64,000 nt of DNA from positions 26,680-90,679 of the forward strand of contig CAMFEK010000005.1 in the NCBI GenBank assembly GCA_945949395.1, in the 5' to 3' direction. The stretch is from an uncultured Clostridia bacterium (GTDB lineage: Bacteria; Bacillota; Clostridia; Christensenellales; Borkfalkiaceae). A program made the translations under genes and the position numbers. Positions 1 through 64,000 of this stretch are shown here, piece after piece (position 1 is the stretch's first letter; every line of letters begins with the position of its first letter). Under the pieces are notes generated by a model that saw nothing but the letters and a program-made list of their open reading frames with translations, did no database searches and was not told where the DNA came from.

Positions 1-1675
1 GGGTCGTTTCCACGTCCACTTTATCCATCTTCGCCTCGGCGTCCGCCTGCGTGAGGGTAGCCGTGGGGATATCCCGATTCGTGTGGTTGAGCCAGTAGGG
101 GAACGCCTCTGCGCCCGTCACGACGCCGCGCGTCTCGCATACCTTTACCTTTACCATGTCGGCGTAGCAGATCACGCCGTCCTGCTCGTAGCAGAAGTTG
201 ATATCCGCCGTGGTGCCCGTCTCAAAGGAGAACACGGGCGTCATGCCTTCAAAGCCGCAGTCCTTCAAAAATTCCGAAGCGATCTCGACGCACTTATCCA
301 AATCGTAATTGTGCGCGGGGCATTCCTCAAAGGAATCGAACAGCACGAGCTTGCCGCCCTTTTCGGAAAGCTGAACGAAGAAGTCTCTTCCCCTGTCGTC
401 TCTCGCCGTGTAGTTAAAGCAGGTAAAGCCCTTCACGGTCGCCTCTCCCGTACATTCCACGTCGGTCACCGAGTACCCTTCCAAATATTTCTTTACGAGC
501 GATTCTCCCTCTGCGGAGGAGATTTCCTCGTACGATTCCAAAGCCTTGGCGTTCACCTTGTATATTTTTTCCGCAAAGGGACCTTTCGTGATGCTCTCGG
601 GCACGGCGAGCGTACCTTCGCGCACGGAAGAGAAGGTCTTGCCGAGCATTCCGTCCGTCTTGCCCTTCAAAAGCGCCATCATGTCCTTGTCGCACATCGA
701 AGTGCAAAGGCGGTCGAGCTCGGTGCGGATCTTGGTGTTCGTTTCGTAGAGATAGGCTATCGTCGCGTAATCGTCCTCGTCGAGCTCCTCTCCGCTCGCT
801 AATTTTCTTAAGGTTTCGCGGGCGAAATCGACCGTCTTTCCCACGAACCCCGTCAGGGAGCTCGCCGTAAGGGAATCGACGGGAATGCGCTCCAAGTCGC
901 AGGCGGCGACCTCTCCGTTTGCCAAAAGGTCGGTCAACAGCTCCGCCCGGTCGGAAGAGGAGGACGCCACGCGCAGTTTGCTCAAGGCGGCGTGCATATT
1001 GTCCGCCGCGCCGTCAAGCTCGTAGACGGGCGCCATATATCCCGTCAGCATATCGCCGTTCATGCGCACGATATTCACGGCGCCCGCCGTGATCACGGTT
1101 GCCATGGCGAGGGAAGCCGTGCCGAGCGCGATGACAGCGGCGAGCCAACCGCCGAATCCGGGCGCGTGCTCTCTGCGGCGGGTCTTTTGCTCCCGCTTGT
1201 GCTTTCTCTCCTCCAAGCGCGCTTGCTTTTTCGCGAGCGCCGCCTCGCGCTTTTGAAGGGCGAGCTCGTGCTTTCTTTCGTGCGCCTTGGCGCGCGTCAA
1301 AAGCCGCTGCTCCTTTTCCTTCTGCTTGCGCTCCAGGCGCTGAACCGCCGTCTCGTTCTTCAGAAGATCTCTTCTCTCCGCCCGTTCGGCGGCGCGCTTT
1401 GCCTGCATTTCCTTGCGCCGGGCTTTTTTCTCCATCGCGCGGGCTTTTAACTGCATTTTGCGCTCCCGCTTTCTGTCTTTCAGCTCCGCTTTGGATAGCT
1501 TTTTCCCATCCTTTTTCGCCGCCCTTTCCTTGGCGGTCGCCTTGCGCCTTTCGGCGTTCTTGTTCTCTTCTTCCCGCTTTTCCTTGGCGGTCGCGTTTTT
1601 CTTGCGCTCTACCGTCTTCACTTTTTCCACGCCGGAAGAAGTGTTTTCTCCGATTTTCTGATCGTTATTTTCCAT
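1..1675 (-). CDS. ypeB: Germination protein YpeB, C-terminus beyond window edge
   Basis: Reading leftward from an ATG at 1673-1675 with a strong SD (AAGGAGG, 7 nt upstream), the frame stays open to the window edge (about 558 codons). YpeB is an inner-membrane/spore-coat-side protein needed for assembly and stability of the cortex hydrolase SleB. Its gene usually follows sleB, as here, with a gap of 9 bases. One membrane segment lies near residues 174-198. The remainder matches YpeB, with the PepSY-like repeat motif (Y..NHTNRDIP) close to the cut end. The odd part is the first ~170 residues: they are almost entirely Lys, Arg, Glu and Ala, probably a long charged coiled coil in the cytoplasm or forespore. 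Typical YpeB proteins start almost directly with the membrane helix. Confident of family; function of the extension unknown. Confidence 0.85.
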   Translation of the reverse strand, partial: MENNDQKIGENTSSGVEKVKTVERKKNATAKEKREEENKNAERRKATAKERAAKKDGKKLSKAELKDRKRERKMQLKARAMEKKARRKEMQAKRAAERAERRDLLKNETAVQRLERKQKEKEQRLLTRAKAHERKHELALQKREAALAKKQARLEERKHKREQKTRRREHAPGFGGWLAAVIALGTASLAMATVITAGAVNIVRMNGDMLTGYMAPVYELDGAADNMHAALSKLRVASSSSDRAELLTDLLANGEVAACDLERIPVDSLTASSLTGFVGKTVDFARETLRKLASGEELDEDDYATIAYLYETNTKIRTELDRLCTSMCDKDMMALLKGKTDGMLGKTFSSVREGTLAVPESITKGPFAEKIYKVNAKALESYEEISSAEGESLVKKYLEGYSVTDVECTGEATVKGFTCFNYTARDDRGRDFFVQLSEKGGKLVLFDSFEECPAHNYDLDKCVEIASEFLKDCGFEGMTPVFSFETGTTADINFCYEQDGVICYADMVKVKVCETRGVVTGAEAFPYWLNHTNRDIPTATLTQADAEAKMDKVDVETT

Positions 1676-1684
1676 AATTCCTCC

Positions 1685-2410
1685 TTAAACCGCAAATACG
1701 TGCTTGCCGATGACCGTCACCGTGGGTCTTGAAAAGATCCACGAGGAAGTCGCTACGGCGGGGTTATAATAATAGATACAGCCGTACGTGGGATCCCATC
1801 CGTTCAGGGCGTCCTGCGCGGCGCGCTTCGCCGTGGCGTCCGGTTCTAAATTGATCTGCCCGTCGCTCACCGCCGTAAAGGCGTTCTTCTGATAGACGAC
1901 CCCCGCGATGGAGTTGGGAAAATCGGGGCTCTTCACGCGGTTCATGACCACGGCGCCGATGGCGACCTGTCCCGTATAGCTTTCCCCTCTGCCCTCTGCG
2001 TAGATAACTTTCGCCAAAAGGTAAAGGTCGGAACTGGAGTACTCATTCGAGGAAGAGCTTGAAGAGGCGGACGTATTCGTGATGCCGAGCGCCTCGTACG
2101 TTTTCGTGCCGCAGATGCCGTCCGCTACCAAGCCGTTTTTCTGCTGAAAGTAGATGACCGCCTTCTTGGTGCCCGCGCCGTAAATGCCGTCCACGGCGCC
2201 CGTGTAGTAACCCCATTGTTTTAGCTTTTTTTGTACTTCCTTCACGTCGTTGCCGGTGTCGCCCTGTCGTAAGGTCGCCGTCTGCAACACGGTTTTTGTG
2301 GCAACGTCATGGGTATTGCTCCCGAATGTATTTGCGGTAAAAAACCAAGCAAAGAGACCTGTGGAAAGAACGGCAAGAGTGATCGCGCTGTTCCTGATGA
2401 TCTTGTTCAT
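1685..2410 (-). CDS. sleB: Spore cortex-lytic enzyme SleB (241 aa)
   Basis: SleB is a lytic transglycosylase that cuts muramic-delta-lactam cortex peptidoglycan during germination. Seen here: an N-terminal hydrophobic segment (residues 8-24, signal/anchor), a PG_binding_1 domain (about 46-107, with LRQGDTGNDVKEVQ and DGIYGAGTK), a Ser-rich linker (113-127), and a CwlJ/SleB Hydrolase_2 catalytic domain (about 128-241). In the last, YAEGRGE holds the expected catalytic Glu139. A longer upstream open frame exists, but the ATG at 2408-2410 is chosen because the protein then starts at the membrane segment. SD GGAGG is 16 nt away, longer than usual. Lies between spoIIR and ypeB in one leftward cluster. 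Length matches SleB of other Clostridia. Confidence 0.93.
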   Translation of the reverse strand: MNKIIRNSAITLAVLSTGLFAWFFTANTFGSNTHDVATKTVLQTATLRQGDTGNDVKEVQKKLKQWGYYTGAVDGIYGAGTKKAVIYFQQKNGLVADGICGTKTYEALGITNTSASSSSSSNEYSSSDLYLLAKVIYAEGRGESYTGQVAIGAVVMNRVKSPDFPNSIAGVVYQKNAFTAVSDGQINLEPDATAKRAAQDALNGWDPTYGCIYYYNPAVATSSWIFSRPTVTVIGKHVFAV

Positions 2411-2448
2411 GTTCTTAAAATGTTTTCCTCCTTGTATGTAGCGAGCGC

Positions 2449-2991
2449 TTACGGCTCGCGGCGGGAAAGGAAGTTTTCGATGATCTCCTTGATCTTCGAG
2501 CGGTATACGACGTTCTTCCCTCCCGTAAAGCAGAGGGGCGGATAAATGACGCACCACCAGTTGTCCCCTTCCCCCGAACCGAGGTTGACGATGAGGGAAT
2601 CGTATTCGCCCGCGGGCAGGGTGACCCCCTCGTATACCCGAACGGGAAAATCTTCTTTCTTCACGCTCGCGGCGGCGGAATAGGTAAAGCCGTAGCGGCG
2701 CAGAACGCGGTCGGCTGTCTCTTTTATCAGGGACAGATTGCCCCTTAACGCGTCCATCGCGCTCTGCTTGTCCTCGCACGCGCATAAAACGGGGGTGAGA
2801 ACTTCCACGATCTCCTCCTTCACGAAATATTTCACCTTCTGATCGTCGGTGTCGTTGGAGTCGGCGCGGATGTGAATGCGGAAGTATTCCGTCTCCCGCA
2901 AGGAGCTATTTCCCGTTTCGCCGATATGGCACCCCGTCGCCGTTACCATTATGATGAGTAAGAACACAAAAATTATACAAAACTTTTTCAT
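2449..2991 (-). CDS. spoIIR: Stage II sporulation protein R (180 aa)
   Basis: SpoIIR is the secreted forespore signal that triggers SpoIIGA to process pro-sigma-E in the mother cell. The protein has an N-terminal secretion segment (KFCIIFVFLLIIMVTATGC) followed by the family core, with FRIHIRADSNDTDDQKVKYFVK near residue 40 (RAxSDxxxDQxxK in relatives) and a C-terminal ...SKIKEIIENFL. The start at ATG 2989-2991 is preferred over the in-frame ATG at 3031-3033 because AAAGGGG lies upstream and the signal segment then begins at residue 2. First gene of the leftward spore cluster; the gap to sleB is 38 bases. A sigma-F promoter would be expected upstream, but I could not identify one with confidence. 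Confidence 0.9.
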   Translation of the reverse strand: MKKFCIIFVFLLIIMVTATGCHIGETGNSSLRETEYFRIHIRADSNDTDDQKVKYFVKEEIVEVLTPVLCACEDKQSAMDALRGNLSLIKETADRVLRRYGFTYSAAASVKKEDFPVRVYEGVTLPAGEYDSLIVNLGSGEGDNWWCVIYPPLCFTGGKNVVYRSKIKEIIENFLSRREP

Positions 2992-3022
2992 ACCCAAATG
3001 ATAGCCCCTTTTGTGAAAAAAT

Positions 3023-3050
3023 ATACCCTGCAAAAAAATTTGCAGGGTAT
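3023..3050. terminator. Perfect 12-bp hairpin upstream of spoIIR
   Basis: ATACCCTGCAAA (3023-3034), four-base loop, and its exact reverse complement at 3039-3050. T-runs lie on both sides (TATTTTTTC in the minus-strand sense, GCGTTTTT in the plus sense), so it could terminate in either direction. It lies between spoIIR and the divergent XRE gene, where it may insulate them or sit in the spoIIR leader. Confidence 0.5.
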
Positions 3051-3060
3051 GCGTTTTTGA

Positions 3061-3089
3061 TAGACAACCTTGATTTTTTACGGTAAAAT
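3061..3089 (+). promoter_or_regulatory. Probable sigma-A promoter of the XRE gene
   Basis: TAGACA (3061-3066), 17-bp spacer, TAAAAT (3084-3089). Transcription would begin at about the ATG of the XRE gene (3096), which has no recognisable SD; the message may be leaderless. Confidence 0.45.
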
Positions 3090-3095
3090 GTCGAT

Positions 3096-3302
3096 ATGGA
3101 TATCTTTGCGATCAGATTGAGAGAACTGCGGACGGAGCGGAAGTTGACGCAAAAACAGCTCGCGTCCTTGTTGAACACGACGGACGACAGCGTCTTTTCC
3201 TGGGAGAAGGGCAGGAGTCAGCCGCCCCTCGAAACCGTTCGGAATATCTGTAAGATATTCGAGGTGTCCGCCGATTTCCTTTTGGGGTTAAAGGATTTTT
3301 AG
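3096..3302 (+). CDS. Small XRE-family transcriptional regulator (68 aa)
   Basis: The whole protein is a single Cro/CI-type helix-turn-helix domain: RLRELRTERKLTQKQLASLL, then VFSWEKGRSQPPLETVRNICKIFEVSADFLLGL, which is the classic HTH_3 pattern with the recognition helix around residues 28-40. There is no ligand or oligomerisation domain. It stands alone between spoIIR (divergent) and mnmA (convergent), so its targets cannot be read from context. It may be leaderless: the putative -10 ends 7 nt before the ATG and there is no SD. Such stand-alone small HTH proteins are common in Clostridia. Confidence 0.85.
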   Translation: MDIFAIRLRELRTERKLTQKQLASLLNTTDDSVFSWEKGRSQPPLETVRNICKIFEVSADFLLGLKDF

Positions 3303-3309
3303 AAAATAA

Positions 3310-3351
3310 AACGCGTTTATGCCGAGATCAAGGCATAAACGCGTTCTTTTT
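3310..3351. terminator. Bidirectional terminator between XRE gene and mnmA
   Basis: Perfect 14-bp stem AACGCGTTTATGCC (3310-3323) and its complement (3332-3345) with an 8-nt loop. CTTTTT follows on the plus side and a T-rich tail on the minus side, so it serves both convergent genes. Confidence 0.85.
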
Positions 3352-3353
3352 GA

Positions 3354-4463
<1,110 letters not shown>

Positions 4464-4465
4464 TC

Positions 4466-4494
4466 ATCATACCACAAGCGAAGTCGCAAGTCAA
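4466..4494 (-). promoter_or_regulatory. Sigma-A promoter of mnmA
   Basis: On the minus strand TTGACT (complement of 4489-4494), exactly 17 bp, then TATGAT (complement of 4466-4471); 26 bases from the mnmA start. Confidence 0.8.
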
Positions 4495-4565
4495 TAAAAT
4501 ACGTGCGCGGGATTTTTTCCGCCCGTATTCTTACAAAATAAGACAAAGAAAAGGTTAAAAAGCGG

Positions 4566-4594
4566 TTGCGTATTGCCGCGAGATGTGATATAAT
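4566..4594 (+). promoter_or_regulatory. Sigma-A promoter of tRNA-Arg
   Basis: TTGCGT (4566-4571), 17-bp spacer, TATAAT (4589-4594), placing the start about 6 bases before the mature tRNA 5' end. Confidence 0.8.
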
Positions 4595-4606
4595 AAGCAA
4601 CAGAAC

Positions 4607-4683
4607 GCATCCGTAGCGCAATTGGATAGAGTGTCGCCCTCCGACGGCGAAGGCTGTGGGTTCGATTCCCGCCGGGTGCACCA
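4607..4683 (+). tRNA. tRNA-Arg (anticodon CCG), CCA encoded
   Basis: The cloverleaf folds by eye. The acceptor GCATCCG pairs with CGGGTGC (one T-G pair), the anticodon stem TCGCC/GGCGA encloses CTCCGAC with anticodon CCG, and the T arm contains GTTCGATTC. Discriminator A is at 4680 and CCA (4681-4683) is encoded. It reads codon CGG. tRNA genes are common integration sites, but no duplicate of this 3' end was noticed elsewhere in the window. Confidence 0.95.
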
Positions 4684-4687
4684 TGTA

Positions 4688-4729
4688 AAAGGGGCTGTCG
4701 CAAGTTTTTACACTTGCGACAGCCCCTTT
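4688..4729 (+). terminator. Long hairpin after tRNA-Arg
   Basis: A 17-bp inverted repeat, AAAGGGGCTGTCGCAAG (4688-4704) with its complement at 4713-4729. The following T-run is very short, but position directly after the tRNA makes a terminator the best reading. Confidence 0.65.
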
Positions 4730-4855
4730 GCGCTGTATCGGGGGATAAGCGGGGCGGCGGGACGTCTCAAAAAAGCGAACGGGGAAAAGGATACGGCATG
4801 TTCGTAAACGCGATACGACCCCTTTCGGAATAAGAAAATACCTTCCAAAAACTTA

Positions 4856-4884
4856 TTGCGCCGCAGGCATTCGCGTGCTATAAT
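4856..4884 (+). promoter_or_regulatory. Sigma-A promoter of the 248-aa orphan gene
   Basis: TTGCGC (4856-4861), 17-bp spacer, TATAAT (4879-4884), 31 bases before the ATG. Confidence 0.7.
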
Positions 4885-4915
4885 AGGGGTGCTGAAAATT
4901 CAAGGGGGATAAAGA

Positions 4916-5662
4916 ATGATCGCTAAAATCGTCGAAAAGGATCAAAGGGAATATTATTCTGCCGTTTTTGCCCTCTGCGGGAACGGTTGGGATACGGCTG
5001 TGATTGTCTATGATCAGGAGGAGCGTCGGTTTTCGTTTGTTAATATGTATGGATTTACAAAAAATATCACACGCAGCGTATTTATTATAGATTGTGATGA
5101 AAAAGATTTCGTCGAGCAAAAAAGAATTCGGACGAGCTTTTGGAGAAGCATGAAACACGTCCGCGGATATGATTGGTTGGTTGAAAACAAGCAGTTGTTT
5201 ATCGATATCTTGAAGAACAGACCGATAGACGAGCGTTACAGAGAAAAAGCGGAAAACGTCAATCGGGAAATAGCGATAGCGGAATGGACTCTCGTCAAAA
5301 ACGAGCGGGACGTCGAAAATTTGATGTCGACGGCATGGGGTTTCCATGACGCAATCATTGAGAGAATCGTATTTGACGGCGAACATGACGTGGCGGATAT
5401 CATCTTTAGCGGCTGTTGGGGCTGTAAGATTACGTTGCGTTTTCAATTGGGCGTAGAGATTCATGTATCGCACGATGAATTTTTTGAAATTATGGATTCT
5501 AACGTGTTCTTTGAAAACGGGTACGTTTATTGGGCGGATGATTACAAAATCAAAAGCGAAGCGGAATTGACCAAGAAAAAAAATGTAACTTTCTTTAAGG
5601 CGAGAGCGTTATCGTGGAAACAGGAAACCGAATATTATTCGGTGGATAATGAGGAATTTTGA
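4916..5662 (+). CDS. Uncharacterised protein (248 aa)
   Basis: I do not recognise this protein. It is soluble, with no signal or membrane segment. It is rich in aromatic and acidic residues, with a C-terminal half of alternating beta-like segments (WGFHDAIIERIVFDG...VADIIFSGCWGCKITLRF...GVEIHV). The pattern 'FHDA-I-beta-strand-GCWGC' resembles small cytosolic proteins sometimes found as stand-alone immunity-like genes, but that is only a resemblance. Good SD (AAGGGGGAT) 6 nt before ATG 4916, its own promoter, and a strong terminator-like hairpin downstream (5743-5790): a complete monocistronic unit. It is somewhat more AT-rich than its neighbours and directly follows a tRNA gene, so it may be acquired. 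Confidence 0.7.
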   Translation: MIAKIVEKDQREYYSAVFALCGNGWDTAVIVYDQEERRFSFVNMYGFTKNITRSVFIIDCDEKDFVEQKRIRTSFWRSMKHVRGYDWLVENKQLFIDILKNRPIDERYREKAENVNREIAIAEWTLVKNERDVENLMSTAWGFHDAIIERIVFDGEHDVADIIFSGCWGCKITLRFQLGVEIHVSHDEFFEIMDSNVFFENGYVYWADDYKIKSEAELTKKKNVTFFKARALSWKQETEYYSVDNEEF

Positions 5663-5742
5663 AACGCATTCGCAATCGGTCGGATTCTTTCCCTCCGCGC
5701 AAGACAGAAAAACTTTTGCGGAGAGGAAAAGCGTCGACGATT

Positions 5743-5790
5743 TTCGCAAAAAAAGGTTTGATACGGGCGTGTCAAATCTTTTTTTGCGAA
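5743..5790 (+). terminator. 19-bp hairpin with A/T tracts
   Basis: TTCGCAAAAAAAGGTTTGA (5743-5761) pairs with TCAAATCTTTTTTTGCGAA (5772-5790) with one G-T pair. It ends the orphan gene transcript just before the tetR promoter. Confidence 0.75.
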
Positions 5791-5795
5791 ATCGC

Positions 5796-5824
5796 TTGAC
5801 AAACGAACGGTCGGTAGGTAATAT
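5796..5824 (+). promoter_or_regulatory. Promoter and possible operator of the tetR-ABC operon
   Basis: TTGACA (5796-5801), 17-bp spacer, TAATAT (5819-5824); a TATAAT three bases further on is also possible. The spacer contains an imperfect palindrome CGAACGGTCG, a plausible TetR-family operator for autoregulation. Confidence 0.6.
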
Positions 5825-5861
5825 AATAGAAAAAAACAAAAATCTGATCGGAGAAAACGCC

Positions 5862-6455
5862 ATGAGTTCCACCAAACAACGTATTCTTGACGCCGCGCTC
5901 GATTTATTTTCCGCAAACGGGTTCGAGGCGACCGGCATGGGGCAGATCGCAGACGCGGTCGGCATTCGCAAATCCTCCCTTTACAGTCATTTTGCGAGCA
6001 AGCAGGAAATACTCGATAACTTAATCGCCGCCTTGACGGAGGAGTTCGAAAAGCGCTCCGTCCTTTCTCGGGAGAGGGAAACGCCCGCAGGGGGGATATC
6101 CGTCGATGGGCTCGCGGAGAGCATAAAAAATCAGATTCGTTACGTATTGCACGACGAGCATATCGTCAAGGTGCGCAAGCTGATGACGATCGAGCAATAC
6201 CGCAATCCGCAGATCGCCGCCCTGCAAACCAAGCACGCGTACACGGACGTGTTGAATTATAACCGTTCCCTCATAAACGACCTGATCGAAAGCTCCGTTC
6301 TAATCGACGGGGATCGGGAGATGATGGCGGCGCAGCTCGCCTTCCCCGTTTCGGCGTGGCTGAACCTGTGCGACCGCGAGCCCGAGCGGGAGCAGGAAGT
6401 GATGTCGCTGATCGAAAGGCACGTATCGCAATTTTTCAGCGCGTACAAGAAATGA
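5862..6455 (+). CDS. TetR/AcrR-family repressor (197 aa)
   Basis: N-terminal TetR helix-turn-helix: KQRILDAALDLFSANGFEATGMGQIADAVGIRKSSLYSHFASKQEIL (residues 5-51), a textbook match. The C-terminal ligand-binding/dimerisation half is helical and not specific. ATG 5862 has SD GGAG 8 nt upstream; the longer frame back to 5649 lies inside the terminator region and is not credible. It heads an operon with the ABC-2 ATPase, permease and a membrane-flavodoxin protein. It most likely represses its own operon until the transported compound binds. Confidence 0.93.
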   Translation: MSSTKQRILDAALDLFSANGFEATGMGQIADAVGIRKSSLYSHFASKQEILDNLIAALTEEFEKRSVLSRERETPAGGISVDGLAESIKNQIRYVLHDEHIVKVRKLMTIEQYRNPQIAALQTKHAYTDVLNYNRSLINDLIESSVLIDGDREMMAAQLAFPVSAWLNLCDREPEREQEVMSLIERHVSQFFSAYKK

Positions 6456-6483
6456 TCGACGGGCGATCCGATAAGGAGAAAAA

Positions 6484-7392
6484 ATGGAGAATATCATCGA
6501 AATTGAGCATCTGAATAAATGCTTTGGCAGCGTGAAAGCCGTGCAGGATCTTTCCTTCCGCGTAAAAAAGGGAGAATTTTTTGCCTTTCTCGGCGTCAAC
6601 GGCGCGGGGAAATCCACGACCATCTCCATTCTTTGCGGACAGCTGGAAAAGGATAGCGGAAAGGTTTACGTTTGCGGCAAGGACGCCGACCGCGCGATCG
6701 GGGAGATCGCCCGAAAGATAGGCGTCGTGTTTCAAAATTCCTTGCTCGATCGCCCGCTCACGGTGAGGCAGAATTTGCAGAGCCGGGCGGCGCTCTACGG
6801 CATCACGGGCAAGCGATTCGAAAGGCGATTAGAGGAGCTTTCCAAGCTTCTCGATTTTTCCGACCTCTTAAACAGGGCGGTCGGCAAGCTGTCGGGCGGG
6901 CAGCGCAGAAGGATCGATATCGCAAGGGCGCTGTTTCATCAGCCCGAGATCCTCATACTCGACGAACCGACGACGGGGCTGGATCCGCAGACGAGAAAGC
7001 TCTTATGGAACGTGATCGACGCCCTGCGCCAAACGACGGACATGACCGTCTTTCTGACGACGCATTATATGGAAGAGGCTGCGGACGCGGACTACGTCGT
7101 CATTTTGGATAGCGGCAAAATCGCCGCGGAGGGAACGCCGCTCGATCTGAAAAACAGGTTTACGGGCGACTATATCACGGTTTACGGCGAGCGGGAAGCG
7201 TTCGATTTCGGCTATCCGACCCAAACGCTGCGGGAAGGCGTGCGCGTCTGCGTGCCGAATACGGCGGCGGCGACCGAGCTGATCCTCGCGCATCCCGAAC
7301 GGTTCGTCGATTACGAGATCGTCAAGGGTAAAATGGACGACGTGTTTCTCGCCGTGACGGGAAAGCAATTATCGGGAGGGAATGAGAAATGA
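6484..7392 (+). CDS. ABC-2 type transporter ATP-binding protein (302 aa)
   Basis: Complete nucleotide-binding domain: Walker A GVNGAGKST (37-45), Q-loop region GVVFQNSLLD, signature LSGGQRRR (about 138-145), Walker B ILILDEPTTGLD, H-loop TTHYMEEA. After residue ~220 comes a short C-terminal extension typical of DrrA/CcmA-like drug-export ATPases. SD AAGGAG sits 6 nt before the ATG. Its stop overlaps the permease start (ATGA), implying translational coupling and a 1:1 complex. Substrate unknown; TetR control points to an antibiotic or other toxic small molecule. Confidence 0.93.
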   Translation: MENIIEIEHLNKCFGSVKAVQDLSFRVKKGEFFAFLGVNGAGKSTTISILCGQLEKDSGKVYVCGKDADRAIGEIARKIGVVFQNSLLDRPLTVRQNLQSRAALYGITGKRFERRLEELSKLLDFSDLLNRAVGKLSGGQRRRIDIARALFHQPEILILDEPTTGLDPQTRKLLWNVIDALRQTTDMTVFLTTHYMEEAADADYVVILDSGKIAAEGTPLDLKNRFTGDYITVYGEREAFDFGYPTQTLREGVRVCVPNTAAATELILAHPERFVDYEIVKGKMDDVFLAVTGKQLSGGNEK

Positions 7393-8291
7393 ATACGTTT
7401 TTTCAACTGACGAGGCGCAACCTGCGCATGTTTTTCAAGGATAAAGGGATGTTCTTTTCCTCCCTGATCACGCCCGTCATTCTGTTGGTGCTCTACGCCA
7501 CCTTTTTGGCGAAGGTTTACAAGGACAGCTTTCTTTCCGCCCTGCCCGACGGGCTCGCGATCGAAGAGAGTCTCATCGACGCTACCGTTGCGGGGCAGCT
7601 CATCTCCTCCCTCCTCGCGGTAAGCTGCGTGACCATCGCTTTTTGCTCCAACCTGCTGATGATCGGGGACAAGGCGAGCGGAGCGATTCGCGACCTCACG
7701 GTTTCGCCCGTCAAGCGTTCCACGTTGGCGTTTTCCTATTTTACCGCGTCGGCGGCGAGCACCCTCATCGTGACCTTCACCGCCCTGGCGTTGAGCCTCG
7801 TCTATCTTTCCGTGCAGGGTTGGTATCTGTCTTTTCTCGACGTCGTCTGCGTGGCGCTCGACGTGCTGGTGCTGACGCTGTTCGGCACGGCGCTCTCCTC
7901 CTGTATTCATTTCTTCTTGAATACGAACGGTCAGGCTTCCGCCGTCGGAACCATCGTCAGCGCGGGATACGGCTTTATCTGCGGCGCCTATATGCCCATT
8001 TCTAATTTCGGGGCTGGGCTTCAGAAGGTGTTGAGCTTTTTGCCCGGCACCTACGGCACGTCCCTCGTGCGCAACCACATGCTCCGCGGCGTGTTTGCTC
8101 AGATGGGGAGCGTCGGGTTCCCCGAAGAGGTGATCAGCGGGATCCGCGCTTCGATCGACTGCGATTTGTCCTTCTTCGGACATCAAATTTCCATCGGCGC
8201 CATGTACGCCGTCATGATCGGTTCCGTCCTCTTGTTCGCAGGGATTTTCGTGCTCTTTCATATCGTGGCGAGGAGAAAGGCGATCCGATAA
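7389..8291 (+). CDS. ABC-2 type transporter permease (300 aa)
   Basis: Integral membrane partner of the preceding ATPase. It has an N-terminal helix (FFSSLITPVILLVLYATF), a large extracytoplasmic loop (about residues 40-65), then five further hydrophobic segments, the last at the C-terminus (AVMIGSVLLFAGIFVLFHIVA). This six-helix ABC2_membrane layout is that of DrrB-like drug exporters. Start overlaps the ATPase stop by 4 bases. Confidence 0.9.
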   Translation: MNTFFQLTRRNLRMFFKDKGMFFSSLITPVILLVLYATFLAKVYKDSFLSALPDGLAIEESLIDATVAGQLISSLLAVSCVTIAFCSNLLMIGDKASGAIRDLTVSPVKRSTLAFSYFTASAASTLIVTFTALALSLVYLSVQGWYLSFLDVVCVALDVLVLTLFGTALSSCIHFFLNTNGQASAVGTIVSAGYGFICGAYMPISNFGAGLQKVLSFLPGTYGTSLVRNHMLRGVFAQMGSVGFPEEVISGIRASIDCDLSFFGHQISIGAMYAVMIGSVLLFAGIFVLFHIVARRKAIR

Positions 8292-8302
8292 GGAGAATGG
8301 GT

Positions 8303-9229
8303 ATGGAGAAAAAATCAAGATTGAAAATTGCCCGTCGGGTATTGCTGTTCTGGACGCTGTTCATCGGTCTGGGCGCGCTGGCGGGCGGATACGGCATGAT
8401 CGCCGATCCGAGCGGAAAGGCTATGGGCATGGACGCCATGCTGCCCTATTTTCAGGTTCTTCCCTTTGCGGAAGTCCTGTTCCGCGATTTGTTCTTTTCG
8501 GGGATCGCGCTCATCGTCGTCAACGGGATCACCAACCTGACGGCGGCAGCGCTCCTGCTCGCCAAAAAGAAGTCGGGTATTATCCTCGGCGGCATATTCG
8601 GCGTGACGCTAATGCTGTGGATCTGCATTCAGTTTTACATGTTCCCGCTAAACTTCATGTCGACGATTTACTTTGTGTTCGGCTTGAGCCAGGCGATCGC
8701 GGGTTACGCGGCGTGGGTGTTTGAACGGCAGGAACGCTTTGTTTTCGACCCTTCCGATTACAAAAACGTCGGGACGAACGACAAGCGGCTCGTCGTGTAC
8801 TTTTCCCGCATGGGGTACGTGAAAAAGCTGGCTTACGAAACCGCCGATCAGACGGGCGCTCGCCTTTACGAGATCGTCGCGAAGGAGCGCACGCAGTCGA
8901 CGGCGGGATTTTGGTGGTGCGGCAGATTCGCGATGAATCGGTGGGCTATGCCCATCGAGCCGATCGATATCGATCTGTCGGCGTACGAGCACGTCACCGT
9001 CTGCACGCCCGTGTGGGTGTTTGCGCTGTCCTCCCCCGTGCGGGCGTTCTGTCAACAGGCGCGCGGCAAAATCAAGGAGACGGATTATATCTGCGTGCAT
9101 TATGCAAGGGGCAGATACGAAAACGTGGCGCGGGAAATGGATTCCCTTTTAGGCGTTTTACATACCGATTATCTAAGCGTGCGCTGCCGAACGGGGTACT
9201 ATAAGGCGGAGAGGGGAGAGAAGTCTTAA
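8303..9229 (+). CDS. Membrane protein with C-terminal flavodoxin-like domain (308 aa)
   Basis: Residues 1-150 hold four hydrophobic segments (around 12-32, 58-84, 92-110, 114-137). From about residue 165 the sequence becomes a flavodoxin-like fold: KRLVVYFSRMGYVKKLAYETADQTGARLYEI has the FMN phosphate-loop position (S-x-G) and the first beta-alpha-beta unit. VCTPVWVFALSSPVRAFC matches the second flavin-contact loop. ATG 8303 is preferred over ATG 8297 because SD AAGGAG (8290-8295) is 7 nt from the former and 1 nt from the latter. Last gene of the TetR operon, 11 bases after the permease. A flavin domain tied to a drug-export operon suggests a redox step on the substrate or on membrane quinones; that is inference. 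Confidence 0.8.
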   Translation: MEKKSRLKIARRVLLFWTLFIGLGALAGGYGMIADPSGKAMGMDAMLPYFQVLPFAEVLFRDLFFSGIALIVVNGITNLTAAALLLAKKKSGIILGGIFGVTLMLWICIQFYMFPLNFMSTIYFVFGLSQAIAGYAAWVFERQERFVFDPSDYKNVGTNDKRLVVYFSRMGYVKKLAYETADQTGARLYEIVAKERTQSTAGFWWCGRFAMNRWAMPIEPIDIDLSAYEHVTVCTPVWVFALSSPVRAFCQQARGKIKETDYICVHYARGRYENVAREMDSLLGVLHTDYLSVRCRTGYYKAERGEKS

Positions 9230-9281
9230 ATAAACAAATACCGCCCGCGGCATCCCCCTGCCCGCGGAAGGGCTATATCGA

Positions 9282-9313
9282 TTGCGCCCCGCAAGAAAGA
9301 CTGCGGGGCGCAA
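9282..9313. terminator. 12-bp GC-rich hairpin between convergent genes
   Basis: TTGCGCCCCGCA (9282-9293) and its exact complement (9302-9313), 8-nt loop, lying between the flavodoxin gene and the oppositely oriented dehydrogenase gene. Weak T-tails, but the placement favours termination. Confidence 0.65.
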
Positions 9314-9327
9314 ATCATGCCTTCGGA

Positions 9328-10278
9328 TCATTTGGTTATCACGTTTACGGGTCTGCCTTGCTGAAAGGCTCTTAGGTTGTCCGCCACGATGGAGACGAGG
9401 CGTTGCCGCGTCTGGGCGGGCGCCCAGGCGACGTGCGGCGTGACGATGACGTTTGGTAAACCGAGCAGAGGGCAGTCCTTTCGCATGGGCTCCTGCGCCA
9501 CCACGTCCAGGCAGGCGGCGCGGAGAGCTCCCTTTTGCAGGGCGGCGGCGAGGGCGCGCTCGTCGATAAGTCCGCCCCTTGCGGTGTTGATGAGCACGGC
9601 GGAAGGTTTCATCCACGAGAGCGCCTCTTCGTTGACGAGCGCCTTCGTCTCGTCGGTTAGGGGACAATGCAGGGAAAGATAATCGCTTTTTCGGAAGAGC
9701 TCTTGCTTTTCCACGACGGGATAGGGGCAATCCTTGGGCTGTCTGCGGGTGCAGACGATCACCTTCATGCCGAGCGCGCTCGCGATCTTCGCGACGGCTT
9801 TCCCGATCTCGCCGTAGCCGAAAACGCCGAAGGTCTTGCCGTACACCTCGTACTGCGGAAAGGCGTAGTAGGTAAAGTTTTCGCTCTGCGTCCAGTCTCC
9901 GCGCTTTACCGATTCGGCGTAGCGGTGGGTGTTGCCCGCGGCGAGCAGCATCAAGGAGACGGTGTGCTGCGCCACGGCGTTCGTGGAGTAGGAGGGCGCG
10001 TTGCACAGCGTCACGCCGTATTTTTTGCAGGCGGAAAGGTCCACGTTGTTGTAGCCCGTGGCGAAGGTCCCGATATATTTCAGATCGGGCAGGGCGGAGA
10101 TGATCTCCCCCGTCATTTCCGTCTTGTTGACGAGGACCGCCTGAGCGCCCTTGCAGGCGGCGAGCACTTTTTCTTCGGGCGGGCGGTCGAAACAGGACAC
10201 CTCGCCGAGACTTAAAATTTCGGAAAAATCGATATCGCCGTAGGAAACGGTGTTTTGGTCTAAAAGAGTAATTTTCAT
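9328..10278 (-). CDS. D-2-hydroxyacid dehydrogenase, glycerate dehydrogenase-like (316 aa)
   Basis: NAD(P)-dependent reduction of 2-oxoacids to D-2-hydroxyacids. Seen: catalytic-domain motif GTFATGYNNVD (70-80), Rossmann motif GYGEIG (154-159), and the catalytic triad of the family Arg234 (NTARGG), Glu263 (AQEP) and His282 (TPHVAW). The family is large; the GxNxVD pattern and length favour glycerate/hydroxypyruvate reductase-type enzymes, but the substrate cannot be fixed from sequence. Weak SD (GAAGAG). Monocistronic with its own promoter and divergent from the AEC permease, with which it might share a physiological role (organic acids). Confidence 0.9.
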   Translation of the reverse strand: MKITLLDQNTVSYGDIDFSEILSLGEVSCFDRPPEEKVLAACKGAQAVLVNKTEMTGEIISALPDLKYIGTFATGYNNVDLSACKKYGVTLCNAPSYSTNAVAQHTVSLMLLAAGNTHRYAESVKRGDWTQSENFTYYAFPQYEVYGKTFGVFGYGEIGKAVAKIASALGMKVIVCTRRQPKDCPYPVVEKQELFRKSDYLSLHCPLTDETKALVNEEALSWMKPSAVLINTARGGLIDERALAAALQKGALRAACLDVVAQEPMRKDCPLLGLPNVIVTPHVAWAPAQTRQRLVSIVADNLRAFQQGRPVNVITK

Positions 10279-10287
10279 AGCTCTTCG

Positions 10288-10316
10288 AGTATACCACTTT
10301 TTTTACATAGACGCAA
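10288..10316 (-). promoter_or_regulatory. Sigma-A promoter of the dehydrogenase
   Basis: Minus strand TTGCGT (complement of 10311-10316), 17 bp, TATACT (complement of 10288-10293). It is arranged back to back with the permease promoter at 10324, only 7 bp apart. Confidence 0.75.
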
Positions 10317-10323
10317 GGATTGC

Positions 10324-10353
10324 TTGACATTTTTCTTCCGTTTGGTATATGAT
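10324..10353 (+). promoter_or_regulatory. Sigma-A promoter of the AEC permease
   Basis: TTGACA (10324-10329), 18-bp spacer, TATGAT (10348-10353). The two -35 boxes of the divergent genes are 7 bp apart, so one regulator could affect both. Confidence 0.75.
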
Positions 10354-10394
10354 ATTCGGCGAAGATTTACTCTCATCGATAAAGAAGGTTTTTT

Positions 10395-11381
10395 ATGAAT
10401 TTCATGCAAGCGTTTCTCAAAATATTGCTCATCATGGCGGTACTTCTCGCCTTCATCCTGCCCGGCTACTTTTTGCGCAAGGCAAAGCTGGTCGCAGAAA
10501 GCGTATTGCCCGCCCTCTCCAACGTGCTCATCTACGTGTGTCTGCCCATTCTCATGGTCAAGGCGTTCGCCGTCGACCCCGTCAAGCCCTCGGTAGACGT
10601 CGCGATCGAGATGGTCGTCGTCTTTCTCATCGCCCTGATCAGCCTTACGGCGATGTATTTTCTCTCTAAACTCGCTTTTCGCGGCATGAAGGACGTCAAG
10701 CGCCGAGACGTGTATTCCTTCGTCGCCGTCTTTTCCAACTGCGGGTTTATCGGCATCCCCTTCATCGATATGATGACGGGCGGCAACGCCAAAGCTATCA
10801 TGTTCGTCGCCGTGTACAACGTGGCGTTCAATATTCTCGTGTGGACGCTCGGCGTATACTTAATGACGCAGAACAAAAAGGATATCTCGTGGAAACACGC
10901 CTTTTTGAACCCTTCCATGATCGGCAGCTATATCGGGCTCTTGTTCTTTTTCCTGCCGCAGATCAATATTTTCAATATGCCCGCCGTCAAGGAATTGCAA
11001 AAGTTTCCCGTCTATTTTGCGGATATGACTTCCGTTTTGAGCATGTTCATCGTCGGCATCCGCATGGCGGATATCCCCATCAAAAAGCTGTTCAACACCT
11101 TCGGGAGCTATTGCGCCTGCGCGCTCAGGCTCATCGTCTGCCCCCTGCTCGCGGTGGGCGTCACCCTCCTTTTCAAGGTAATTTATCCCGTATCGGATAT
11201 CGTGCTCCTGTCCGTCGCGGTCGCCGCGGCAATGTCGCCCGCCTCCACCTGCGTGGCTTACGCGGAAACGTTCGACGGGGATAAAAATTCCGCCGCGACT
11301 ACCTTTATTTTGGGCACGCTGCTCAGCGTTTTCACCGTGCCCGTATTCGTTTCGCTCCTTTCCCTCTTCCTTTCTCTATAA
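10395..11381 (+). CDS. AEC-family transporter (328 aa)
   Basis: Auxin-efflux-carrier superfamily membrane protein with about ten hydrophobic segments spread over the full length. Family marks: the early motif P-G-Y-F-L-R-K-A-K (24-32), a polar gap with NCGFIGIPF (about 114-122), and a second half with AMSPASTCVAYAE near 285. Bacterial members carry dicarboxylates such as malate or malonate, or other organic acids. The divergent hydroxyacid dehydrogenase fits an organic-acid substrate, but this is inference. SD AGAAGG 7 nt before ATG. Confidence 0.9.
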   Translation: MNFMQAFLKILLIMAVLLAFILPGYFLRKAKLVAESVLPALSNVLIYVCLPILMVKAFAVDPVKPSVDVAIEMVVVFLIALISLTAMYFLSKLAFRGMKDVKRRDVYSFVAVFSNCGFIGIPFIDMMTGGNAKAIMFVAVYNVAFNILVWTLGVYLMTQNKKDISWKHAFLNPSMIGSYIGLLFFFLPQINIFNMPAVKELQKFPVYFADMTSVLSMFIVGIRMADIPIKKLFNTFGSYCACALRLIVCPLLAVGVTLLFKVIYPVSDIVLLSVAVAAAMSPASTCVAYAETFDGDKNSAATTFILGTLLSVFTVPVFVSLLSLFLSL

Positions 11382-11396
11382 GGGCGCGGTTACAAT

Positions 11397-11425
11397 TTGA
11401 CTTTTCCCGCGAAAGATGTTATAGT
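11397..11425 (+). promoter_or_regulatory. Sigma-A promoter of the Ca2+/Na+ antiporter operon
   Basis: TTGACT (11397-11402), 17-bp spacer, TATAGT (11420-11425), 57 bases before the start codon. Confidence 0.75.
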
Positions 11426-11482
11426 ATCCATAGAAAAGGCAAATACTGCCGAAATCGGAAAATCTACGAGAGGTTATCGCTT

Positions 11483-12496
11483 ATGCAAATTTTTTGGAAT
11501 ATTCTTTTGCTCGTCGTCGGGTTCGTCATGCTCGTAAAGGGCGCGGACTGGTTTGTGGACGGCGCCGCGGGCATCGCGGGCAAGCTGAAGGTTCCCGAAC
11601 TCGTCGTCGGACTCACCGTCGTGGCGTTCGGCACCTCCGCCCCCGAACTTTCCGTTTCCATCGCGTCCGCCTTTCAGGGCGTCTCCTCGCTCACCGTCGG
11701 AAACGTGATCGGCAGCAATATCGCCAACGTCCTTCTCATTCTCGGACTCACCGCCCTCTTTTGCGATATTCCCGTGGAGAAAAATTCCTTAAAGGTCGAT
11801 CTTCCCTTCCTGCTCTTTACCACCCTTCTCTTTACCGTGCTCGGCGGCGTGGGTTATTCCCTCGGAAGGATAGACGGCATTGTTTTGTTCGCGCTGCTCA
11901 TCGGCTATGTCGTATTCCTTATCGTACAGGCGCTCAAGGAGAGAAAGCGGGCGCTTTCCCTCGGCGAAGCGATCGATAAAGAGGAGGAAGAGGAGCCGAA
12001 GGGGAAAATCGGCAGATGGTACGCCGCTATGTGCGACAAAGTGTGGTTCCTTATCCTGCTCTTGGCGGTAGGCTTGGCGCTCGTCGTGAAGGGGAGCGAT
12101 TTCGTCGTCGATTCCGCCTCCTTTTTGGCGAAAGCCCTCGGCGTGGAAGAGAGGATCATCGGGCTCACCATCGTCGCCATCGGCACTTCTTTGCCCGAGC
12201 TCGTCACCTCCGTCGCGGCGGCAAGAAAGGGCAAAACCGCCCTCGCCGTCGGCAACATCATCGGCAGCAACATCTTCAACCTCTTGTGCGTGGCGGGATT
12301 CACAGCCATTCTCATTCCCATCGACTTTTCCCGCTCCTTCATCGTCGATTCCGTCATCGCCTTTTGCGCGGCGGCGCTTTTGGCGGGGCTCTCCTACGGC
12401 AAGGGCAACAAGATAAGGCGCTGGGGCGGCGTTTTACTCCTTTGCGGGTTTATCGCCTACTACGCGTATTTATTCGTCAGCGCCTTCGCGCTGTAA
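11483..12496 (+). CDS. Calcium/sodium antiporter, CaCA family (337 aa)
   Basis: YrbG-type cation/calcium exchanger. Two inverted halves each carry the ion-binding alpha repeat: VVGLTVVAFGTSAPELSVS (about residues 42-60) and IIGLTIVAIGTSLPELVTS (about 223-241), followed in each half by GNVIGSNIANV / GNIIGSNIFNL. Ten hydrophobic segments with an acidic cytoplasmic loop (KEEEEEPKGK, about 163-172) between the halves. SD AGAGG 8 nt before ATG. The ABC gene starts 9 bases after its stop, so they are probably co-transcribed. It exports Ca2+ using the Na+ or H+ gradient. Confidence 0.93.
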   Translation: MQIFWNILLLVVGFVMLVKGADWFVDGAAGIAGKLKVPELVVGLTVVAFGTSAPELSVSIASAFQGVSSLTVGNVIGSNIANVLLILGLTALFCDIPVEKNSLKVDLPFLLFTTLLFTVLGGVGYSLGRIDGIVLFALLIGYVVFLIVQALKERKRALSLGEAIDKEEEEEPKGKIGRWYAAMCDKVWFLILLLAVGLALVVKGSDFVVDSASFLAKALGVEERIIGLTIVAIGTSLPELVTSVAAARKGKTALAVGNIIGSNIFNLLCVAGFTAILIPIDFSRSFIVDSVIAFCAAALLAGLSYGKGNKIRRWGGVLLLCGFIAYYAYLFVSAFAL

Positions 12497-12505
12497 GGAC
12501 CCAGC

Positions 12506-14221
12506 ATGAAAAACTTACTTCGATTTCTGAAAAATTATAAAAAAGAAAGTATCTTGGCGCCGCTTTTCAAGTTTTTGGAAGCGGTGTTTGAGCTTATCGT
12601 CCCCCTCATCGTCAAGGACATCGTGGACGTCGGCGTGGCGAATGCGGATAAGGTCCGCATCGCGACGGATTGCGGCATTCTCGTCCTTCTCGCCGCGGTG
12701 GGATTGCTTTCGGCGGTCACGGCGCAATATTTCGCGGCGAAGGCGGCGACGGGCTTTTCCGCGGAGCTGAAAAGCTCCCTCTTTTCCCGCCTGCAATCGC
12801 TCAGCTATCGGGAGATCGACAAGATCGGTACCGCCACCATGATCACGAGAATGACGAGCGACTGCAATCAGGTGCAAAACGGCGTCAACATGGTGCTCCG
12901 CTTGTTTTTGCGTTCCCCCGTCGTCGTGTTCGGCGCGCTGATCATGGCGTTTATTGTGGACGTGAAGAGCGGGATCCTCTTTGCGATCGCCATTCCCCTG
13001 CTCGCCCTCATCGTGTTCGGCATCACGCGGCTCACCGTACCTCTTTACAAAAAATCGCAGAATAAGCTGGACGAGGTCACCCTCTCCGTCAAGGAAAACC
13101 TTGCGGGCGCGAGGGTACTGCGCGCCTTCCACAAAGAGGCGGACGAGGAAGAACTCTTCTTGCGCCGCAATCGCGCGTACACGAAAAATCAGACCTTCGT
13201 GAGCAACCTCTCCGCGATCATGAACCCCGCGACCTACGTCGTCATCAACCTCGCCATCGTCGCCCTCCTGTATACGGGCGGCGTGCAGGTGCAGTCCGGC
13301 TCCCTCACGCAGGGCGACGTCATCTCGCTGTATAACTATATGTCGCAGATTTTGGTGGAGCTCATCAAGTTCTCCAACCTCATCGTCACCATCACCAAGA
13401 CCATCGCGTGCGGCAACCGCTTGGACGCCATGCTGAACATGCAAAATTCCCTCACCCGTATCGAGGACGACGCCGTGTACAATACGGACGCCGTCGCGTT
13501 TGAAAACGTATGCTTCCGCTACGAGGGTGCGGGCGCGAACGCGCTGGAGAATATAAACTTTACGGCAAGAAAGGGGGAGGTCGTCGGCGTCATCGGCGGC
13601 ACGGGCAGCGGAAAGAGCTCGCTCGTCAACCTCATCCCCCACTTTTACGACGCGACGGCGGGCAGAGTCACCGTGAACGGTAGGGACGTACAGTCCCTCT
13701 CCGACGAGGAATTGATAAAGCGGATCGGCGTCGTGCCGCAGCGGGCGGTTCTCTTTCGCGGCAGCATCCGCGACAACCTCAAATGGGGCAACGAGGACGC
13801 GACGGACGAACAGATTTTCCGCGCGCTCCAAATCGCCCAGGCGCTCGACGTGGTCGAATCAAAAGGGGGCTTGGATGGGGAGATCGAGCAGGGGGGCAGA
13901 AACTTGTCCGGCGGACAAAAGCAACGCCTCACCATCGCGCGGGCTCTCGTCAAACAGCCCGAGATCCTCATTTTGGACGACTCCGCCTCCGCGCTCGACT
14001 TTGCCACGGACTATAAGCTGCGCAAGGCGTTAAAGGAAATTTCCGCGACGGTGTTCATCGTGTCCCAGCGCACCTCCTCTTTGCAGGGCGCGGACAAAAT
14101 CGTGGTGCTCGACGACTGCAGGCAGGTCGGGCTGGGTACGCACGAGGAATTGTTAAAGTCCTGCGACGTTTACCGCGAAATCTATCATTCGCAATTCAAG
14201 GGGGAGGAGAAATATGAGTAA
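12506..14221 (+). CDS. ABC exporter half-transporter with degenerate catalytic site (571 aa)
   Basis: Six-helix membrane domain (about 1-310) fused to a nucleotide-binding domain with Walker A GGTGSGKSS (about 364), signature LSGGQKQR (about 468) and Walker B ILILDDSASALD. The catalytic Glu after Walker B is Asp, and the H-loop is SQRTSSL with no His. These are hallmarks of the non-catalytic subunit of heterodimeric exporters (BmrC/BmrD, TM287/288 type). The next gene supplies the canonical residues, and the two overlap by 8 bases. Substrate unknown; probably lipophilic drugs or lipids. Confidence 0.93.
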   Translation: MKNLLRFLKNYKKESILAPLFKFLEAVFELIVPLIVKDIVDVGVANADKVRIATDCGILVLLAAVGLLSAVTAQYFAAKAATGFSAELKSSLFSRLQSLSYREIDKIGTATMITRMTSDCNQVQNGVNMVLRLFLRSPVVVFGALIMAFIVDVKSGILFAIAIPLLALIVFGITRLTVPLYKKSQNKLDEVTLSVKENLAGARVLRAFHKEADEEELFLRRNRAYTKNQTFVSNLSAIMNPATYVVINLAIVALLYTGGVQVQSGSLTQGDVISLYNYMSQILVELIKFSNLIVTITKTIACGNRLDAMLNMQNSLTRIEDDAVYNTDAVAFENVCFRYEGAGANALENINFTARKGEVVGVIGGTGSGKSSLVNLIPHFYDATAGRVTVNGRDVQSLSDEELIKRIGVVPQRAVLFRGSIRDNLKWGNEDATDEQIFRALQIAQALDVVESKGGLDGEIEQGGRNLSGGQKQRLTIARALVKQPEILILDDSASALDFATDYKLRKALKEISATVFIVSQRTSSLQGADKIVVLDDCRQVGLGTHEELLKSCDVYREIYHSQFKGEEKYE

Positions 14222-15995
14222 AAAAGCAAGCAAGGGCACCTTCCGCCGCATTTTGGGCTATCTGAAGGCGTCGATGCCCCTCATTCTGCTCACCCTGCTC
14301 CTTTCCGTCGTCACGGTGGTGTCTACGCTGTACGTTCCCGTTCTCGTCGGCGACGCCATCGACTGCATTTTGGAGAGCGGGGTAAACTTCGAACTCTTGG
14401 CGGATAAACTCATCGGCATTTGCGTCTGCGTGGGCATCACGGCGGCGTCGCAATGGCTCATGAGCGTGCTCAACAACGCCATTACCTATAACACGGTCAG
14501 ACGGGTGCGCGAGGACGCCTTCCGAAAAATTCAAGTGCTCCCCTTCTCCACCATCGACAACCATTCCCACGGCGATATCTCCGGCCGCGTCATCGCGGAC
14601 GTGGACGTGTTTGCGGACGGGCTTTTGCTCGGGTTCACGCAGCTGTTTACGGGCGTCGTCACCATCGTCGGCACCATCGTCTTTATGTTTGCCATCAACT
14701 GGATGATCGCCATAGCCGTCACCGTCATCACGCCCCTTTCTCTTTTCGTGGCGAAGTTCATCGCGAGCAAAACGTATTCCTTCTTCTCCGTACAGAGCAG
14801 GACGAGAGGGGAGCAGACGGCTTTCATCGACGAGATGATCGGAAATCTGAAGGTCGTGAAGGCGTTCTCCCGCGAGGAGAAAAATCAGGAAATTTTCGAC
14901 GAGGTGAACGGTCGGTTGAAGGATTGCTCCTTAAAGGCGATCTTCTTCTCCTCGCTCACCAATCCGTCTACGCGGTTCGTCAATTCGCTGGTGTACGCGC
15001 TCGTGGCGCTGCTCGGCGCGATCTTTGCGATGATGAGCGGCGGCGAGGCGTTTCGCATCGGCTCCGTCACCCTATCGGCGTTCACGGTCGGCGGACTCAC
15101 CAAATTCTTGGCGTACGCCACCCAGTACACCAAACCCTTCAACGAGATCTCCGGCGTCGTCACCGAGTTTCAGAACGCCCTCGCCTGCGGCGAACGCATC
15201 TTCGAGCTCATCGATATGCCCGCGGAGGTTTCCGACGCGGGGAACAAGGAACTCCCGCCCGCGAAGGGAGAAATTTCCCTTAAAAACGTGAGCTTTTCCT
15301 ACGATAAATCCAAAACGCTCATCGAGGGGCTTTCCCTTTGCGTGACGCCCGGCAAGCGGGTCGCCATCGTCGGTCCCACCGGTTGCGGAAAGACCACGCT
15401 CATCAATCTGTTGATGCGCTTTTACGACGTGGACGGCGGCAGCATTTCGGTCGACGGGCAGGATATCCGCAGCGTCACGAGAAAGTCTTTGCGGGAAAAC
15501 TACGGTATGGTGTTGCAGGAAACGTGGCTCAAAAGCGGCACCGTACACGAAAATATCGCCATGGGCAAGCCGAGGGCGACGCGGCAAGAGGTCGTAGAGG
15601 CGGCGAAGGCGGCGCACGCGCACTCCTTCATCATGCGTCTTTCAAACGGTTACGATACCGTCATCGGCGAGGACGGGGGCTCCCTCTCGCAGGGGCAAAA
15701 ACAGCTCCTGTGCATCACTCGCATCATGCTCAGCCTGCCGCCCATGCTCATTCTCGACGAGGCGACTTCGTCCATCGATACGAGAACGGAAATCAAGATA
15801 CAGGAAGACTTCACGCGGCTCATGCTCGGCAGAACGAGCTTTATCGTCGCGCACCGCCTCTCCACCATCCGCAATGCGGACGTCATTCTCGTCATGAAGG
15901 ACGGCAAGGTGATCGAGCAGGGAGATCATAACGAACTTTTGGCAAAAGGCGGGTTCTACAGCGAACTGTATAACAGCCAGTTTGCCCTTTCATAA
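14214..15995 (+). CDS. ABC exporter half-transporter, catalytic partner (593 aa)
   Basis: Membrane domain (about 1-330) and nucleotide-binding domain: Walker A GPTGCGKTT (about 387), Walker B MLILDEATSSID with the catalytic Glu, H-loop VAHRLSTI with His. Its signature is LSQGQKQ rather than LSGGQ, the usual complement in a heterodimer: this altered signature faces the partner's degenerate site, leaving one fully active ATP site per dimer. SD GGGGAGGAG precedes ATG 14214, inside the end of the partner gene. Confidence 0.94.
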   Translation: MSKKASKGTFRRILGYLKASMPLILLTLLLSVVTVVSTLYVPVLVGDAIDCILESGVNFELLADKLIGICVCVGITAASQWLMSVLNNAITYNTVRRVREDAFRKIQVLPFSTIDNHSHGDISGRVIADVDVFADGLLLGFTQLFTGVVTIVGTIVFMFAINWMIAIAVTVITPLSLFVAKFIASKTYSFFSVQSRTRGEQTAFIDEMIGNLKVVKAFSREEKNQEIFDEVNGRLKDCSLKAIFFSSLTNPSTRFVNSLVYALVALLGAIFAMMSGGEAFRIGSVTLSAFTVGGLTKFLAYATQYTKPFNEISGVVTEFQNALACGERIFELIDMPAEVSDAGNKELPPAKGEISLKNVSFSYDKSKTLIEGLSLCVTPGKRVAIVGPTGCGKTTLINLLMRFYDVDGGSISVDGQDIRSVTRKSLRENYGMVLQETWLKSGTVHENIAMGKPRATRQEVVEAAKAAHAHSFIMRLSNGYDTVIGEDGGSLSQGQKQLLCITRIMLSLPPMLILDEATSSIDTRTEIKIQEDFTRLMLGRTSFIVAHRLSTIRNADVILVMKDGKVIEQGDHNELLAKGGFYSELYNSQFALS

Positions 15996-16009
15996 AGGAG
16001 ATTTTGCAA

Positions 16010-17620
16010 GTGAAAGTAAAAAATGCAGTAAGAGAAAAGGTCATCTATACGACCGCCGTCGAGATTCTGCTCGTCGGGTGCCTCACGGGCATCTGCGCGG
16101 GCGTGTTTGTCTCGCTGTACAACATTCTCGCGAGCCTGGGCGAGGAATTTTCTCGCGGCGTCTACGCGGTTTTGCGCGAAAAGCCCGCCTATATCCCGCT
16201 CCTGTTCGTCGTGCTCTTCGTGTGCGCCGTCATCATCGGCACGGTAGTAAAAGCGCTCCCCATGATCCGCGGCAGCGGCATTCCCCAAACGGAAGGCGCC
16301 TCCCGCGGGGTGCTCCGCTTCAAGTGGTATCAGGTGCTCTGCGGCATGTTCGCCGCCTCCCTCGTCACCATCTTTTTGGGACTCTCCGCCGGCAGCGAGG
16401 GACCCTCGCTCGAGATCGGCGGCGCGTGCGGCAACGGCGTCGCTACCCTCACCAAGCGCAACCCCATGCTCCGCCGCTATCAGATCACGGGCGGCGCGTC
16501 GGCGGGTCTCGCCATCGCCTTCAACGCGCCCCTAACGGGCATGGCGTTCGCCTTCGAGGAGGCGCAAAAGCGATTCTCCGCGGAAGTGTTCATCTGCGCC
16601 TTTTCCTCCGTCGCGTCCGGTCTGGTCACGCGGAATCTCATTCGCTCCGCGCTCGGACTCCCCGTCGGCAGCACCTTCACGACCTTCGCCTTCCCCGCCA
16701 CCATGAATATGGCCTCGTACGGGTACGTCGTTTTAGCCGCCCTCGTCTGCGCGGCGCTCGGCGTAGCCTTCTATTATATCATGTTCGCCACCAAAAAGCT
16801 GTTTGCCAAAATCACCTTCTGGAAGGGCACGGGCAAAATGCTCATTCCCTTCCTCTTGGGCGGAGCCTTCTCCCTCCTCTCCGTCTACGCGATGGGCGGC
16901 GGTCACGAGTTCATTCAATCCCTCGGCTCTTTGAATGAGGAACCCTTCGAGTACGTGTTCCGCCTCGGTTTGGCGGGGTCTCTCATCGTCATCGTCCTCA
17001 TGAAGTTCATCGCCTCCGTCCTCAACATGAGCGCGGGCGTGCCCTGCGGCGTGTTTATCCCCATGCTCGCCATCGGCGCGGGCATCGGCGCGATCATGAG
17101 CCGCGTGTGCGTTTCTTGGGGTATGGATGCGGCGTATGCGGATCTGCTCATCATGATCTGCATGGCGACCTTCTTTGCCACCATCGTCAAGGCGCCCCTG
17201 ACCGCCATCGTCATGGTGTTCGAACTCACCTGGAATTTCTCTTCCCTCATCCCCGTCACGCTCGGCGTCGCCGTCGGCTACATGGTCGGCACCCTCTTAA
17301 AGACGGAACCCATCTACGAAAAACTCCTCGAGAGCAACGTGGAGGATTACAGAAAGGATCATCCCGTCAGACAGGAAAAATTCTTCCTCACCGTCGGTCA
17401 CGGCTCGTTGGTGGACGGCGCGGCTCTCCGCGAGATCTCCTGGCCGGGCAACGTGAACGTCGTCTCCGTCTTGCACGGCGAAACGGAATACTTCACCACG
17501 GGCGCGACTATCCTTTACGGCGGCGACAGGGTTAAGATCGAAACGCTCACGGACGATAAAGAGGAGAGCTTAAAAGATATCGAGGAGCTCCTAAAGCCCG
17601 GCAAGACGAAAAAAGCGTAA
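16010..17620 (+). CDS. ClC-family Cl-/H+ antiporter with TrkA-C domain (536 aa)
   Basis: Selectivity-filter motifs of ClC proteins are all visible: GSGIPQTEG (about residue 88), GSEGPSLEIG with the gating Glu (about 130), and GVPCGVFIPMLAIGAGIG (about 345). The inner 'proton glutamate' position is occupied (AFAFEEAQ), so H+-coupled antiport rather than a channel is likely. The C-terminal ~80 residues (after YRKDHPVRQEK) look like a TrkA-C/RCK-type ligand domain. GTG at 16010 is chosen over TTG 16004 because SD AAAGGAG ends at 16000, 9 nt away. It follows the ABC pair by 14 bases. Confidence 0.92.
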   Translation: MKVKNAVREKVIYTTAVEILLVGCLTGICAGVFVSLYNILASLGEEFSRGVYAVLREKPAYIPLLFVVLFVCAVIIGTVVKALPMIRGSGIPQTEGASRGVLRFKWYQVLCGMFAASLVTIFLGLSAGSEGPSLEIGGACGNGVATLTKRNPMLRRYQITGGASAGLAIAFNAPLTGMAFAFEEAQKRFSAEVFICAFSSVASGLVTRNLIRSALGLPVGSTFTTFAFPATMNMASYGYVVLAALVCAALGVAFYYIMFATKKLFAKITFWKGTGKMLIPFLLGGAFSLLSVYAMGGGHEFIQSLGSLNEEPFEYVFRLGLAGSLIVIVLMKFIASVLNMSAGVPCGVFIPMLAIGAGIGAIMSRVCVSWGMDAAYADLLIMICMATFFATIVKAPLTAIVMVFELTWNFSSLIPVTLGVAVGYMVGTLLKTEPIYEKLLESNVEDYRKDHPVRQEKFFLTVGHGSLVDGAALREISWPGNVNVVSVLHGETEYFTTGATILYGGDRVKIETLTDDKEESLKDIEELLKPGKTKKA

Positions 17621-17625
17621 AGGAG

Positions 17626-17656
17626 AATCGGCTTTCAAAAGGGAAAGCCGATTTTC
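17626..17656 (+). terminator. Terminator after the ClC gene
   Basis: AATCGGCTTT (17626-17635) with exact complement AAAGCCGATT (17644-17653), 8-nt loop, followed by TTC. Closes the antiporter-ABC-ClC operon. Confidence 0.7.
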
Positions 17657-17706
17657 AGATATATCAATAATTTATAGCGATTATGAAAAATTTTTTGGGG
17701 AAAGAC

Positions 17707-17735
17707 TTGAAATTTCTTATAAAGTATATTATAAT
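17707..17735 (+). promoter_or_regulatory. Sigma-A promoter of ppdK
   Basis: TTGAAA (17707-17712), 17-bp spacer, TATAAT (17730-17735). The leader to the ATG is about 70 nt and ends in SD AGGAGG. Confidence 0.8.
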
Positions 17736-17811
17736 GGGATATGTGAAAAGCCGTTCTTTTGAAAGAGAGTCGGGCTAAAATCGAAAATAAAAAAATTCAG
17801 GAGGAATTTTT

Positions 17812-20457
17812 ATGGCAAAAAAGTATTGCTACCTTTTTTCCGAAGGTAATGCAAAAATGCGTGAGATTCTCGGCGGTAAGGGTGCAAACCTCGCAGAAAT
17901 GACCAACATCGGTCTCCCCGTACCTCAGGGCTTCACCATTTCAACCGAAGCGTGTACTCAGTACTACGAGGACGGCAGACAGATCAACCCCGATATCCAG
18001 GCAGAGATCATGACTTACATCGAAAAGATGGAAGAGATCTGCGGCAAGAAGTTCGGCGATAAGGAAAATCCCTTGCTCGTTTCCGTTCGTTCCGGTGCCC
18101 GCGCGTCCATGCCCGGCATGATGGATACCATTTTGAACCTCGGTTTGAACGAAACCGTAGTCAACACCATCGCGGAAAAATCCAACAATCCCCGTTGGGC
18201 TTGGGACTGCTACAGAAGATTTATCCAGATGTTCTCCGACGTCGTTATGGAAGTCGGCAAGAAGTACTTCGAAAAGCTCATCGATAAGATGAAGGAAGAA
18301 AAGGGCGTTACCTACGACGTAGAGCTCACCGCCGAAGATTTGAAGACCCTCGCCGGTCAGTTCAAGTCCGAATACAAGAATCAGCTCGGCAAGGACTTCC
18401 CCGACGATCCCAAGGAACAGCTCTTCGAGGCGATCAAAGCCGTATTCCGCAGCTGGGACAACCCCCGCGCCAACATCTACCGTATGGATCACGACATCCC
18501 TTACAGCTGGGGTACTGCCGTAAACGTTCAGATGATGGCTTTCGGTAACATGGGCGAAGATTGCGGTACCGGCGTTGCGTTTACCCGTAACCCCGCAACC
18601 GGCGAAAAGGGTCTCATGGGCGAATTCCTCACCAACGCACAGGGCGAAGACGTCGTTGCCGGCGTTCGTACTCCCATGCCCATCGCGGAAATGGCTCAAA
18701 AATTCCCCGCTGCGTTCGAACAGTTCCAGCAGGTCTGCAAGACTCTCGAAAATCATTACAGAGATATGCAGGATATGGAGTTTACCGTCGAACACGAAAA
18801 GCTCTATATGCTTCAGACCCGTAACGGTAAGAGAACGGCTGCCGCTGCCATCAAGATCGCTTGCGATCTGATCGACGAAGGCATGATCACCGAACAGGAA
18901 GCCTTGATGCAGATCGACGCAAAGTCCCTCGACATGCTCCTGCATCCCACCTTCGATACGAAGGATCTCAAGGACGCCGATAAGAACAACGTGGTAGGCA
19001 AGGGTATCGCCGCTTCTCCCGGCGCTGCCGCAGGCACCATCGTATTCACCGCGGAGGACGCCGTCGTCGAAGGCAAGAAGGGCAAGAAGGTCGTTCTCGT
19101 AAGACTCGAGACTTCTCCCGAAGATATCGAAGGCATGAAGTTCTCCCAGGGTATCCTCACCGTTCGCGGCGGTCAGACTTCCCACGCAGCCGTCGTTGCC
19201 CGCGGTATGGGTACTTGCTGCGTTTCCGGTTGCGGCGACATCAAGATGGACGAAGAAAATAAGTGCTTCACCCTCGCCGGCAAGCTCTTCAAGGAAGGCG
19301 ACGAGATCTCCCTCGACGGTTCCACCGGTACCATCTACGACAGAATCATCAAGACTGTTCCCGCCGATCCCAACTCCGGATATTTTGGCAGAATCATGGC
19401 TCTTGCCGATAAATATAAGGCTCTCGGCGTAAGAACGAATGCCGATACGCCCAAGGACGCAAAGCAGGCTGCTGCCTTCGGCGCACAGGGTATTGGTCTC
19501 TGCCGTACCGAGCATATGTTCTTCAACCCCGACAGAATCGGCGCGTTCCGCGAAATGATCTGCTCCGACACCGTGGAAGAGAGAGAAGCCGCTCTCGCTA
19601 AGATCGAACCTATGCAGCAGGCAGACTTTGAAGCGTTGATGGAAGCGCTCGAAGGTCAGCCCGTTACCATTCGTTTCCTCGATCCCCCTCTGCACGAATT
19701 CGTTCCCACCGATGAAGCGGATATCGAAGCGCTCGCCGCTACGCAGGGCAAGACCGTCGCACAGATCAAGCAGATCATCTCCGATCTCCACGAGTTTAAC
19801 CCCATGATGGGTCATCGCGGTTGCCGTCTCACCGTAACCTATCCCGAAATCGCCGTCATGCAGACCAAGGCGGTTATCAAGGCGGCTCTCGCCGTTCAGG
19901 CTCGTCATCCCGAATGGAACGTGGTTCCCGAAATCATGATTCCTTTGGTCGGCGAAGTAAAGGAACTTAAGTTCGTGAAAAAGACGGTCGTGGAAACCGC
20001 CGACGCCGTCATCAAGGCTGCCGGTTCCGATCTCAAGTACGAAGTAGGTACCATGATCGAAATTCCTCGTGCCGCTCTCACAGCCGATCTCATCGCCGAA
20101 GAAGCGGAATTCTTCTGCTTCGGTACCAACGATTTGACGCAGATGACCTTCGGTTTCTCCCGTGACGATGCCGGTAAGTTCCTTCCCGCATACTACGCAA
20201 GTAAGATTTACGAATCCGATCCCTTCGCACGTCTCGATACGACCGGCGTCGGTCAGCTCATGGAAATGGCTGTAACCAAGGGTAAAAAGGTTCGTCCCGA
20301 ACTCCACTGCGGTATCTGCGGCGAACACGGCGGCGATCCTTCCTCCATCGAGTTCTGCCACGAAATCGGTTTGGATTACGTTTCCTGTTCTCCTTTCCGC
20401 GTTCCCATCGCTCGCCTCGCAGCCGCTCAGGCGAATATCCGTAATCCTAGGGGCTAA
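17812..20457 (+). CDS. ppdK: Pyruvate, phosphate dikinase (881 aa)
   Basis: Interconverts PEP + AMP + PPi and pyruvate + ATP + Pi; in anaerobic Clostridia it often replaces or bypasses pyruvate kinase. Seen: the N-terminal ATP-grasp domain (GGKGANLAEMTNIGLPVPQGFTIS, SVRSGARASMPGMMDT), the swivelling phosphohistidine domain with GGQTSHAAVVARGMG (His458), and the C-terminal PEP/pyruvate TIM barrel ending in LHCGICGEHGG with the catalytic Cys. Full length. Codon choice differs from flanking genes (many AAG, TTC, GGT, CGT), as expected for a very highly expressed gene. A long antisense open frame across it is a by-product of this codon bias. Confidence 0.97.
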   Translation: MAKKYCYLFSEGNAKMREILGGKGANLAEMTNIGLPVPQGFTISTEACTQYYEDGRQINPDIQAEIMTYIEKMEEICGKKFGDKENPLLVSVRSGARASMPGMMDTILNLGLNETVVNTIAEKSNNPRWAWDCYRRFIQMFSDVVMEVGKKYFEKLIDKMKEEKGVTYDVELTAEDLKTLAGQFKSEYKNQLGKDFPDDPKEQLFEAIKAVFRSWDNPRANIYRMDHDIPYSWGTAVNVQMMAFGNMGEDCGTGVAFTRNPATGEKGLMGEFLTNAQGEDVVAGVRTPMPIAEMAQKFPAAFEQFQQVCKTLENHYRDMQDMEFTVEHEKLYMLQTRNGKRTAAAAIKIACDLIDEGMITEQEALMQIDAKSLDMLLHPTFDTKDLKDADKNNVVGKGIAASPGAAAGTIVFTAEDAVVEGKKGKKVVLVRLETSPEDIEGMKFSQGILTVRGGQTSHAAVVARGMGTCCVSGCGDIKMDEENKCFTLAGKLFKEGDEISLDGSTGTIYDRIIKTVPADPNSGYFGRIMALADKYKALGVRTNADTPKDAKQAAAFGAQGIGLCRTEHMFFNPDRIGAFREMICSDTVEEREAALAKIEPMQQADFEALMEALEGQPVTIRFLDPPLHEFVPTDEADIEALAATQGKTVAQIKQIISDLHEFNPMMGHRGCRLTVTYPEIAVMQTKAVIKAALAVQARHPEWNVVPEIMIPLVGEVKELKFVKKTVVETADAVIKAAGSDLKYEVGTMIEIPRAALTADLIAEEAEFFCFGTNDLTQMTFGFSRDDAGKFLPAYYASKIYESDPFARLDTTGVGQLMEMAVTKGKKVRPELHCGICGEHGGDPSSIEFCHEIGLDYVSCSPFRVPIARLAAAQANIRNPRG

Positions 20458-20474
20458 TAAAAACCGCCAAAATA

Positions 20475-20494
20475 AGCCTGTAAAGGCTGGTTTT
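20475..20494 (+). terminator. Short terminator after ppdK
   Basis: AGCCT-GTAA-AGGCT followed by GGTTTT; 18 bases after the stop. Confidence 0.6.
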
Positions 20495-20518
20495 ACGGCT
20501 AAATAAACAAGTACAACG

Positions 20519-20546
20519 ATAGCCGTTCTCGTCTGAGAACGGCTAT
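20519..20546 (+). terminator. Second, stronger hairpin after ppdK
   Basis: Perfect 12-bp stem ATAGCCGTTCTC (20519-20530) and complement (20535-20546) with a 4-nt loop and a short T tail. Marks the end of the GC-rich chromosomal block. Confidence 0.7.
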
Positions 20547-20579
20547 TTAGTACCTAAAATCAAAAATCCACGTAAAAAC

Positions 20580-21392
20580 ATGATCGACGAAGAAAAAATG
20601 AAAGGAATTGCGGAAAAGGCAGTTTCTTATTTCAATAAACAACTGAATACGAATTATTCTTTTGAAGATCGGCTCCAATTGATACCGCTTTTGCAGGGAG
20701 ATAAGGTCAAACAGTTTGAGGAAATTTGTAAGAAGTATGCTCCTCATCGTTTGCAGGAAGATTATACGAGTGAGAATTATTTCACCGATGTTAATGCAGA
20801 AGTATTGTATGGAGATGAAGTATTCGTCATACTTTATTTGCCTGAAATGGAATTGGACGACGATGAATGGTTCCATGTAATGCTCCACGAACTATCGCAT
20901 ATTTTCTGTTACCAAAACGAATTTAAAGGCAAGGACTTTTTTAATCTTTATTGTAAAAATGAAGATGTGGAAGGTAGAGAAAATTACATTATCGGGTATG
21001 CGATTTGGCGAGAGTTTATTGCAGAGTTGATTGCTCGTTGTATTCATCCTATGGATATTCCATATTCTCTTGGTATGATAAAAGATTATATATGGGATTT
21101 GCAAAATGATATTGGAGTGGGAATGGAGGATTCAAAGTACACGTTCTCAAGGCTTTTGGTTAGCGTTTTTATGAGCAAACAATTTGGTTCATATTCCGAA
21201 TGGGATAAGATTGAACGGTCTTTGAGAAGATCAAAATTATTCTCTGATGGAACTTATTATATGTTACTGAAAAGAATATTTGAGAAAATAAAAAATCAAC
21301 ACGAAAAGATTTGGGAAATAGATGAAACTATGATTTTTGATATTGGTAATCTGTATTCTCAAATAATAGTCAACAAGTATATAAATGATTAG
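20580..21392 (+). CDS. Zincin-like (HExxH) protein of unknown function (270 aa)
   Basis: The only recognisable element is MLHELSHIFC (around residue 103), an HExxH zinc site with a downstream Glu-containing helix (REFIAELIARC, about 142) that could supply the third ligand. This is the layout of gluzincin-like metallopeptidases. No signal peptide, so it should be cytoplasmic. It is the first gene of the AT-rich island, 123 bases after ppdK. No convincing SD precedes ATG 20580; the in-frame ATG at 20598 is an alternative. Such HExxH domains sit in ImmA/IrrE-type regulators, in toxins and in housekeeping peptidases, and nothing here separates them. Confidence 0.7.
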   Translation: MIDEEKMKGIAEKAVSYFNKQLNTNYSFEDRLQLIPLLQGDKVKQFEEICKKYAPHRLQEDYTSENYFTDVNAEVLYGDEVFVILYLPEMELDDDEWFHVMLHELSHIFCYQNEFKGKDFFNLYCKNEDVEGRENYIIGYAIWREFIAELIARCIHPMDIPYSLGMIKDYIWDLQNDIGVGMEDSKYTFSRLLVSVFMSKQFGSYSEWDKIERSLRRSKLFSDGTYYMLLKRIFEKIKNQHEKIWEIDETMIFDIGNLYSQIIVNKYIND

Positions 21393-21427
21393 AAATGGCT
21401 GTTCAAGATAGGACAACCATTTTTTTT
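21393..21427 (+). terminator. Terminator of the zincin-like gene
   Basis: AAATGGCTGTTC (21393-21404) pairs with GGACAACCATTT (21411-21422) with G-T pairs, then a run of eight T (21420-21427). Directly follows the stop codon. Confidence 0.8.
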
Positions 21428-21825
21428 GCGACATGAAATTGTAGGTCGAATAAATTGCCGTAATAGGCAAGATGGTGAATGCCATCCGCAGAACAGTATC
21501 GATGACACTGCGTTAAAAAAGAGACAGGACGATGGTAGAACGTTCGATATAAAAATGTATTCTACAACAGCCTTGCTGGGGCTATAACTCAAGTGGTCGG
21601 TATTCTGATTTAGGGGTATCGTCGTAGAACATTGGGCAGAATAATGTTCGTGCTTTTTTAGCAATCGACGGTAAGTGAAGCGACGACACGCTATACGAGG
21701 TGGTATAGATATTTCGTTTCTCCTTCTGTAATTTGCAGGGGGAGAGTTTCGCTCAAACAGCTACCAAGATGGTATAAATAATAAAAGTCAAGATGGACCT
21801 ACTTCATCTTGACCTATGGTTTTTT
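21428..21825 (+). ncRNA. Candidate structured non-coding RNA region
   Basis: No credible gene lies between 21393 and 21839, but the stretch is less AT-rich than its flanks and packed with short hairpins. These include TTGCC/GGCAA (21455-21470), GATGG/CCATC (21471-21486), CGCAG/CTGCG (21487-21512), GTAGAA/TTCTAC (21535-21565) and AGCC/GGCT (21569-21583). GAACATT/AATGTTC (21627-21649) is followed by TTTTTT. CTATAC/GTATAG (21691-21708) and a 9-bp CTCCTTCTG/CAGGGGGAG with G-T pairs (21720-21744) follow. It ends in a good terminator hairpin (21787-21813). This looks like one or two structured RNAs read rightward. I do not recognise a known class; a decayed gene or intron remnant is the main alternative. 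Confidence 0.35.
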
Positions 21826-21828
21826 CTA
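21787..21828 (+). terminator. Terminator between ncRNA candidate and recombinase
   Basis: GTCAAGATG (21787-21795), 9-nt loop, CATCTTGAC (21805-21813), then CTATGGTTTTTT. Could serve the plus-strand RNA; the minus-strand recombinase gene ends just beyond. Confidence 0.7.
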
Positions 21829-21839
21829 ATAAAAGAAAT

Positions 21840-22436
21840 TTAATTTTTAAATTTTTGTGCGTGGTAATAAAAATTGGCAGGACTCATATTTAATTTTTCT
21901 GCTGCAATTTTTAAAGATATTTCTTTAGAATTGTACTGTTTAAATAATACTATTTGCTGCTCTGAGTAATTCCTTTTGGGGCGACCAAATTTTGTTCCTC
22001 GAAGCTTTGCTGATTTTATTCCTTCTGCCTGTCGTTGTCGAATACAACTTCGTTCGTTTTCAGCAACAAAAGATAATATTTGCAGAACTAAATCCGAAAT
22101 GAGTTTTCCTACCAAATTGTCGGCTTTTGTTCTTGTGTCAAGCAAGGGCATATCCAATACTAGGATGTCTGCTCCCTTGCAATTAGTGATGTGGTTCCAT
22201 TCATTTATTATAGCATCATAGTTTCTTCCTAAGCGATCTATTGATTTAATAACCAATAGATCGCCTTTTTTTATTTTATGAATCAAACGTTGATAATTTT
22301 TTCTTTCAAAGTCTTTTCCGCTTTTTTTATCTGCAAATATATTCTTTCTAGGAATATTAAATTGAATAAAAGCATCTATTTGTCTGTTTATATTTTGATC
22401 TTTGGCTGAAACTCTTGCATAGCCATATATTGCCAT
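21840..22436 (-). CDS. Serine recombinase, Pin/resolvase type (198 aa)
   Basis: Small serine recombinase that cuts and re-joins DNA through a 5'-phosphoserine. Seen: YGYARVSAKDQN with nucleophile Ser10, GDLLVIKSIDRLGRN carrying the conserved catalytic S-x-DRLGR region (about 59-73), the long E-helix region, and GTKFGRPKR (about 150-158). A C-terminal helix-turn-helix follows (LKIAAEKLNMSPANFYYHAQKF). Length is that of Hin/Gin-type invertases and Tn3 resolvases rather than large integrases. SD AAGGAG, 6 nt from ATG, is buried in a 10-bp hairpin. Its promoter lies within the 14-bp inverted repeats at 22522/22611. No transposase or res/terminal repeats were seen next to it, so a DNA inversion or regulatory role fits at least as well as transposon resolution. 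Confidence 0.93.
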   Translation of the reverse strand: MAIYGYARVSAKDQNINRQIDAFIQFNIPRKNIFADKKSGKDFERKNYQRLIHKIKKGDLLVIKSIDRLGRNYDAIINEWNHITNCKGADILVLDMPLLDTRTKADNLVGKLISDLVLQILSFVAENERSCIRQRQAEGIKSAKLRGTKFGRPKRNYSEQQIVLFKQYNSKEISLKIAAEKLNMSPANFYYHAQKFKN

Positions 22437-22443
22437 AAAAAAC

Positions 22444-22471
22444 TCCTTATATAATATGTTCTATATAAGGA
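22444..22471 (-). promoter_or_regulatory. Hairpin burying the recombinase Shine-Dalgarno
   Basis: TCCTTATATA (22444-22453) and its exact complement (22462-22471), 8-nt loop. In the recombinase mRNA the 3' arm contains the AGGA of the SD (AAGGAG, complement of 22443-22448). Folding would therefore limit translation; it could equally be a palindromic operator for the recombinase. Confidence 0.5.
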
Positions 22472-22521
22472 TAGCATTAAAGTTAGTATTAAAGAGTGAA
22501 AAAATGAAAAAAATTAAAAAA

Positions 22522-22624
22522 AAGTAGACATTTTTAAATTATATAATAAAGACTATTATACGATTCTTATTATATCACAAACACTTTTAAAAAGCAATAC
22601 CTTTCGATAAAAAAATGTCTACTT
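22522..22624. repeat. 14-bp inverted repeats flanking the recombinase promoter
   Basis: AAGTAGACATTTTT (22522-22535) and its exact reverse complement (22611-22624) enclose 75 bp. The enclosed DNA contains the only good sigma-A promoter seen in the gap (22569-22597, leftward). Candidate recombination sites for the neighbouring serine recombinase, or paired operator sites. Confidence 0.6.
22569..22597 (-). promoter_or_regulatory. Sigma-A promoter reading toward the recombinase
   Basis: Minus strand TTGCTT (complement of 22592-22597), 17-bp spacer, TATAAT (complement of 22569-22574). In this orientation it transcribes the recombinase with a leader of about 125 nt. If the segment between the repeats were inverted, it would face the 22653 gene. 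Confidence 0.7.
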
Positions 22625-22652
22625 AAATTTAACTGCAAAGGAGAAAAGGAAA

Positions 22653-23300
22653 ATGTCTGATTATATGAGAAGATTGCCTGTATATTTATTGTTAGATTGC
22701 TCCGGCTCAATGTCAGGAGAACCAATTGAAGCTGTTCGTCAGGGCGTGAAAGCTCTTTTGTCTGAATTAAAAGGAGATCCTCAAGCGTTAGAAACGGCAT
22801 ATTTATCAGTTATTACTTTTAATAGTAGTGCAAGACAGGTATCGCCTTTAACTGAGTTAATGGCTTTTAAAGAACCTGAATTGAATGCTGGTGGAGCAAC
22901 TGCTTTGGGTGGAGCATTAAATGTCTTAATGGATTGCGTAAAAAATGAAGTGCGTCAATCTACGGCAACACAGAAAGGCGATTGGAAACCTTTGGTATTC
23001 ATTTTAACCGATGGTGCTCCAACTGATATTGAAACATTTAAAAATGCAATATCGAATTTGAAAAATATAAAAGTGGCAAATATTATTGCGTGTGCAGCAG
23101 GTGCGAATGCTGATACCACTTACTTGAAGCAGATAACTGAGAGCGTATTAATGATGAATACTCTTTCAGCTGGCGATATGGCTCAGTTCTTTGCTTGGGT
23201 TTCAGGTTCGATAAAGATGTCATCCAAGAGTATCGATGCAAAACCTGGTGAGGCTATTCAATTACCACCTCCTCCTCAGGGATTTGTTATTGTTCCATAA
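22653..23300 (+). CDS. terY: TerY-like vWA-domain protein (215 aa)
   Basis: A stand-alone von Willebrand A domain: MIDAS metal site DCSGSMSG (residues 15-22), GGATALGGAL (about 89-98), and FILTDGAPTD (about 114-123). This composition and length are those of TerY, the vWA member of tellurite-resistance/stress loci. The next two genes are a PP2C phosphatase and a kinase, exactly the 'TerY-P triad' described by comparative genomics of Ter systems. vWA/MIDAS proteins bind Mg2+ and assemble partner proteins. SD AAAGGAG/AAAAGGA upstream of ATG 22653. First gene of the long rightward series. Confidence 0.9.
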   Translation: MSDYMRRLPVYLLLDCSGSMSGEPIEAVRQGVKALLSELKGDPQALETAYLSVITFNSSARQVSPLTELMAFKEPELNAGGATALGGALNVLMDCVKNEVRQSTATQKGDWKPLVFILTDGAPTDIETFKNAISNLKNIKVANIIACAAGANADTTYLKQITESVLMMNTLSAGDMAQFFAWVSGSIKMSSKSIDAKPGEAIQLPPPPQGFVIVP

Positions 23301-23392
23301 AACATTACAACTCATTGTTTTATTCATAATATAGCTAAAACCCTATATGTGGCTTTAACAATGAGTTTATTTATTTTGATAAGGAGATTGTT

Positions 23393-25021
23393 TTGGATAT
23401 TACGAAAAAAACAGGGATTCAAATCGATAATACTGCAGAAAAAGCTGAGGGTTCTTTTGGAACGGAATTATCAATAGCGGAAATCTCTACAGGGTTTGTT
23501 ATAGATATTAACTCTAATCCTCAGGACTCAAAAGAGATTTGTGTGGCAAATGATTCAACGGCGCAGCATTTAAACGTAGAAAAAGTTGAACTGGTAAAAA
23601 AAGATTTGAAAGAGCCCAATCCAATAAATATTGCCCCGTCGACTGATGTGGATAAATTCGATGATGGACGCATAGTGATGACTGAGCAGGAAGGTGACTC
23701 CAAGGTTAATAAAGGAACCGTTGTGATTGGTGAAGTTGAGACAACGAAGAAAAACGAAAATACTCAGCCAGCTATAAGCCCAGAAAAACCTGTGGAAATA
23801 AAACGAGCAGCTCATTTAACGAATGATGAAGTAACAAATCATACGGCGGCGTTATGGAAATATAAGCCAATACCTCAAAATGAACCTGAACCGCATGAAG
23901 AGTATGAGTGTCTTGATCAGCAGCTGCCGGGTTGTCATATCATCGGAGCTTCAGTAAGAGGAAAAAAGCATAAGCACGAAGGAACCAATAGAGATGACTG
24001 GTTTGAAGCTGGTAATTTTGAAAATATAACCGTAGTAGTTGTTTCCGATGGGGCTGGATCAAAAAAATACTCAAGAATAGGTGCTAGAGTTTCTTGTAAA
24101 GCAGGATGTTCATATATCGTTAGTTGGTTTAGAGAGCATCAAGAACAGTTTGTTCAATTGAAAACAGGATTAAGTCAACCTTTACAAAGCGATGAGTTTA
24201 CATCATCTTGTAGAAGTTTGGTCGATTTATTACAGAAATCGACATATTATGCGTTTGATGAAGTAGATAAAGCGTATAAAAAAAGAGGTTTGAGAGAAGA
24301 GTATTCAAAGGTATTAGGAAGAGATTTAAAATTATCCGATTTTGCTGGAACATTCTTAGTAAGTATAATTATTCCTATCGAAGTACAAGGAAAGAAGGAA
24401 AAATTGATTTTATCTTGTCAAGTAGGCGATGGGTTAATAGTTGCAATTAATAGCAAAGAATCTTTTGTAAAAGCCTCAAAATTGCTGTGTGAGCCAGATA
24501 GTGGTAGCTTTTCGGGAGAAACAGACTTTTTAACATCTTTGTCTTCTAAAAATGAAAACTATTTGTTGACTAAAATGAGAGTCTCAAGAAGTGAAGCCGA
24601 TTATCTCTTAATGATGTCTGATGGGGTAGCGGATGATTATTTCCCAAATGAAACTGAAGCGAAAAGGTTGTTCTTGGATTTAGTTGTTAATGGAATCATT
24701 AAGCAAGAAGAATGGGAGGATATTATTCTTAAAAAAGACAATGTTGCTCTATTAAGAAAAATTCCAATCTCTGTAGCATATCCTTGGGTAAACAATCCCC
24801 AAAAAATGGTTGCATTGCAGTATGTGAATCGAATTGAAAACGCATTACCTATTAAACTTGAGGATTTGTGGACTCGAAAAGATATTTTAAATCTTGCATC
24901 ATCCGATGTTACTGGATTTGAAACTGCTATTGATGCTGCGGATAGATTAAAAATATGGCTAGATAATTATGTCGAAAGGGGATCATTTGACGATAGAACA
25001 TTAGTTATTGCCGAATTATGA
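23393..25021 (+). CDS. PP2C-type serine/threonine phosphatase, TerY-P triad (542 aa)
   Basis: The N-terminal ~180 residues are low-complexity, acidic and probably unstructured. From about 184 a PP2C domain follows with its metal-binding motifs: GTNRDDWF, VVSDGAGSKKYSRIGA (about 218), QVGDGLIVA (about 345), MMSDGVADD (about 408) and the final FDDRTLVIAEL (about 531). It should reverse phosphorylation by the kinase encoded next. Start is TTG 23393, 6 nt after SD AAGGAG; no in-frame ATG lies close. 92 bases after terY, 6 bases before the kinase gene. The long disordered N-terminus could be a phosphorylation target; that is inference. Confidence 0.9.
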   Translation: MDITKKTGIQIDNTAEKAEGSFGTELSIAEISTGFVIDINSNPQDSKEICVANDSTAQHLNVEKVELVKKDLKEPNPINIAPSTDVDKFDDGRIVMTEQEGDSKVNKGTVVIGEVETTKKNENTQPAISPEKPVEIKRAAHLTNDEVTNHTAALWKYKPIPQNEPEPHEEYECLDQQLPGCHIIGASVRGKKHKHEGTNRDDWFEAGNFENITVVVVSDGAGSKKYSRIGARVSCKAGCSYIVSWFREHQEQFVQLKTGLSQPLQSDEFTSSCRSLVDLLQKSTYYAFDEVDKAYKKRGLREEYSKVLGRDLKLSDFAGTFLVSIIIPIEVQGKKEKLILSCQVGDGLIVAINSKESFVKASKLLCEPDSGSFSGETDFLTSLSSKNENYLLTKMRVSRSEADYLLMMSDGVADDYFPNETEAKRLFLDLVVNGIIKQEEWEDIILKKDNVALLRKIPISVAYPWVNNPQKMVALQYVNRIENALPIKLEDLWTRKDILNLASSDVTGFETAIDAADRLKIWLDNYVERGSFDDRTLVIAEL

Positions 25022-25027
25022 TAAATT

Positions 25028-26527
25028 ATGGAATCCAAAAGAACAGAAAAAGCCACGCTTGTGGACGGATCAACAATTGAATATGTTGTAAAAGACAATC
25101 CGCCGAAAGGTGGAATGAAATATACGTACTTTACTCCAGACAAAAAATATGTTGTTCAATTTTTTAATGATCCAAAAAATGCTAACGACATAAATATACA
25201 CAAAAGACTTGAGGCTATTGTTGGTAAGTATAATCCAACGTTGTCGGAAGAAAAAGGTGGTTCAAGAGGAAATACGCAGCTTGCGGCAGATTATTTTTCC
25301 AGTCGTTTTTGTTGGCCGAAATCCCTTATTAAGAGTCCAGAATTTGGTATAGTGTGTCCCGCTTATCCTTCTAATTATTTTTTTAGTGAAAACTCAACTG
25401 ATATTGAAGGATACAAAGATATCTTAAAAGGGAAAGATAAGAAAAGTACATACTTTACATCTCCTAAACTCAGTAAATATTTAAAATCAGATGAGTTGGG
25501 TGATTTTAGAAGTATGTTAAGTTTGTCGATAAATTTGGCTCGTTCAATACGACGTATGCATCAGGCAGGGTTGGCACACTCGGATTTATCTTGCAATAAT
25601 GTATTAATAGATCCACAAAAAGGGACTTGTGTTGTAATTGATATAGACTCTTTAGTTGTCCCGGGACTATATCCACCGGAGGTTATTGGAACTTCGGGTT
25701 ACATAGCTCCTGAAGTCTTAGAGACAATGGAGTTGCCGATAGATGATCCCAATCGAAAGTTGCCTTCTTCTTATACTGATCTCCATTCGATGGCTGTATT
25801 AATATATGAGTATTTATTAAAAAGGCATCCCTTGAAAGGTCCAAAGGTGTATTCTACTGAATCAGCAGAAAAAGATGATTTTCTAGCTTTAGGTCCTAAG
25901 GCAACCTTTATAGAGAATCCAGTTGATAAAAGTAATCGCCCTAAGGACTTGACTTATACTATAAAAGATTTAGGACCTGAACTTGAAAAACTGTTTATTC
26001 GTGCGTTTGTTGATGGACTGCATAGCCCTAATGAGAGACCTACGGCGATGGAATGGGAAAAAGGACTTGTAAAGACTTGGGATATGTTATCTCAATGTTC
26101 GAATTCTAAATGTACACATAAATGGTTTGTGTTACATGATCCCCAAAAGCCTATCTGCCCATACTGTAAAACAAAAATAAAAGCTAAAGAAGTTGTTCGT
26201 TTGAAACTAAAAAGTAGAGTTAGGGGAAGAAATGGACAATGGATTGATGCTGGGGAAATCAACTGTTATGATAATATGCCTATATTTAAGTGGCATATAT
26301 ACTCAAACTGCTTCCCTGACGAAAAAGCTGAGAGAGATTTACAGGCTTCAATTCATTATTATCAGGGACAATGGATCTTTGTTAATAGAGGAATAGCTGG
26401 AATGCTTTCGCCTAGTGGTAATATCGTACCAATAGGTCAAGCGGTTTTATTAAGCGATGGAAGTTCTTTTCAAGCTTCAAATGATGAAAAGGGTTATTTA
26501 ATTGAAGCATCTATTACAAGATGGTGA
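25028..26527 (+). CDS. Protein kinase with C-terminal zinc ribbon, TerY-P triad (499 aa)
   Basis: Eukaryote-like kinase domain (about 15-345): a Gly-rich loop region (PPKGGMKYTYF), catalytic loop HSDLSCNNVLID (about 184-195), a DFG-equivalent IDIDSL and the APE motif IAPEVLE. After it comes a zinc ribbon, CSNSKCTHKW ... CPYCK (about 357-379), then a beta-rich C-terminal domain. Kinases with this zinc-ribbon tail are the hallmark third member of the TerY-P triad. The Gly-loop and DFG are divergent, but HxDxxxxN is intact, so activity is likely. No membrane helix, so it is a cytosolic kinase. Confidence 0.9.
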   Translation: MESKRTEKATLVDGSTIEYVVKDNPPKGGMKYTYFTPDKKYVVQFFNDPKNANDINIHKRLEAIVGKYNPTLSEEKGGSRGNTQLAADYFSSRFCWPKSLIKSPEFGIVCPAYPSNYFFSENSTDIEGYKDILKGKDKKSTYFTSPKLSKYLKSDELGDFRSMLSLSINLARSIRRMHQAGLAHSDLSCNNVLIDPQKGTCVVIDIDSLVVPGLYPPEVIGTSGYIAPEVLETMELPIDDPNRKLPSSYTDLHSMAVLIYEYLLKRHPLKGPKVYSTESAEKDDFLALGPKATFIENPVDKSNRPKDLTYTIKDLGPELEKLFIRAFVDGLHSPNERPTAMEWEKGLVKTWDMLSQCSNSKCTHKWFVLHDPQKPICPYCKTKIKAKEVVRLKLKSRVRGRNGQWIDAGEINCYDNMPIFKWHIYSNCFPDEKAERDLQASIHYYQGQWIFVNRGIAGMLSPSGNIVPIGQAVLLSDGSSFQASNDEKGYLIEASITRW

Positions 26528-26531
26528 TGAG

Positions 26532-26678
26532 ATGAAAGATGATAATAAAAGCGAGAAAAGGGGCTCTACCTTTAGAGTTATTCTATCAGGATTAATATGT
26601 TTTGTAGTTGTTTGGGGAACTATGGTGGGGGCAATTATAGCCTTTCACTATTTGAAAGAAATTCTATTTATAAAATAA
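26532..26678 (+). CDS. Small single-pass membrane protein (48 aa)
   Basis: MKDDNKSEKRGSTF, then one hydrophobic helix (about residues 16-40), then KEILFIK. It begins 4 bases after the kinase stop and ends 13 bases before the Ca2+ ATPase start, so it is placed as a real operon member although the SD is weak. It may be a regulatory subunit of the ATPase, like small helical regulators of P-type pumps; that is inference from position and shape only. Confidence 0.6.
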   Translation: MKDDNKSEKRGSTFRVILSGLICFVVVWGTMVGAIIAFHYLKEILFIK

Positions 26679-26691
26679 TTTGGAGGAACAA

Positions 26692-29349
26692 ATGAAAATT
26701 ACAGGTTTAAATGATTCTCAAGTTGAAGAATCCAGAAAAAAACATGGAAGCAATCAATTAACAGAGAAAAAATCTGAAGGTTTCTGGAGTAATCTTTGGG
26801 ATAACTTCCAAGATCCTATGATTAAAATTCTTTGTGTTGCATTGCTTATTAATGTTGTATTTGCAATATTAGGGCAAGTTGCTTGGTATGAATCTGTTGG
26901 TATTGCAGCAGCTGTTATATTAGCAACTTTCGTTTCAACATTTTCTGAATATCGTAATGAAAGTGCATTTCAAAAACTTCAAGATGAAGCATCTCAGATT
27001 AAATGTAAAGTTTATAGAAACGGTGAAATTGTAGAAATTCCTATTGATCAAATCGTCGTAGGTGATTGTGTTTTATTGCAATCGGGAGATAAGATTCCGG
27101 CAGATGGATTAATCATTGATGGAACAATTCAGGTAGATCAATCTGTATTAAATGGTGAAACGAAAGAAGCATCGAAAAATGTCAAACCTGAAGGTTATAC
27201 TGACGATGATGCAAATACCGATTTTTTAAATGAGTACAAAGTATTTAGAGGTTCAGTTGTTTGTTCGGGTAATGCTGTAATGCAGGTTTCCAAGGTCGGC
27301 GATGGAACTGTTTACGGTAAGATTGCTAGCGAATTACAGTCCGATGATGATAGAGAAACTCCGTTAAAGTTAAAGCTTGGAAAGTTGGCTGATCAAATTA
27401 GCAAATTTGGTTATATTGGTGGTATAGCGATTGCTGTTGCGTTCTTGTTCCAACGAGTATTTGTTCAAAATGGATTCGATTTTGCCTTGATTGGAACGTA
27501 TTGTTCAAACTGGATGGTTCTTGTTAATGACGTCGTAGAAGCTGTTATGCTGGCAGTTATCATTATTGTAATGGCTGTTCCTGAAGGATTGCCCTTGATG
27601 ATTGCTATTGTGTCTGCACAAAATATGGGCAAAATGCTTAAAGATAATGTCTTAGTAAGAAAAGTTTCAGGTATTGAAACGGCAGGTAGTTTAAACATCT
27701 TGTTCAGCGATAAAACAGGAACAATCACAAAAGGTCAGTTGGAAGCTGTTGCATTCGTTGAAGGTAATGGTAAGGAACATAAAGAATATAAGTCAATTCC
27801 TGAAAAACTAGCAAAATTAGTTAGTTTGAGTGTCCTTTGTAACACAAATGCTGTTGTATCGGGCGAAGGGAAAAATGTTCATTTCGTTGGTGGTAATGCA
27901 ACGGAAAGAGCCATTATGGGTTTCGTTCCAATGGAACGTATCGAAGGTGTTGAGATTGGTGCTAATATTCCCTTTAATAGTAAAAATAAGTATTCTGCAA
28001 CATCTATAGACGGAAATAAGACTATTTCTTTGATTAAAGGTGCACCTGAAAAAATTCTTGAAAAGTGTTCATTCTATTACAACGAGAATGGTGAAAAGGT
28101 ATCCTTTGCTGGCGACTATACTTCAATTAATAAAAAAATTGATATGTTAGCAGGAAGAGCAATTCGAGTTTTGGCATTAGCTACTTGCGATAGCGTGATT
28201 GAAAATAATGAATTGCCTGTTGGTGAATGGACTTTAGTCGGTGTTATTGGTATTCGTGATGAAGTTAGACCTGAAGCAATAACTGCCATTTCAAAGGTAA
28301 AGCAAGCTGGTGTCCAAGTAATAATGATTACTGGAGATAGAAAAGATACCGCTATTGCAATTGCAAAAGAAGCTGGTTTGATTACATCCGAACAGGATAT
28401 TGTATTGACTTCTGATGAAGTTGCTGCGTTGTCCGATGATGAGTTAAAGAAAAAATTACCTAAGATTAGAGTTGTTGCAAGAGCTTTGCCTAGTGATAAG
28501 AGTCGTTTTGTGAATATTGCTCAAGAGTTAAATCTTGTTGTAGGTATGACTGGCGATGGTGTAAATGACTCACCTGCACTTAAAAAGGCAGATGTTGGTT
28601 TTGCTATGGGTGGTGGTACAGAAGTTGCAAAAGAAGCAAGTGAAGTTGTAATTCTTGACGATAACTTTAGTTCTATCGAAAAGGCTATCTTATACGGAAG
28701 AACCATATTTAATAGTATTAGAAAATTCATTATTTTCCAATTAACAATTAACGTTGCCGCTGTATTAATTTCATTTATTTGCCCTCTGCTTGGTATAGAG
28801 AATCCTTTGTCGATTACCCAGATTTTGTGGGTTAACCTTGTAATGGATACACTAGCTGCGTTGGCATTTGGTGGTGAACCTGCATTAGATAAATATATGC
28901 AAGAGAAACCTAAACGCAGGGATGAGGCAATTGTTAGTCCGTATATGTGGAGTTCCATTCTTGTTGGTAGTCTTTGGACTTTTGCTTTGAGTATGATTTT
29001 TATCCTCACTCCATTTGTCAAAGGTTTCTTTAGAGAAAGTTTGGATAATAGTTACCTTTTAACAGGTTATTTTGCATTCTTTATCTTTAGTTCTGTATTT
29101 AATGCATTTAATGCGAGAACAGATGAAATGAATTTGTTTAAAAATATTGGTAAGAACAAAGGATTCTTACAAATAATTGCTCTTATTGTTGTAGTACAAG
29201 TTCTTTTAACATATTTCGGTAGTGTTATCTTTAGATGCTTTGGATTGAACGTTACGGAGTGGATAGTAGTTTTAATTATGGCTTTCAGTATCATTCCTGT
29301 TGATTTACTTAGAAAAGCAATATTTAAATTGGTTTCAAAAAAGAAATAG
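26692..29349 (+). CDS. PMCA-type calcium-translocating P-type ATPase (885 aa)
   Basis: P2-type ion pump. Phosphorylation motif SDKTGTIT (Asp near residue 338), MAVPEGLPLMIA in helix 4 (ion site), KGAPE in the nucleotide domain, and MTGDGVNDSPALKKADVGFAMG (about 619). The C-terminal helices contain WVNLVMDTLAALAFG, as in Ca2+ pumps. Pattern and length match bacterial PMCA-type Ca2+ ATPases. It exports Ca2+ across the plasma membrane. ATG 26692 has SD GGAGG 5 nt upstream; the earlier TTG at 26680 is not used. Ca2+ ATPases recur in Ter loci, where TerD proteins bind Ca2+, so the pump probably sets the ion level they sense. Confidence 0.94.
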   Translation: MKITGLNDSQVEESRKKHGSNQLTEKKSEGFWSNLWDNFQDPMIKILCVALLINVVFAILGQVAWYESVGIAAAVILATFVSTFSEYRNESAFQKLQDEASQIKCKVYRNGEIVEIPIDQIVVGDCVLLQSGDKIPADGLIIDGTIQVDQSVLNGETKEASKNVKPEGYTDDDANTDFLNEYKVFRGSVVCSGNAVMQVSKVGDGTVYGKIASELQSDDDRETPLKLKLGKLADQISKFGYIGGIAIAVAFLFQRVFVQNGFDFALIGTYCSNWMVLVNDVVEAVMLAVIIIVMAVPEGLPLMIAIVSAQNMGKMLKDNVLVRKVSGIETAGSLNILFSDKTGTITKGQLEAVAFVEGNGKEHKEYKSIPEKLAKLVSLSVLCNTNAVVSGEGKNVHFVGGNATERAIMGFVPMERIEGVEIGANIPFNSKNKYSATSIDGNKTISLIKGAPEKILEKCSFYYNENGEKVSFAGDYTSINKKIDMLAGRAIRVLALATCDSVIENNELPVGEWTLVGVIGIRDEVRPEAITAISKVKQAGVQVIMITGDRKDTAIAIAKEAGLITSEQDIVLTSDEVAALSDDELKKKLPKIRVVARALPSDKSRFVNIAQELNLVVGMTGDGVNDSPALKKADVGFAMGGGTEVAKEASEVVILDDNFSSIEKAILYGRTIFNSIRKFIIFQLTINVAAVLISFICPLLGIENPLSITQILWVNLVMDTLAALAFGGEPALDKYMQEKPKRRDEAIVSPYMWSSILVGSLWTFALSMIFILTPFVKGFFRESLDNSYLLTGYFAFFIFSSVFNAFNARTDEMNLFKNIGKNKGFLQIIALIVVVQVLLTYFGSVIFRCFGLNVTEWIVVLIMAFSIIPVDLLRKAIFKLVSKKK

Positions 29350-29355
29350 TAATCT

Positions 29356-30000
29356 ATGAATTATAAAATATTATATCCAGGGGCTTATCCAGTAGTACAG
29401 TTTGATTTGGATTATGGTGACTCAATTAAGGCGGAAGCAGACGCAATGATTTCAATGTCATCAAATTTAGAAATAAAGGGCTCTGTGGATGGAGGATTAT
29501 TAAAAGGCATAGCAAGACGTTATTTGGGCAATGAAAGCTTCTTTTTTCAAACTATAACAGCAAATCGTAGTTCAGGAACAGCTATTTTAGGTCCTCCATA
29601 CCCAGGTGGAATTATTGATGTTCGCTTAGACGGAACTTATTCGCTAAAGGTTCAGAAAGATGGATTTTTAGCTGCAACTAAGGATGTTCAAGTTGATACT
29701 TCAATACAAAATCTTGCTCAAGGGATTTTTTCAAAAGAAGGATTTTTTGTGTTAAATCTCAAAGGCAAAGGCGTTGCATTCCTTAATAGTTATGGAGCTA
29801 TTCATATGCTAAACCTGTCAGCAGGAGAAGAGGTTTTGATTGATAATGGTCATTTGGTGGCTTGGCCAGAATATATGCACTATTCAATAGAAAGAGCAGG
29901 AAATAATATATTCGCAAGTTTAACTTCTGGTGAATGTTTAGTGTGTAGATTCCGTGGGCCTGGATTTGTATTAATTCAAACGAGAAAACCTTTAAATTAA
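29356..30000 (+). CDS. AIM24/TIGR00266-family protein (214 aa)
   Basis: An all-beta protein matching the TIGR00266/AIM24 pattern: FDLDYGDSIKAEADAMISMSSNLEIKGS near the start, ...GGLLKGIARRYLGNESFF, then TGTAILGPPYPG-like and GAIHMLNLSAGEEVLIDNGHLVAW in the middle (typically LxxGExxxVDxGxLVAf). Bacterial members are cytoplasmic trimers of tryptophan-RNA-binding-like fold found beside TerD genes; their biochemical role is unknown. Six bases after the ATPase, translationally close. Confidence 0.85.
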   Translation: MNYKILYPGAYPVVQFDLDYGDSIKAEADAMISMSSNLEIKGSVDGGLLKGIARRYLGNESFFFQTITANRSSGTAILGPPYPGGIIDVRLDGTYSLKVQKDGFLAATKDVQVDTSIQNLAQGIFSKEGFFVLNLKGKGVAFLNSYGAIHMLNLSAGEEVLIDNGHLVAWPEYMHYSIERAGNNIFASLTSGECLVCRFRGPGFVLIQTRKPLN

Positions 30001-30019
30001 ATAAAAAAAGGAGATATTT

Positions 30020-30613
30020 ATGTCAGTTAATTTGCAAAAAGGTCAAAAAGTTGATCTTAGAAAAAGTGGAAGCAATAGTGCTTTAAGAAAAGTTATGGTC
30101 GGTCTTGGTTGGGATGAAGTTGAGCAAAAAAGACATTGGTTTGCTCCTAAGCCTCAAGATATTGACTGTGATGCAAGTGCAATTCTTTGTAAAGGTGGAA
30201 AGTTGTTAGAAGCAAAGGATTTGGTTTTCTATAATAACTTACATCACTTTACAGGAACTGTTATGCATCAAGGCGATAACCTGACTGGTGCAGGTGAAGG
30301 TGATGATGAACAGATTTTTGTGGATCTTCAGAATCTTCCTAGTGATTATGATAGAGTTGTTTTTGTAGTAACAATCTATCAAGCTCGTGAAAGAAAACAG
30401 CATTTTGGATTAATTGAAAATGCGTTTATTAGAATTTGTGATGCAGAAACGAATGTTGAGATTTGCAAGTTCAATCTTTCTGAAAACTATTATGGTAAGA
30501 CAGCCATGATTGTTGGTGAAGTATATCGTTATGGTAACGATTGGAAATTTAATGCAATCGGACAACCTACAACAGATAATAGCATCACGGAAATGGCTCA
30601 AAGATTTATGTAA
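30020..30613 (+). CDS. terD: TerD-family Ca2+-binding stress protein (197 aa)
   Basis: TerD fold: MSVNLQKGQKVDLRK at the N-terminus, metal-binding DIDCDASAIL (about 47-56), VFYNNL, GDNLTGAGEGDDEQIFVDL (about 91-109) and VVFVVTIYQA. TerD proteins bind two Ca2+ through the D-x-D and G-D-D-E motifs and are induced in tellurite, acid and phage stress. Good SD GGAG. It has an insert between LGWDE and the DxD motif, and a C instead of the usual L between the Asp residues. First of three TerD-type genes in a row. Confidence 0.92.
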   Translation: MSVNLQKGQKVDLRKSGSNSALRKVMVGLGWDEVEQKRHWFAPKPQDIDCDASAILCKGGKLLEAKDLVFYNNLHHFTGTVMHQGDNLTGAGEGDDEQIFVDLQNLPSDYDRVVFVVTIYQARERKQHFGLIENAFIRICDAETNVEICKFNLSENYYGKTAMIVGEVYRYGNDWKFNAIGQPTTDNSITEMAQRFM

Positions 30614-30633
30614 TTAAATAAGGAGTATGTATT

Positions 30634-31224
30634 ATGGGCGTTAATCTTTCTAAAGGTCAAAGAGTAAGTTTGGATAAGGGCATGAAATTGGCTCTTGTTG
30701 GTTTGGGTTGGGATCCTAATCGTTATGATGGCGGTTTTGATTTTGACTTGGATGCATCTGCATTTTTGCTTGGTGCAAATGGAAAAGTTAGTTGTGATGA
30801 AGACTTTGTATTCTATGGTAATCAAGAACATCGTAGCGGCTCTGTAAAATCTATGGGTGATGATCGTACAGGCGGTAATAGTGAAGATGGCGATGATGAG
30901 CAAATTGTTATTGACTTCGCTAAAGTTCCTGCAAATGTACAGAAAATTGCTATTACAGTAACTATTTATGATGCTGTTCCTCGTAAACAGAATTTTGGAC
31001 AAGTATCAAATTCCTATGTTAGAGTTATGAAAATTCGTAACGAGGGAGATTCTGATGGGGAAGAGGTTCTTCGATTCGATTTAGGTGAAGAATTCTCCAT
31101 TGAAACAGCTATTGTTGTTTGTGAAATTTATCGTAATGGAAACGATTGGAAATTTAATGCTGTTGGTGCGGGTTATCAAGGTGGCCTTGAGGCATTATGT
31201 CATCAATTTGGTGTAAATGTGTAA
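30634..31224 (+). CDS. terD: TerD-family Ca2+-binding stress protein, canonical (196 aa)
   Basis: The closest of the three to classic TerD/Ter[43 protein letters not shown] (about 34-51), [21 protein letters not shown] and [23 protein letters not shown], ending in [20 protein letters not shown]. All metal ligands present. SD AAGGAG 9 nt upstream. A strong terminator hairpin (31248-31294) follows, so this gene likely marks the end of the most abundant part of the transcript. Confidence 0.95.
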
Positions 31225-31247
31225 TATATACATATAACTGATGTGTT

Positions 31248-31294
31248 GGTGCATCAGAGAGAAGAGTTTATTTTTCTCTGATGCACCTCTTTTT
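31248..31294 (+). terminator. Intra-operon terminator after terD
   Basis: Perfect 13-bp stem GGTGCATCAGAGA (31248-31260) and complement (31275-31287), then TCTTTTT. It lies 23 bases after the terD stop and 7 bases before the next start, with no promoter evident between. Partial read-through or attenuation is implied for the downstream type VII genes. Confidence 0.85.
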
Positions 31295-31300
31295 AATATA

Positions 31301-32596
31301 ATGGGTAATGTTATTCAAAAATTATTAGACAATGTTAAGGATGGGGAAATAATACAATTGCCTGTTGGGGAATACATGGGACCATTTTATATAAGAAGAC
31401 CGTGTAAATTGATAGGTAATAAAACTACTTTATGGACAGAAAAAGGTAGTGTTCTAAATATTACTGCGAATGGAGTCTCTCTCGAAGGTATGAGAGTTGA
31501 GACAACAGGAGATTTGCAAGCATTAGAGGATATATCTATTGAGTGCGGACAGTATTCTTTTAGTGCTTATAATGTTGGAATATCTGGTAATGTAGGTGGC
31601 GATAATCTTGAGAATGTATGGGATTTTCCCAAATCCGTAGATTTAGGGAAGTTTACCTCGGGGAAAGAAAATACTTTTTACATTGAAGTATTTGCAAACA
31701 ATAAGGCTACTGTTACCTCAAAAATAGATGGTATTTATATTGAACCTAGGAACATAAAAAAAGGAATCAATAAAATATGCATAAAGACAGACAAGTTGAG
31801 AAATAGAACTTGTATATTTGGCGAGATATTAATAGAATCTAAGTTTATTAGACGTATTTATGTTTCGGGACAGGCTTTAGAGTCTGTACAAGAAAAAAAA
31901 GATGAATGTTTGTATTCATCTAAAAGTGAAATAAAAAGAACAGAGAAAAATATAATTTCGGAAAACATTCCAAAGATTGAGCTGGTTGATCAAACATATA
32001 TACCTGATGGTAATTCTTTAATAATGCCTGTTGTAGAAGAAAGTTGTAATGAAGAAGTGAAAGCTGAATCAATAATATCATTACAAAAAGGACAAAGAAT
32101 AGGGTTGAAAGAAAATGATTCGGAATTAAGAATAGTTGTAGAACATCAAGTTGTAGGTAACGTATCTGTTGATCCTTATCTATTTTTGGTAGATGAACGT
32201 GATAAAGTTAAAACGGATAATGATCTAATCTTCTTTGGAAATAACACAACACCGAATCAATCTATAGAAGTGTTTGAGCTAGAGGGGAATAAAACAGAAA
32301 CTTCGATAAAAATAAATAAAGTGGAATCTTGGATAAATAAGATTATCTTTGTTTTTTCTATATATCAGTCAAGTAAAAAGAAAGTGGATTTTTCTAGAGT
32401 AAAATGGACAAAAATTAGGATTTGTTCTGATGTATCTACATATGAGATTTATATTGATGATATAAAAGATGGACAGAGTATGATCCCTTTTGAAATCTAT
32501 AAATATAAGGGGCTTTGGAAACTAAGAGTAGTATCTTCAGAACTTCATAGTGATATAGAAAAGATTTGTGAGACTTATGGGGTCAATGTGGATTAA
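31301..32596 (+). CDS. Protein with N-terminal beta-rich domain and degenerate TerD domain (431 aa)
   Basis: Residues 1-~70 (VKDGEIIQLPVGEYMGPFYIRRPCKLIG, then LNITANGVSLEGMRVETTG) look like the rungs of a right-handed parallel beta-helix. The middle is beta-rich and then a Lys/Glu linker. From about 256 a TerD-like domain begins (ISLQKGQRIGL...IIFVFSIYQ...SRVKWTKIRI...YKYKGLWKLRVV). The Ca2+ ligands are lost: VDPYLFLV replaces the D-x-D motif and the GDDE segment is absent. It is probably a structural or decoy TerD module. Start taken as ATG 31301, after the terminator. No SD is visible; an in-frame ATG at 31241 lies inside the hairpin and is unlikely. Confidence 0.75.
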   Translation: MGNVIQKLLDNVKDGEIIQLPVGEYMGPFYIRRPCKLIGNKTTLWTEKGSVLNITANGVSLEGMRVETTGDLQALEDISIECGQYSFSAYNVGISGNVGGDNLENVWDFPKSVDLGKFTSGKENTFYIEVFANNKATVTSKIDGIYIEPRNIKKGINKICIKTDKLRNRTCIFGEILIESKFIRRIYVSGQALESVQEKKDECLYSSKSEIKRTEKNIISENIPKIELVDQTYIPDGNSLIMPVVEESCNEEVKAESIISLQKGQRIGLKENDSELRIVVEHQVVGNVSVDPYLFLVDERDKVKTDNDLIFFGNNTTPNQSIEVFELEGNKTETSIKINKVESWINKIIFVFSIYQSSKKKVDFSRVKWTKIRICSDVSTYEIYIDDIKDGQSMIPFEIYKYKGLWKLRVVSSELHSDIEKICETYGVNVD

Positions 32597-33548
32597 CAAA
32601 TATAACCATTACTACAATTTATTGACATTAGAAGAAAAAGAACTATACAAAAACTGTTATTTTTCAATAATAAACTATAGAAAATCATTGGAAGTTAGTA
32701 ATTTTTTAGAAAAGAATATTGAGAAAGTATTTAAGTATTTGGGACTTGATCATCCAGAGTTGTATTTTGTTGATTTTTGTTGTGTTAGAATAGCAGCTGG
32801 CATTTTTAGAAAAGAATTATTTTTTTCATATTCTTATGATATAAATGTGGTGAATTCAATTTCGATAAAAATAAAAGAAATTACAGACCTAATAATTCAA
32901 AAAGCGAGAAGCTTCGCAGGTGATTATGATAGAGTAAAGTATTTATATGACTATATTGTATGTAATATACGGTATGATTTTGATTCTATTTCAAGGCAAA
33001 GAACGGACAAGGTTTTTTATGAAGCTCACTCTATTGCTGGTCCGTTATTATCCAAGAAAGCTGTATGTGAAGGAATTGCAAAATTGTTTAAATTCTTATG
33101 CGATAAGTTGGATATTGAAGCTATCTGTGTAGTTGGAAAAGATAAAAAAAATGTTTCAGAAACATTGCATGAATGGAATATTGTAAAAATTGATGGAAAA
33201 TATTGTCAAGTAGATGCTACAGGTGATATTCAAGTTTATAGAGATAATCAAAAGTTATTATATATGTATTTTAATTTGACTGATGAAGAATTTTTTTATG
33301 ATCATTATTGGAATACTGCTGAAACTCCGAGTTGCTCAACAAGTAGTTATTCATTCTACCATAGGAGCAATTTTGAAATAAGGAACTTGTATGAGATAAC
33401 TGAAGCAATACAAAGGCAAATAAGATTAGGAAAACGAGAATTACTATTAAAAGTCATTTCAGATATTAACGATAATCAAGTTAATGAGGAAATTAAAAAA
33501 GCGTTTTTACTAATAATATTATATTACAAGGTTATTCGTACTCAATAA
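32577..33548 (+). CDS. Transglutaminase-like protein (323 aa)
   Basis: The cysteine-protease/transglutaminase core is visible: KAVCEGIAKLFKFLC (Cys near 162), LHEWNIVKIDGKYCQVDATGD (His near 197, Asp near 212). Together these give the Cys-His-Asp triad. The N- and C-terminal parts are unassigned helical regions. No signal peptide, so it acts in the cytoplasm as a peptidase or amidase-like enzyme. Start uncertain: ATG 32577 or 32586 overlap the end of the previous gene by about 10-20 bases, which suggests coupling. Confidence 0.8.
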   Translation: MGSMWINKYNHYYNLLTLEEKELYKNCYFSIINYRKSLEVSNFLEKNIEKVFKYLGLDHPELYFVDFCCVRIAAGIFRKELFFSYSYDINVVNSISIKIKEITDLIIQKARSFAGDYDRVKYLYDYIVCNIRYDFDSISRQRTDKVFYEAHSIAGPLLSKKAVCEGIAKLFKFLCDKLDIEAICVVGKDKKNVSETLHEWNIVKIDGKYCQVDATGDIQVYRDNQKLLYMYFNLTDEEFFYDHYWNTAETPSCSTSSYSFYHRSNFEIRNLYEITEAIQRQIRLGKRELLLKVISDINDNQVNEEIKKAFLLIILYYKVIRTQ

Positions 33549-33611
33549 AAATCTTTCCAGAGAAAAGGATTTATTTAATCGAGATAGTAAATCATATTTG
33601 AGGAGAATTAA

Positions 33612-36600
33612 ATGAATTTTTTTGTTACGGTTGTCATCAATGGACAACAAAAAACATTTTCAAATTATGAACTGGTTTATGATGGTGAATACTATTGTAT
33701 CTCTAAAGAATATTTTGGATTAGAATATGATTTAAAACTTCCTTTAATGATTGAAGCTGGTAAATGGTTCATTAAAAGTATCAACGCTGAACTGTTTAAT
33801 GATCAGGATGGGGATAAGACAAAGTCATTCTATGAGTTATTTAAAGATAGTTCTTTTTCTAGAAAAAATATTTCAATAATTACAATGTATGAGACACAAA
33901 TAATTAAAGAAAAAGAAATATTTAATAAAGATATTTTTTCTGTTTTCGACAAAATTTGGAACTTGCACTATTCCTTGCTTTTTAACTTTGTTGACGATGA
34001 AACTTTAAAATCTGATTTGTATGAAATTCATAGCCAATCCCTAATAGTTGGTAGAAGTAGTTCATGTGATATTTCTTATGGCTTTAAGAATTTAATTATG
34101 GATGAACATATTAGATTTGCAGAGTTAAATTCTTCGACACCAATTGCTGAAAAGATTGCGAGCGGAAACGGATATGTGTCTGGAGATTTTTACGTTAATG
34201 GTAAAAAGACAGATAAGGCAAAATTAAAATATGGAGACAGAGTTACTTTACGAGATATTATTATAGTTTATTTGGGTAATTATTTGCTTATAAGGGGAAC
34301 AAATGTAAAAGTTAAAGTTGCTTCATTGAAGAAAATAAAAAGCTTTAATACGAAGATTCAACAAAAAAATATTGAAGATTCTGAAATAATATATATAAAT
34401 AGAACCCCTCGCATCATTGAAGAACTTGATGAAAATGAGTTGGCTCTTGAACTTCCGCCTGCTCCAATGGTTACGAAAAAAATGCCAGCAATTTTAAGTA
34501 TTGGTCCTTCTTTAACAATGAGCATGGCTATGCTTGTTTCGTTGGGTGTTTCAATTGGAAACGTCATGAATGGAGGATCGTCGACTTCATTAATCACCAG
34601 TGGTGCATTGGCTTTTAGTATGTTGCTTGGTGCGATTCTTTGGCCATTATTGAGCAGACGTTATCAGAAGAAACAAGAAGAAAAAAATGAAATAATACGC
34701 AAACAAAAGTACGACAATTACTTAGAAAAAAAAGCTATTGAATTGCATTCTAAATCTAATTACAATATGCGTATCATTGCCCATGAGATGTTTGCGGAAC
34801 CTAAAGAGTTGTTGGAAACATTTGTAAAACGGGATAAATTAGAAAAATATATTTATTCTAAAAAATATGGTGACGATGACTTTTTGGAAGTAAGAGTTGG
34901 AAATGGCCAAATTAGTAATCCATTTAGGATAAATATTCCTGAAAATACGTTCTCTTTAATAGATGATCCTTTAAAAGATAAAGTATATAATTTGGCTACT
35001 CAGTTCCAAAATTTGGATAATATGCCAATCACGTTATCGCTTTCAAAAAATCGTATTGTTGGAATTCAAACGGGTGATAAGGATTTTATACAGTTACTTA
35101 GAACAGTAATTATTTCTTTGACTTATTATCATGCTTATGACGAAGTAAAAACAGTTTTTATCTATAACGAAACAGATAAAAATGATTTTGAATGGATTAG
35201 AAAAATCAATCATGCAACATCTGATTCTGGAGAAATTCGTTACTTTGCTACAAATAAGGAAGAAGTCCATAATTTATTCTCTGTTTTATCCGAAATTGTT
35301 GAATTAAGAAATGACTCAACTCAGAAAAAAATACCACATTATGTAATATTTATATTTGACAGTCGTCTTGTTGACGGAGAACCAATTATTAATCATATTT
35401 TAGGATGCGATAAAGATTACGGCGTTACGTTGTGTTATTTATGCGACCGGAAATTATTGCCCAAAGAATGTGAGGTAATAATTGAAGCAAATGATAATAA
35501 TTACACTCTATATAAAAGAAATACAAAGAAAGGAATTCCTTTTGTTTGTGATAAATTGAACGACCAATTGTGGGAGACATTCCTAGAAAGAATGGAATCA
35601 TGTAGATTAAAACTATCATCGATTGATTCTAATGTTCCTGAAAAGCTTTCATTTATGGATATGTATTCTGTTGGTAGGGTTGAGCAGTTAAATATATCGA
35701 AAAGATGGAAAGAGCACCTTCCGTATAAATCATTAGGCGTACCTATAGGTGTTAAAGCAGGAGGTGAGGTTCTCTCTTTAGATATGCACGAGTCATATCA
35801 TGGACCTCATGGTTTGGCTGCAGGAATGACTGGTTCGGGTAAAAGTGAGTTTTTACAAACCTTAATTTTGTCATTGGCATTGAATTTTTCTCCTGATAAT
35901 GTGGCATTCGTTTTAATTGACTTTAAGGGTGGCGGTATGGCTAACTCTTTCAGGGACTTACCCCATATTGCAGGTATGATGACTAATCTATCTGGTGGAG
36001 AATTGAATCGAGCTATTGTTACCATCAAAGCAGAAACAGAAAGAAGACAAAGGAAATTTAAAGAAGTTTCTGTTAATCATATAGATAAGTATCAGAAAAT
36101 ATATGAAAAAAACAAAGATTCGATGGATCCTTTGCCTCATTTAATTATTATAGCGGATGAATTTGCCGAATTAAAATCTCAGCAACCTGAATTCATGAAG
36201 GATTTGATTGAAATTGCTAGAATAGGTAGAAGCTTGGGTATTCATTTGTTGTTGGCAACACAGAAACCGTCTGGTGTAGTTGATGATCAAATCTGGGGTA
36301 ACTCTAAATTTAGAGTTTGTTTAAAGGTTTTGGAAAAACAGGATAGTAATGAAATGATTAGACGTCCAGATGCGGCACTAATCAAGTTACCTGGACGTTG
36401 TTATATGCAGGTCGGTTATGATGAAGTATTTGATTACTTCCAATCTGGATATAGTGGTGTTCCATATATTCCGAGAGATAATCATAGTGATTCAAGTGAT
36501 AATGTTGTGTCTTTAATTGATTCCTGCGGAATGATATTAAAGAGCAAAGAAATTGAGGTGCAGGTAAAAGATAAGAATTATACACAGTTAAATGCTGTAA

Positions 36601-38297
36601 TAGATGAAATCAAAAAAACTGCTTTGATGGAAGGATATCATCAACATCGCTTATGGCTTGATCCACTTCCATATATCATCTCATTGGATGGACTCATGAA
36701 GAGATGTAATCCTTGTTTTGAAAATGGTTGGAGGAAAAATATTGGGTATTCGGCGGTTATAGGTATGTTGGATTACCCCGCTGAACAAAAACAGATGTCT
36801 CTAGAAGTGAACTATCTTAAAGGAAATTGCGGAATATTTGGTATATCAGGTTGTGGAAAATCTACATTGCTTCAGTCGTTAATATATAGCACTTGTATGA
36901 AATATGCACCTGATAGAATAAATTTCCATATTTTTGATTTCAGTTCAAGAGTAATGGGGGCATTTGTAGATATGCCTCATGTTCAAGGAATAGCTTTTTC
37001 TGATGATGAAGAAAAGGTAAAAACTACAATTGATAATCTTATCAGTGAATTAGAAAGACGTAATAAGCTGTTTGGGGCAAAAGGGGTGTCTGGCTTAGAA
37101 GCATATAATGCAATAGCTGAACAGCAATTACCAATGATTGTGTTGGTAATAGATAATTTCCTTATTGTTCCGGAACGATTTAATTCGCAAATAGATAAAT
37201 TGGTAAGATTGGCTCGATACGGCAATGCTTATGGATTGAACCTTGTGGTTACTGCATTAAATAAAACTTCAGTTTATGGTAGGATTGCGGACTGTTTGCA
37301 AAACAATTTTGTATTAAAGGTAAATGATAGATTAATGTATCGTGAAATCTTGCATACGGCTGTAAATATTGATATTGATGAAGTACCGGGAAGAGGTATG
37401 ACAAATATCAATAAGAAAGCGTTGGAGTTCCAAGTTGCTATCATAAATGGGAATGCAGATGATGCTGAAAGAGTAAAAGCAATTAGAGATATTTCATTTA
37501 AGATGAAGAAAATTGCAATAAGGGATAATTTAATTTCATCGACAATATTAACCGAACAACCGATTAATCAAGTAGCGGAAGAAAATATTGTTGAGGAGCA
37601 GATTGTTCTTAGTAACGCATCTAATGCTGATGGCGACTGTATCGTTTTTGACCATCAAGTAAATGATCTCTCGCTTTTATTATTAGGAAAGCAAGATAAT
37701 AAGTATTTTTATTTTGATATTCAAAAAAATAGGACATTGTTTATTATGGGTGATAACCATAAGCAAAATGTAGAGATTTTGAAGAATCAAATTAAGCAGT
37801 TAAATAATGGAAAAAATAATATTTTCTTGTTCGATACGAATAATGAATTTGAGAATTTGGGTTTAAATACATATTCTTTCAAAAATGATTCCGTAACTAC
37901 GGGTGTAGCAAATTTGTTTGCTACAGTTAAAGCAAATTCAGCAGATAATGTTGTAGTAATTATACCTGATTTGCCGACGTTCTTTGAATTATTGGATGAT
38001 AAGAGTGGCGAGCGATTAGGCACTCTTACGGGAGCATCTGGAAAGAAGCGGGCATTGTTTATTGTTGAAGGGATACATAAGGAAATTGCAAAGCTTACCG
38101 GTGCCGAGATTGGTGCAAATTTAAGGAAAGATACATCTGCAAGAGGTCTGTATGTTAATGCTTTCCTTGAAGGAGATTTGATTTTTGGTATGATAAGCTC
38201 AAAGAATTCGTTTGGTAGTATTTCATTAAATAAGAAACAAGGATTTATCGTTAGTTCAAATTCTTGCACCTTATGTAATTTGGAGGGCTTAAAGTGA
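33612..38297 (+). CDS. essC: Type VII secretion EssC-like FtsK/SpoIIIE ATPase (1561 aa)
   Basis: The motor of type VIIb secretion. Order: an N-terminal region with an FHA-like fold (SLIVGRSSSCDISY about 138-151 to VTLRDIIIVYLGNYLLIRG about 215-233), then two membrane segments (about 294-345). Three tandem ATPase modules follow. The first has Walker A GMTGSGKSE (about 738) and Walker B HLIIIADEFAEL (about 842), the second GISGCGKST (about 1077), and the third (from about 1370) lacks a Walker A lysine (MGDNHKQN). This is the full EssC layout and length. It should be membrane-bound and translocate WXG100/LXG substrates. SD GAGGAG. The FHA-like domain is a candidate reader of phosphothreonine made by the upstream kinase. 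Confidence 0.93.
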   Translation: MNFFVTVVINGQQKTFSNYELVYDGEYYCISKEYFGLEYDLKLPLMIEAGKWFIKSINAELFNDQDGDKTKSFYELFKDSSFSRKNISIITMYETQIIKEKEIFNKDIFSVFDKIWNLHYSLLFNFVDDETLKSDLYEIHSQSLIVGRSSSCDISYGFKNLIMDEHIRFAELNSSTPIAEKIASGNGYVSGDFYVNGKKTDKAKLKYGDRVTLRDIIIVYLGNYLLIRGTNVKVKVASLKKIKSFNTKIQQKNIEDSEIIYINRTPRIIEELDENELALELPPAPMVTKKMPAILSIGPSLTMSMAMLVSLGVSIGNVMNGGSSTSLITSGALAFSMLLGAILWPLLSRRYQKKQEEKNEIIRKQKYDNYLEKKAIELHSKSNYNMRIIAHEMFAEPKELLETFVKRDKLEKYIYSKKYGDDDFLEVRVGNGQISNPFRINIPENTFSLIDDPLKDKVYNLATQFQNLDNMPITLSLSKNRIVGIQTGDKDFIQLLRTVIISLTYYHAYDEVKTVFIYNETDKNDFEWIRKINHATSDSGEIRYFATNKEEVHNLFSVLSEIVELRNDSTQKKIPHYVIFIFDSRLVDGEPIINHILGCDKDYGVTLCYLCDRKLLPKECEVIIEANDNNYTLYKRNTKKGIPFVCDKLNDQLWETFLERMESCRLKLSSIDSNVPEKLSFMDMYSVGRVEQLNISKRWKEHLPYKSLGVPIGVKAGGEVLSLDMHESYHGPHGLAAGMTGSGKSEFLQTLILSLALNFSPDNVAFVLIDFKGGGMANSFRDLPHIAGMMTNLSGGELNRAIVTIKAETERRQRKFKEVSVNHIDKYQKIYEKNKDSMDPLPHLIIIADEFAELKSQQPEFMKDLIEIARIGRSLGIHLLLATQKPSGVVDDQIWGNSKFRVCLKVLEKQDSNEMIRRPDAALIKLPGRCYMQVGYDEVFDYFQSGYSGVPYIPRDNHSDSSDNVVSLIDSCGMILKSKEIEVQVKDKNYTQLNAVIDEIKKTALMEGYHQHRLWLDPLPYIISLDGLMKRCNPCFENGWRKNIGYSAVIGMLDYPAEQKQMSLEVNYLKGNCGIFGISGCGKSTLLQSLIYSTCMKYAPDRINFHIFDFSSRVMGAFVDMPHVQGIAFSDDEEKVKTTIDNLISELERRNKLFGAKGVSGLEAYNAIAEQQLPMIVLVIDNFLIVPERFNSQIDKLVRLARYGNAYGLNLVVTALNKTSVYGRIADCLQNNFVLKVNDRLMYREILHTAVNIDIDEVPGRGMTNINKKALEFQVAIINGNADDAERVKAIRDISFKMKKIAIRDNLISSTILTEQPINQVAEENIVEEQIVLSNASNADGDCIVFDHQVNDLSLLLLGKQDNKYFYFDIQKNRTLFIMGDNHKQNVEILKNQIKQLNNGKNNIFLFDTNNEFENLGLNTYSFKNDSVTTGVANLFATVKANSADNVVVIIPDLPTFFELLDDKSGERLGTLTGASGKKRALFIVEGIHKEIAKLTGAEIGANLRKDTSARGLYVNAFLEGDLIFGMISSKNSFGSISLNKKQGFIVSSNSCTLCNLEGLK

Positions 38298-38548
38298 AAA
38301 CAATAGTTCTTATAGTATATTGTGCGGCAATTGATAAAGAATTTGAATTTCGTGTTCCTAAGTTAATGAAAGTAGATGATTTTAAGACCTTATGTATCAA
38401 GATTATCTCAGAGCAATGTGGTATCGAAAAATTGCCAGATTGCACAAATTTAACTCTTCTTTCTGTGAGAAGAGAGGAAGTGTTATCATCAGAAAAAACC
38501 ATCTATCAAAGTGGTTTGTCTGATAATGATAAAGTAATTTTATTTTAA
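38294..38548 (+). CDS. esaB: EsaB/YukD-like ubiquitin-fold protein (84 aa)
   Basis: Small beta-grasp protein: TIVLIVYCAAIDKEFEFRVPKLMKVDDFKTLCIKII, then TLLSVRREEVLSSEKTIYQSGLSDNDKVILF, with the 'L-x-x-x-G-L-x-x-x-D-x-L' ending of YukD. YukD/EsaB is a cytoplasmic accessory or regulator of type VII secretion. GTG start overlaps the essC stop by 4 bases, so it is translationally coupled. Confidence 0.8.
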   Translation: MKTIVLIVYCAAIDKEFEFRVPKLMKVDDFKTLCIKIISEQCGIEKLPDCTNLTLLSVRREEVLSSEKTIYQSGLSDNDKVILF

Positions 38549-38559
38549 GGAGACAAAAA

Positions 38560-38856
38560 ATGACAAGTGTAACTACGGAAGAATTGATCAGATCAGCAGA
38601 TTTGCTTGAGGAAAAAGTTGGTGAATACAAAAGCCAGTATGAACAGATGTATTCTGAAATTGACAATTTGAGAGTTTATTATAAAGGTCAATCGAGTGAC
38701 GCTTTTAATAATCAAATTTTAGGTTTTAGAAATTCTTTGGAAGAAATGGCGACTGTAGTAAAGAATTACATCGCATATTTGCGTTCGACTTCGCAGAATT
38801 ATATTTCTAATGAAGAAGCGTTAACTGAAAGTGCAAATAGTTTGAAGTCTATTTAA
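38560..38856 (+). CDS. WXG100-like secreted helical-hairpin protein (98 aa)
   Basis: Length and helix-turn-helix shape match the WXG100 family, but the signature turn is YYKG (VYYKGQSSDAFNNQI, about 47-61) instead of W-x-G. This type of substitution is frequent in partners of heterodimeric pairs. The next gene has the normal W-E-G, so the two likely form one dimer. SD AAGGAG 8 nt before ATG. Probable substrate or structural co-secreted component of the EssC system. Confidence 0.8.
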   Translation: MTSVTTEELIRSADLLEEKVGEYKSQYEQMYSEIDNLRVYYKGQSSDAFNNQILGFRNSLEEMATVVKNYIAYLRSTSQNYISNEEALTESANSLKSI

Positions 38857-38869
38857 GGAGGAAATCAAA

Positions 38870-39154
38870 ATGGAAATAAAAGCAAATTCACAGGTAATGA
38901 GAGAAAAAGCAGCCGTATTAAAGGAAATTGGTACTAAGATTGAGGCGTTGGCAGGCGAAATGAAATCTGAAATTAGCCGTTTGCAGACAACTTGGGAAGG
39001 TGAAGCTGCAGAATTATTGGTTGCAAGATTTAACGAATTAAATAACGCTTTCGAGTCTAGAAAACAAACCATTTACTCGTATGCAGATTTCTTAAATAAT
39101 GCAGCGGATCAGTATCAGGCACAGGAAAATGCCAACAGAGAGAGTTTAGATTAA
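38870..39154 (+). CDS. WXG100-family protein (94 aa)
   Basis: Classic ESAT-6-like protein: helix 1 (SQVMREKAAVLKEIGTKIEALAGEMKSEISRL), turn WEGEAAELLVARF (W near residue 42), helix 2 (NELNNAFESRKQTIYSYADFLNNAADQYQ). SD AAGGAGG 8 nt upstream. Directly behind the YYKG paralogue. Confidence 0.9.
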   Translation: MEIKANSQVMREKAAVLKEIGTKIEALAGEMKSEISRLQTTWEGEAAELLVARFNELNNAFESRKQTIYSYADFLNNAADQYQAQENANRESLD

Positions 39155-39205
39155 AAAATATCTCTATGGTTTTTGTATTGAAATCATAGCAAGGGAGGTG
39201 GATTT

Positions 39206-39502
39206 TTGAAAATCAATTATGATATAGAAAACACTGATTCGATAATACATTCCCTTTTTCAGACCATTCAAGAAATAGAAGCTCTTGATACGCAATTGTT
39301 GGCAGAATTTGATACAATATCGTCTATTTATAATAGTCAATCCGGGAAAGTAATGCTATCAAATTTTATACAAAATTATGAGAACTATATGAAAAGTTTT
39401 TCTAGTTTTGTAGATGCATTATCCGTTTTGTGTAACGTACACGGCTTATATACAGAATCTTTTAGTTTAATAAAGGAGGCAGTTATACAACTGAAGAACT
39501 AA
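39206..39502 (+). CDS. Small helical protein, probable type VII partner (98 aa)
   Basis: All-helical, with the size of a WXG100 protein and a possible turn at IYNSQSGKVMLSNFI (about 45-59), i.e. S-x-x-G-like in place of W-x-G. TTG start 39206, 6 nt after a strong SD (AAGGGAGGTGG). It stands with the 70-aa gene directly before the putative substrate. This is the arrangement of the small targeting partners (Lap-type) found upstream of LXG toxins. Assignment rests on size and position. Confidence 0.65.
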   Translation: MKINYDIENTDSIIHSLFQTIQEIEALDTQLLAEFDTISSIYNSQSGKVMLSNFIQNYENYMKSFSSFVDALSVLCNVHGLYTESFSLIKEAVIQLKN

Positions 39503-39503
39503 A

Positions 39504-39716
39504 ATGAATGAAAATTTAGAAAATCAAAAGAATAACTGTAATTATGTGTTACGACCGTATATTTGTTACGCAAAAGAAAATATTGATTTAGCATTGGATC
39601 CCGAAATTAAAGTTCCTTTGCAAGAAAAATTGGACGAAATACTCAATGATATTGATTCTTTTACTCAAACATTAGAACAAATTGACGTCATATTGGCGAA
39701 GTTGGGATACAAATGA
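39504..39716 (+). CDS. Small helical protein of the substrate cluster (70 aa)
   Basis: Predicted helical, acidic: LDPEIKVPLQEKLDEILNDIDSFTQTLEQIDVILAKLG. Starts 1 base after the preceding stop; its own stop is 1 base before the substrate start. I do not recognise a family; position suggests a targeting partner or chaperone. Confidence 0.6.
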   Translation: MNENLENQKNNCNYVLRPYICYAKENIDLALDPEIKVPLQEKLDEILNDIDSFTQTLEQIDVILAKLGYK

Positions 39717-39717
39717 T

Positions 39718-41010
39718 ATGACAAAGTTATATGTAAATCCAGATTATCTGGCGGAAGCGTATTCAGACATTGCTAGCTTTCAGGACTATCATGAGCAAAT
39801 TGTTGAGTATCAGAGGAATATTAAATCTGCATTTTTAACAAGTATTGATAACGAGGAACTTAGACAGTCTTTTACTAAGTGTGAAAATTTATTAAATGGA
39901 ATATCTGCTAAGGCTGAAGTGTTAAAAGAGTGTTTGTCTGAAATATATTCAATAACAGATTGGTGCAATGAAAACGTTCAAAATGAAATTGATTCAATTG
40001 CAGTTGCTGCTCAAGTTGGAACAGCCGTTACTGTGGCATCAACAACTAGTAATAATTTAAATACATATATTAGCAATATGCCACAAACGTCTGATACTGG
40101 TAAGGCATTAGCAAGTATAGCGTTGGCTACATTACCTTCTATTTCAGCCCTTGTTGAAAAATACGGAAATAATGCAAAGGCAACATTTAAAGTTGCAAAA
40201 GATGCTTTTTCAGTTGTTTCCAAATCTATAAAATTCGCAAAAGATAATAGCGAATGGATAGGTGTCAAAGTTAAAACAGATGGTACATACGCACATTTAA
40301 AAAATTATTCAAAGGGTTCAGGGTTAGCTGCTAGATACAAGTTAGATAATTATGCGGCTAAACGACCTAAAATTAGTAGTTCTCTGAATACTTTTGATAA
40401 GGTTATGATAGTCGCCAAGTGTGGTATAAACCTTGTAAAAGCTGGAAAAGGGATATATGATACTTGGACTGATGATTCAAAAACAACTGAAGAAAAAATA
40501 TATGATACTACTGCTTATGGAATTTGTGCGGCCGCAAGTGTTGCATTAACGGTTGGTGGTACAGTGGCCGGTAAGGCAATAACGACAGCAGTTTCAGTTA
40601 TGATACCAGTTCCTATAGTAGGTACTGCTGTTGGATTGGTCGCTGGTACGGTTGTTTCTGGGTTAATGGATGCTGCGGCTGAAGTAATGCTTTCTGAGAA
40701 AGTTGTTAATCAAGTAAGTGATAGTGTGGAAAAAACGGTTGGTGTAGCAAAGGCGGGAGCTGATGCTGTTTCTAATGCGACAGAGAAACTTAAGAATTCA
40801 GAATCTGTAGGAGATGCTGTTAAAAACACTGCAAATCTTGTTGGAACAGCAGTTGTAGCAGGAGCTCAGGTCGTTGCTACTGCAGTTACGGAAACTGTGA
40901 AAGTAGTTGGTACGGTTGTTACAGAGACGCTCAAATCGGTAGGTAACACGCTAAGCACGGCGGGAAAAACAGTTGCAAATGTTGCTAAAAAAATCTTTAA
41001 GGGGTGGTAA
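39718..41010 (+). CDS. Probable type VII secretion substrate, glycine-zipper C-terminus (430 aa)
   Basis: The N-terminal ~100 residues are a helical bundle like an LXG/WXG module (VNPDYLAEAYSDIASFQDYHEQIVEYQ...). Residues ~260-320 are strongly hydrophobic and Gly/Ala/Val-rich (AAASVALTVGGTVAGKAITTAVSVMIPVPIVGTAVGLVAGTVVSGLM), as in membrane-inserting glycine zippers. The last ~100 residues are Ala/Val/Thr/Lys amphipathic repeats (VVATAVTETVKVVGTVVTETLKS). This resembles membrane-active LXG effectors, but no known toxin domain is recognised. ATG 39718 is chosen over TTG 39682, which lies inside the previous gene. Immunity gene not evident. Confidence 0.65.
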   Translation: MTKLYVNPDYLAEAYSDIASFQDYHEQIVEYQRNIKSAFLTSIDNEELRQSFTKCENLLNGISAKAEVLKECLSEIYSITDWCNENVQNEIDSIAVAAQVGTAVTVASTTSNNLNTYISNMPQTSDTGKALASIALATLPSISALVEKYGNNAKATFKVAKDAFSVVSKSIKFAKDNSEWIGVKVKTDGTYAHLKNYSKGSGLAARYKLDNYAAKRPKISSSLNTFDKVMIVAKCGINLVKAGKGIYDTWTDDSKTTEEKIYDTTAYGICAAASVALTVGGTVAGKAITTAVSVMIPVPIVGTAVGLVAGTVVSGLMDAAAEVMLSEKVVNQVSDSVEKTVGVAKAGADAVSNATEKLKNSESVGDAVKNTANLVGTAVVAGAQVVATAVTETVKVVGTVVTETLKSVGNTLSTAGKTVANVAKKIFKGW

Positions 41011-41013
41011 GTT

Positions 41014-41712
41014 ATGAAATTCATGTTTACGAACTCGGAGTTATCATATCTTGCAAAACAATTGGGATATAATAAACTGTTGGGATTTAATCAATCATTT
41101 TTTTCAGAGCAAAAAGTGATTGATTCTCTTAAAGAGAAGAAATATATTGAAGAAGTATCAGGCTCCATCAAAATATCAAATAGCATAATTTTGCTTTTGA
41201 GTGGCTGGAGTAAGATGAATTATTCTATTCTGCGTTTAGATTATAGGGATAAGAATAATGCTTACTATACATTGGCATCGAAAGAGTTGATCTTACTAAT
41301 AGCTGACCTTGAAAACGAAATAAGTATTTGTATGTATGATTTTTCCATAGATAATATGGACTCTATCATAAAGACGTACTTAAAAATTCCAGAGGTAAGT
41401 GATTGCAAAGATTCTTATGTCGTTCCGATCTTTGACTTGAATATAAAGAATTTAAGCAATAAAGAGTTTGCAAGAAAAACAGGATTGTCAATTGAGCAGA
41501 TAGAAGAGATAGATGGTTTCTGCAATGATGATACTACGGGTATTCAATTTATCGTTCAATCAATTTCTGATGATGCGGGGATGATGTGTACTCTTTTCTC
41601 GAATGATAATGCTTTATTTATGTTTAAGGATATAACGGCCGGCGAAGTAAATAAGATGGTCATTGTGAAAGGCAACACGCAGGATATTATAGATAGTATT
41701 TATATTTTTTAA
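41014..41712 (+). CDS. Uncharacterised protein, possible EspG-like type VII chaperone (232 aa)
   Basis: Mixed alpha/beta protein with no signal or membrane segment. The N-terminal FTNSELSYLAKQLGYNKLLGF...EKKYIE looks like a winged-helix start. The rest alternates strands and helices and ends in a beta-rich part, the general shape of EspG-type substrate chaperones. That family is variable, so the match is only suggestive. It begins 3 bases after the substrate gene with SD GGGGTGG, and is followed by DUF4176. An immunity protein is an equally good guess from position. Confidence 0.55.
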   Translation: MKFMFTNSELSYLAKQLGYNKLLGFNQSFFSEQKVIDSLKEKKYIEEVSGSIKISNSIILLLSGWSKMNYSILRLDYRDKNNAYYTLASKELILLIADLENEISICMYDFSIDNMDSIIKTYLKIPEVSDCKDSYVVPIFDLNIKNLSNKEFARKTGLSIEQIEEIDGFCNDDTTGIQFIVQSISDDAGMMCTLFSNDNALFMFKDITAGEVNKMVIVKGNTQDIIDSIYIF

Positions 41713-41723
41713 AGGAGTAATAA

Positions 41724-41981
41724 ATGAAAGAATATTTGCCTATTGGTTCGATAGTATTATTAAAAAAAGGCAAGAAGAAGGTTATGATTTATGGAAGACG
41801 TCAGTCTAGAATAAATGAAAACCAAGAATTCGATTATATTGCTTGCTTGTATCCAGAAGGAAATATCAATGAAAACTATATGTACTTGTTCAATCACGAA
41901 GATATAGAGACTGTTGTTTTTAGAGGATATAGCGATATTGAAGAGGAAATCTTCATAAGCAAATTGAATAAGATGAAATGA
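41724..41981 (+). CDS. DUF4176-family protein (85 aa)
   Basis: Matches the DUF4176 pattern: YLPIGSIVLLKKGKKKVMIYGRRQ at the start, FDYIACLYPEGN in the middle, FNHEDIETVVFRGYSDIEEE near the end. DUF4176 proteins are known from type VIIb loci beside LXG toxin genes, where they act as targeting factors. SD AAAGGAG 9 nt before ATG; stop overlaps the radical SAM start (ATGA). Confidence 0.85.
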   Translation: MKEYLPIGSIVLLKKGKKKVMIYGRRQSRINENQEFDYIACLYPEGNINENYMYLFNHEDIETVVFRGYSDIEEEIFISKLNKMK

Positions 41982-42772
41982 GAATAGAGACTTTAGTCGT
42001 TCAAGTAACAAATCAATGTCCGTTTAATTGTTCGCAATGCTATGTCGAACTTGGCGAAAAATCTTTAACAATTGGGAACCTTCTTGATTTGAAAAATTTT
42101 GCGGTTAAAAATAATGTAAAAATGATTCAAATTACTGGGGGTGAGCCAATGGTTTACCCTAACATCGTTGAGGCTGTTCAATTGTTTTCGAGTAGTGGAC
42201 TTATGACCGTCATAGCAACTTCTGGATATTCTTTGAGTGTAAAAAGGTTAAAAGAATTAAAAGAGGTGGGATTGACGGCTTTGTGTATTTCTCTTAACGG
42301 GTTTAATTATAAAACCGATAGCTTATCGAGAAATACGTTTTTGTTTGCATATAATGCGATTAATTTGTGCCAAAGAATAGATATTCCCTACTTTATTAAT
42401 TTTGTAATTACAAAAGATAATTTTAAGGATTTAAAAGAATTAGCTGAATATGCGAAACAAAAAAATGCAACGGGAATAAATATTTTAAAGCCATTCGGTC
42501 TATTTTATAAAGAGAAAATTTTATCTGAAAGCGAGCTTAACAAATTAAGAGCGATGATAGAGAATGATGATTTTTATAGGGTTGAAAATTGTTACCGAGA
42601 ATATTTTTCTCTTTCTTTGCAAGAAAAGCCGATTTGTGAAGACGCTGGGGGAAAGAGTTGGTTTGTAAGAGCTGACATGAAATGTGCTGTCTGTTCAAAA
42701 AATCAAAAAGAATTATTTAGTCTTAATGAAATAGGGGATACCATTACGTTGGATGTGTGTCCTTTTTCCTAA
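41978..42772 (+). CDS. Radical SAM enzyme (264 aa)
   Basis: [4Fe-4S]/SAM motif C-P-F-N-C-S-Q-C near residues 14-21, then ITGGEPMVYPNIVEA (SAM-binding GGEP, about 52), typical of the PqqE/MoaA-like radical SAM fold. The C-terminus adds Cys residues (ICEDAGG...MKCAVCSK...DVCPF), possibly an auxiliary cluster like a short SPASM/Twitch domain. Start overlaps DUF4176 by 4 bases, so it belongs to the same operon. Substrate unknown: a secreted protein of the locus, or the nearby 58-aa Cys-rich protein, are candidates. Confidence 0.9.
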   Translation: MRIETLVVQVTNQCPFNCSQCYVELGEKSLTIGNLLDLKNFAVKNNVKMIQITGGEPMVYPNIVEAVQLFSSSGLMTVIATSGYSLSVKRLKELKEVGLTALCISLNGFNYKTDSLSRNTFLFAYNAINLCQRIDIPYFINFVITKDNFKDLKELAEYAKQKNATGINILKPFGLFYKEKILSESELNKLRAMIENDDFYRVENCYREYFSLSLQEKPICEDAGGKSWFVRADMKCAVCSKNQKELFSLNEIGDTITLDVCPFS

Positions 42773-42775
42773 AAA

Positions 42776-42859
42776 TTATTTAACAAAAGCAACTATAATT
42801 CCAATAATAATAATGATCAAGTAGCAACAAAAAATAAAGAAACCCTCGTGTTTTTTCAT
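42776..42859 (-). CDS. Tiny hydrophobic peptide (27 aa), type I toxin-like
   Basis: On the minus strand SD AAAAGGAG stands 5 nt before an ATG, encoding MKKHEGFFIFCCYLIIIIIGIIVAFVK, a charged start and one very hydrophobic helix. It lies in the gap between the radical SAM gene and the Cys-rich gene, convergent with the former. Size and shape resemble membrane peptides of type I toxin-antitoxin pairs; no antitoxin RNA was identified. It may be a chance frame. Confidence 0.4.
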   Translation of the reverse strand: MKKHEGFFIFCCYLIIIIIGIIVAFVK

Positions 42860-42952
42860 GATTCTCCTTTTTATCTAATATATGAAATTATTGGAGATTT
42901 ATGTTATTTTTAAATTAATAGAAAATACTGAAATATTTTAGGAGGTGATAAT

Positions 42953-43129
42953 ATGTGTCCATATTATAATGAAACAGGGAAATACTGTAAAATTTATAAA
43001 ACAACGCAGAATGAATATAACGATAAAAACTATTGTCATGAATGTTCTCATTCGTACAAGGATTGTCCCAACTATAAACAATTAGAAAAAGTTTATAATG
43101 GCAATCCGCCTGCACCGTACAATTACTGA
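42953..43129 (+). CDS. Cys-rich small protein (58 aa)
   Basis: Very strong SD (AGGAGGTGATAAT) before ATG 42953. Encodes MCPYYNETGKYCKIYK, then NYCHECSHSYKDCPNYK: five Cys at 2, 12, 28, 31 and 38, in a pattern (CPYY...YC...C..C...CPNY) that looks like a metal-binding or Fe-S knuckle. It is followed by a terminator (43166-43197). I have no family name. The preceding radical SAM gene makes a modified-peptide precursor possible, but an independent small zinc protein is more conservative. Confidence 0.7.
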   Translation: MCPYYNETGKYCKIYKTTQNEYNDKNYCHECSHSYKDCPNYKQLEKVYNGNPPAPYNY

Positions 43130-43165
43130 TTAGGTGTTTAATGTATTCAGTGTTTTCTATTAAAT

Positions 43166-43200
43166 AATGGTCCTTGCAATTTTAAGTAAGGACTATTATT
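43166..43200 (+). terminator. Terminator of the Cys-rich gene
   Basis: AATGGTCCTTGC (43166-43177) and GTAAGGACTATT (43186-43197), 12-bp stem with one G-T pair and T-rich tail. Confidence 0.7.
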
Positions 43201-43235
43201 TATAAAAGATGATTTATAGTTTTTGATTGTAAATT

Positions 43236-43946
43236 ATGATTTATGTTTGTTCAGATTTGCATGGTGAATATGAATTATTTAAAAAGCTGCTTCGATTAAT
43301 TGGTTTTTCACAAAAAGATGAAATGATTATTTGTGGAGATATTCTCGATAAAGGGACAGGCTCGGTTCAACTTTTAAATTTCATTTCAAATTATAAAAAT
43401 TTTTCGTTTATTCTTGGGAATCATGAACATGATTTTTTAAAGTATTATGATTCCCTTATGCGAAATAGAAACAATAATTATGATTGGGTTTTAAAGAAAC
43501 TACAAGAATATTTCTCTACAGATGGTGAGTTGTTGTCTTGGAAACATATTGATTGGTTAGAAGAGCAACCATATTATATTGAAAGGGAACATTTTATTTG
43601 TGTACATAGTGGCATCCCAATTTTGTCGAGTAATAACCTCGTAGAAATCAAAGATGTGGTTGCAAATCAGTTTGTATATGATAGGAAGTTTAAAGAACCA
43701 ACAGTATTACCAAATACAGAAAAATGTATTTTTTATGGACATACACCGAGTGTTTATTTGACTGGAGTACATGAAATAATTGCTTATCCAAAAGTGGAAA
43801 ATCCAAAAACAATATCAGATTTTATCAAGATTCATTTAGATATTGGAACTTGGCTAGGCGGTGGAGTTGGTTGTCTATGTATAAATTCTTTGCAGTGTTT
43901 CTATGTTACGGCAAAAGGGGAAACGCATAAAAAGATGCTTAGATAG
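43236..43946 (+). CDS. Metallophosphoesterase, PP1/PP2A-like (236 aa)
   Basis: Calcineurin-like phosphoesterase with the dinuclear metal motifs SDLHGEYE (residues 6-13), GDILDKG (about 34-40), GNHEHDFL (about 60-67) and, C-terminally, YGHTPS (about 168). This is the bacterial serine/threonine phosphatase (PrpE/PrpA-like) pattern. It could act on phosphoproteins of the TerY-P kinase or on nucleotides. No clear SD. It follows the terminator at 43166, so it is a separate unit. Confidence 0.9.
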   Translation: MIYVCSDLHGEYELFKKLLRLIGFSQKDEMIICGDILDKGTGSVQLLNFISNYKNFSFILGNHEHDFLKYYDSLMRNRNNNYDWVLKKLQEYFSTDGELLSWKHIDWLEEQPYYIEREHFICVHSGIPILSSNNLVEIKDVVANQFVYDRKFKEPTVLPNTEKCIFYGHTPSVYLTGVHEIIAYPKVENPKTISDFIKIHLDIGTWLGGGVGCLCINSLQCFYVTAKGETHKKMLR

Positions 43947-44081
43947 AGGAGTGTTTTACGAGAGTATCTACTCTTGTTCCATTAAAACCTAGTTGTCCAA
44001 AGAATAAAAGCAAAATGCACGCATGGGTTAAAGTATCAAGTAAATAGCAACAATTATTAATTAATGGATACATTTTTATAG

Positions 44082-45059
44082 ATGAATATGGAAAACAAAA
44101 TTGTAAAAATCAAGATGCTTGTTTTATATGATTTACTTTGCCGTTATACAGACGAAGATCATGCGTTAAATTCGGATGAAATCATTAAACTTCTTGAAGA
44201 AAAGGGAATTAAAGAAACAAGGAAAACTTTGCCAGAAGATATTGCAATGCTCAATGCGTTTGGGTATGAAGTAAACTCTTATAAGAAAAGGTATTACTAT
44301 TATTATGTAGTGAAGCATCAATTGGAGATTGCTGAAATAAGACTTTTTGCGGACGTGGTGCAGGCATCCAAAATAAATGTAGGGCAAAAGCGGTTGCTTA
44401 TGCAGCATTTGCTTGAAACAACGAGCGTTCACGGACTAACTTATTTCAAAAAGAATATGTTATCATTAGATAAGCCAAAACATAGTAATCCAGAATTTAT
44501 ATATAGTGTTGATGTTTTTGAAAAGGCAATTGACGAAAATAAAAAGGCGTCATTTCTATATTACCACTTGGATTACAAGAAAAATCATATTTATAGAAAT
44601 GAAGGCGCGAAGTACAATGTAAGCCCTATTTGTATGGTATGGGATAAAGGGAATTATTATCTTTTATGTTATGATGACAAGCATACGGGAATAGCGGCAT
44701 ATCGTATAGACAAGATAGAAAAGGCAAGTATTGAAGAACAGGAACGTTGTGAGGAATGTGCTACCTTTAATATTGAGGGATATCGTTCGCAAGTATATTC
44801 TATGTTTGGCGGTAAGCTGAGTAATGTAGAATTTAGCTTTACGCCAGATATGGTTGATGATATTTTTGATCGGTACGGAGAAGATACTAAAATTATAAAA
44901 CAGGCAGATGAAACATTGAAAGTAAAGGTTCCTGTACAGATCAGTAAAACGTTCTTTGCGTGGGTTGCTGGCTCGCAAGGGAAGGTTAAAATACTTTTTC
45001 CCAAAAATGTGATTGACGAATTTAAGGTGTTCGTGGCGAAAATAAAAGAAGAATACTAA
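44082..45059 (+). CDS. WYL-domain transcriptional regulator (325 aa)
   Basis: N-terminal winged HTH (YTDEDHALNSDEIIKLLEEKGIKETRKTLPEDIAMLNAFGYEV, about 20-65) and a WYL/Sm-like domain from about 150 (ASFLYYHLDYKK...YNVSPICMVWDKGNYYLLCYDDKHTGIAAYRIDKI). Then the C-terminal WCX region. WYL domains bind nucleic acid or small ligands and often regulate defence and mobile-element genes. Last gene before the conjugative-element block; target not apparent. No clear SD before ATG 44082 or ATG 44088. Confidence 0.88.
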   Translation: MNMENKIVKIKMLVLYDLLCRYTDEDHALNSDEIIKLLEEKGIKETRKTLPEDIAMLNAFGYEVNSYKKRYYYYYVVKHQLEIAEIRLFADVVQASKINVGQKRLLMQHLLETTSVHGLTYFKKNMLSLDKPKHSNPEFIYSVDVFEKAIDENKKASFLYYHLDYKKNHIYRNEGAKYNVSPICMVWDKGNYYLLCYDDKHTGIAAYRIDKIEKASIEEQERCEECATFNIEGYRSQVYSMFGGKLSNVEFSFTPDMVDDIFDRYGEDTKIIKQADETLKVKVPVQISKTFFAWVAGSQGKVKILFPKNVIDEFKVFVAKIKEEY

Positions 45060-45121
45060 GCAGTAGGCTCTTGGCGGAAGTTAAGGGCTTATTTTTTTTG
45101 GAAAAAGTTTGAAAAAGTTGC

Positions 45122-45147
45122 TTCACTTCCGTTTTTTCGGAAGTGAA
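45122..45147 (+). terminator. Hairpin between WYL gene and lexA-like promoter
   Basis: TTCACTTCCG (45122-45131), six-T loop, CGGAAGTGAA (45138-45147), then AATTT. A terminator for the WYL gene or insulation of the following promoter. Confidence 0.55.
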
Positions 45148-45150
45148 AAT

Positions 45151-45179
45151 TTGCATTACTTTAAAATAAGTGATATAAT
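45151..45179 (+). promoter_or_regulatory. Sigma-A promoter of the LexA-like gene
   Basis: TTGCAT (45151-45156), 17-bp spacer, TATAAT (45174-45179). Just downstream, ACTACAAACAG...TCGTTAGTAGT (about 45182-45203) is an imperfect palindrome, a candidate autoregulatory operator. Confidence 0.7.
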
Positions 45180-45224
45180 ACAACTACAAACAGTCGTTAG
45201 TAGTACAAAAGAAGGTGGTAAGGT

Positions 45225-45836
45225 ATGAACCCTCGCAATGAAGAACGTAAGAAAGAGATTTATAAGTTCATTGAAAGCTATATAAAAGAGTGGGGCGTTA
45301 CACCATCGACACAACAAGTTGCTGATGGGACAAACTGTTCAAAGCCCACAGCATACAAGTTTATTGTTCGTTTGATAGACGAAGGAATGTTGGAACGTAT
45401 AGGAACTCAAATTTTACCAACTAATAAGTCTTTTTCATTTGACTCTATTCCCGTTGTTGGAACGATAGCTTGTGGGAAACCTATCCTTGCGATTGAGGAC
45501 ATTCAAGGCTATTTGCCTATCAATGTTGACTTTTTAGGAGATGGTAATTATTTTGCCTTGATAGCAGAAGGCGATTCCATGATCGAGTGCGGTATTAATT
45601 CAGGAGATATTGTCATAATACGAGAACAATCAACCGCTGAAAACGGTCAAATTGTCGTAGCGATTATTGAAGATGAGCTGTCTGGTGAAGTAACCGCAAC
45701 GCTGAAAAAATTTTATAAAGACGAAGAAAGACACCGCTATCGTTTGCATCCCGAAAATATTATGATGAATGATATTATCGTAGATAGGTTAGATATTCGT
45801 GGGATTGCAGTCAAGGTTATCAAAGACCTTATCTAA
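45225..45836 (+). CDS. LexA-like repressor/S24 peptidase (203 aa)
   Basis: N-terminal LexA winged HTH (KEIYKFIESYIKEWGVTPSTQQVADGTNCSKPTAYKFIVRLIDEGML) and C-terminal S24 peptidase with GDSM (Ser118) and TLKKF (Lys161), the self-cleavage dyad. The cleavage site reads VGTIACGKPI: Cys83-Gly84 where most LexA proteins have Ala-Gly. Self-cleavage on RecA filament would de-repress. A second, non-core LexA at the edge of a conjugative element most likely controls the element's SOS-linked transfer. SD AAGGTGG 7 nt upstream. Confidence 0.88.
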   Translation: MNPRNEERKKEIYKFIESYIKEWGVTPSTQQVADGTNCSKPTAYKFIVRLIDEGMLERIGTQILPTNKSFSFDSIPVVGTIACGKPILAIEDIQGYLPINVDFLGDGNYFALIAEGDSMIECGINSGDIVIIREQSTAENGQIVVAIIEDELSGEVTATLKKFYKDEERHRYRLHPENIMMNDIIVDRLDIRGIAVKVIKDLI

Positions 45837-45950
45837 TATGGTATTTAGCAAAGTCGTGATTCCCTTTTCGACGAGGCTTAATATATAGTTCAAGGGCATA
45901 AAGTCCCGATTGTTCTTGATAAATTAAAAAAGAGGAGGATTGATTTATAT

Positions 45951-46166
45951 ATGAAGTCAAGTGGTTGCTGTTGCCCGAAATGTGGCACTCCACTTTTTTC
46001 AGCCGTAATGTGTAAAGGGCTGGTTTTTCGTTGTTCCAAGTGCGGAGCATCACTTCTCGTTGACGTAGAAGCGGACGGGAGTACAAGAATAAGTTCAAGA
46101 CCAACGATTGTGGAAGCAGTAAAGGATTTAGCTGAACAAGCAGATACAGTAAGTTGTCCTATCTGA
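45951..46166 (+). CDS. Small zinc-finger protein, Com-like (71 aa)
   Basis: CCCPKCGTPLF ... MCKGLVFRCSKCGASLLVDVEAD: two C-x-x-C knuckles as in Mu Com-type and phage zinc-ribbon proteins, then an unstructured tail. SD GAGGAGG 11 nt before ATG 45951. These small proteins bind nucleic acid; Com activates translation of the mom gene in phage Mu. No mom is near. It lies between the LexA-like gene and the sigma-like gene. Confidence 0.7.
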   Translation: MKSSGCCCPKCGTPLFSAVMCKGLVFRCSKCGASLLVDVEADGSTRISSRPTIVEAVKDLAEQADTVSCPI

Positions 46167-46624
46167 AAACAATTACATAATCGTATTGATATTTGTGGAT
46201 CGAGGCTGTAACCAATCATAAGACCGAATACGACGCAAAGCAATATAAGTTGTAAGAAACAGAAGCTATCGTAAAAGAAGTTATCCAAGCCTTGCAAGTA
46301 GATTATTCCTTAACGGGAGTAGTTTATTTGCAGGGCTTTTTTTATTATCTCAAGATATTTCAAGCGGAAACGCTTTGAATATAAACGGTGAGGCTTGACC
46401 GTAACAGAGCCAAAACAAAATATTTATAAGCCGATTTGCAATAAGGCAGAGGATACATAAGACTTACTTTTTTCTTTAAAAGAGAGAAAAGAAGTGGAAA
46501 GTAGCCTTTCTTGTCATGCCCTTATTGTACTCGGCGGTGGCTAAAAGTCTGTCTTTCCGAAAGATAAAAGCCAACCATGCACTCCTTTGCCAAATTTAAG
46601 CAGTTTCGGCGAAGGAGATTTTTT
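46167..46624. other. 458-base intergenic region of the conjugative element
   Basis: No credible gene. It contains a terminator hairpin (46288-46345), a small stem with a GAAA loop (CAAGCG-GAAA-CGCTTTG, 46361-46377), TCTTTCCGAAAGA (hairpin near 46554-46566) and an A/G-rich stretch before the sigma-like gene. No promoter with both boxes was found with confidence; regulation of the next operon probably resides here. Confidence 0.5.
46288..46345 (+). terminator. Terminator-like hairpin downstream of the Com-like gene
   Basis: AGCCTTGCAAGTAGA (46288-46302) pairs imperfectly with TTTATTTGCAGGGCT (46323-46337), followed by seven T. Confidence 0.65.
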
Positions 46625-47317
46625 ATGTCTATTAAAGACAAGTTTGCTTCCCTGAACCTTAACGAGCTGACCTATGGTGAGTTCAAAGACCTGTTTTCTT
46701 CCACGAAAAGAGTGGACCGTTTCCCTTGTCCCAAAGACTTGCGAACGAGTGATCTTAAATTGTTGGTGGAACAATCGATCACGAATGGAAAAATCGAAGT
46801 GTACGAAAACGGCTATTTCATTTATCGCAGTCTTGACCACGAAACTGTTTTTGCTGTGGATAAATGTCTTGATATGATTTCCTACCGTTGGCAAGGAAAT
46901 AGTAAAGCCGTTGTAGATGAATTGAAAAAAGGCAAATGGCTGATCCCTCTTGTGATGTGTGGAGAAGATAGAATTCAAAAGAATGCCTATTTGTTCGATC
47001 TTCGCTTCCTCTCATCCGAGGAGTTGGAATCCGATTATCAAGAAAAATTGGTGGAAGAAATGGACCAAAACTTATTCTATAATCCGTTTGAAGAAGCCGA
47101 GGGTGAAAGTGAAGACGTAGAGCAGAAAAAGCAAATCGTAAAGGCAGCACTTGCCTGCTTAACGGATAGACAACGTGAAGTATTTCTTTTGAAAGTAAAA
47201 TATCCTAAGCTCAGTCAAAGCGAATTGGCTCATCGATTGGGTATCGTTCAGCAGGTATTTTCTAAGATTTTCCTTGCAGCAGAGAGAAAAATTAAAAAGT
47301 TTTTAGAAAATTTATAA
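46625..47317 (+). CDS. Sigma-70 region 4-like regulator (230 aa)
   Basis: The C-terminus (about 165-228) is a sigma region 4 helix-turn-helix: LTDRQREVFLLKVKYPKLSQSELAHRLGIVQQVFSKIFLAAERKIKKFL. The N-terminal 150 residues do not show region 2, so it is a sigma-like activator or an unusual ECF-type factor rather than a plain sigma. ATG 46625 with SD GAAGGAG 7 nt upstream is preferred over an upstream ATG 46577. First gene of the long element operon; it likely drives that operon. Confidence 0.75.
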   Translation: MSIKDKFASLNLNELTYGEFKDLFSSTKRVDRFPCPKDLRTSDLKLLVEQSITNGKIEVYENGYFIYRSLDHETVFAVDKCLDMISYRWQGNSKAVVDELKKGKWLIPLVMCGEDRIQKNAYLFDLRFLSSEELESDYQEKLVEEMDQNLFYNPFEEAEGESEDVEQKKQIVKAALACLTDRQREVFLLKVKYPKLSQSELAHRLGIVQQVFSKIFLAAERKIKKFLENL

Positions 47318-47414
47318 GTTTTTTAAAAAAGTGGGTGTAAAAACGGGCGATTTTGTACTTTAAGGTGAGAGAGCTTAATCAAGACTCTCAAATAACAAAT
47401 GTAGGAGTCAAAGA

Positions 47415-47828
47415 ATGGCTAAACAAGCAAAAGTATTGAAACTCATCAAGAAACTCAATGCACCTCAGCTTACGGAAACGGAGATCGAAAAACTCAAAGA
47501 GTATCATCGTCACCACGGCGATAAGATCGTCCAAATTCTTGGAGCGTTGCCTCATTGTGGGGTATTGGTGCGAATCAAAGATAGCGACGGCACTCCGATC
47601 ACCGTAATCAACTACGGTGACGGTAGAACCGGTTATTCCGAAGGGGACTATTACAAATATCCTACTCAGGCACATGAGATTGCTTTGATCGAAGATTGGA
47701 TTGACGAGCTTAACGAGGACATCGTTGCGTTTGAAAGAGAAGGGTATGATGAAGAAACGGGTTACGAAGCAGACGTAGAGTATCCCGATGAGGCATATAT
47801 CAAAGACGTAGATACGGAGGAAGAATAA
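47415..47828 (+). CDS. Element-encoded hypothetical protein A (137 aa)
   Basis: Acidic soluble protein with no recognised domain. Its first ~60 residues (KKLNAPQLTETEIEKLKEYHRHHGDKIVQILGALPHCGVLVRIKDSDG) are clearly related to the next gene product (LNAPELSKEKRAKIIKYHKEHGDWVKEIVGPIDEVAVLVRISD), so the two are tandem paralogues. SD TAGGAG. Stop and next start overlap (TAATG). Acidic charge would suit a DNA-mimic type protein; that is speculation. Confidence 0.75.
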   Translation: MAKQAKVLKLIKKLNAPQLTETEIEKLKEYHRHHGDKIVQILGALPHCGVLVRIKDSDGTPITVINYGDGRTGYSEGDYYKYPTQAHEIALIEDWIDELNEDIVAFEREGYDEETGYEADVEYPDEAYIKDVDTEEE

Positions 47829-48118
47829 TGCAAAGCGTAGCTGAAAGAATTGCTGAACTGAACGCTCCCGAACTTTCCAAGGAAAAGAGAGCAAAGATCA
47901 TCAAGTATCACAAAGAACACGGTGATTGGGTAAAGGAGATCGTCGGTCCTATCGACGAAGTTGCGGTGCTTGTTCGTATCAGCGATAACCGTAGAAATAA
48001 GTTCTCGGTCATTGATATGTTTACTCCCGATGATGAATACATCGAAGTGCTTTTTAGCGACAATAGCAGCGAGAAGCCGGAACACGAACTGATCAGCGAG
48101 TGGCTTGAAATTGCCTAA
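47828..48118 (+). CDS. Element-encoded hypothetical protein B, paralogue of A (96 aa)
   Basis: Shares the LNAP.L...I.KYH..HGD...I.G....LVRI.D pattern with the preceding gene and lacks its acidic tail. SD GGAGG 6 nt before the ATG, which overlaps the previous stop by 1 base. Confidence 0.75.
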   Translation: MQSVAERIAELNAPELSKEKRAKIIKYHKEHGDWVKEIVGPIDEVAVLVRISDNRRNKFSVIDMFTPDDEYIEVLFSDNSSEKPEHELISEWLEIA

Positions 48119-48141
48119 ATAATCGAGGATGGGAGAGAAAA

Positions 48142-48555
48142 ATGAGAAAAACCAAACAATTAAATACTCTTCTTTCTCGCCCACTCGGTTATTCCTTGAA
48201 GAGAAAAGCCTTGAAACGCTGGATCTACAAGAATGGCTACACGCAATACGACATTGCGAAGCGTATGGGGGTAGAGATAGATGAATTCAAAAGGCGATTA
48301 AGAGAAAAAGACCTATTCACTAGGGAAGAACTATGGAAACTCATCACCCTAATGAAAGCACAAGCGGCTTTCTGGGTGATTTGGATTCCCGATGAAGACT
48401 TTTGGGAGAGAGTATATCTCATTGTTTTCAAGAGAACTATGCCAAGAAAATGGCGAAGAAAAAATAAGATAAGGAGGAAGTATGAGTGGAAACGACAGAA
48501 AAAGTATAAGAAACGCCGCAATACAAGGCGTTATGCAAGACGGCGAGAGTCTTAA
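48142..48555 (+). CDS. HTH-like small protein with Arg/Lys-rich tail (137 aa)
   Basis: A central YTQYDIAKRMGVEIDEFKRRLREKDLFTREELWKLITLM is Cro/CI-like. The C-terminal 40 residues are almost all Arg, Lys and Tyr. The last 74 bases overlap the start of the giant gene in another frame, and the basic tail is what the SD and 5' codons of that gene read as in this frame. SD GGGAGAG 6 nt before ATG. DNA binding is likely. Confidence 0.65.
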   Translation: MRKTKQLNTLLSRPLGYSLKRKALKRWIYKNGYTQYDIAKRMGVEIDEFKRRLREKDLFTREELWKLITLMKAQAAFWVIWIPDEDFWERVYLIVFKRTMPRKWRRKNKIRRKYEWKRQKKYKKRRNTRRYARRRES

Positions 48556-51500
48556 AAATCTATACCGATTTACGGCACAAAACCCGCACTTTGAATTGTA
48601 TGAAGCCATACAAATCGTCCTTAATCGACCGAACGCATCTGTTTGTTATGAGTTCTCCGAATGGAACGCAATGGACAGACGAGTGACAAAGGGACGAAAG
48701 GGTATTCCGTACTACGATAGGGACGGCACGATCCATTTCGTATTTGATATGAATGATACGCACGGAGCAGAGCGGTATTACCGCCCGATCCTGCCGATGA
48801 AACATATCATAGACGGCTTCGATGAACTTCACGGTACGAATTATCGGGAAGATAAGCGAAGCGATTACAGAAAAATACATAACGGCGTAGTAAGGTATTT
48901 GGATGATAACGGATATTTAAGCGGCGACGAACTGAAAAACCGTATCTTGATCGAAGGGGTAACATTCTCGCTTTACAGCAAAACGGGATTCCCGAAAGAT
49001 ACGGGAGTAAAACTACACGCACTTCCTTATGATTTGAATGAAAACGCCGAACTCGTAAAACAAGTATATCTTGCCTCGTTCCTGATTCAAGAAGCGATAG
49101 AAGAAACGTATGAAAGAACGCAGAAAAAAGTAGAAGTTATCGACGATACCGAGGAAGACACTCTTTCCGATGAGCCGATCGTAACACCTCCACAGGCAGA
49201 GGAAGAACATTCCGAGCCACAACGTGAACGTGTTATTGATAGTGAATCGAAGAAGAAACTAAGTCCGATGTACGAGCGGTATCTATCCGTGCAGGAGATG
49301 AAACCGCAAGCGGTGGTCGTTCAAAGGCTTGGCGATTTTTATGAAATTATGGGCGAGAATGCCAAAATCGTAGCTCAAGAATTAGACCTTACCTTAACGG
49401 GACGAAGTGTAGGAGTGGAAGAACGAGTTCCTATGTGTGGATTCCCGTATCACGCTTCGGATAAATATTTAGAAAAAATCCTTGAAAATCATTCCGTAGT
49501 TGTGATCGAAGACGAGGGCGAACCAAAATACATTCTCTCTCATGAAGAAGCCAAAGGGTTAGACGAAGAAAAGAAGCCCGAATTGGTGGAAGCAGACGAG
49601 GAAGAAACTCCCTTCGATGATGAATATGAAGATGATGACGAGGAAGAAGAGAAAAAGCCTGTTAAAAAGAAAGATACCGGCAAGCCCATAAAACAGCGAA
49701 AGCATAAAGAAAAGACAAGAAAACAGGCGTCTTTTTTCGATATGCTCGATGATGATCGAGAAGAAACGGAAGAAGAAAAACTAACGAAATGGGCAATGCT
49801 GAGGGGTAGCGGATTTACCCACGGCAAATACAGGATCGTGGAAGAATACGAAACCAACCCTACGGAGAATGAGTTTGCCGATTTCTTGAAAAACGAATAC
49901 GGCACGGGCGGTATGGGTGACGGTGAGTACGACATGATGCACGATGGAAAAGGTCTTCGTGCAAAAAGAAAACTCCCCGAAAGAGAAGTCGTTATCAACC
50001 TTAACTGGCATCAGATTGCAGTAAAAATTGCGGATATGATCGACGACGGTGAGTATTTCGATGGTGAAGAAACTCTCAATTACAAGCGTTTCCTTTCGGA
50101 ACGACACGGTAGCGATGAAGAACGTATCAAGGCAGTTGCAGAGAATATCATAACCCACGTTTTGAACAGAAACGACAACGGGAAAGGGTATCAATGGACA
50201 AGCAATTGCTATGCCGGTTATGGCTTTATTCAAGATCATTCGCAAGAAATCGTAGATACGCTCAATGCCGATGACAGAGTAATCTCGGCAGGTCGTCAGG
50301 GTGATCATTTTGAGCTTGATTGTTCGGAATACAGTAAAGACGGAACACGTCTAACTCCCGACGAAAAGCGAGCAAGAGCCATCATTCAAAAAGTAGTAGA
50401 GGACGGCACACAAAACACGGAATCCCTTTCTTGGGTAACGTTTTATGACGAACTCGGTGCAGACGAACAGTTTGCAAGAGAACATCGAGAACTGCTGGAA
50501 AGAAGCTTATCGAAACGAGAAGAAGTAGTCGAGTTTATCGTAACGGACGAGGGAATGGATTGTGTTTTCTATGGTGATTATTGTCCTTCCTATCAAGAAT
50601 TTGACGACGGGTTGTTGGAAGCAGCGATTGAAAACCGTGATCTCGATGAAGAAGAGGACGAAGAATGGGAACGGAGACTCAGAAGCGGTGAGATAGTCGA
50701 AGGTAAACCCAAACAGGGTGACGACAATACCGACTTAACGGAAGTAGGTTTTGACCAAAGCGAACTTGGCGGTGCAAAGACAAGGTTCAAAGGCAATGTG
50801 GAAGCGATTAAATTGATGGAGCAACTCTATCAAGAAAATCGTAATCCTACGAGGGAAGAAAAGAAAGTTCTTGCCAAGTACGTCGGTTGGGGTGGTTTAG
50901 CCCAAGCCTTTGACGAGCGTAACGAAAATTGGAAAAAGGAATACGGACAGTTAAAAGAACTCCTTTCTCCCGAAGATTACGAAACGGCAAGAGGTAGCGT
51001 ATTAAACGCACACTTTACGCCGAAAGAAGTGATCGGAGGAATGTATTCCGCACTAACCCGTTTCGGAGTGCAAGGGAATAACAAAATCTTGGAGCCTGCA
51101 ATGGGTACGGGTAATTTCTTTGGGTTTATGCCGAAAGAGATCGCCGAAAACTCCAAACTGTATGGCGTAGAGCTGGATAGTTTAACAGGTAGAATTGCCC
51201 AGAAGTTATATCCACAAGCAAAGGTACAAATCAAGGGCTTTGAAGATACAACGTTTTCAAACGACTCTATGGATATTGTAGTAGGTAACGTGCCGTTTGG
51301 GGGATACAGCGTTTACGATCCCGATTATTCACGATATAGCTTCCTTATTCATGATTACTTCCTTGCAAAGAGTATCGACAAACTCCGAGCAGGTGGCATT
51401 ATGGCGGTCATTACGACGAAAGGTACGATGGACAAACTCAATCCATCGGCAAGAAAGTATTATGCCGCAAGAGCAGAATTGCTCGGTGCGATCAGACTTC

Positions 51501-54500
51501 CCAACACCGCCTTTAAGCAGACGGCAGGAACGGAAGCCGTAGCGGATATTCTGTTTTTCAAGAAACGAGATTACCGTATCGAACCAACGGAAGAAAATAC
51601 CGAATGGTTGAGCGTGGGAAAGACGGAAGAAGGCTTTATCGTCAATAACTACTTTATCAAGCACCCCGAAATGGTACTTGGGTATTTTGTAGAAGAACAC
51701 GGGTTATACGGAGCGATCGACATAACCGTACACGCAGATGAAAGAACGTTATCGGACGCACTTCAAAAAGCGGTGGCAAGGCTTCCTGAACAGGTTTACG
51801 AAGTACCTACCGTCCACGAAGAAGAACAGGAAACGATCGAGCTTGATTATAACGTCAAACCGTTACGCTATAAAACGGCAAACGGAAAACTGTATATGCG
51901 TATGGGCGACAGGATGGTGGAACAGACGATCCCGAATACCCCGAAAGACGCATACGACAGAATTGACGGAATGATCAAAATACGAGAAAGTATCCGTCAC
52001 GTTCTTCAAATTCAGGCAGACGGTTGTTCCAACGAGGTCTTGGAGAAAGAACAAGAGAAACTCAATAGGCTTTACGACAGTTTTGTCCGTAAGTACGGTA
52101 TTCTCAATTCCTCAACGAATACAAGGCTTTTCAGGGAAGACGGCGATAGTGCGTTGGTATTCTCGTGTGAAGTATTATCGGAAGATAAGAAAACGGCAAC
52201 GAAAGCCGACGTGTTCCGAAAGAGAACCATTCGACCGGAAGAGAGCATTGTACCTACTACCGATTGTTTGGAAGCATTGCAAATTTGTAAAAACGAAAAG
52301 GGCAGAATTGATATTGCCTATATCGAGGAAATGACGAAAAAGGATTATGATACCGTACTTTCCGAACTCGGCAACGCAGTATTCCGTGATCCTGAACAAA
52401 TCGTAGAAGGGGATAAGTACAGCGGTTTTGAAACGGCTGATCAGTACCTTTCGGGCAACGTCGTTAAAAAACTTGGGATAGCAAAGCTATATCAAGGGGA
52501 AGAATTTGCAAGGGATTATGCAAAGAACGTTGCGGCATTGGAAGCCGTGCAACCGACGCCCATTAAGGCATCGGAAATTGCCGTAAGGCTTGGCTCGTCT
52601 TGGGTGGATAAAGCGTATTATGAGCAGTTCATATCCGAACTCTTGGATATTCCCTACTTCTACCGTGACGAATTAAAGGTTTACTATAACTCCTATGACA
52701 GTTCCTATCGAGTAGATAGGTCGTCGGGTATGCGTAGATTTTCAGCGGTAAAGGTGAGCCAGACGTATGGCACGGAACGAGCAAACGCTTTCCGTTTGAT
52801 AGAAGACTTATTGAACCAACGAGCGACGACCATCTATGACACGATCGAAACAGAGAACGGGGAAAAGAGGGAAGTCAATCAAAGAGAAACGATAGCGGCG
52901 AGAGAAAAGCAAAACAAGATCGCAGAGGAATTCAAGCGTTGGCTCTTCGCAAATCCCGAAAGGCGAGATAATTTGGAACGAGCGTATAACTCGATCTTCA
53001 ACCAAATCCGCTTGCCATCGTATGATGGTAGCTATTTAAAATTCCCCGGAATGAACCCTGCGATCGAACTTAATCCACATCAAAAGGATGCCGTACACCG
53101 TATTTTGCTTGGCGATAACACGCTCTTACATCACGTTGTCGGTGCAGGTAAAACCTATACGGCAATCGCTTCTATCATGAAGATGAAGCAATACGGCATA
53201 GCGAATAAGACGATGGTAGTCGTCCCCAACCACATTGTAGAACAATGGGCGAACGATTGGAGAAACCTTTATCCGAACGCTAATATCTTGGTGGCGACGA
53301 AAGAGGACTTGGAAAAGAAGAACAGACAGAAGTTTGTATCAAAAGTCGCTCTCGGCGATTGGGATGGTATCATTATCGCTTCCAGCTCGTTTGCAAAGAT
53401 CACCGTATCTCCCGAAAGAAGAGCGGAAAGTTTGCAACGGGAAATGGATAGCATTACGGCAAGTATCGAAAAGTTGGAAGATGAGTTCGGCTCTCACGGT
53501 GCGATCAAGAATTTGGAGCGTATCAAGAAAAGCAGAGAAGCGGAACTCAAAAAGCTGATGGACGATAGCAAGAAAGACGACGTTCTTTCCTTTGAACAGT
53601 TGGGCGTGGATTTCTTGGTTATCGACGAGGCTCATTACTACAAGAACCTTTTCTTGTATTCCAAAATGACAAACGTGGCAGGTATCTCATCTGCCGCAAG
53701 CCAACGAGCAACCGACTTAAAACTCAAGTGTGAGTATCTCGGCGAACTCCGTGGCGGTGATAAAGGCGTTGTCTTCTTAACGGGTACGCCGATCTCCAAT
53801 TCCATGACGGAAATGTACACCATGCAAACGTATCTACAACAAAACCGTTTGCGTGAAATGGGCATTACCTTCTTTGATGGCTGGGCGGCAGACTTCGGTG
53901 AAACGATCACTTCGTTGGAACTTGCTCCGTCTGGGCAAGGTTATAAGGCAAGAACGAGATTTGCCAAGTTTACGAACCTACCCGAACTTCTTAAACTCTA
54001 TCGCTCCTTTGCAGACGTAAAGACGAGCGACATGATCAAATTGCAAGTTCCGGAAGCAGAAAAAGTTGTTGTAACGCTTAAACCAAGCGACACGGTTTTG
54101 CTTTACGCAGATGAAATCGCAAAACGAGCGGAACGCATCAATAAAGGTAGCGTAGATCCTCATATCGACAATATGTTAAAGGTTACGTCAGACGGTAAAA
54201 AGTTGGCACTCGATCCAAGATGTTTTGAACCAACGGCTACGGATGAAGAGGGGAGCAAACTCAATGAGTGTGCTACGAGAATTTTTGAGATTTGGGAAGA
54301 AACCAAAGATATTCTCGGAACGCAAATCGTGTTCTGCGATCTGTCAACTCCCAAGAAGCCGTACTCCGAATATGTATATGGTCAAGACTTCGACGTCTAT
54401 AGCGATCTAAAACATAAGCTCATAGAGAGGGGTATTCCCGAAGAGGAAATCGCTTTCATTCATGATGCGAAAAACGATAAGGAAAAACAAACCTTATTCG

Positions 54501-57500
54501 ATAACGTGAATAGCGGGAAAGTCAGAGTGATTATCGGTAGTACCGAAAAGTGTGGCGCAGGCACGAACGTTCAACGACGGTTGGTAGCTTTACATCACCT
54601 TGATACTCCTTACCGTCCAAGTGATATGGAACAGCGTGAAGGCAGAATTATCCGTCAGGGTAATATGAACAAAAGCGTAAAGATTTTTACCTACGTTACG
54701 GAACGAACCTTTGATAGTTACTCCTATCAGATTTTGGAAAACAAGCAACGCTTTATCTCTCAAATCAATCACGGTGATTTAACCGTAAGAGAAGCAGAGG
54801 ATATAGACGAAACGACACTATCCTATGCGGAAATCAAAGCGATCACGGCGGCAAACCCGAAGATCAAGAGAAAGATGGAAGTGGATGCCGAAGTGTCCAG
54901 ACTTCATATTTTGGAAGGACAATACCGTGAAAACCTGTATTCTTTGCAAGATAAGGTACGAAAGGATTATCCCGAAGGCATTGCAAGAGCGAAAAAGCAG
55001 TTGGAGAACGTGAGAGCGGATATGGTAACGATCGCTGAAAACTTTGATAAGGAACACTTTCGAATCAATGTCGGTGGCGTGACCTATACCGACAGGAAAC
55101 TCGGTAGCGATGCTTTAACGGACGCCTTATATGCAAGCACTCCCGAAACGGTAGTTGCTGAGTATGGCGGTTTGAAAATCAGTATGGAGCCTATGAGCTT
55201 TATGGCAACGGAGCGTTCTATTCGTTTAATGGGAGCAGGAAGCTATACGCAGGACGTTGGTATGAGTCCGACGGGCAATATGACGAGAATTGATAACTTC
55301 TTCTTGCTATTTGCCGATCGTGAGAAACGGTTGTTGCAAAAAATCGAGGAGTTGGAGCGAAACTTGGAGCAAGCGAAAGAGCAAATCTTAGTCCCGTTTG
55401 AACACGAACAAAGGCTTATAGAACTGCAAAGAGAACAAGCGGAATTGAATGCCGAACTCGATTTGAACCGTAGAGAAGAAGTCATCATTGACGATGGTGG
55501 CGACGGGGAAGAAACAGTCGGTATGGCAGTTCCCGAAAGAAAGATAAGAAAAAGGAAACAAAGAACTATGCCTGATAAGGAAACAGAAACAAACGGTGCT
55601 GGGTTCGTGGATGAGATAGCAAGTTTAACTCTCCCCGTTCAACCCGACTACACCGTGGATCAAGAAAAAATGCACGAATACGGATATATGTGGGACGGAA
55701 TGTTACCGCTGAATATCCGCTCGGCAGAGCGATTATACGACCTTGGCTTACCCGTTTATCGGCTCGGTAGGGACGACACGGAAGGCGAAGTAAACGATGG
55801 AATGTTCGATAGCGATTTCCTCTATGGCGTGGAAAAGCCCGCTTGGAAACATTTCATGGAAAGTAAGGAAGGAAAAACCTATCTCGCTGCAAGAATGTTT
55901 GTATGCGGTTCGGCAAGTAAGGTCGTCAATACGGAGATGTCCTATGTGGACGAACTGTTTATAATCGGCTTTAACGAAAATAATTTTGCCGAAAACAGCG
56001 ATATTACGTCCTATATGATGCAACAGGAAATGCCTGATGCGGAAGAAATGAAACCATATATGGCTCAGCTCATTGAAGAATTTACCGAACGTGTTTCAGG
56101 CGACTATCTCGCTTCTTATGGTTGGACGGAACAAGACGTGACGAATAGTCTTATTTCTAATGTCGATGTGGAAGACTTGAAAGAGTATGCCCAAGAGCAA
56201 GACAAGACGAAAAGGGTTCGTCGTTTTATCGACCAAGAATTACATAATATCCGATGGTTAGAGGAATCGGGGGGAGAGATAACGGAAGATAATATTGACG
56301 ATATTGTAAACGATCTCAAATCAGCGTTTGAAGAAAGTGAAATCTATGCAGAGTCAGGAGATGAATTCTACGATGAATGGTATGACGATATTTCCGATGA
56401 ATATATTGAGCCTTATTTGAAAGAAAAAATCTTTAATGCGGATGAGGCTCTGCAAGCGGAGATAGACGGTATGACCGTGGAAGAAGTGGAAGATTTGTTG
56501 ACAGTTGAGAACGAAGAAACTCCCGAAATTGAAGTGGAATGGCACTTAAAAACGCCTAAGGACTATTTAAGTCTTGTTCGTGAAAGTGTTGAAAAAGAAT
56601 ATGCCGAGTTTGAGAAGTACGAACTTACGAGAACGCCGGAACAGCTACTACATGAAGATAACTATAAAATTCGTTTCTTTAACGAGTTGTCCGGTTTCTT
56701 CCAAGACGACTACTGTGAAGGTATGTACGATAGGGATTTTGAAGCGTTATATCGTGACTCTCCCAATATTTTAGATCTCTTATACGACTACTACTTGGAT
56801 TCGGAGTATGTAAGTATCAACAATTACGATGATACGCAAAACCTCATTCAATACTACAACGAACGTTATCATAACGACGTGGTTGCCGATAGATACGATC
56901 ATATCGGATATAGACCTTTGCCCGATCATACGAAAATTTTCGGGGAGTACAAAAATAATATTTATTACTATATCCCGAACGCCGTAACGCTCGATTCTCT
57001 GCAAGGCTTAGAGAAGAACTCTATCGACGGCTATGTTATCGCTTCTCAGGAATGTCAGTTGACGGAAGAAGAGAAAAGAGAACATAAAGTAGCTTTCATG
57101 AAGATCGGCACGGAGATAAATGCACAGGAAATTTCTCATCCCGACGCACTTTGGGGAATGGTTAATGCCTATGAGGAAAAAATGCAGATCGAGGGCAAGA
57201 AACGACTTATGCAAGAGAGAATGGACTGCAAAACAGCCATTGAACAAGGTATCGCTAAAAACTTCGATGGTATGCACTTAAATAAGGGCTTTGAAGAAGA
57301 CATTATCGATGGGTTCGGTATCGTTCTTATAGAAGAAGTGCTTGCCAATACCGTGCAACATAAAATGGAAGACGGTAGATTTTCTCTCGACACCAAGGCT
57401 TGGGCAAAGGATTGGGAGTTTAGTGAAACGGAGACAGATCGAAACCGTTGGGTGGTGGATTCGCACCCTGCGGTATTAGACGGAGTTATTAACCGTATTC

Positions 57501-59440
57501 GAAATTATGGTAAAGAAGAGGAGGAAACAGAAATGCCTGAAAGGGAAAAGAAAAAGTGGCTGACGGCAACGGTTGCCAAAGATGCCTTAATAAGACGGTA
57601 CGAAAAACATTCCTTTATGCGAATGCCTACGGGGGAATATGAGGATTATACCTATAACATCTTTAACAGTCGTATCAAGGATAGCCGTCAGATCGTGGAC
57701 AATCAAAGCGATACGAGAGAACTCGCCTACGATATTTCACTCAGCGAAGATCAAATTGTTCTTTTGAGAACGAGGGACGGCGACGAAGTTGAGATGACGG
57801 CACAGGAGTTTATTGCCGAAGTAGATAAGACGACTTCCGAGCGATACCCCGTGAAAAGGGAAGAAGATGATAAGAAGTGGTTCAATATCACCGTTCCCAA
57901 GGAAGCGATGAAGGGAATGTATGAAAGTTCATCGTTATTTGTCGCTCCTACGACAAGTACGGTATCGGGTAGCTTTTACGTTCCTAACCGTTTCTTGGAT
58001 GAGAATACTGAAAGCGATGACGGTAGCATTCAAATGCACGTTCCCGAAAGTATGAAGTTCACGGTAAAGGATAGAGATGGTGGAAAGACGGAACTTTCCG
58101 CTTATCAGCTCTATGAATTGATGGACGGCACGAAAGCAAGCGATTATGCAAGAACGCAAAGAACGGAAAACAAACCTCAAACGCAAGAGCAAACGAAAAA
58201 AGACGGGTGGTTGAGCGTGAAAATTCCCAAAGTAGCGGTGATCGCAAGCTACGATGAAAACACCTTGATCAAGATGCCTGTCGGGAAATACGGCGGTCAC
58301 ACCTACTATATTCCTACGGGAATGGTAAAGGAAGCCAAAGAGGGTGACGGTAAAGTTCTTCGTATTCCCGAAGATTTTACGATCACGGTAAGAGATAAGC
58401 GTAAAAACACACAGGAAGTTTTAACGGCACAAGCATTTGTCGATGAGGTAAAGGATAAGGAAGCAGGAGCTTATACGTCCGTTCATAAGCCTACCGACGA
58501 AGCGAATCAACGATTTGCGGAAGTGGAGAAACGACTTCGTGAACATCTTCCCGACAAGATGAAAAATAATCCGAATTGGGTAATCGTAAGAACTCGTTGG
58601 AATGAAGAAAAGGACAAGGCGGATAAGTTCTTGATCGACTGTCATACGGGTAAGTTCGCAAAATCGGACGATCCTGCAACGTGGACTGACTTTGAAAGTG
58701 CGTGCAAGTACGCAAGGGAAAACGGCGGTGTGGCACTTGCCTATGCGTTGGACGGAAAAGGCGGTATCGCTTGTATCGACCTTGATCATTGCATTGAAAA
58801 CGGTGCTATCAATGACTTTGCCAATAAGGTGATCGACCTCTCCGAAAATTCTTTTACGGAATGTTCCGTCAGTGGCAACGGCGTTCATATCTGGGGTAAG
58901 ACGAACGGTATGGATTTGAGAGCGTTCTCGCAAGATGGTGACTTGGAATTTTATCAAAAAGGACACTTCATTACGATGACCGGCGATATGATCGTCGATA
59001 CGGGAATGAAATCCTTTGATACCAAAGAAATGACGGAGTTTTTGGAAAGTAAGTGTGCAAGAAGAACGCAGTGGCAAGGAGCAGGTGCAGGCGTGGAAGG
59101 ACTTTCTATGCTTAGCGATAGAGAAGTTGTAGAAAAGGCAAGCTCTGCAAAGAACGGTGATATTTTCGCCCGATTGTATCGTGGGGAAGATTTGCAAAAC
59201 AACCATTCCAACAGCGATATGAGTTTGATGAACCGACTTGCTTATTGGTGTAACGGTGATAAAGAGCAAATGCTCAGAATCTTTGCAACGAGCGGTCTTT
59301 ACCGTCCCGATAAATCACCTGATTATTACGAAAGTACCGTAATCAAGGCGATCAAAGACACGACAAGGCACGTTCCCCCAACGACTTCTAAACCGACAAA
59401 TGGTTTTAGAAAAAGCGGTGGTAACGGAAGCAGTAAATAA
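48482..59440 (+). CDS. Giant conjugative-element protein: MutS-I, N6-methylase, SF2 helicase, primase-like domains (3652 aa)
   Basis: Domain order by approximate residue: 1-140 an N-terminal module (RRVTKGRKGIPYYDRDG...FVFDMNDT) seen in LtrC/ArdC-like plasmid proteins. 262-345 is a MutS domain I (YLSVQEMKPQAVVVQRLGDFYEIMGENA...VPMCGFPYHA), and 390-430 is acidic/basic low-complexity. 755-1000 is an N6-adenine methylase-like domain (HFTPKEVIGGMYS, EPAMGTGNFFGF, VVGNVPFGGY for NPPY). 1530-2080 is an SF2/SNF2 helicase (VGAGKTYTA, VIDEAHYYKN, LTGTPISNS, QREGRIIRQG), followed by coiled coil. 3020-3340 holds three ~110-residue repeats. 3360-3530 is a primase-polymerase-like domain (WVIVRTRW, ACIDLDHC, SGNGVHIWG), then a helical tail. 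SD AAGGAGG. Probably processes element DNA and protects it during transfer. Confidence 0.9.
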   Translation: MSGNDRKSIRNAAIQGVMQDGESLKNLYRFTAQNPHFELYEAIQIVLNRPNASVCYEFSEWNAMDRRVTKGRKGIPYYDRDGTIHFVFDMNDTHGAERYYRPILPMKHIIDGFDELHGTNYREDKRSDYRKIHNGVVRYLDDNGYLSGDELKNRILIEGVTFSLYSKTGFPKDTGVKLHALPYDLNENAELVKQVYLASFLIQEAIEETYERTQKKVEVIDDTEEDTLSDEPIVTPPQAEEEHSEPQRERVIDSESKKKLSPMYERYLSVQEMKPQAVVVQRLGDFYEIMGENAKIVAQELDLTLTGRSVGVEERVPMCGFPYHASDKYLEKILENHSVVVIEDEGEPKYILSHEEAKGLDEEKKPELVEADEEETPFDDEYEDDDEEEEKKPVKKKDTGKPIKQRKHKEKTRKQASFFDMLDDDREETEEEKLTKWAMLRGSGFTHGKYRIVEEYETNPTENEFADFLKNEYGTGGMGDGEYDMMHDGKGLRAKRKLPEREVVINLNWHQIAVKIADMIDDGEYFDGEETLNYKRFLSERHGSDEERIKAVAENIITHVLNRNDNGKGYQWTSNCYAGYGFIQDHSQEIVDTLNADDRVISAGRQGDHFELDCSEYSKDGTRLTPDEKRARAIIQKVVEDGTQNTESLSWVTFYDELGADEQFAREHRELLERSLSKREEVVEFIVTDEGMDCVFYGDYCPSYQEFDDGLLEAAIENRDLDEEEDEEWERRLRSGEIVEGKPKQGDDNTDLTEVGFDQSELGGAKTRFKGNVEAIKLMEQLYQENRNPTREEKKVLAKYVGWGGLAQAFDERNENWKKEYGQLKELLSPEDYETARGSVLNAHFTPKEVIGGMYSALTRFGVQGNNKILEPAMGTGNFFGFMPKEIAENSKLYGVELDSLTGRIAQKLYPQAKVQIKGFEDTTFSNDSMDIVVGNVPFGGYSVYDPDYSRYSFLIHDYFLAKSIDKLRAGGIMAVITTKGTMDKLNPSARKYYAARAELLGAIRLPNTAFKQTAGTEAVADILFFKKRDYRIEPTEENTEWLSVGKTEEGFIVNNYFIKHPEMVLGYFVEEHGLYGAIDITVHADERTLSDALQKAVARLPEQVYEVPTVHEEEQETIELDYNVKPLRYKTANGKLYMRMGDRMVEQTIPNTPKDAYDRIDGMIKIRESIRHVLQIQADGCSNEVLEKEQEKLNRLYDSFVRKYGILNSSTNTRLFREDGDSALVFSCEVLSEDKKTATKADVFRKRTIRPEESIVPTTDCLEALQICKNEKGRIDIAYIEEMTKKDYDTVLSELGNAVFRDPEQIVEGDKYSGFETADQYLSGNVVKKLGIAKLYQGEEFARDYAKNVAALEAVQPTPIKASEIAVRLGSSWVDKAYYEQFISELLDIPYFYRDELKVYYNSYDSSYRVDRSSGMRRFSAVKVSQTYGTERANAFRLIEDLLNQRATTIYDTIETENGEKREVNQRETIAAREKQNKIAEEFKRWLFANPERRDNLERAYNSIFNQIRLPSYDGSYLKFPGMNPAIELNPHQKDAVHRILLGDNTLLHHVVGAGKTYTAIASIMKMKQYGIANKTMVVVPNHIVEQWANDWRNLYPNANILVATKEDLEKKNRQKFVSKVALGDWDGIIIASSSFAKITVSPERRAESLQREMDSITASIEKLEDEFGSHGAIKNLERIKKSREAELKKLMDDSKKDDVLSFEQLGVDFLVIDEAHYYKNLFLYSKMTNVAGISSAASQRATDLKLKCEYLGELRGGDKGVVFLTGTPISNSMTEMYTMQTYLQQNRLREMGITFFDGWAADFGETITSLELAPSGQGYKARTRFAKFTNLPELLKLYRSFADVKTSDMIKLQVPEAEKVVVTLKPSDTVLLYADEIAKRAERINKGSVDPHIDNMLKVTSDGKKLALDPRCFEPTATDEEGSKLNECATRIFEIWEETKDILGTQIVFCDLSTPKKPYSEYVYGQDFDVYSDLKHKLIERGIPEEEIAFIHDAKNDKEKQTLFDNVNSGKVRVIIGSTEKCGAGTNVQRRLVALHHLDTPYRPSDMEQREGRIIRQGNMNKSVKIFTYVTERTFDSYSYQILENKQRFISQINHGDLTVREAEDIDETTLSYAEIKAITAANPKIKRKMEVDAEVSRLHILEGQYRENLYSLQDKVRKDYPEGIARAKKQLENVRADMVTIAENFDKEHFRINVGGVTYTDRKLGSDALTDALYASTPETVVAEYGGLKISMEPMSFMATERSIRLMGAGSYTQDVGMSPTGNMTRIDNFFLLFADREKRLLQKIEELERNLEQAKEQILVPFEHEQRLIELQREQAELNAELDLNRREEVIIDDGGDGEETVGMAVPERKIRKRKQRTMPDKETETNGAGFVDEIASLTLPVQPDYTVDQEKMHEYGYMWDGMLPLNIRSAERLYDLGLPVYRLGRDDTEGEVNDGMFDSDFLYGVEKPAWKHFMESKEGKTYLAARMFVCGSASKVVNTEMSYVDELFIIGFNENNFAENSDITSYMMQQEMPDAEEMKPYMAQLIEEFTERVSGDYLASYGWTEQDVTNSLISNVDVEDLKEYAQEQDKTKRVRRFIDQELHNIRWLEESGGEITEDNIDDIVNDLKSAFEESEIYAESGDEFYDEWYDDISDEYIEPYLKEKIFNADEALQAEIDGMTVEEVEDLLTVENEETPEIEVEWHLKTPKDYLSLVRESVEKEYAEFEKYELTRTPEQLLHEDNYKIRFFNELSGFFQDDYCEGMYDRDFEALYRDSPNILDLLYDYYLDSEYVSINNYDDTQNLIQYYNERYHNDVVADRYDHIGYRPLPDHTKIFGEYKNNIYYYIPNAVTLDSLQGLEKNSIDGYVIASQECQLTEEEKREHKVAFMKIGTEINAQEISHPDALWGMVNAYEEKMQIEGKKRLMQERMDCKTAIEQGIAKNFDGMHLNKGFEEDIIDGFGIVLIEEVLANTVQHKMEDGRFSLDTKAWAKDWEFSETETDRNRWVVDSHPAVLDGVINRIRNYGKEEEETEMPEREKKKWLTATVAKDALIRRYEKHSFMRMPTGEYEDYTYNIFNSRIKDSRQIVDNQSDTRELAYDISLSEDQIVLLRTRDGDEVEMTAQEFIAEVDKTTSERYPVKREEDDKKWFNITVPKEAMKGMYESSSLFVAPTTSTVSGSFYVPNRFLDENTESDDGSIQMHVPESMKFTVKDRDGGKTELSAYQLYELMDGTKASDYARTQRTENKPQTQEQTKKDGWLSVKIPKVAVIASYDENTLIKMPVGKYGGHTYYIPTGMVKEAKEGDGKVLRIPEDFTITVRDKRKNTQEVLTAQAFVDEVKDKEAGAYTSVHKPTDEANQRFAEVEKRLREHLPDKMKNNPNWVIVRTRWNEEKDKADKFLIDCHTGKFAKSDDPATWTDFESACKYARENGGVALAYALDGKGGIACIDLDHCIENGAINDFANKVIDLSENSFTECSVSGNGVHIWGKTNGMDLRAFSQDGDLEFYQKGHFITMTGDMIVDTGMKSFDTKEMTEFLESKCARRTQWQGAGAGVEGLSMLSDREVVEKASSAKNGDIFARLYRGEDLQNNHSNSDMSLMNRLAYWCNGDKEQMLRIFATSGLYRPDKSPDYYESTVIKAIKDTTRHVPPTTSKPTNGFRKSGGNGSSK

Positions 59441-59454
59441 GTAGGAGGATGAAG

Positions 59455-59613
59455 ATGCAGAATAATAGACCAAGAGATACTCCCGAAAGGGTATGTGTTC
59501 CCAAAGGATACGATGTAAAAGACGTGTTGGACTTCGATAGCGAAGGTTATGGCTTTGAAGACGAAGACTTAAAGTTTAAGGAGGTGGCTTTTGATGGACA
59601 AGAAGGAGATTAA
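59455..59613 (+). CDS. Small acidic protein between giant and ardC-like genes (52 aa)
   Basis: SD GTAGGAGGATG precedes ATG 59455. Encodes MQNNRPRDTPERVCVPKGYDVKDVLDFDSEGYGFEDEDL...; acidic, no known domain. The 3' end overlaps the next start by 20 bases and its codons contain that gene's SD (AAGGAGG), implying translational coupling. Confidence 0.6.
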   Translation: MQNNRPRDTPERVCVPKGYDVKDVLDFDSEGYGFEDEDLKFKEVAFDGQEGD

Positions 59614-61033
59614 AGGCTATGAAAACCTCTCGCACGAGCAACGAACGCTCGTAGAAACGGTACTTACGAACCTTGAAAACGGTACAGGTTTGTGGACACC
59701 CGGTTGGGAACAAGGTGTTCCCGTTTCGGGTAAAACAGGCAAAGCATATCACGGAATGAATAATTTGTTGCTTACGCTGATTTCTATGAATCGTGGTTAT
59801 ACGGATGATCGTTGGTACACCTTTAATCAGATTTCCAACAATGGTTGGAAGTTCAAAGGTAAAAGCAAAGGGCAAGGCGTATCCATTGAGTTCTTTGAAC
59901 TCAGAGATAAGGAAACGAAACAGCCTTTTGACGAAAGCGTGTTAGACGGAATGAGTGAAGAAGAACGCTCTGAGTATATGGACGAAAACGTGTATCCATT
60001 GAAGAAATACAGTACCGTATTCAACGCCGATCTCATTGACGGCGTACCCGAAAAAAAGAGGGTAGAACGGCAAGAGGTGGAAGTTTATTCCCGTGTGGAT
60101 GAGTTTTTGAAGAATTGGTCAGAGAAAGAAGCAACCATCATTTATGGCGGTAATGCTGCATTCTATCGTCCTTCCGACGATACCATTCACCTTCCGGAAC
60201 GAGAAAAATTCCGAACGGAAGAAGATCGAGTGAATACGAGCCTTCACGAAGTCGGGCATTCAACGGGGAGTAAAACGAGATTAAACCGTGATTTAACGGG
60301 AACGATGGGAAGCGAAAAGTATGCCATCGAAGAACTCAGAGCGGAGTTTGCGTCTATGTTTATCGCTCAGCAAATGGGCGTAAAGATGACGGAACGACAC
60401 TTGAACAATAACAGTGCATACATATCCGATTGGGCAGAAGTCATTAAAAAAGAACCCTCTATTTTGATCGCAGCAGTCGCAGACGCCGACAAGATCATGA
60501 AATATGTCTTGCAAAAAGAGAAAGAATTTGCGTCGGGAGAGAGTATAAGCCGTGGGGAAGAACAACAAACGAAAACCCCGATCAAAGAAGAAAAATCCGA
60601 CGTATATATGCCACCCAGCGAAGTGGCGGCGAAAGCGGTAGCGTTCAAAAGGGAAGCGATCGAAGGCGGTGGAGGCATCGAAACCTTGACCAGAATGAGT
60701 GATCGTGACGTTGTGGAACGAGCGATGAACGGTAAGGGAGCTGAAAAATTCAGCCAACTTTATAATGGGTTCTCACTACTTGGAAGTGAAGAAAAGGACG
60801 AACGTTCCTTGATGACGAGAATTGCAATGTACTGTTCAGGCGGAGAAGAACAGGCAGTCCGTGTCTATAAATCTTCCAAACAATATAAAGAAGATAAGCC
60901 GAATGCTTATTATTTACGCCTTGCTCAGCAAGCAATGGAGTTTGTGGCGAAGATCAAAAACGGACAAACAGAGAGAAAACCCGTATGGGAAACAGGCTCT
61001 CAAAGACGTTTTGGAAGAAACGCAAAAGTATAA
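59594..61033 (+). CDS. ardC: ArdC-like antirestriction protein with zincin domain (479 aa)
   Basis: N-terminal ssDNA-binding ArdC domain (GTGLWTPGWEQGVPVSGKTGKAYHGMNNLLL, about 20-60) followed by a zincin metallopeptidase domain with TSLHEVGHSTG (HExxH near 218), as in the N-terminal half of TraC/ArdC proteins that protect incoming DNA. After residue ~330 a linker leads to a helical C-terminal module (MSDRDVVERAMNGKGAEKFSQLYNG...) related to the end of the giant protein. ATG 59594 is chosen (SD AAGGAGG 8 nt upstream) over TTG 59591. Confidence 0.88.
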   Translation: MDKKEIKGYENLSHEQRTLVETVLTNLENGTGLWTPGWEQGVPVSGKTGKAYHGMNNLLLTLISMNRGYTDDRWYTFNQISNNGWKFKGKSKGQGVSIEFFELRDKETKQPFDESVLDGMSEEERSEYMDENVYPLKKYSTVFNADLIDGVPEKKRVERQEVEVYSRVDEFLKNWSEKEATIIYGGNAAFYRPSDDTIHLPEREKFRTEEDRVNTSLHEVGHSTGSKTRLNRDLTGTMGSEKYAIEELRAEFASMFIAQQMGVKMTERHLNNNSAYISDWAEVIKKEPSILIAAVADADKIMKYVLQKEKEFASGESISRGEEQQTKTPIKEEKSDVYMPPSEVAAKAVAFKREAIEGGGGIETLTRMSDRDVVERAMNGKGAEKFSQLYNGFSLLGSEEKDERSLMTRIAMYCSGGEEQAVRVYKSSKQYKEDKPNAYYLRLAQQAMEFVAKIKNGQTERKPVWETGSQRRFGRNAKV

Positions 61034-61060
61034 AGAAGAGAAATAAGGAGAATTTGAATT

Positions 61061-61450
61061 ATGGAAAAACAGGTAAAAATTACGGAAACGGTAGCAAAGG
61101 TAGCAGACATGATGGAAGACGAACAGAGAGGTATTTTCCTCAAAGCCCTCTACGATTACAACGCAAACGGCAAGGTTTATGACGGCAAGGACATCGTGGT
61201 ACAGGTGGCGTTTACCTTTGCAAAGAAGGAACTTGACGACCTCGAAAAGTACAGAATGTTCGGCAAGATCGGTGGTATGAAGTCGGGTGGTATGCGTAAA
61301 ACGGAAGCGTGTTGTCCTAAGGTAAGGGAAGTATTCATTCCCGGTGGTGACCTTGTGGATATTTTTTCCAAAGTTTTTGGTATCGTCACCGACGGTGAGG
61401 ATACCGATGAATCCACTGAATCTGCCGAAACCGGAGGTGCAAAATCCTAA
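61061..61450 (+). CDS. Element-encoded hypothetical protein (129 aa)
   Basis: Two-part protein: a helical start (VAKVADMMEDEQRGIFLKALYDYNANGKVYDGKDIVVQVAFTFAKKELDDLEKYR) that resembles the small helical domains of phage replisome-organiser-like proteins, then a Gly/Ser and acidic tail. SD AAGGAG 9 nt before the ATG. Sits directly before the oriT candidate. Function not assigned. Confidence 0.7.
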   Translation: MEKQVKITETVAKVADMMEDEQRGIFLKALYDYNANGKVYDGKDIVVQVAFTFAKKELDDLEKYRMFGKIGGMKSGGMRKTEACCPKVREVFIPGGDLVDIFSKVFGIVTDGEDTDESTESAETGGAKS

Positions 61451-61522
61451 AAAGGGTTCCCAAAAAAGATTGCGTAGCAAGGTTTTTAGGGAAGAGGAGA
61501 AGCAAGCAAAGAGGGTGATTTG

Positions 61523-61618
61523 CGTCGAGCAAAGCACCTTGTGCTTAGCTTCGACGAGGCAGGATAAGGAAAATGCACCCTACGGCATTTTCGATTTAAG
61601 CAAGCGGGAAACCCGCTT
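61523..61618. other. oriT: Candidate origin of transfer (oriT)
   Basis: Three inverted repeats in 96 bases without a gene. The first is an imperfect 15/16-bp arm pair (61523-61537 with 61541-61556). The second is perfect GAAAATGC (61569-61576)/GCATTTTC (61585-61592) around ACCCTACG. The third is perfect AAGCGGG (61602-61608)/CCCGCTT (61612-61618). The middle one carries ATAAGGAAAATGCACCCTA, whose TGCACCCT resembles the nic core TAAGTGCGCCCT of RSF1010/pIP501-type origins. It lies immediately upstream of the MobC-like and relaxase genes, the normal place for oriT. Confidence 0.6.
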
Positions 61619-61636
61619 CTTTGTTGGGAGTGAGAA

Positions 61637-62107
61637 GTGAGAGGAAAACGGAATACCGATCGCAAGGCGAAGAAGAGTATCACAATTGCCGATATGGACG
61701 TGTGGGATAGGATCGACAAAATAATGGCGACCTTTCCCGAATACGCCAAGAGCCAAAACAAGGTCTTAAACGACCTTATAGCGGCAGGACTTCCTGTGTT
61801 GGAAGATAGATTATTTGGAGAAGTACGATTGCCCGAAGAAGGACAAGCCGTGATGATTAGAAAGGATAGTGAAGAAACGGAGATGTTTTACGGACAGGTA
61901 GTTCGCTTGTTAAAAGAAATCAACCTGAACGCAAACATCAATAAGTCTATTCTAAGTTCTCTCTTCAACGGGCGAGCTGTAGAGCTAAAAGGAAAAGGGC
62001 TTTCTTCATTCAACTTCACGTCGGGAGCATTGGCAGATACGCCTGACTACCTCTCTGCTTATGAATGTAGGGAATTGAAAAAATTGCAGGAGGATAGCAA
62101 GAAATGA
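61637..62107 (+). CDS. MobC-like relaxosome accessory protein (156 aa)
   Basis: N-terminal basic segment and a ribbon-helix-helix-like part (KKSITIADMDVWDRIDKIMATFPEYAKSQNKVLNDLIAAGLPVLE), then a helical C-terminal part (LLKEINLNANINKSILSSLFN), the usual form of MobC/plasmid mobilisation accessory proteins. It would bind oriT and load the relaxase. GTG start 61637 with SD GGGAG; stop overlaps the relaxase start by 4 bases. Confidence 0.7.
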   Translation: MRGKRNTDRKAKKSITIADMDVWDRIDKIMATFPEYAKSQNKVLNDLIAAGLPVLEDRLFGEVRLPEEGQAVMIRKDSEETEMFYGQVVRLLKEINLNANINKSILSSLFNGRAVELKGKGLSSFNFTSGALADTPDYLSAYECRELKKLQEDSKK

Positions 62108-63411
62108 GTTTTCAGCCAATTGTGCTAAATATTCAATATACTCCTTATCGTTTGCCGAAGAATGCAACTCCACAGGAGATAGCTGCTCATGAAAATCGAC
62201 GAGCATTTTTTGATATGACAGGTGGTAAGAATATCTTTGACTATATCACAACGGACGATAAGCAAAAGGACCTCTATTCTTTTTACGACTATCTCCAAAA
62301 GACGGGTGGCGTGTTCAACGACAAAGGCAGGATTTTCCAAGAACCAGCTGAGGAAATGAAGGAACGGTTAAGACGAAACGAAGGGAATATCTATCACGGT
62401 TTTATCTCTCTGAATAAAGAGGAGTCGCATAAGATAGACTCGGTAGATAAGTGTATCGAGATGATCAAAAGAACATTCCCTTCCTTCTTGTCGGACGCAA
62501 GGTTTAATAAAGATAACATCGACTTGATGTGTGCTTTACATACCGACCGTCCCAATCATTTACATATCCATTTCGTATTCTGGGAGAAAGAACCAAAGTA
62601 TTTGGATAAGGATGGTAATCCGTGTTTCAGGCGAAAGAGTAAAATCGAAAAGAGAGCGATCAATAACTTTATGGTACGGCTCGGCTTGTTTCTCGATGAG
62701 GGTAAAGAAACCGTACATAAAACGAGAGATGAGGCGATTAGAGAGTTAAGGGGAATGACGTCATTCAAAGCACTGCGATATACCGACGAGGAGGTCATTA
62801 CCGAAATCCTCGCCTTAGCAAAGGAACTTCCGGAAAAGGGACGACTTTCGTATGGCAGTAAAGATATGGAGCCGTTCCGAGGGAGGGTAGATAAAATCGT
62901 GGCAATGCTACTTGCTACGAATAGGGAAGCTCGTAAAGCCGATGCCGATTTTCATCAAGCGGTGGAAGAACGTAGGCAGACGATCAAGAATATTTGCGGT
63001 AAGGATTATGCTTTTTCGGATAAGGGCGTAAGTCCCGAAAAGATGGATAAACCAACGTATCGTTTCCAAATAGACGAAAAGGAAATCACCATGATCGACG
63101 ACTTGGAAAACGATTATAAACGCCGACAAGGGAACTTGATCATCAATCTTGCAAAAGCAATCAAGCCTGAGTATTACGAACGAAAGAAAGGGAAGAAATA
63201 CAAGGCAAGTTGCAATACGCTGAAAAAGAGCCTAACCATATCCCGACGGAATGTGAACAGAATTATGAAAAAATTCTTTTCCTCATTCGGTCGTGAAAGT
63301 CGTTTGTTGGAACGAGATTTTTCTAACCGCTTGCATGAGATCGAAGAAGAAATGAAAAAAGAACGGGAGCAACAGGAAAATCAAAATAAAGGGAGAAACA
63401 GTAAAGAATGA
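62104..63411 (+). CDS. Relaxase (435 aa)
   Basis: The metal-binding histidine motif of relaxases is visible as LHTDRPNHLHIHFVFWEKEP (about 147-166), after a region with YHGFISLNKEES (about 97-108). A catalytic Tyr is probably in the first ~60 residues (several Tyr; not resolved). The C-terminal half is basic and helical. It nicks oriT and leads the strand into the recipient. I cannot place it confidently in a MOB family (MobL- or MOBP-like are options). Overlaps both neighbours by 4 bases; linked to the MobC-like and coupling genes. Confidence 0.82.
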   Translation: MSFQPIVLNIQYTPYRLPKNATPQEIAAHENRRAFFDMTGGKNIFDYITTDDKQKDLYSFYDYLQKTGGVFNDKGRIFQEPAEEMKERLRRNEGNIYHGFISLNKEESHKIDSVDKCIEMIKRTFPSFLSDARFNKDNIDLMCALHTDRPNHLHIHFVFWEKEPKYLDKDGNPCFRRKSKIEKRAINNFMVRLGLFLDEGKETVHKTRDEAIRELRGMTSFKALRYTDEEVITEILALAKELPEKGRLSYGSKDMEPFRGRVDKIVAMLLATNREARKADADFHQAVEERRQTIKNICGKDYAFSDKGVSPEKMDKPTYRFQIDEKEITMIDDLENDYKRRQGNLIINLAKAIKPEYYERKKGKKYKASCNTLKKSLTISRRNVNRIMKKFFSSFGRESRLLERDFSNRLHEIEEEMKKEREQQENQNKGRNSKE

Positions 63412-64000
63412 ACAGAAATGAAGCATTGAAGCATAAGAAGAAAAAATCAAATGCAGCTTCTATTGTAATGTGGTTCTTCATCGTTGCCTTCATCTGTGTT
63501 GTTGTGATGTTCTTGTTTGCTTCGTTTGGAGCAAAATCTATTCAAGAAATCTTGGATAACGAGAACTATTGGTACTCGATCGGGGTAGTCAACGGGTTGG
63601 TGATCATTGCCTACCTGTTAATGTATCGCATCGATGCCCAGAACATTGCGATGAATGAAAATGATTTGGAGGACACGGAATGGCTTACAAGTAAAAAACT
63701 AAAAAAACTCAAAGAGTTCACGGTAACGTCTTGGGGTAAGTTGGAAAGCGAAAACGATGAAATCGTTATCGGTGCTGAAAAGAAAGGTGGCGGTGCTGAA
63801 ATCATTTCAACGAGCCAGCTACACGCTTTGATCGTTGGTACGACGGGTTCCGGTAAGACAACGGGCTTTGTCGATCAGAACATTGAAGTGCTATCGCATA
63901 CGAAAGGAAAACCGAGCTTGGTTATCTCCGATCCTAAAAAGGAATTGTATGAAAAGCACGCAAAACAGCTCGAAAAGCAAGGCTATATTATCTCTATGTT
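63408..64000 (+). CDS. VirD4/TraG-family coupling protein, 5' part
   Basis: ATG 63408 overlaps the relaxase stop. About 197 codons are present before the window edge. Two membrane segments (about 20-45 and 57-77) are followed by the ATPase start with Walker A GTTGSGKTTGF (about 146-156) and VISDPKKELYEKHAK (about 173). This is the T4SS coupling-protein pattern (Walker A followed by DPKxEL). It recruits the relaxase-DNA complex to the conjugation channel. Confidence 0.93.
   Translation, partial: MNRNEALKHKKKKSNAASIVMWFFIVAFICVVVMFLFASFGAKSIQEILDNENYWYSIGVVNGLVIIAYLLMYRIDAQNIAMNENDLEDTEWLTSKKLKKLKEFTVTSWGKLESENDEIVIGAEKKGGGAEIISTSQLHALIVGTTGSGKTTGFVDQNIEVLSHTKGKPSLVISDPKKELYEKHAKQLEKQGYIISM

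What the first reader, a model, noticed from the sequence alone, without database searches (positions are those of the whole stretch)
22653..42772. TerY-P phospho-signalling triad, Ca2+/TerD genes and a type VII secretion motor in one co-directional locus
Seen: vWA-PP2C-kinase, a Ca2+ ATPase, TIGR00266 and TerD genes, then EssC, an EsaB-like protein, WXG100 proteins, a probable substrate and a radical SAM enzyme, all on one strand with gaps mostly under 30 bases. TerY-P triads and Ter genes are known from stress loci, and T7SSb from Gram-positives. Their union in one cluster suggests that a calcium- and phosphorylation-sensing module controls secretion, or that secretion delivers the Ter response. 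EssC carries an N-terminal FHA-like domain, a natural reader for phosphothreonine from this kinase. The functional coupling is inference.
Basis: partly seen in the sequence, partly recalled or inferred. Interest (0 to 1): 0.85.

Follow-up and report, generated by a model that had tools for sequence, protein, structure and literature searches.

The report
Stress operon fused to secretion system
In one bacterium the genes of a known stress and phage-defence switch lie right beside the genes of a protein-secretion machine, and a second bacterium shows a similar union that seems to have formed separately, which suggests, but does not prove, that the switch controls the machine.

Summary
In detail: TerY-P triad, PMCA-type Ca2+ ATPase, AIM24 and three TerD genes are followed on one strand by a T7SS block (EssC, EsaB-like, two WXG100, effector cassette, DUF4176, radical SAM), on an AT-rich island beside mobile-element genes.

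The Ter block recurs in Bacillota, often continuing into a biosynthetic module (18 of 48 loci with TerD3). Of 76 kinase loci, one (G827) has a T7SS embedded in the ter operon right after TerD3. The two EssC are not sisters (AU p=8e-8), so capture probably happened twice.

In the T7SSe-like EssC clade to which both belong, five of five well-visible non-Ter members carry a kinase and PP2C; the two Ter-linked blocks carry none, and in the window's genome the triad holds the only PF13672 and PF00069 matches. This favours the triad as substitute phospho-switch.

Against: the window FHA has lost two of three phosphothreonine residues; a strong terminator separates TerD2 from TerD3; seven other genomes with both genes (398 sampled) keep them apart; 12 of 19 EssC neighbourhoods outside the clade show no kinase or PP2C. 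TerY-P with WXG100/FtsK is already published. New variant of a known kind; coupling plausible, unproven.

The parts
21840..22436 (-). serine recombinase (resolvase family) near the left edge of the AT-rich island
   Evidence: Pfam PF00239, 96.7 bits
22653..23300 (+). TerY-like vWA protein, DxSGSM motif present; 85% identical to G827
   Evidence: Pfam PF00092, alignment A7
23393..25021 (+). PP2C phosphatase; the only PF13672 match (E 0.001) in the genome
   Evidence: Pfam PF13672, genome search
25028..26527 (+). TerY-P protein kinase with C-terminal zinc ribbon, no TM segment by hydropathy; the only PF00069 match (E 0.001) in the genome; about 40-43% to triads on Gram-negative plasmids, up to 70% to Bacillota loci
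26680..29349 (+). PMCA-type Ca2+ ATPase
   Evidence: TIGR01517, 611 bits over cut-off 507
29356..30000 (+). AIM24 / TIGR00266 protein
30020..30613 (+). TerD1
   Evidence: Pfam PF02342, 234 bits
30634..31224 (+). TerD2
   Evidence: Pfam PF02342, 241 bits
31248..31297 (+). strong intrinsic-terminator-like hairpin plus T-run between TerD2 and TerD3 (17-pair stem by scan; -29.3 kcal/mol for the 86-nt stretch, z -5.3)
31301..32596 (+). TerD3: N-terminal domain plus TerD domain; refined start, no visible Shine-Dalgarno
   Evidence: Pfam PF02342, 94 bits; alignment with G827 TerD3
32586..33548 (+). transglutaminase-like protein, overlaps TerD3 by 11 bases (refined start)
   Evidence: Pfam PF01841, 34.8 bits
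33612..38297 (+). EssC: FHA region, two hydrophobic segments at 293-343, Walker A motifs in two ATPase domains
   Evidence: TIGR03928 979 bits
38294..38548 (+). EsaB/YukD-like small protein with ubiquitin-like fold
   Evidence: no Pfam hit
38560..38856 (+). WXG100 protein a
   Evidence: Pfam PF06013, 42.9 bits
38870..39154 (+). WXG100 protein b
   Evidence: Pfam PF06013, 48 bits
39206..39502 (+). small protein, Lap-like by position only (inference)
   Evidence: ORF and position; no family over cut-off
39504..39716 (+). small protein, Lap-like by position only (inference)
   Evidence: ORF and position; no family over cut-off
39718..41010 (+). candidate effector with a central glycine-zipper-like hydrophobic stretch
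   Evidence: hydropathy and GxxxG scan; no family over cut-off
41014..41712 (+). unknown; immunity or chaperone protein by position only (inference)
   Evidence: no family over cut-off
41724..41981 (+). DUF4176 protein, a family of T7SS effector clusters
   Evidence: Pfam PF13780, 107 bits; 50-51% to two G827 copies
41978..42772 (+). radical SAM protein of unassigned kind
   Evidence: 50 NCBIfam matches, the 25 shown all below their cut-offs

Best explanation
A minimal type VII secretion module (EssC, EsaB-like, two WXG100, effector cassette), of the EssC clade whose other well-visible members carry their own kinase and PP2C, was captured as cargo behind a Bacillota ter operon and now uses the TerY-P triad as its phospho-switch in place of a pair of its own. 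Shown: gene content and order; foreign base composition and absence of EssC from relatives; a second union right after TerD3 in G827 with a non-sister EssC; the lack of further kinase/PP2C genes in both blocks while five of five well-visible other clade members have them; and that the triad holds the only PF13672 and PF00069 matches in this genome. Inferred: TerY, TerD and the Ca2+ ATPase register metal, envelope or phage stress; kinase and PP2C set EssC or Esx activity, by phosphorylation or by direct docking on the EssC FHA region (as the pseudokinase EssB does in T7SSb); the machine then exports a membrane-inserting effector.
For: Families. G827: EssC starts 15 bases after TerD3 and the block is flanked on both sides by ter genes. 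EssC tree and AU test, window+G827 held together rejected, p=8.4e-8. 5 of 5 well-visible non-Ter members of the 8-row EssC clade (G095, G825, G897, G856, G863a) have Pkinase and PP2C within about 8 kb of EssC; three of them (G825, G856, G863a) also have a DUF6382-FHA protein, the TseJ architecture of T7SSe. Four clade genomes (G856, G863, G897, G890) have a TerY-P kinase elsewhere, and in the three of them that are well visible the T7SS still carries its own pair. G000: 1 PF13672 and 1 PF00069 match at E 0.001 and 1 FHA over cut-off, all in this cluster; in G827 the only other kinase/PP2C pair is prkC/stp-like, beside an rsgA-like gene (names by eye). EssC over cut-off in 0 of 60 relatives. 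GC 0.27-0.39 per kb against about 0.55 chromosome and 0.44 mobile-element genes. Other published TerY-P/WXG100/FtsK unions.
Against: Window FHA lost two of three phosphothreonine-site residues. Terminator-like hairpin between TerD2 and TerD3, found at 0 of 16 TerD2-TerD3 junctions of relatives (six hairpins at other junctions of three relatives). Linkage is rare: EssC in 1 of 76 kinase loci; 20 of 76 kinase genomes have an EssC, 19 of them not on the kinase contig. 7 other genomes with both genes in the phylum sample, 0 linked. Of 97 relatives of G827 only 1 has an EssC, with no Ter gene in the 1.5 kb seen on each side. Outside the clade, 12 of 19 EssC neighbourhoods show neither kinase nor PP2C by a motif scan that is known to miss some, so a T7SS without a linked pair is not odd in itself. 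The sixth other clade member, G890, shows neither in its 11.5 kb contig. Ter core genes are 46-85% identical to G827, TerD3, EssC, EsaB-like and WXG100 only 25-33%. The kinase tree does not place the window with G827.
Confidence: 0.4

Rival explanations
1. Chance accretion: the ter block and the T7SS are two unrelated cargo modules that landed side by side on a mobile AT-rich island, each working alone.
For: Independent occurrence is the rule; 0 of 7 double carriers linked in the phylum sample; terminator-like hairpin between the halves; ArdC and MobL mobile-element genes downstream; EssC neighbourhoods without kinase/PP2C are common outside the clade.
Against: A second case right after TerD3, embedded between ter genes with a 15-base gap, with a non-sister EssC; TerD3 stays on the T7SS side of the hairpin and overlaps the next gene; within the clade the pair is missing from both Ter-linked blocks and present in 5 of 5 well-visible others.
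Confidence: 0.35
2. Co-selected defence island without direct control: triad and T7SS both serve phage or rival defence and travel together, but are regulated apart.
For: TerY-P is reported as an antiphage system (passages in PMC7699616 and PMC10889362); WXG100/EssC-like modules beside TerY-P in CoCoNuT loci; mobile context.
Against: Does not explain the missing kinase/PP2C in both Ter-linked blocks of this clade.
Confidence: 0.2
3. The T7SS exports Ter proteins or delivers the Ter response to other cells.
For: Only adjacency.
Against: The Ter proteins match no WXG100 family; a separate effector cassette with DUF4176 is present.
Confidence: 0.03

Closest known systems
TerY-P triad / Bacillota ter operon (Anantharaman et al. 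2012, recalled; cited in PMC11090510 passages)
   Same: vWA, PP2C, zinc-ribbon kinase, Ca2+ ATPase, AIM24 and TerD genes in an order shared with relatives such as G634, G658 and G769
   Different: The HpcH/PRT/StiP/HAD module that follows TerD3 in many relatives is not on contig C5 here (rest of genome not searched); a T7SS takes its place
CoCoNuT type III-A and H. pylori TerY-P islands with WXG100 and EssC/FtsK-like ATPase (PMC11090510, PMC4978471, passages read)
   Same: TerY-P triad beside WXG100 and an EssC- or FtsK-like ATPase
   Different: The CoCoNuT ATPase lacks FHA and TM and only D2 is predicted active; here EssC has an FHA region, two hydrophobic segments and Walker A in two domains, plus EsaB-like and DUF4176, in a TerD/Ca2+ ATPase operon
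T7SSe (Garrett et al. 2024, PMC11217815; results and discussion sections read)
   Same: EssC with FHA, EsaB-like, two WXG100; the window's EssC clade holds members with kinase, PP2C and a DUF6382-FHA protein like TseJ
   Different: No TseD or TseF besides the triad, no TseJ; no TseI, TseH or TseK seen; window FHA degenerate
T7SSc (same paper)
   Same: vWA, kinase and PPM phosphatase beside a T7SS
   Different: TscC lacks FHA and TscD has a TM helix; here FHA is present and the kinase shows no TM segment
T7SSb
   Same: EssC over the TIGR03928 cut-off
   Different: No EssB over cut-off in the genome

Membership tests
TerY-P triad | TerY-like vWA, PP2C and kinase with C-terminal zinc ribbon, adjacent | tested here: met
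Bacillota ter operon | triad, Ca2+ ATPase, AIM24 and TerD genes in an order shared with relatives | tested here: met
Bacillota ter operon | HpcH/PRT/StiP/HAD module downstream | tested here: not met
   no match at E 0.1 in the window or the rest of contig C5; rest of genome not searched
T7SS (any) | EssC/EccC ATPase and WXG100 protein | tested here: met
T7SS (any) | EsaB-like ubiquitin-fold protein | tested here: met
   AlphaFold2 model, mean pLDDT 89; ubiquitin-like PDB matches, best E 5.8e-6
T7SSb | EssB (YukC) | tested here: not met
   best 12 bits against cut-off 27.4
T7SSb | EsaA and EssA | not tested
   none seen among the block's genes; no profile search of the genome
T7SSe | TsxC FHA with conserved phosphothreonine site | tested here: not met
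   Arg kept, Ser to Met, Asn to Gly in the window; canonical in G827 (site residues recalled)
T7SSe | dedicated kinase TseD and PPM TseF | tested here: not met
   only the triad's genes match PF13672 and PF00069 in the genome
T7SSe | separate FHA protein TseJ | tested here: not met
   only FHA over cut-off is EssC's; one further match of 14.7 bits below it
T7SSe | TseI, TseH, TseK membrane proteins | not tested
   none seen by eye or hydropathy among the block's genes scanned
T7SSc | TsxC without FHA; membrane kinase | tested here: not met
   FHA fold match; no TM segment in the kinase
CoCoNuT III-A EssC homologue | no FHA or TM; only D2 active | tested here: not met

The most novel reading that the evidence does not exclude
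A stress-gated T7SS subtype: a membrane EssC system of the T7SSe-like clade that has no kinase and phosphatase of its own and is run by the TerY-P/TerD/Ca2+ module, formed at least twice at the same slot after TerD3, with the FHA region of EssC docking the triad kinase.
Probability: 0.36. Interest if true: 0.75.

Novelty: new variant of a known kind. Interest (0 to 1): 0.55.

Why it matters
What the ter operon and TerY-P do beyond tellurite and phage resistance is still unclear, and what switches T7SS on in Bacillota is largely open. A T7SS that seems to use the TerY-P triad where its kin have a kinase/phosphatase pair would give the triad a concrete client and the T7SS a concrete stress input, both testable with purified proteins.

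Tried and rejected
Tried without result: EssC protein scan of genome contigs and viral contigs, no relative confirmed; kinase and kinase alignment in viral contigs, none confirmed; kinase against phage records, one hit of 45% coverage; effector against plasmids, none; terminator hairpin as a repeat in the window, single copy. Effector similarity between window and G827 by BLAST: none (E 0.071), so 'same effector' is dropped and only a shared glycine-zipper-like pattern is kept. An EspG-like reading of 41014-41712 found no support. A viperin reading of the radical SAM protein is not supported (43.6 bits against a cut-off of 180; PADLOC pVip 58.7 bits). Anantharaman et al. 2012 is not held: cited from recall and from PMC11090510 passages. 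Papers: PMC11217815 abstract, results and discussion sections read; PMC9600955, PMC10765036, PMC4978471, PMC11090510, PMC7699616, PMC10889362 passages only. That a TerD/T7SS union of this kind is not in print rests (listings) in an open-licence library only. Kinase/PP2C/FHA/vWA genes near EssC were first flagged by my own motif scan, which misses some (it missed the window's own PP2C); the clade members' genes were then confirmed by Pfam. After a check of the report I mended the GC range, the words 'usually' and 'only', and the 5fwh label, added G890, the out-of-clade neighbourhoods, the G827 relatives and the EsaB fold, and lowered the best explanation from 0.42 to 0.40 and the novel case from 0.38 to 0.36, with chance accretion raised from 0.33 to 0.35.
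Full report
What is there. Between 22653 and 42772 nineteen genes run on the + strand: TerY-like vWA, PP2C, a zinc-ribbon protein kinase, a PMCA-type Ca2+ ATPase, AIM24/TIGR00266, TerD1, TerD2, a TerD fusion (TerD3), a transglutaminase-like protein, EssC, an EsaB-like protein, two WXG100 proteins, two small proteins, a candidate effector, an unknown protein, DUF4176 and a radical SAM protein. Thirteen of the 18 gaps are under 30 bases. The vWA DxSGSM, kinase HxDLSxNN and DID, and PP2C Asp motifs are present in alignments with relatives (motif names recalled). EssC passes the TIGR03928 cut-off, has two hydrophobic segments and Walker A motifs in two ATPase domains. The EsaB-like protein models as a ubiquitin-like fold.

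Origin. Per-kilobase GC is 0.27-0.39 over 21-46 kb, against about 0.55 in the upstream chromosome and about 0.44 in the downstream genes, which include ArdC and a MobL relaxase; a serine recombinase sits near the left edge. None of 60 relatives has an EssC over the family cut-off, and none of 390 other genomes of the class matched the kinase at E 1e-20. It is most simply laterally acquired cargo. That the host is of Bacillota is inferred: same-phylum genomes G658 and G769 have contigs of the same length as records titled Bacillota and Peptococcaceae.

The Ter half recurs on its own. In a 398-genome sample of the phylum, TerD (E 1e-15) is in 23 and EssC (E 1e-100) in 19, own genome included in both. 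Seven other genomes hold both; the nearest pair is about 100 kb apart. In the EssC neighbourhoods fetched (17 of the 18 other EssC genomes; G645 only as two contigs of about 4 kb) no Ter gene was found, and in the TerD neighbourhoods fetched no T7SS gene. A scan of species genomes with a kinase alignment returned 76 loci. On one strand the triad is complete in 66 of 76; matches by locus were CaATPase 63 (many weak, probably other P-type ATPases), TerD3 48, HpcH 19, PRT 17, StiP 14, EssC 1. After the last TerD3 the next recognised gene on the same strand belongs to the biosynthetic module in 18 of 48, is EssC in 1, another ter gene in 3, and none is recognised in 26, nine of which show under 4 kb.

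The second case. That one EssC locus is L139/L240, contig SAAM01000007.1 of a Clostridia MAG (G827). EssC begins 15 bases after TerD3, followed by an EsaB-like gene, two WXG100, DUF4176, a WXG100-like protein, a 410-residue effector candidate and a second DUF4176, and then the ter operon resumes with HpcH, an unassigned gene, PRT, StiP and HAD. It is embedded in the operon, not at its edge. For MAGs with short contigs linkage cannot be excluded. Of 97 relatives of G827 one has an EssC, with no Ter gene in the 1.5 kb seen on each side.

One origin or two. On a 19-row EssC tree the window is sister to G095 (100/98) and G827 sits in the neighbouring clade with G825 and G897; holding the two Ter-linked EssC together is rejected (p-AU 8.4e-8; same grouping with 36 rows). 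The branches are long, and the test was made after the first tree had been seen. The kinase tree leaves the two Ter blocks close but unresolved. Of the genes compared, Ter core genes are 46-85% identical between the loci; EssC, EsaB-like, WXG100 and TerD3 25-33%; DUF4176 50-51%. Two captures at the same slot is the simplest reading; an old union with later EssC replacement, or one with losses, is not excluded.

Why control by the triad is plausible. The 8-row EssC clade holds six other members. Five are well visible (G095, G825, G897, G856, G863a), and all five have a Pkinase and a PP2C within about 8 kb of EssC, in G856 and G863a on the opposite strand. G825, G856 and G863a also have a DUF6382-FHA protein, the TseJ architecture of T7SSe in PMC11217815. 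The sixth, G890, shows neither kinase nor PP2C in its 11.5 kb contig, which holds pilus-type genes beside EssC. The window and G827 blocks carry none besides the triad. G856, G863, G897 and G890 were found through TerY-P kinases that lie on other contigs, so in the first three a T7SS not linked to the triad kept its own pair. In the window's genome (95.75% complete) the triad holds the only PF13672 and only PF00069 match at E 0.001, and EssC the only FHA at or over cut-off; other kinase or phosphatase families were not searched. In G827 the one further pair looks like prkC/stp beside rsgA (names by eye). Outside the clade, a motif scan of 19 EssC neighbourhoods flagged a kinase alone in 5, a PP2C alone in 1, both in one frame in 1 and neither in 12, so the argument holds for this clade only. 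Garrett et al. (PMC11217815) describe kinases and phosphatases as frequent in T7SSc-j and the T7SSb EssC FHA as binding the EssB pseudokinase without the phosphothreonine site, a precedent for docking without a phosphopeptide.

What speaks against it. The window FHA keeps Arg but has Met for Ser and Gly for Asn at the phosphothreonine site; G827 is canonical and the rest of the clade varies (site residues recalled). The FHA fold itself is supported. A 17-pair hairpin with a T-run (31248-31287) lies between TerD2 and TerD3 (-29.3 kcal/mol for 86 nt, z -5.3); none of 16 TerD2-TerD3 junctions in relatives has one by the same script, though three relatives have six such hairpins at other junctions. 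TerD3 has no visible Shine-Dalgarno. So triad and T7SS are probably not one simple transcript; a regulated attenuator is possible. No other hairpin of that strength was found on the + strand of the cluster.

What it does. DUF4176, two small proteins and a glycine-zipper-like protein resemble LXG effector cassettes in position (telD cluster in PMC9600955 passages; TelE and DUF4176 in PMC10765036 passages). The G827 effector candidate has an EspC-type N-terminus (25.8 bits, cut-off 23.5) and a glycine-zipper-like stretch too, but the two are not BLAST-similar. My best account is export of a membrane-inserting effector against neighbours, gated by the triad. The input (metal, Ca2+, envelope damage, phage) is inferred from what is known of TerY-P and TerD.

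What is known already. A TerY-P triad beside WXG100 and FtsK or EssC-like genes is reported for an H. pylori island (PMC4978471) and for type III-A CoCoNuT loci, where the ATPase lacks FHA and TM (PMC11090510, which credits Anantharaman et al. 2012). What I did not find in print is a membrane EssC system within a TerD/Ca2+ ATPase operon of Bacillota, its repeated formation, or the missing kinase/PP2C. I therefore rate it a new variant of a known kind.

Noticed in passing
window 48482-59440: A 3652-residue open frame; its first 1173 residues match MutS domain I (73.6 bits) and the text looks like a mobile-element methylase/helicase. With ArdC (59591) and MobL (62104) this suggests an ICE; the contig ends with the window, so its right border is not seen.
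   Followed up: partly
window 31238-31297: Strong terminator-like hairpin absent from the same junction in 16 of 16 relatives scanned; a short competing stem lies just upstream, so attenuation is possible.
   Followed up: partly
L257:346-948: A serine-recombinase-like protein resembling (by eye) the one at window 21840-22436 lies near the T7SS of G897, which could mean a shared way of moving T7SS blocks.
   Followed up: no
L044 and L045 (G095): The closest EssC relative has a kinase, a PP2C, a protein with a DxSGSM motif and an SPFH/zinc-ribbon protein around its T7SS: possibly a further phospho-regulated arrangement.
   Followed up: partly
window genome G000: Apart from the triad no PF00069 or PF13672 match was found, so a prkC/stp pair such as G827 has seems to be missing from this genome (95.75% complete).
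   Followed up: partly
window 47415-47828 and 47828-48118: Two adjacent small proteins that look like paralogues (by eye), of unknown function, just before the mobile-element genes.
   Followed up: no
L258 (G890): A T7SS of the same EssC clade sits directly beside pilus-type genes (RcpC/CpaB-like, T2SSE ATPase), like the Tad-linked T7SSg/h of PMC11217815 but with another EssC lineage.
   Followed up: no
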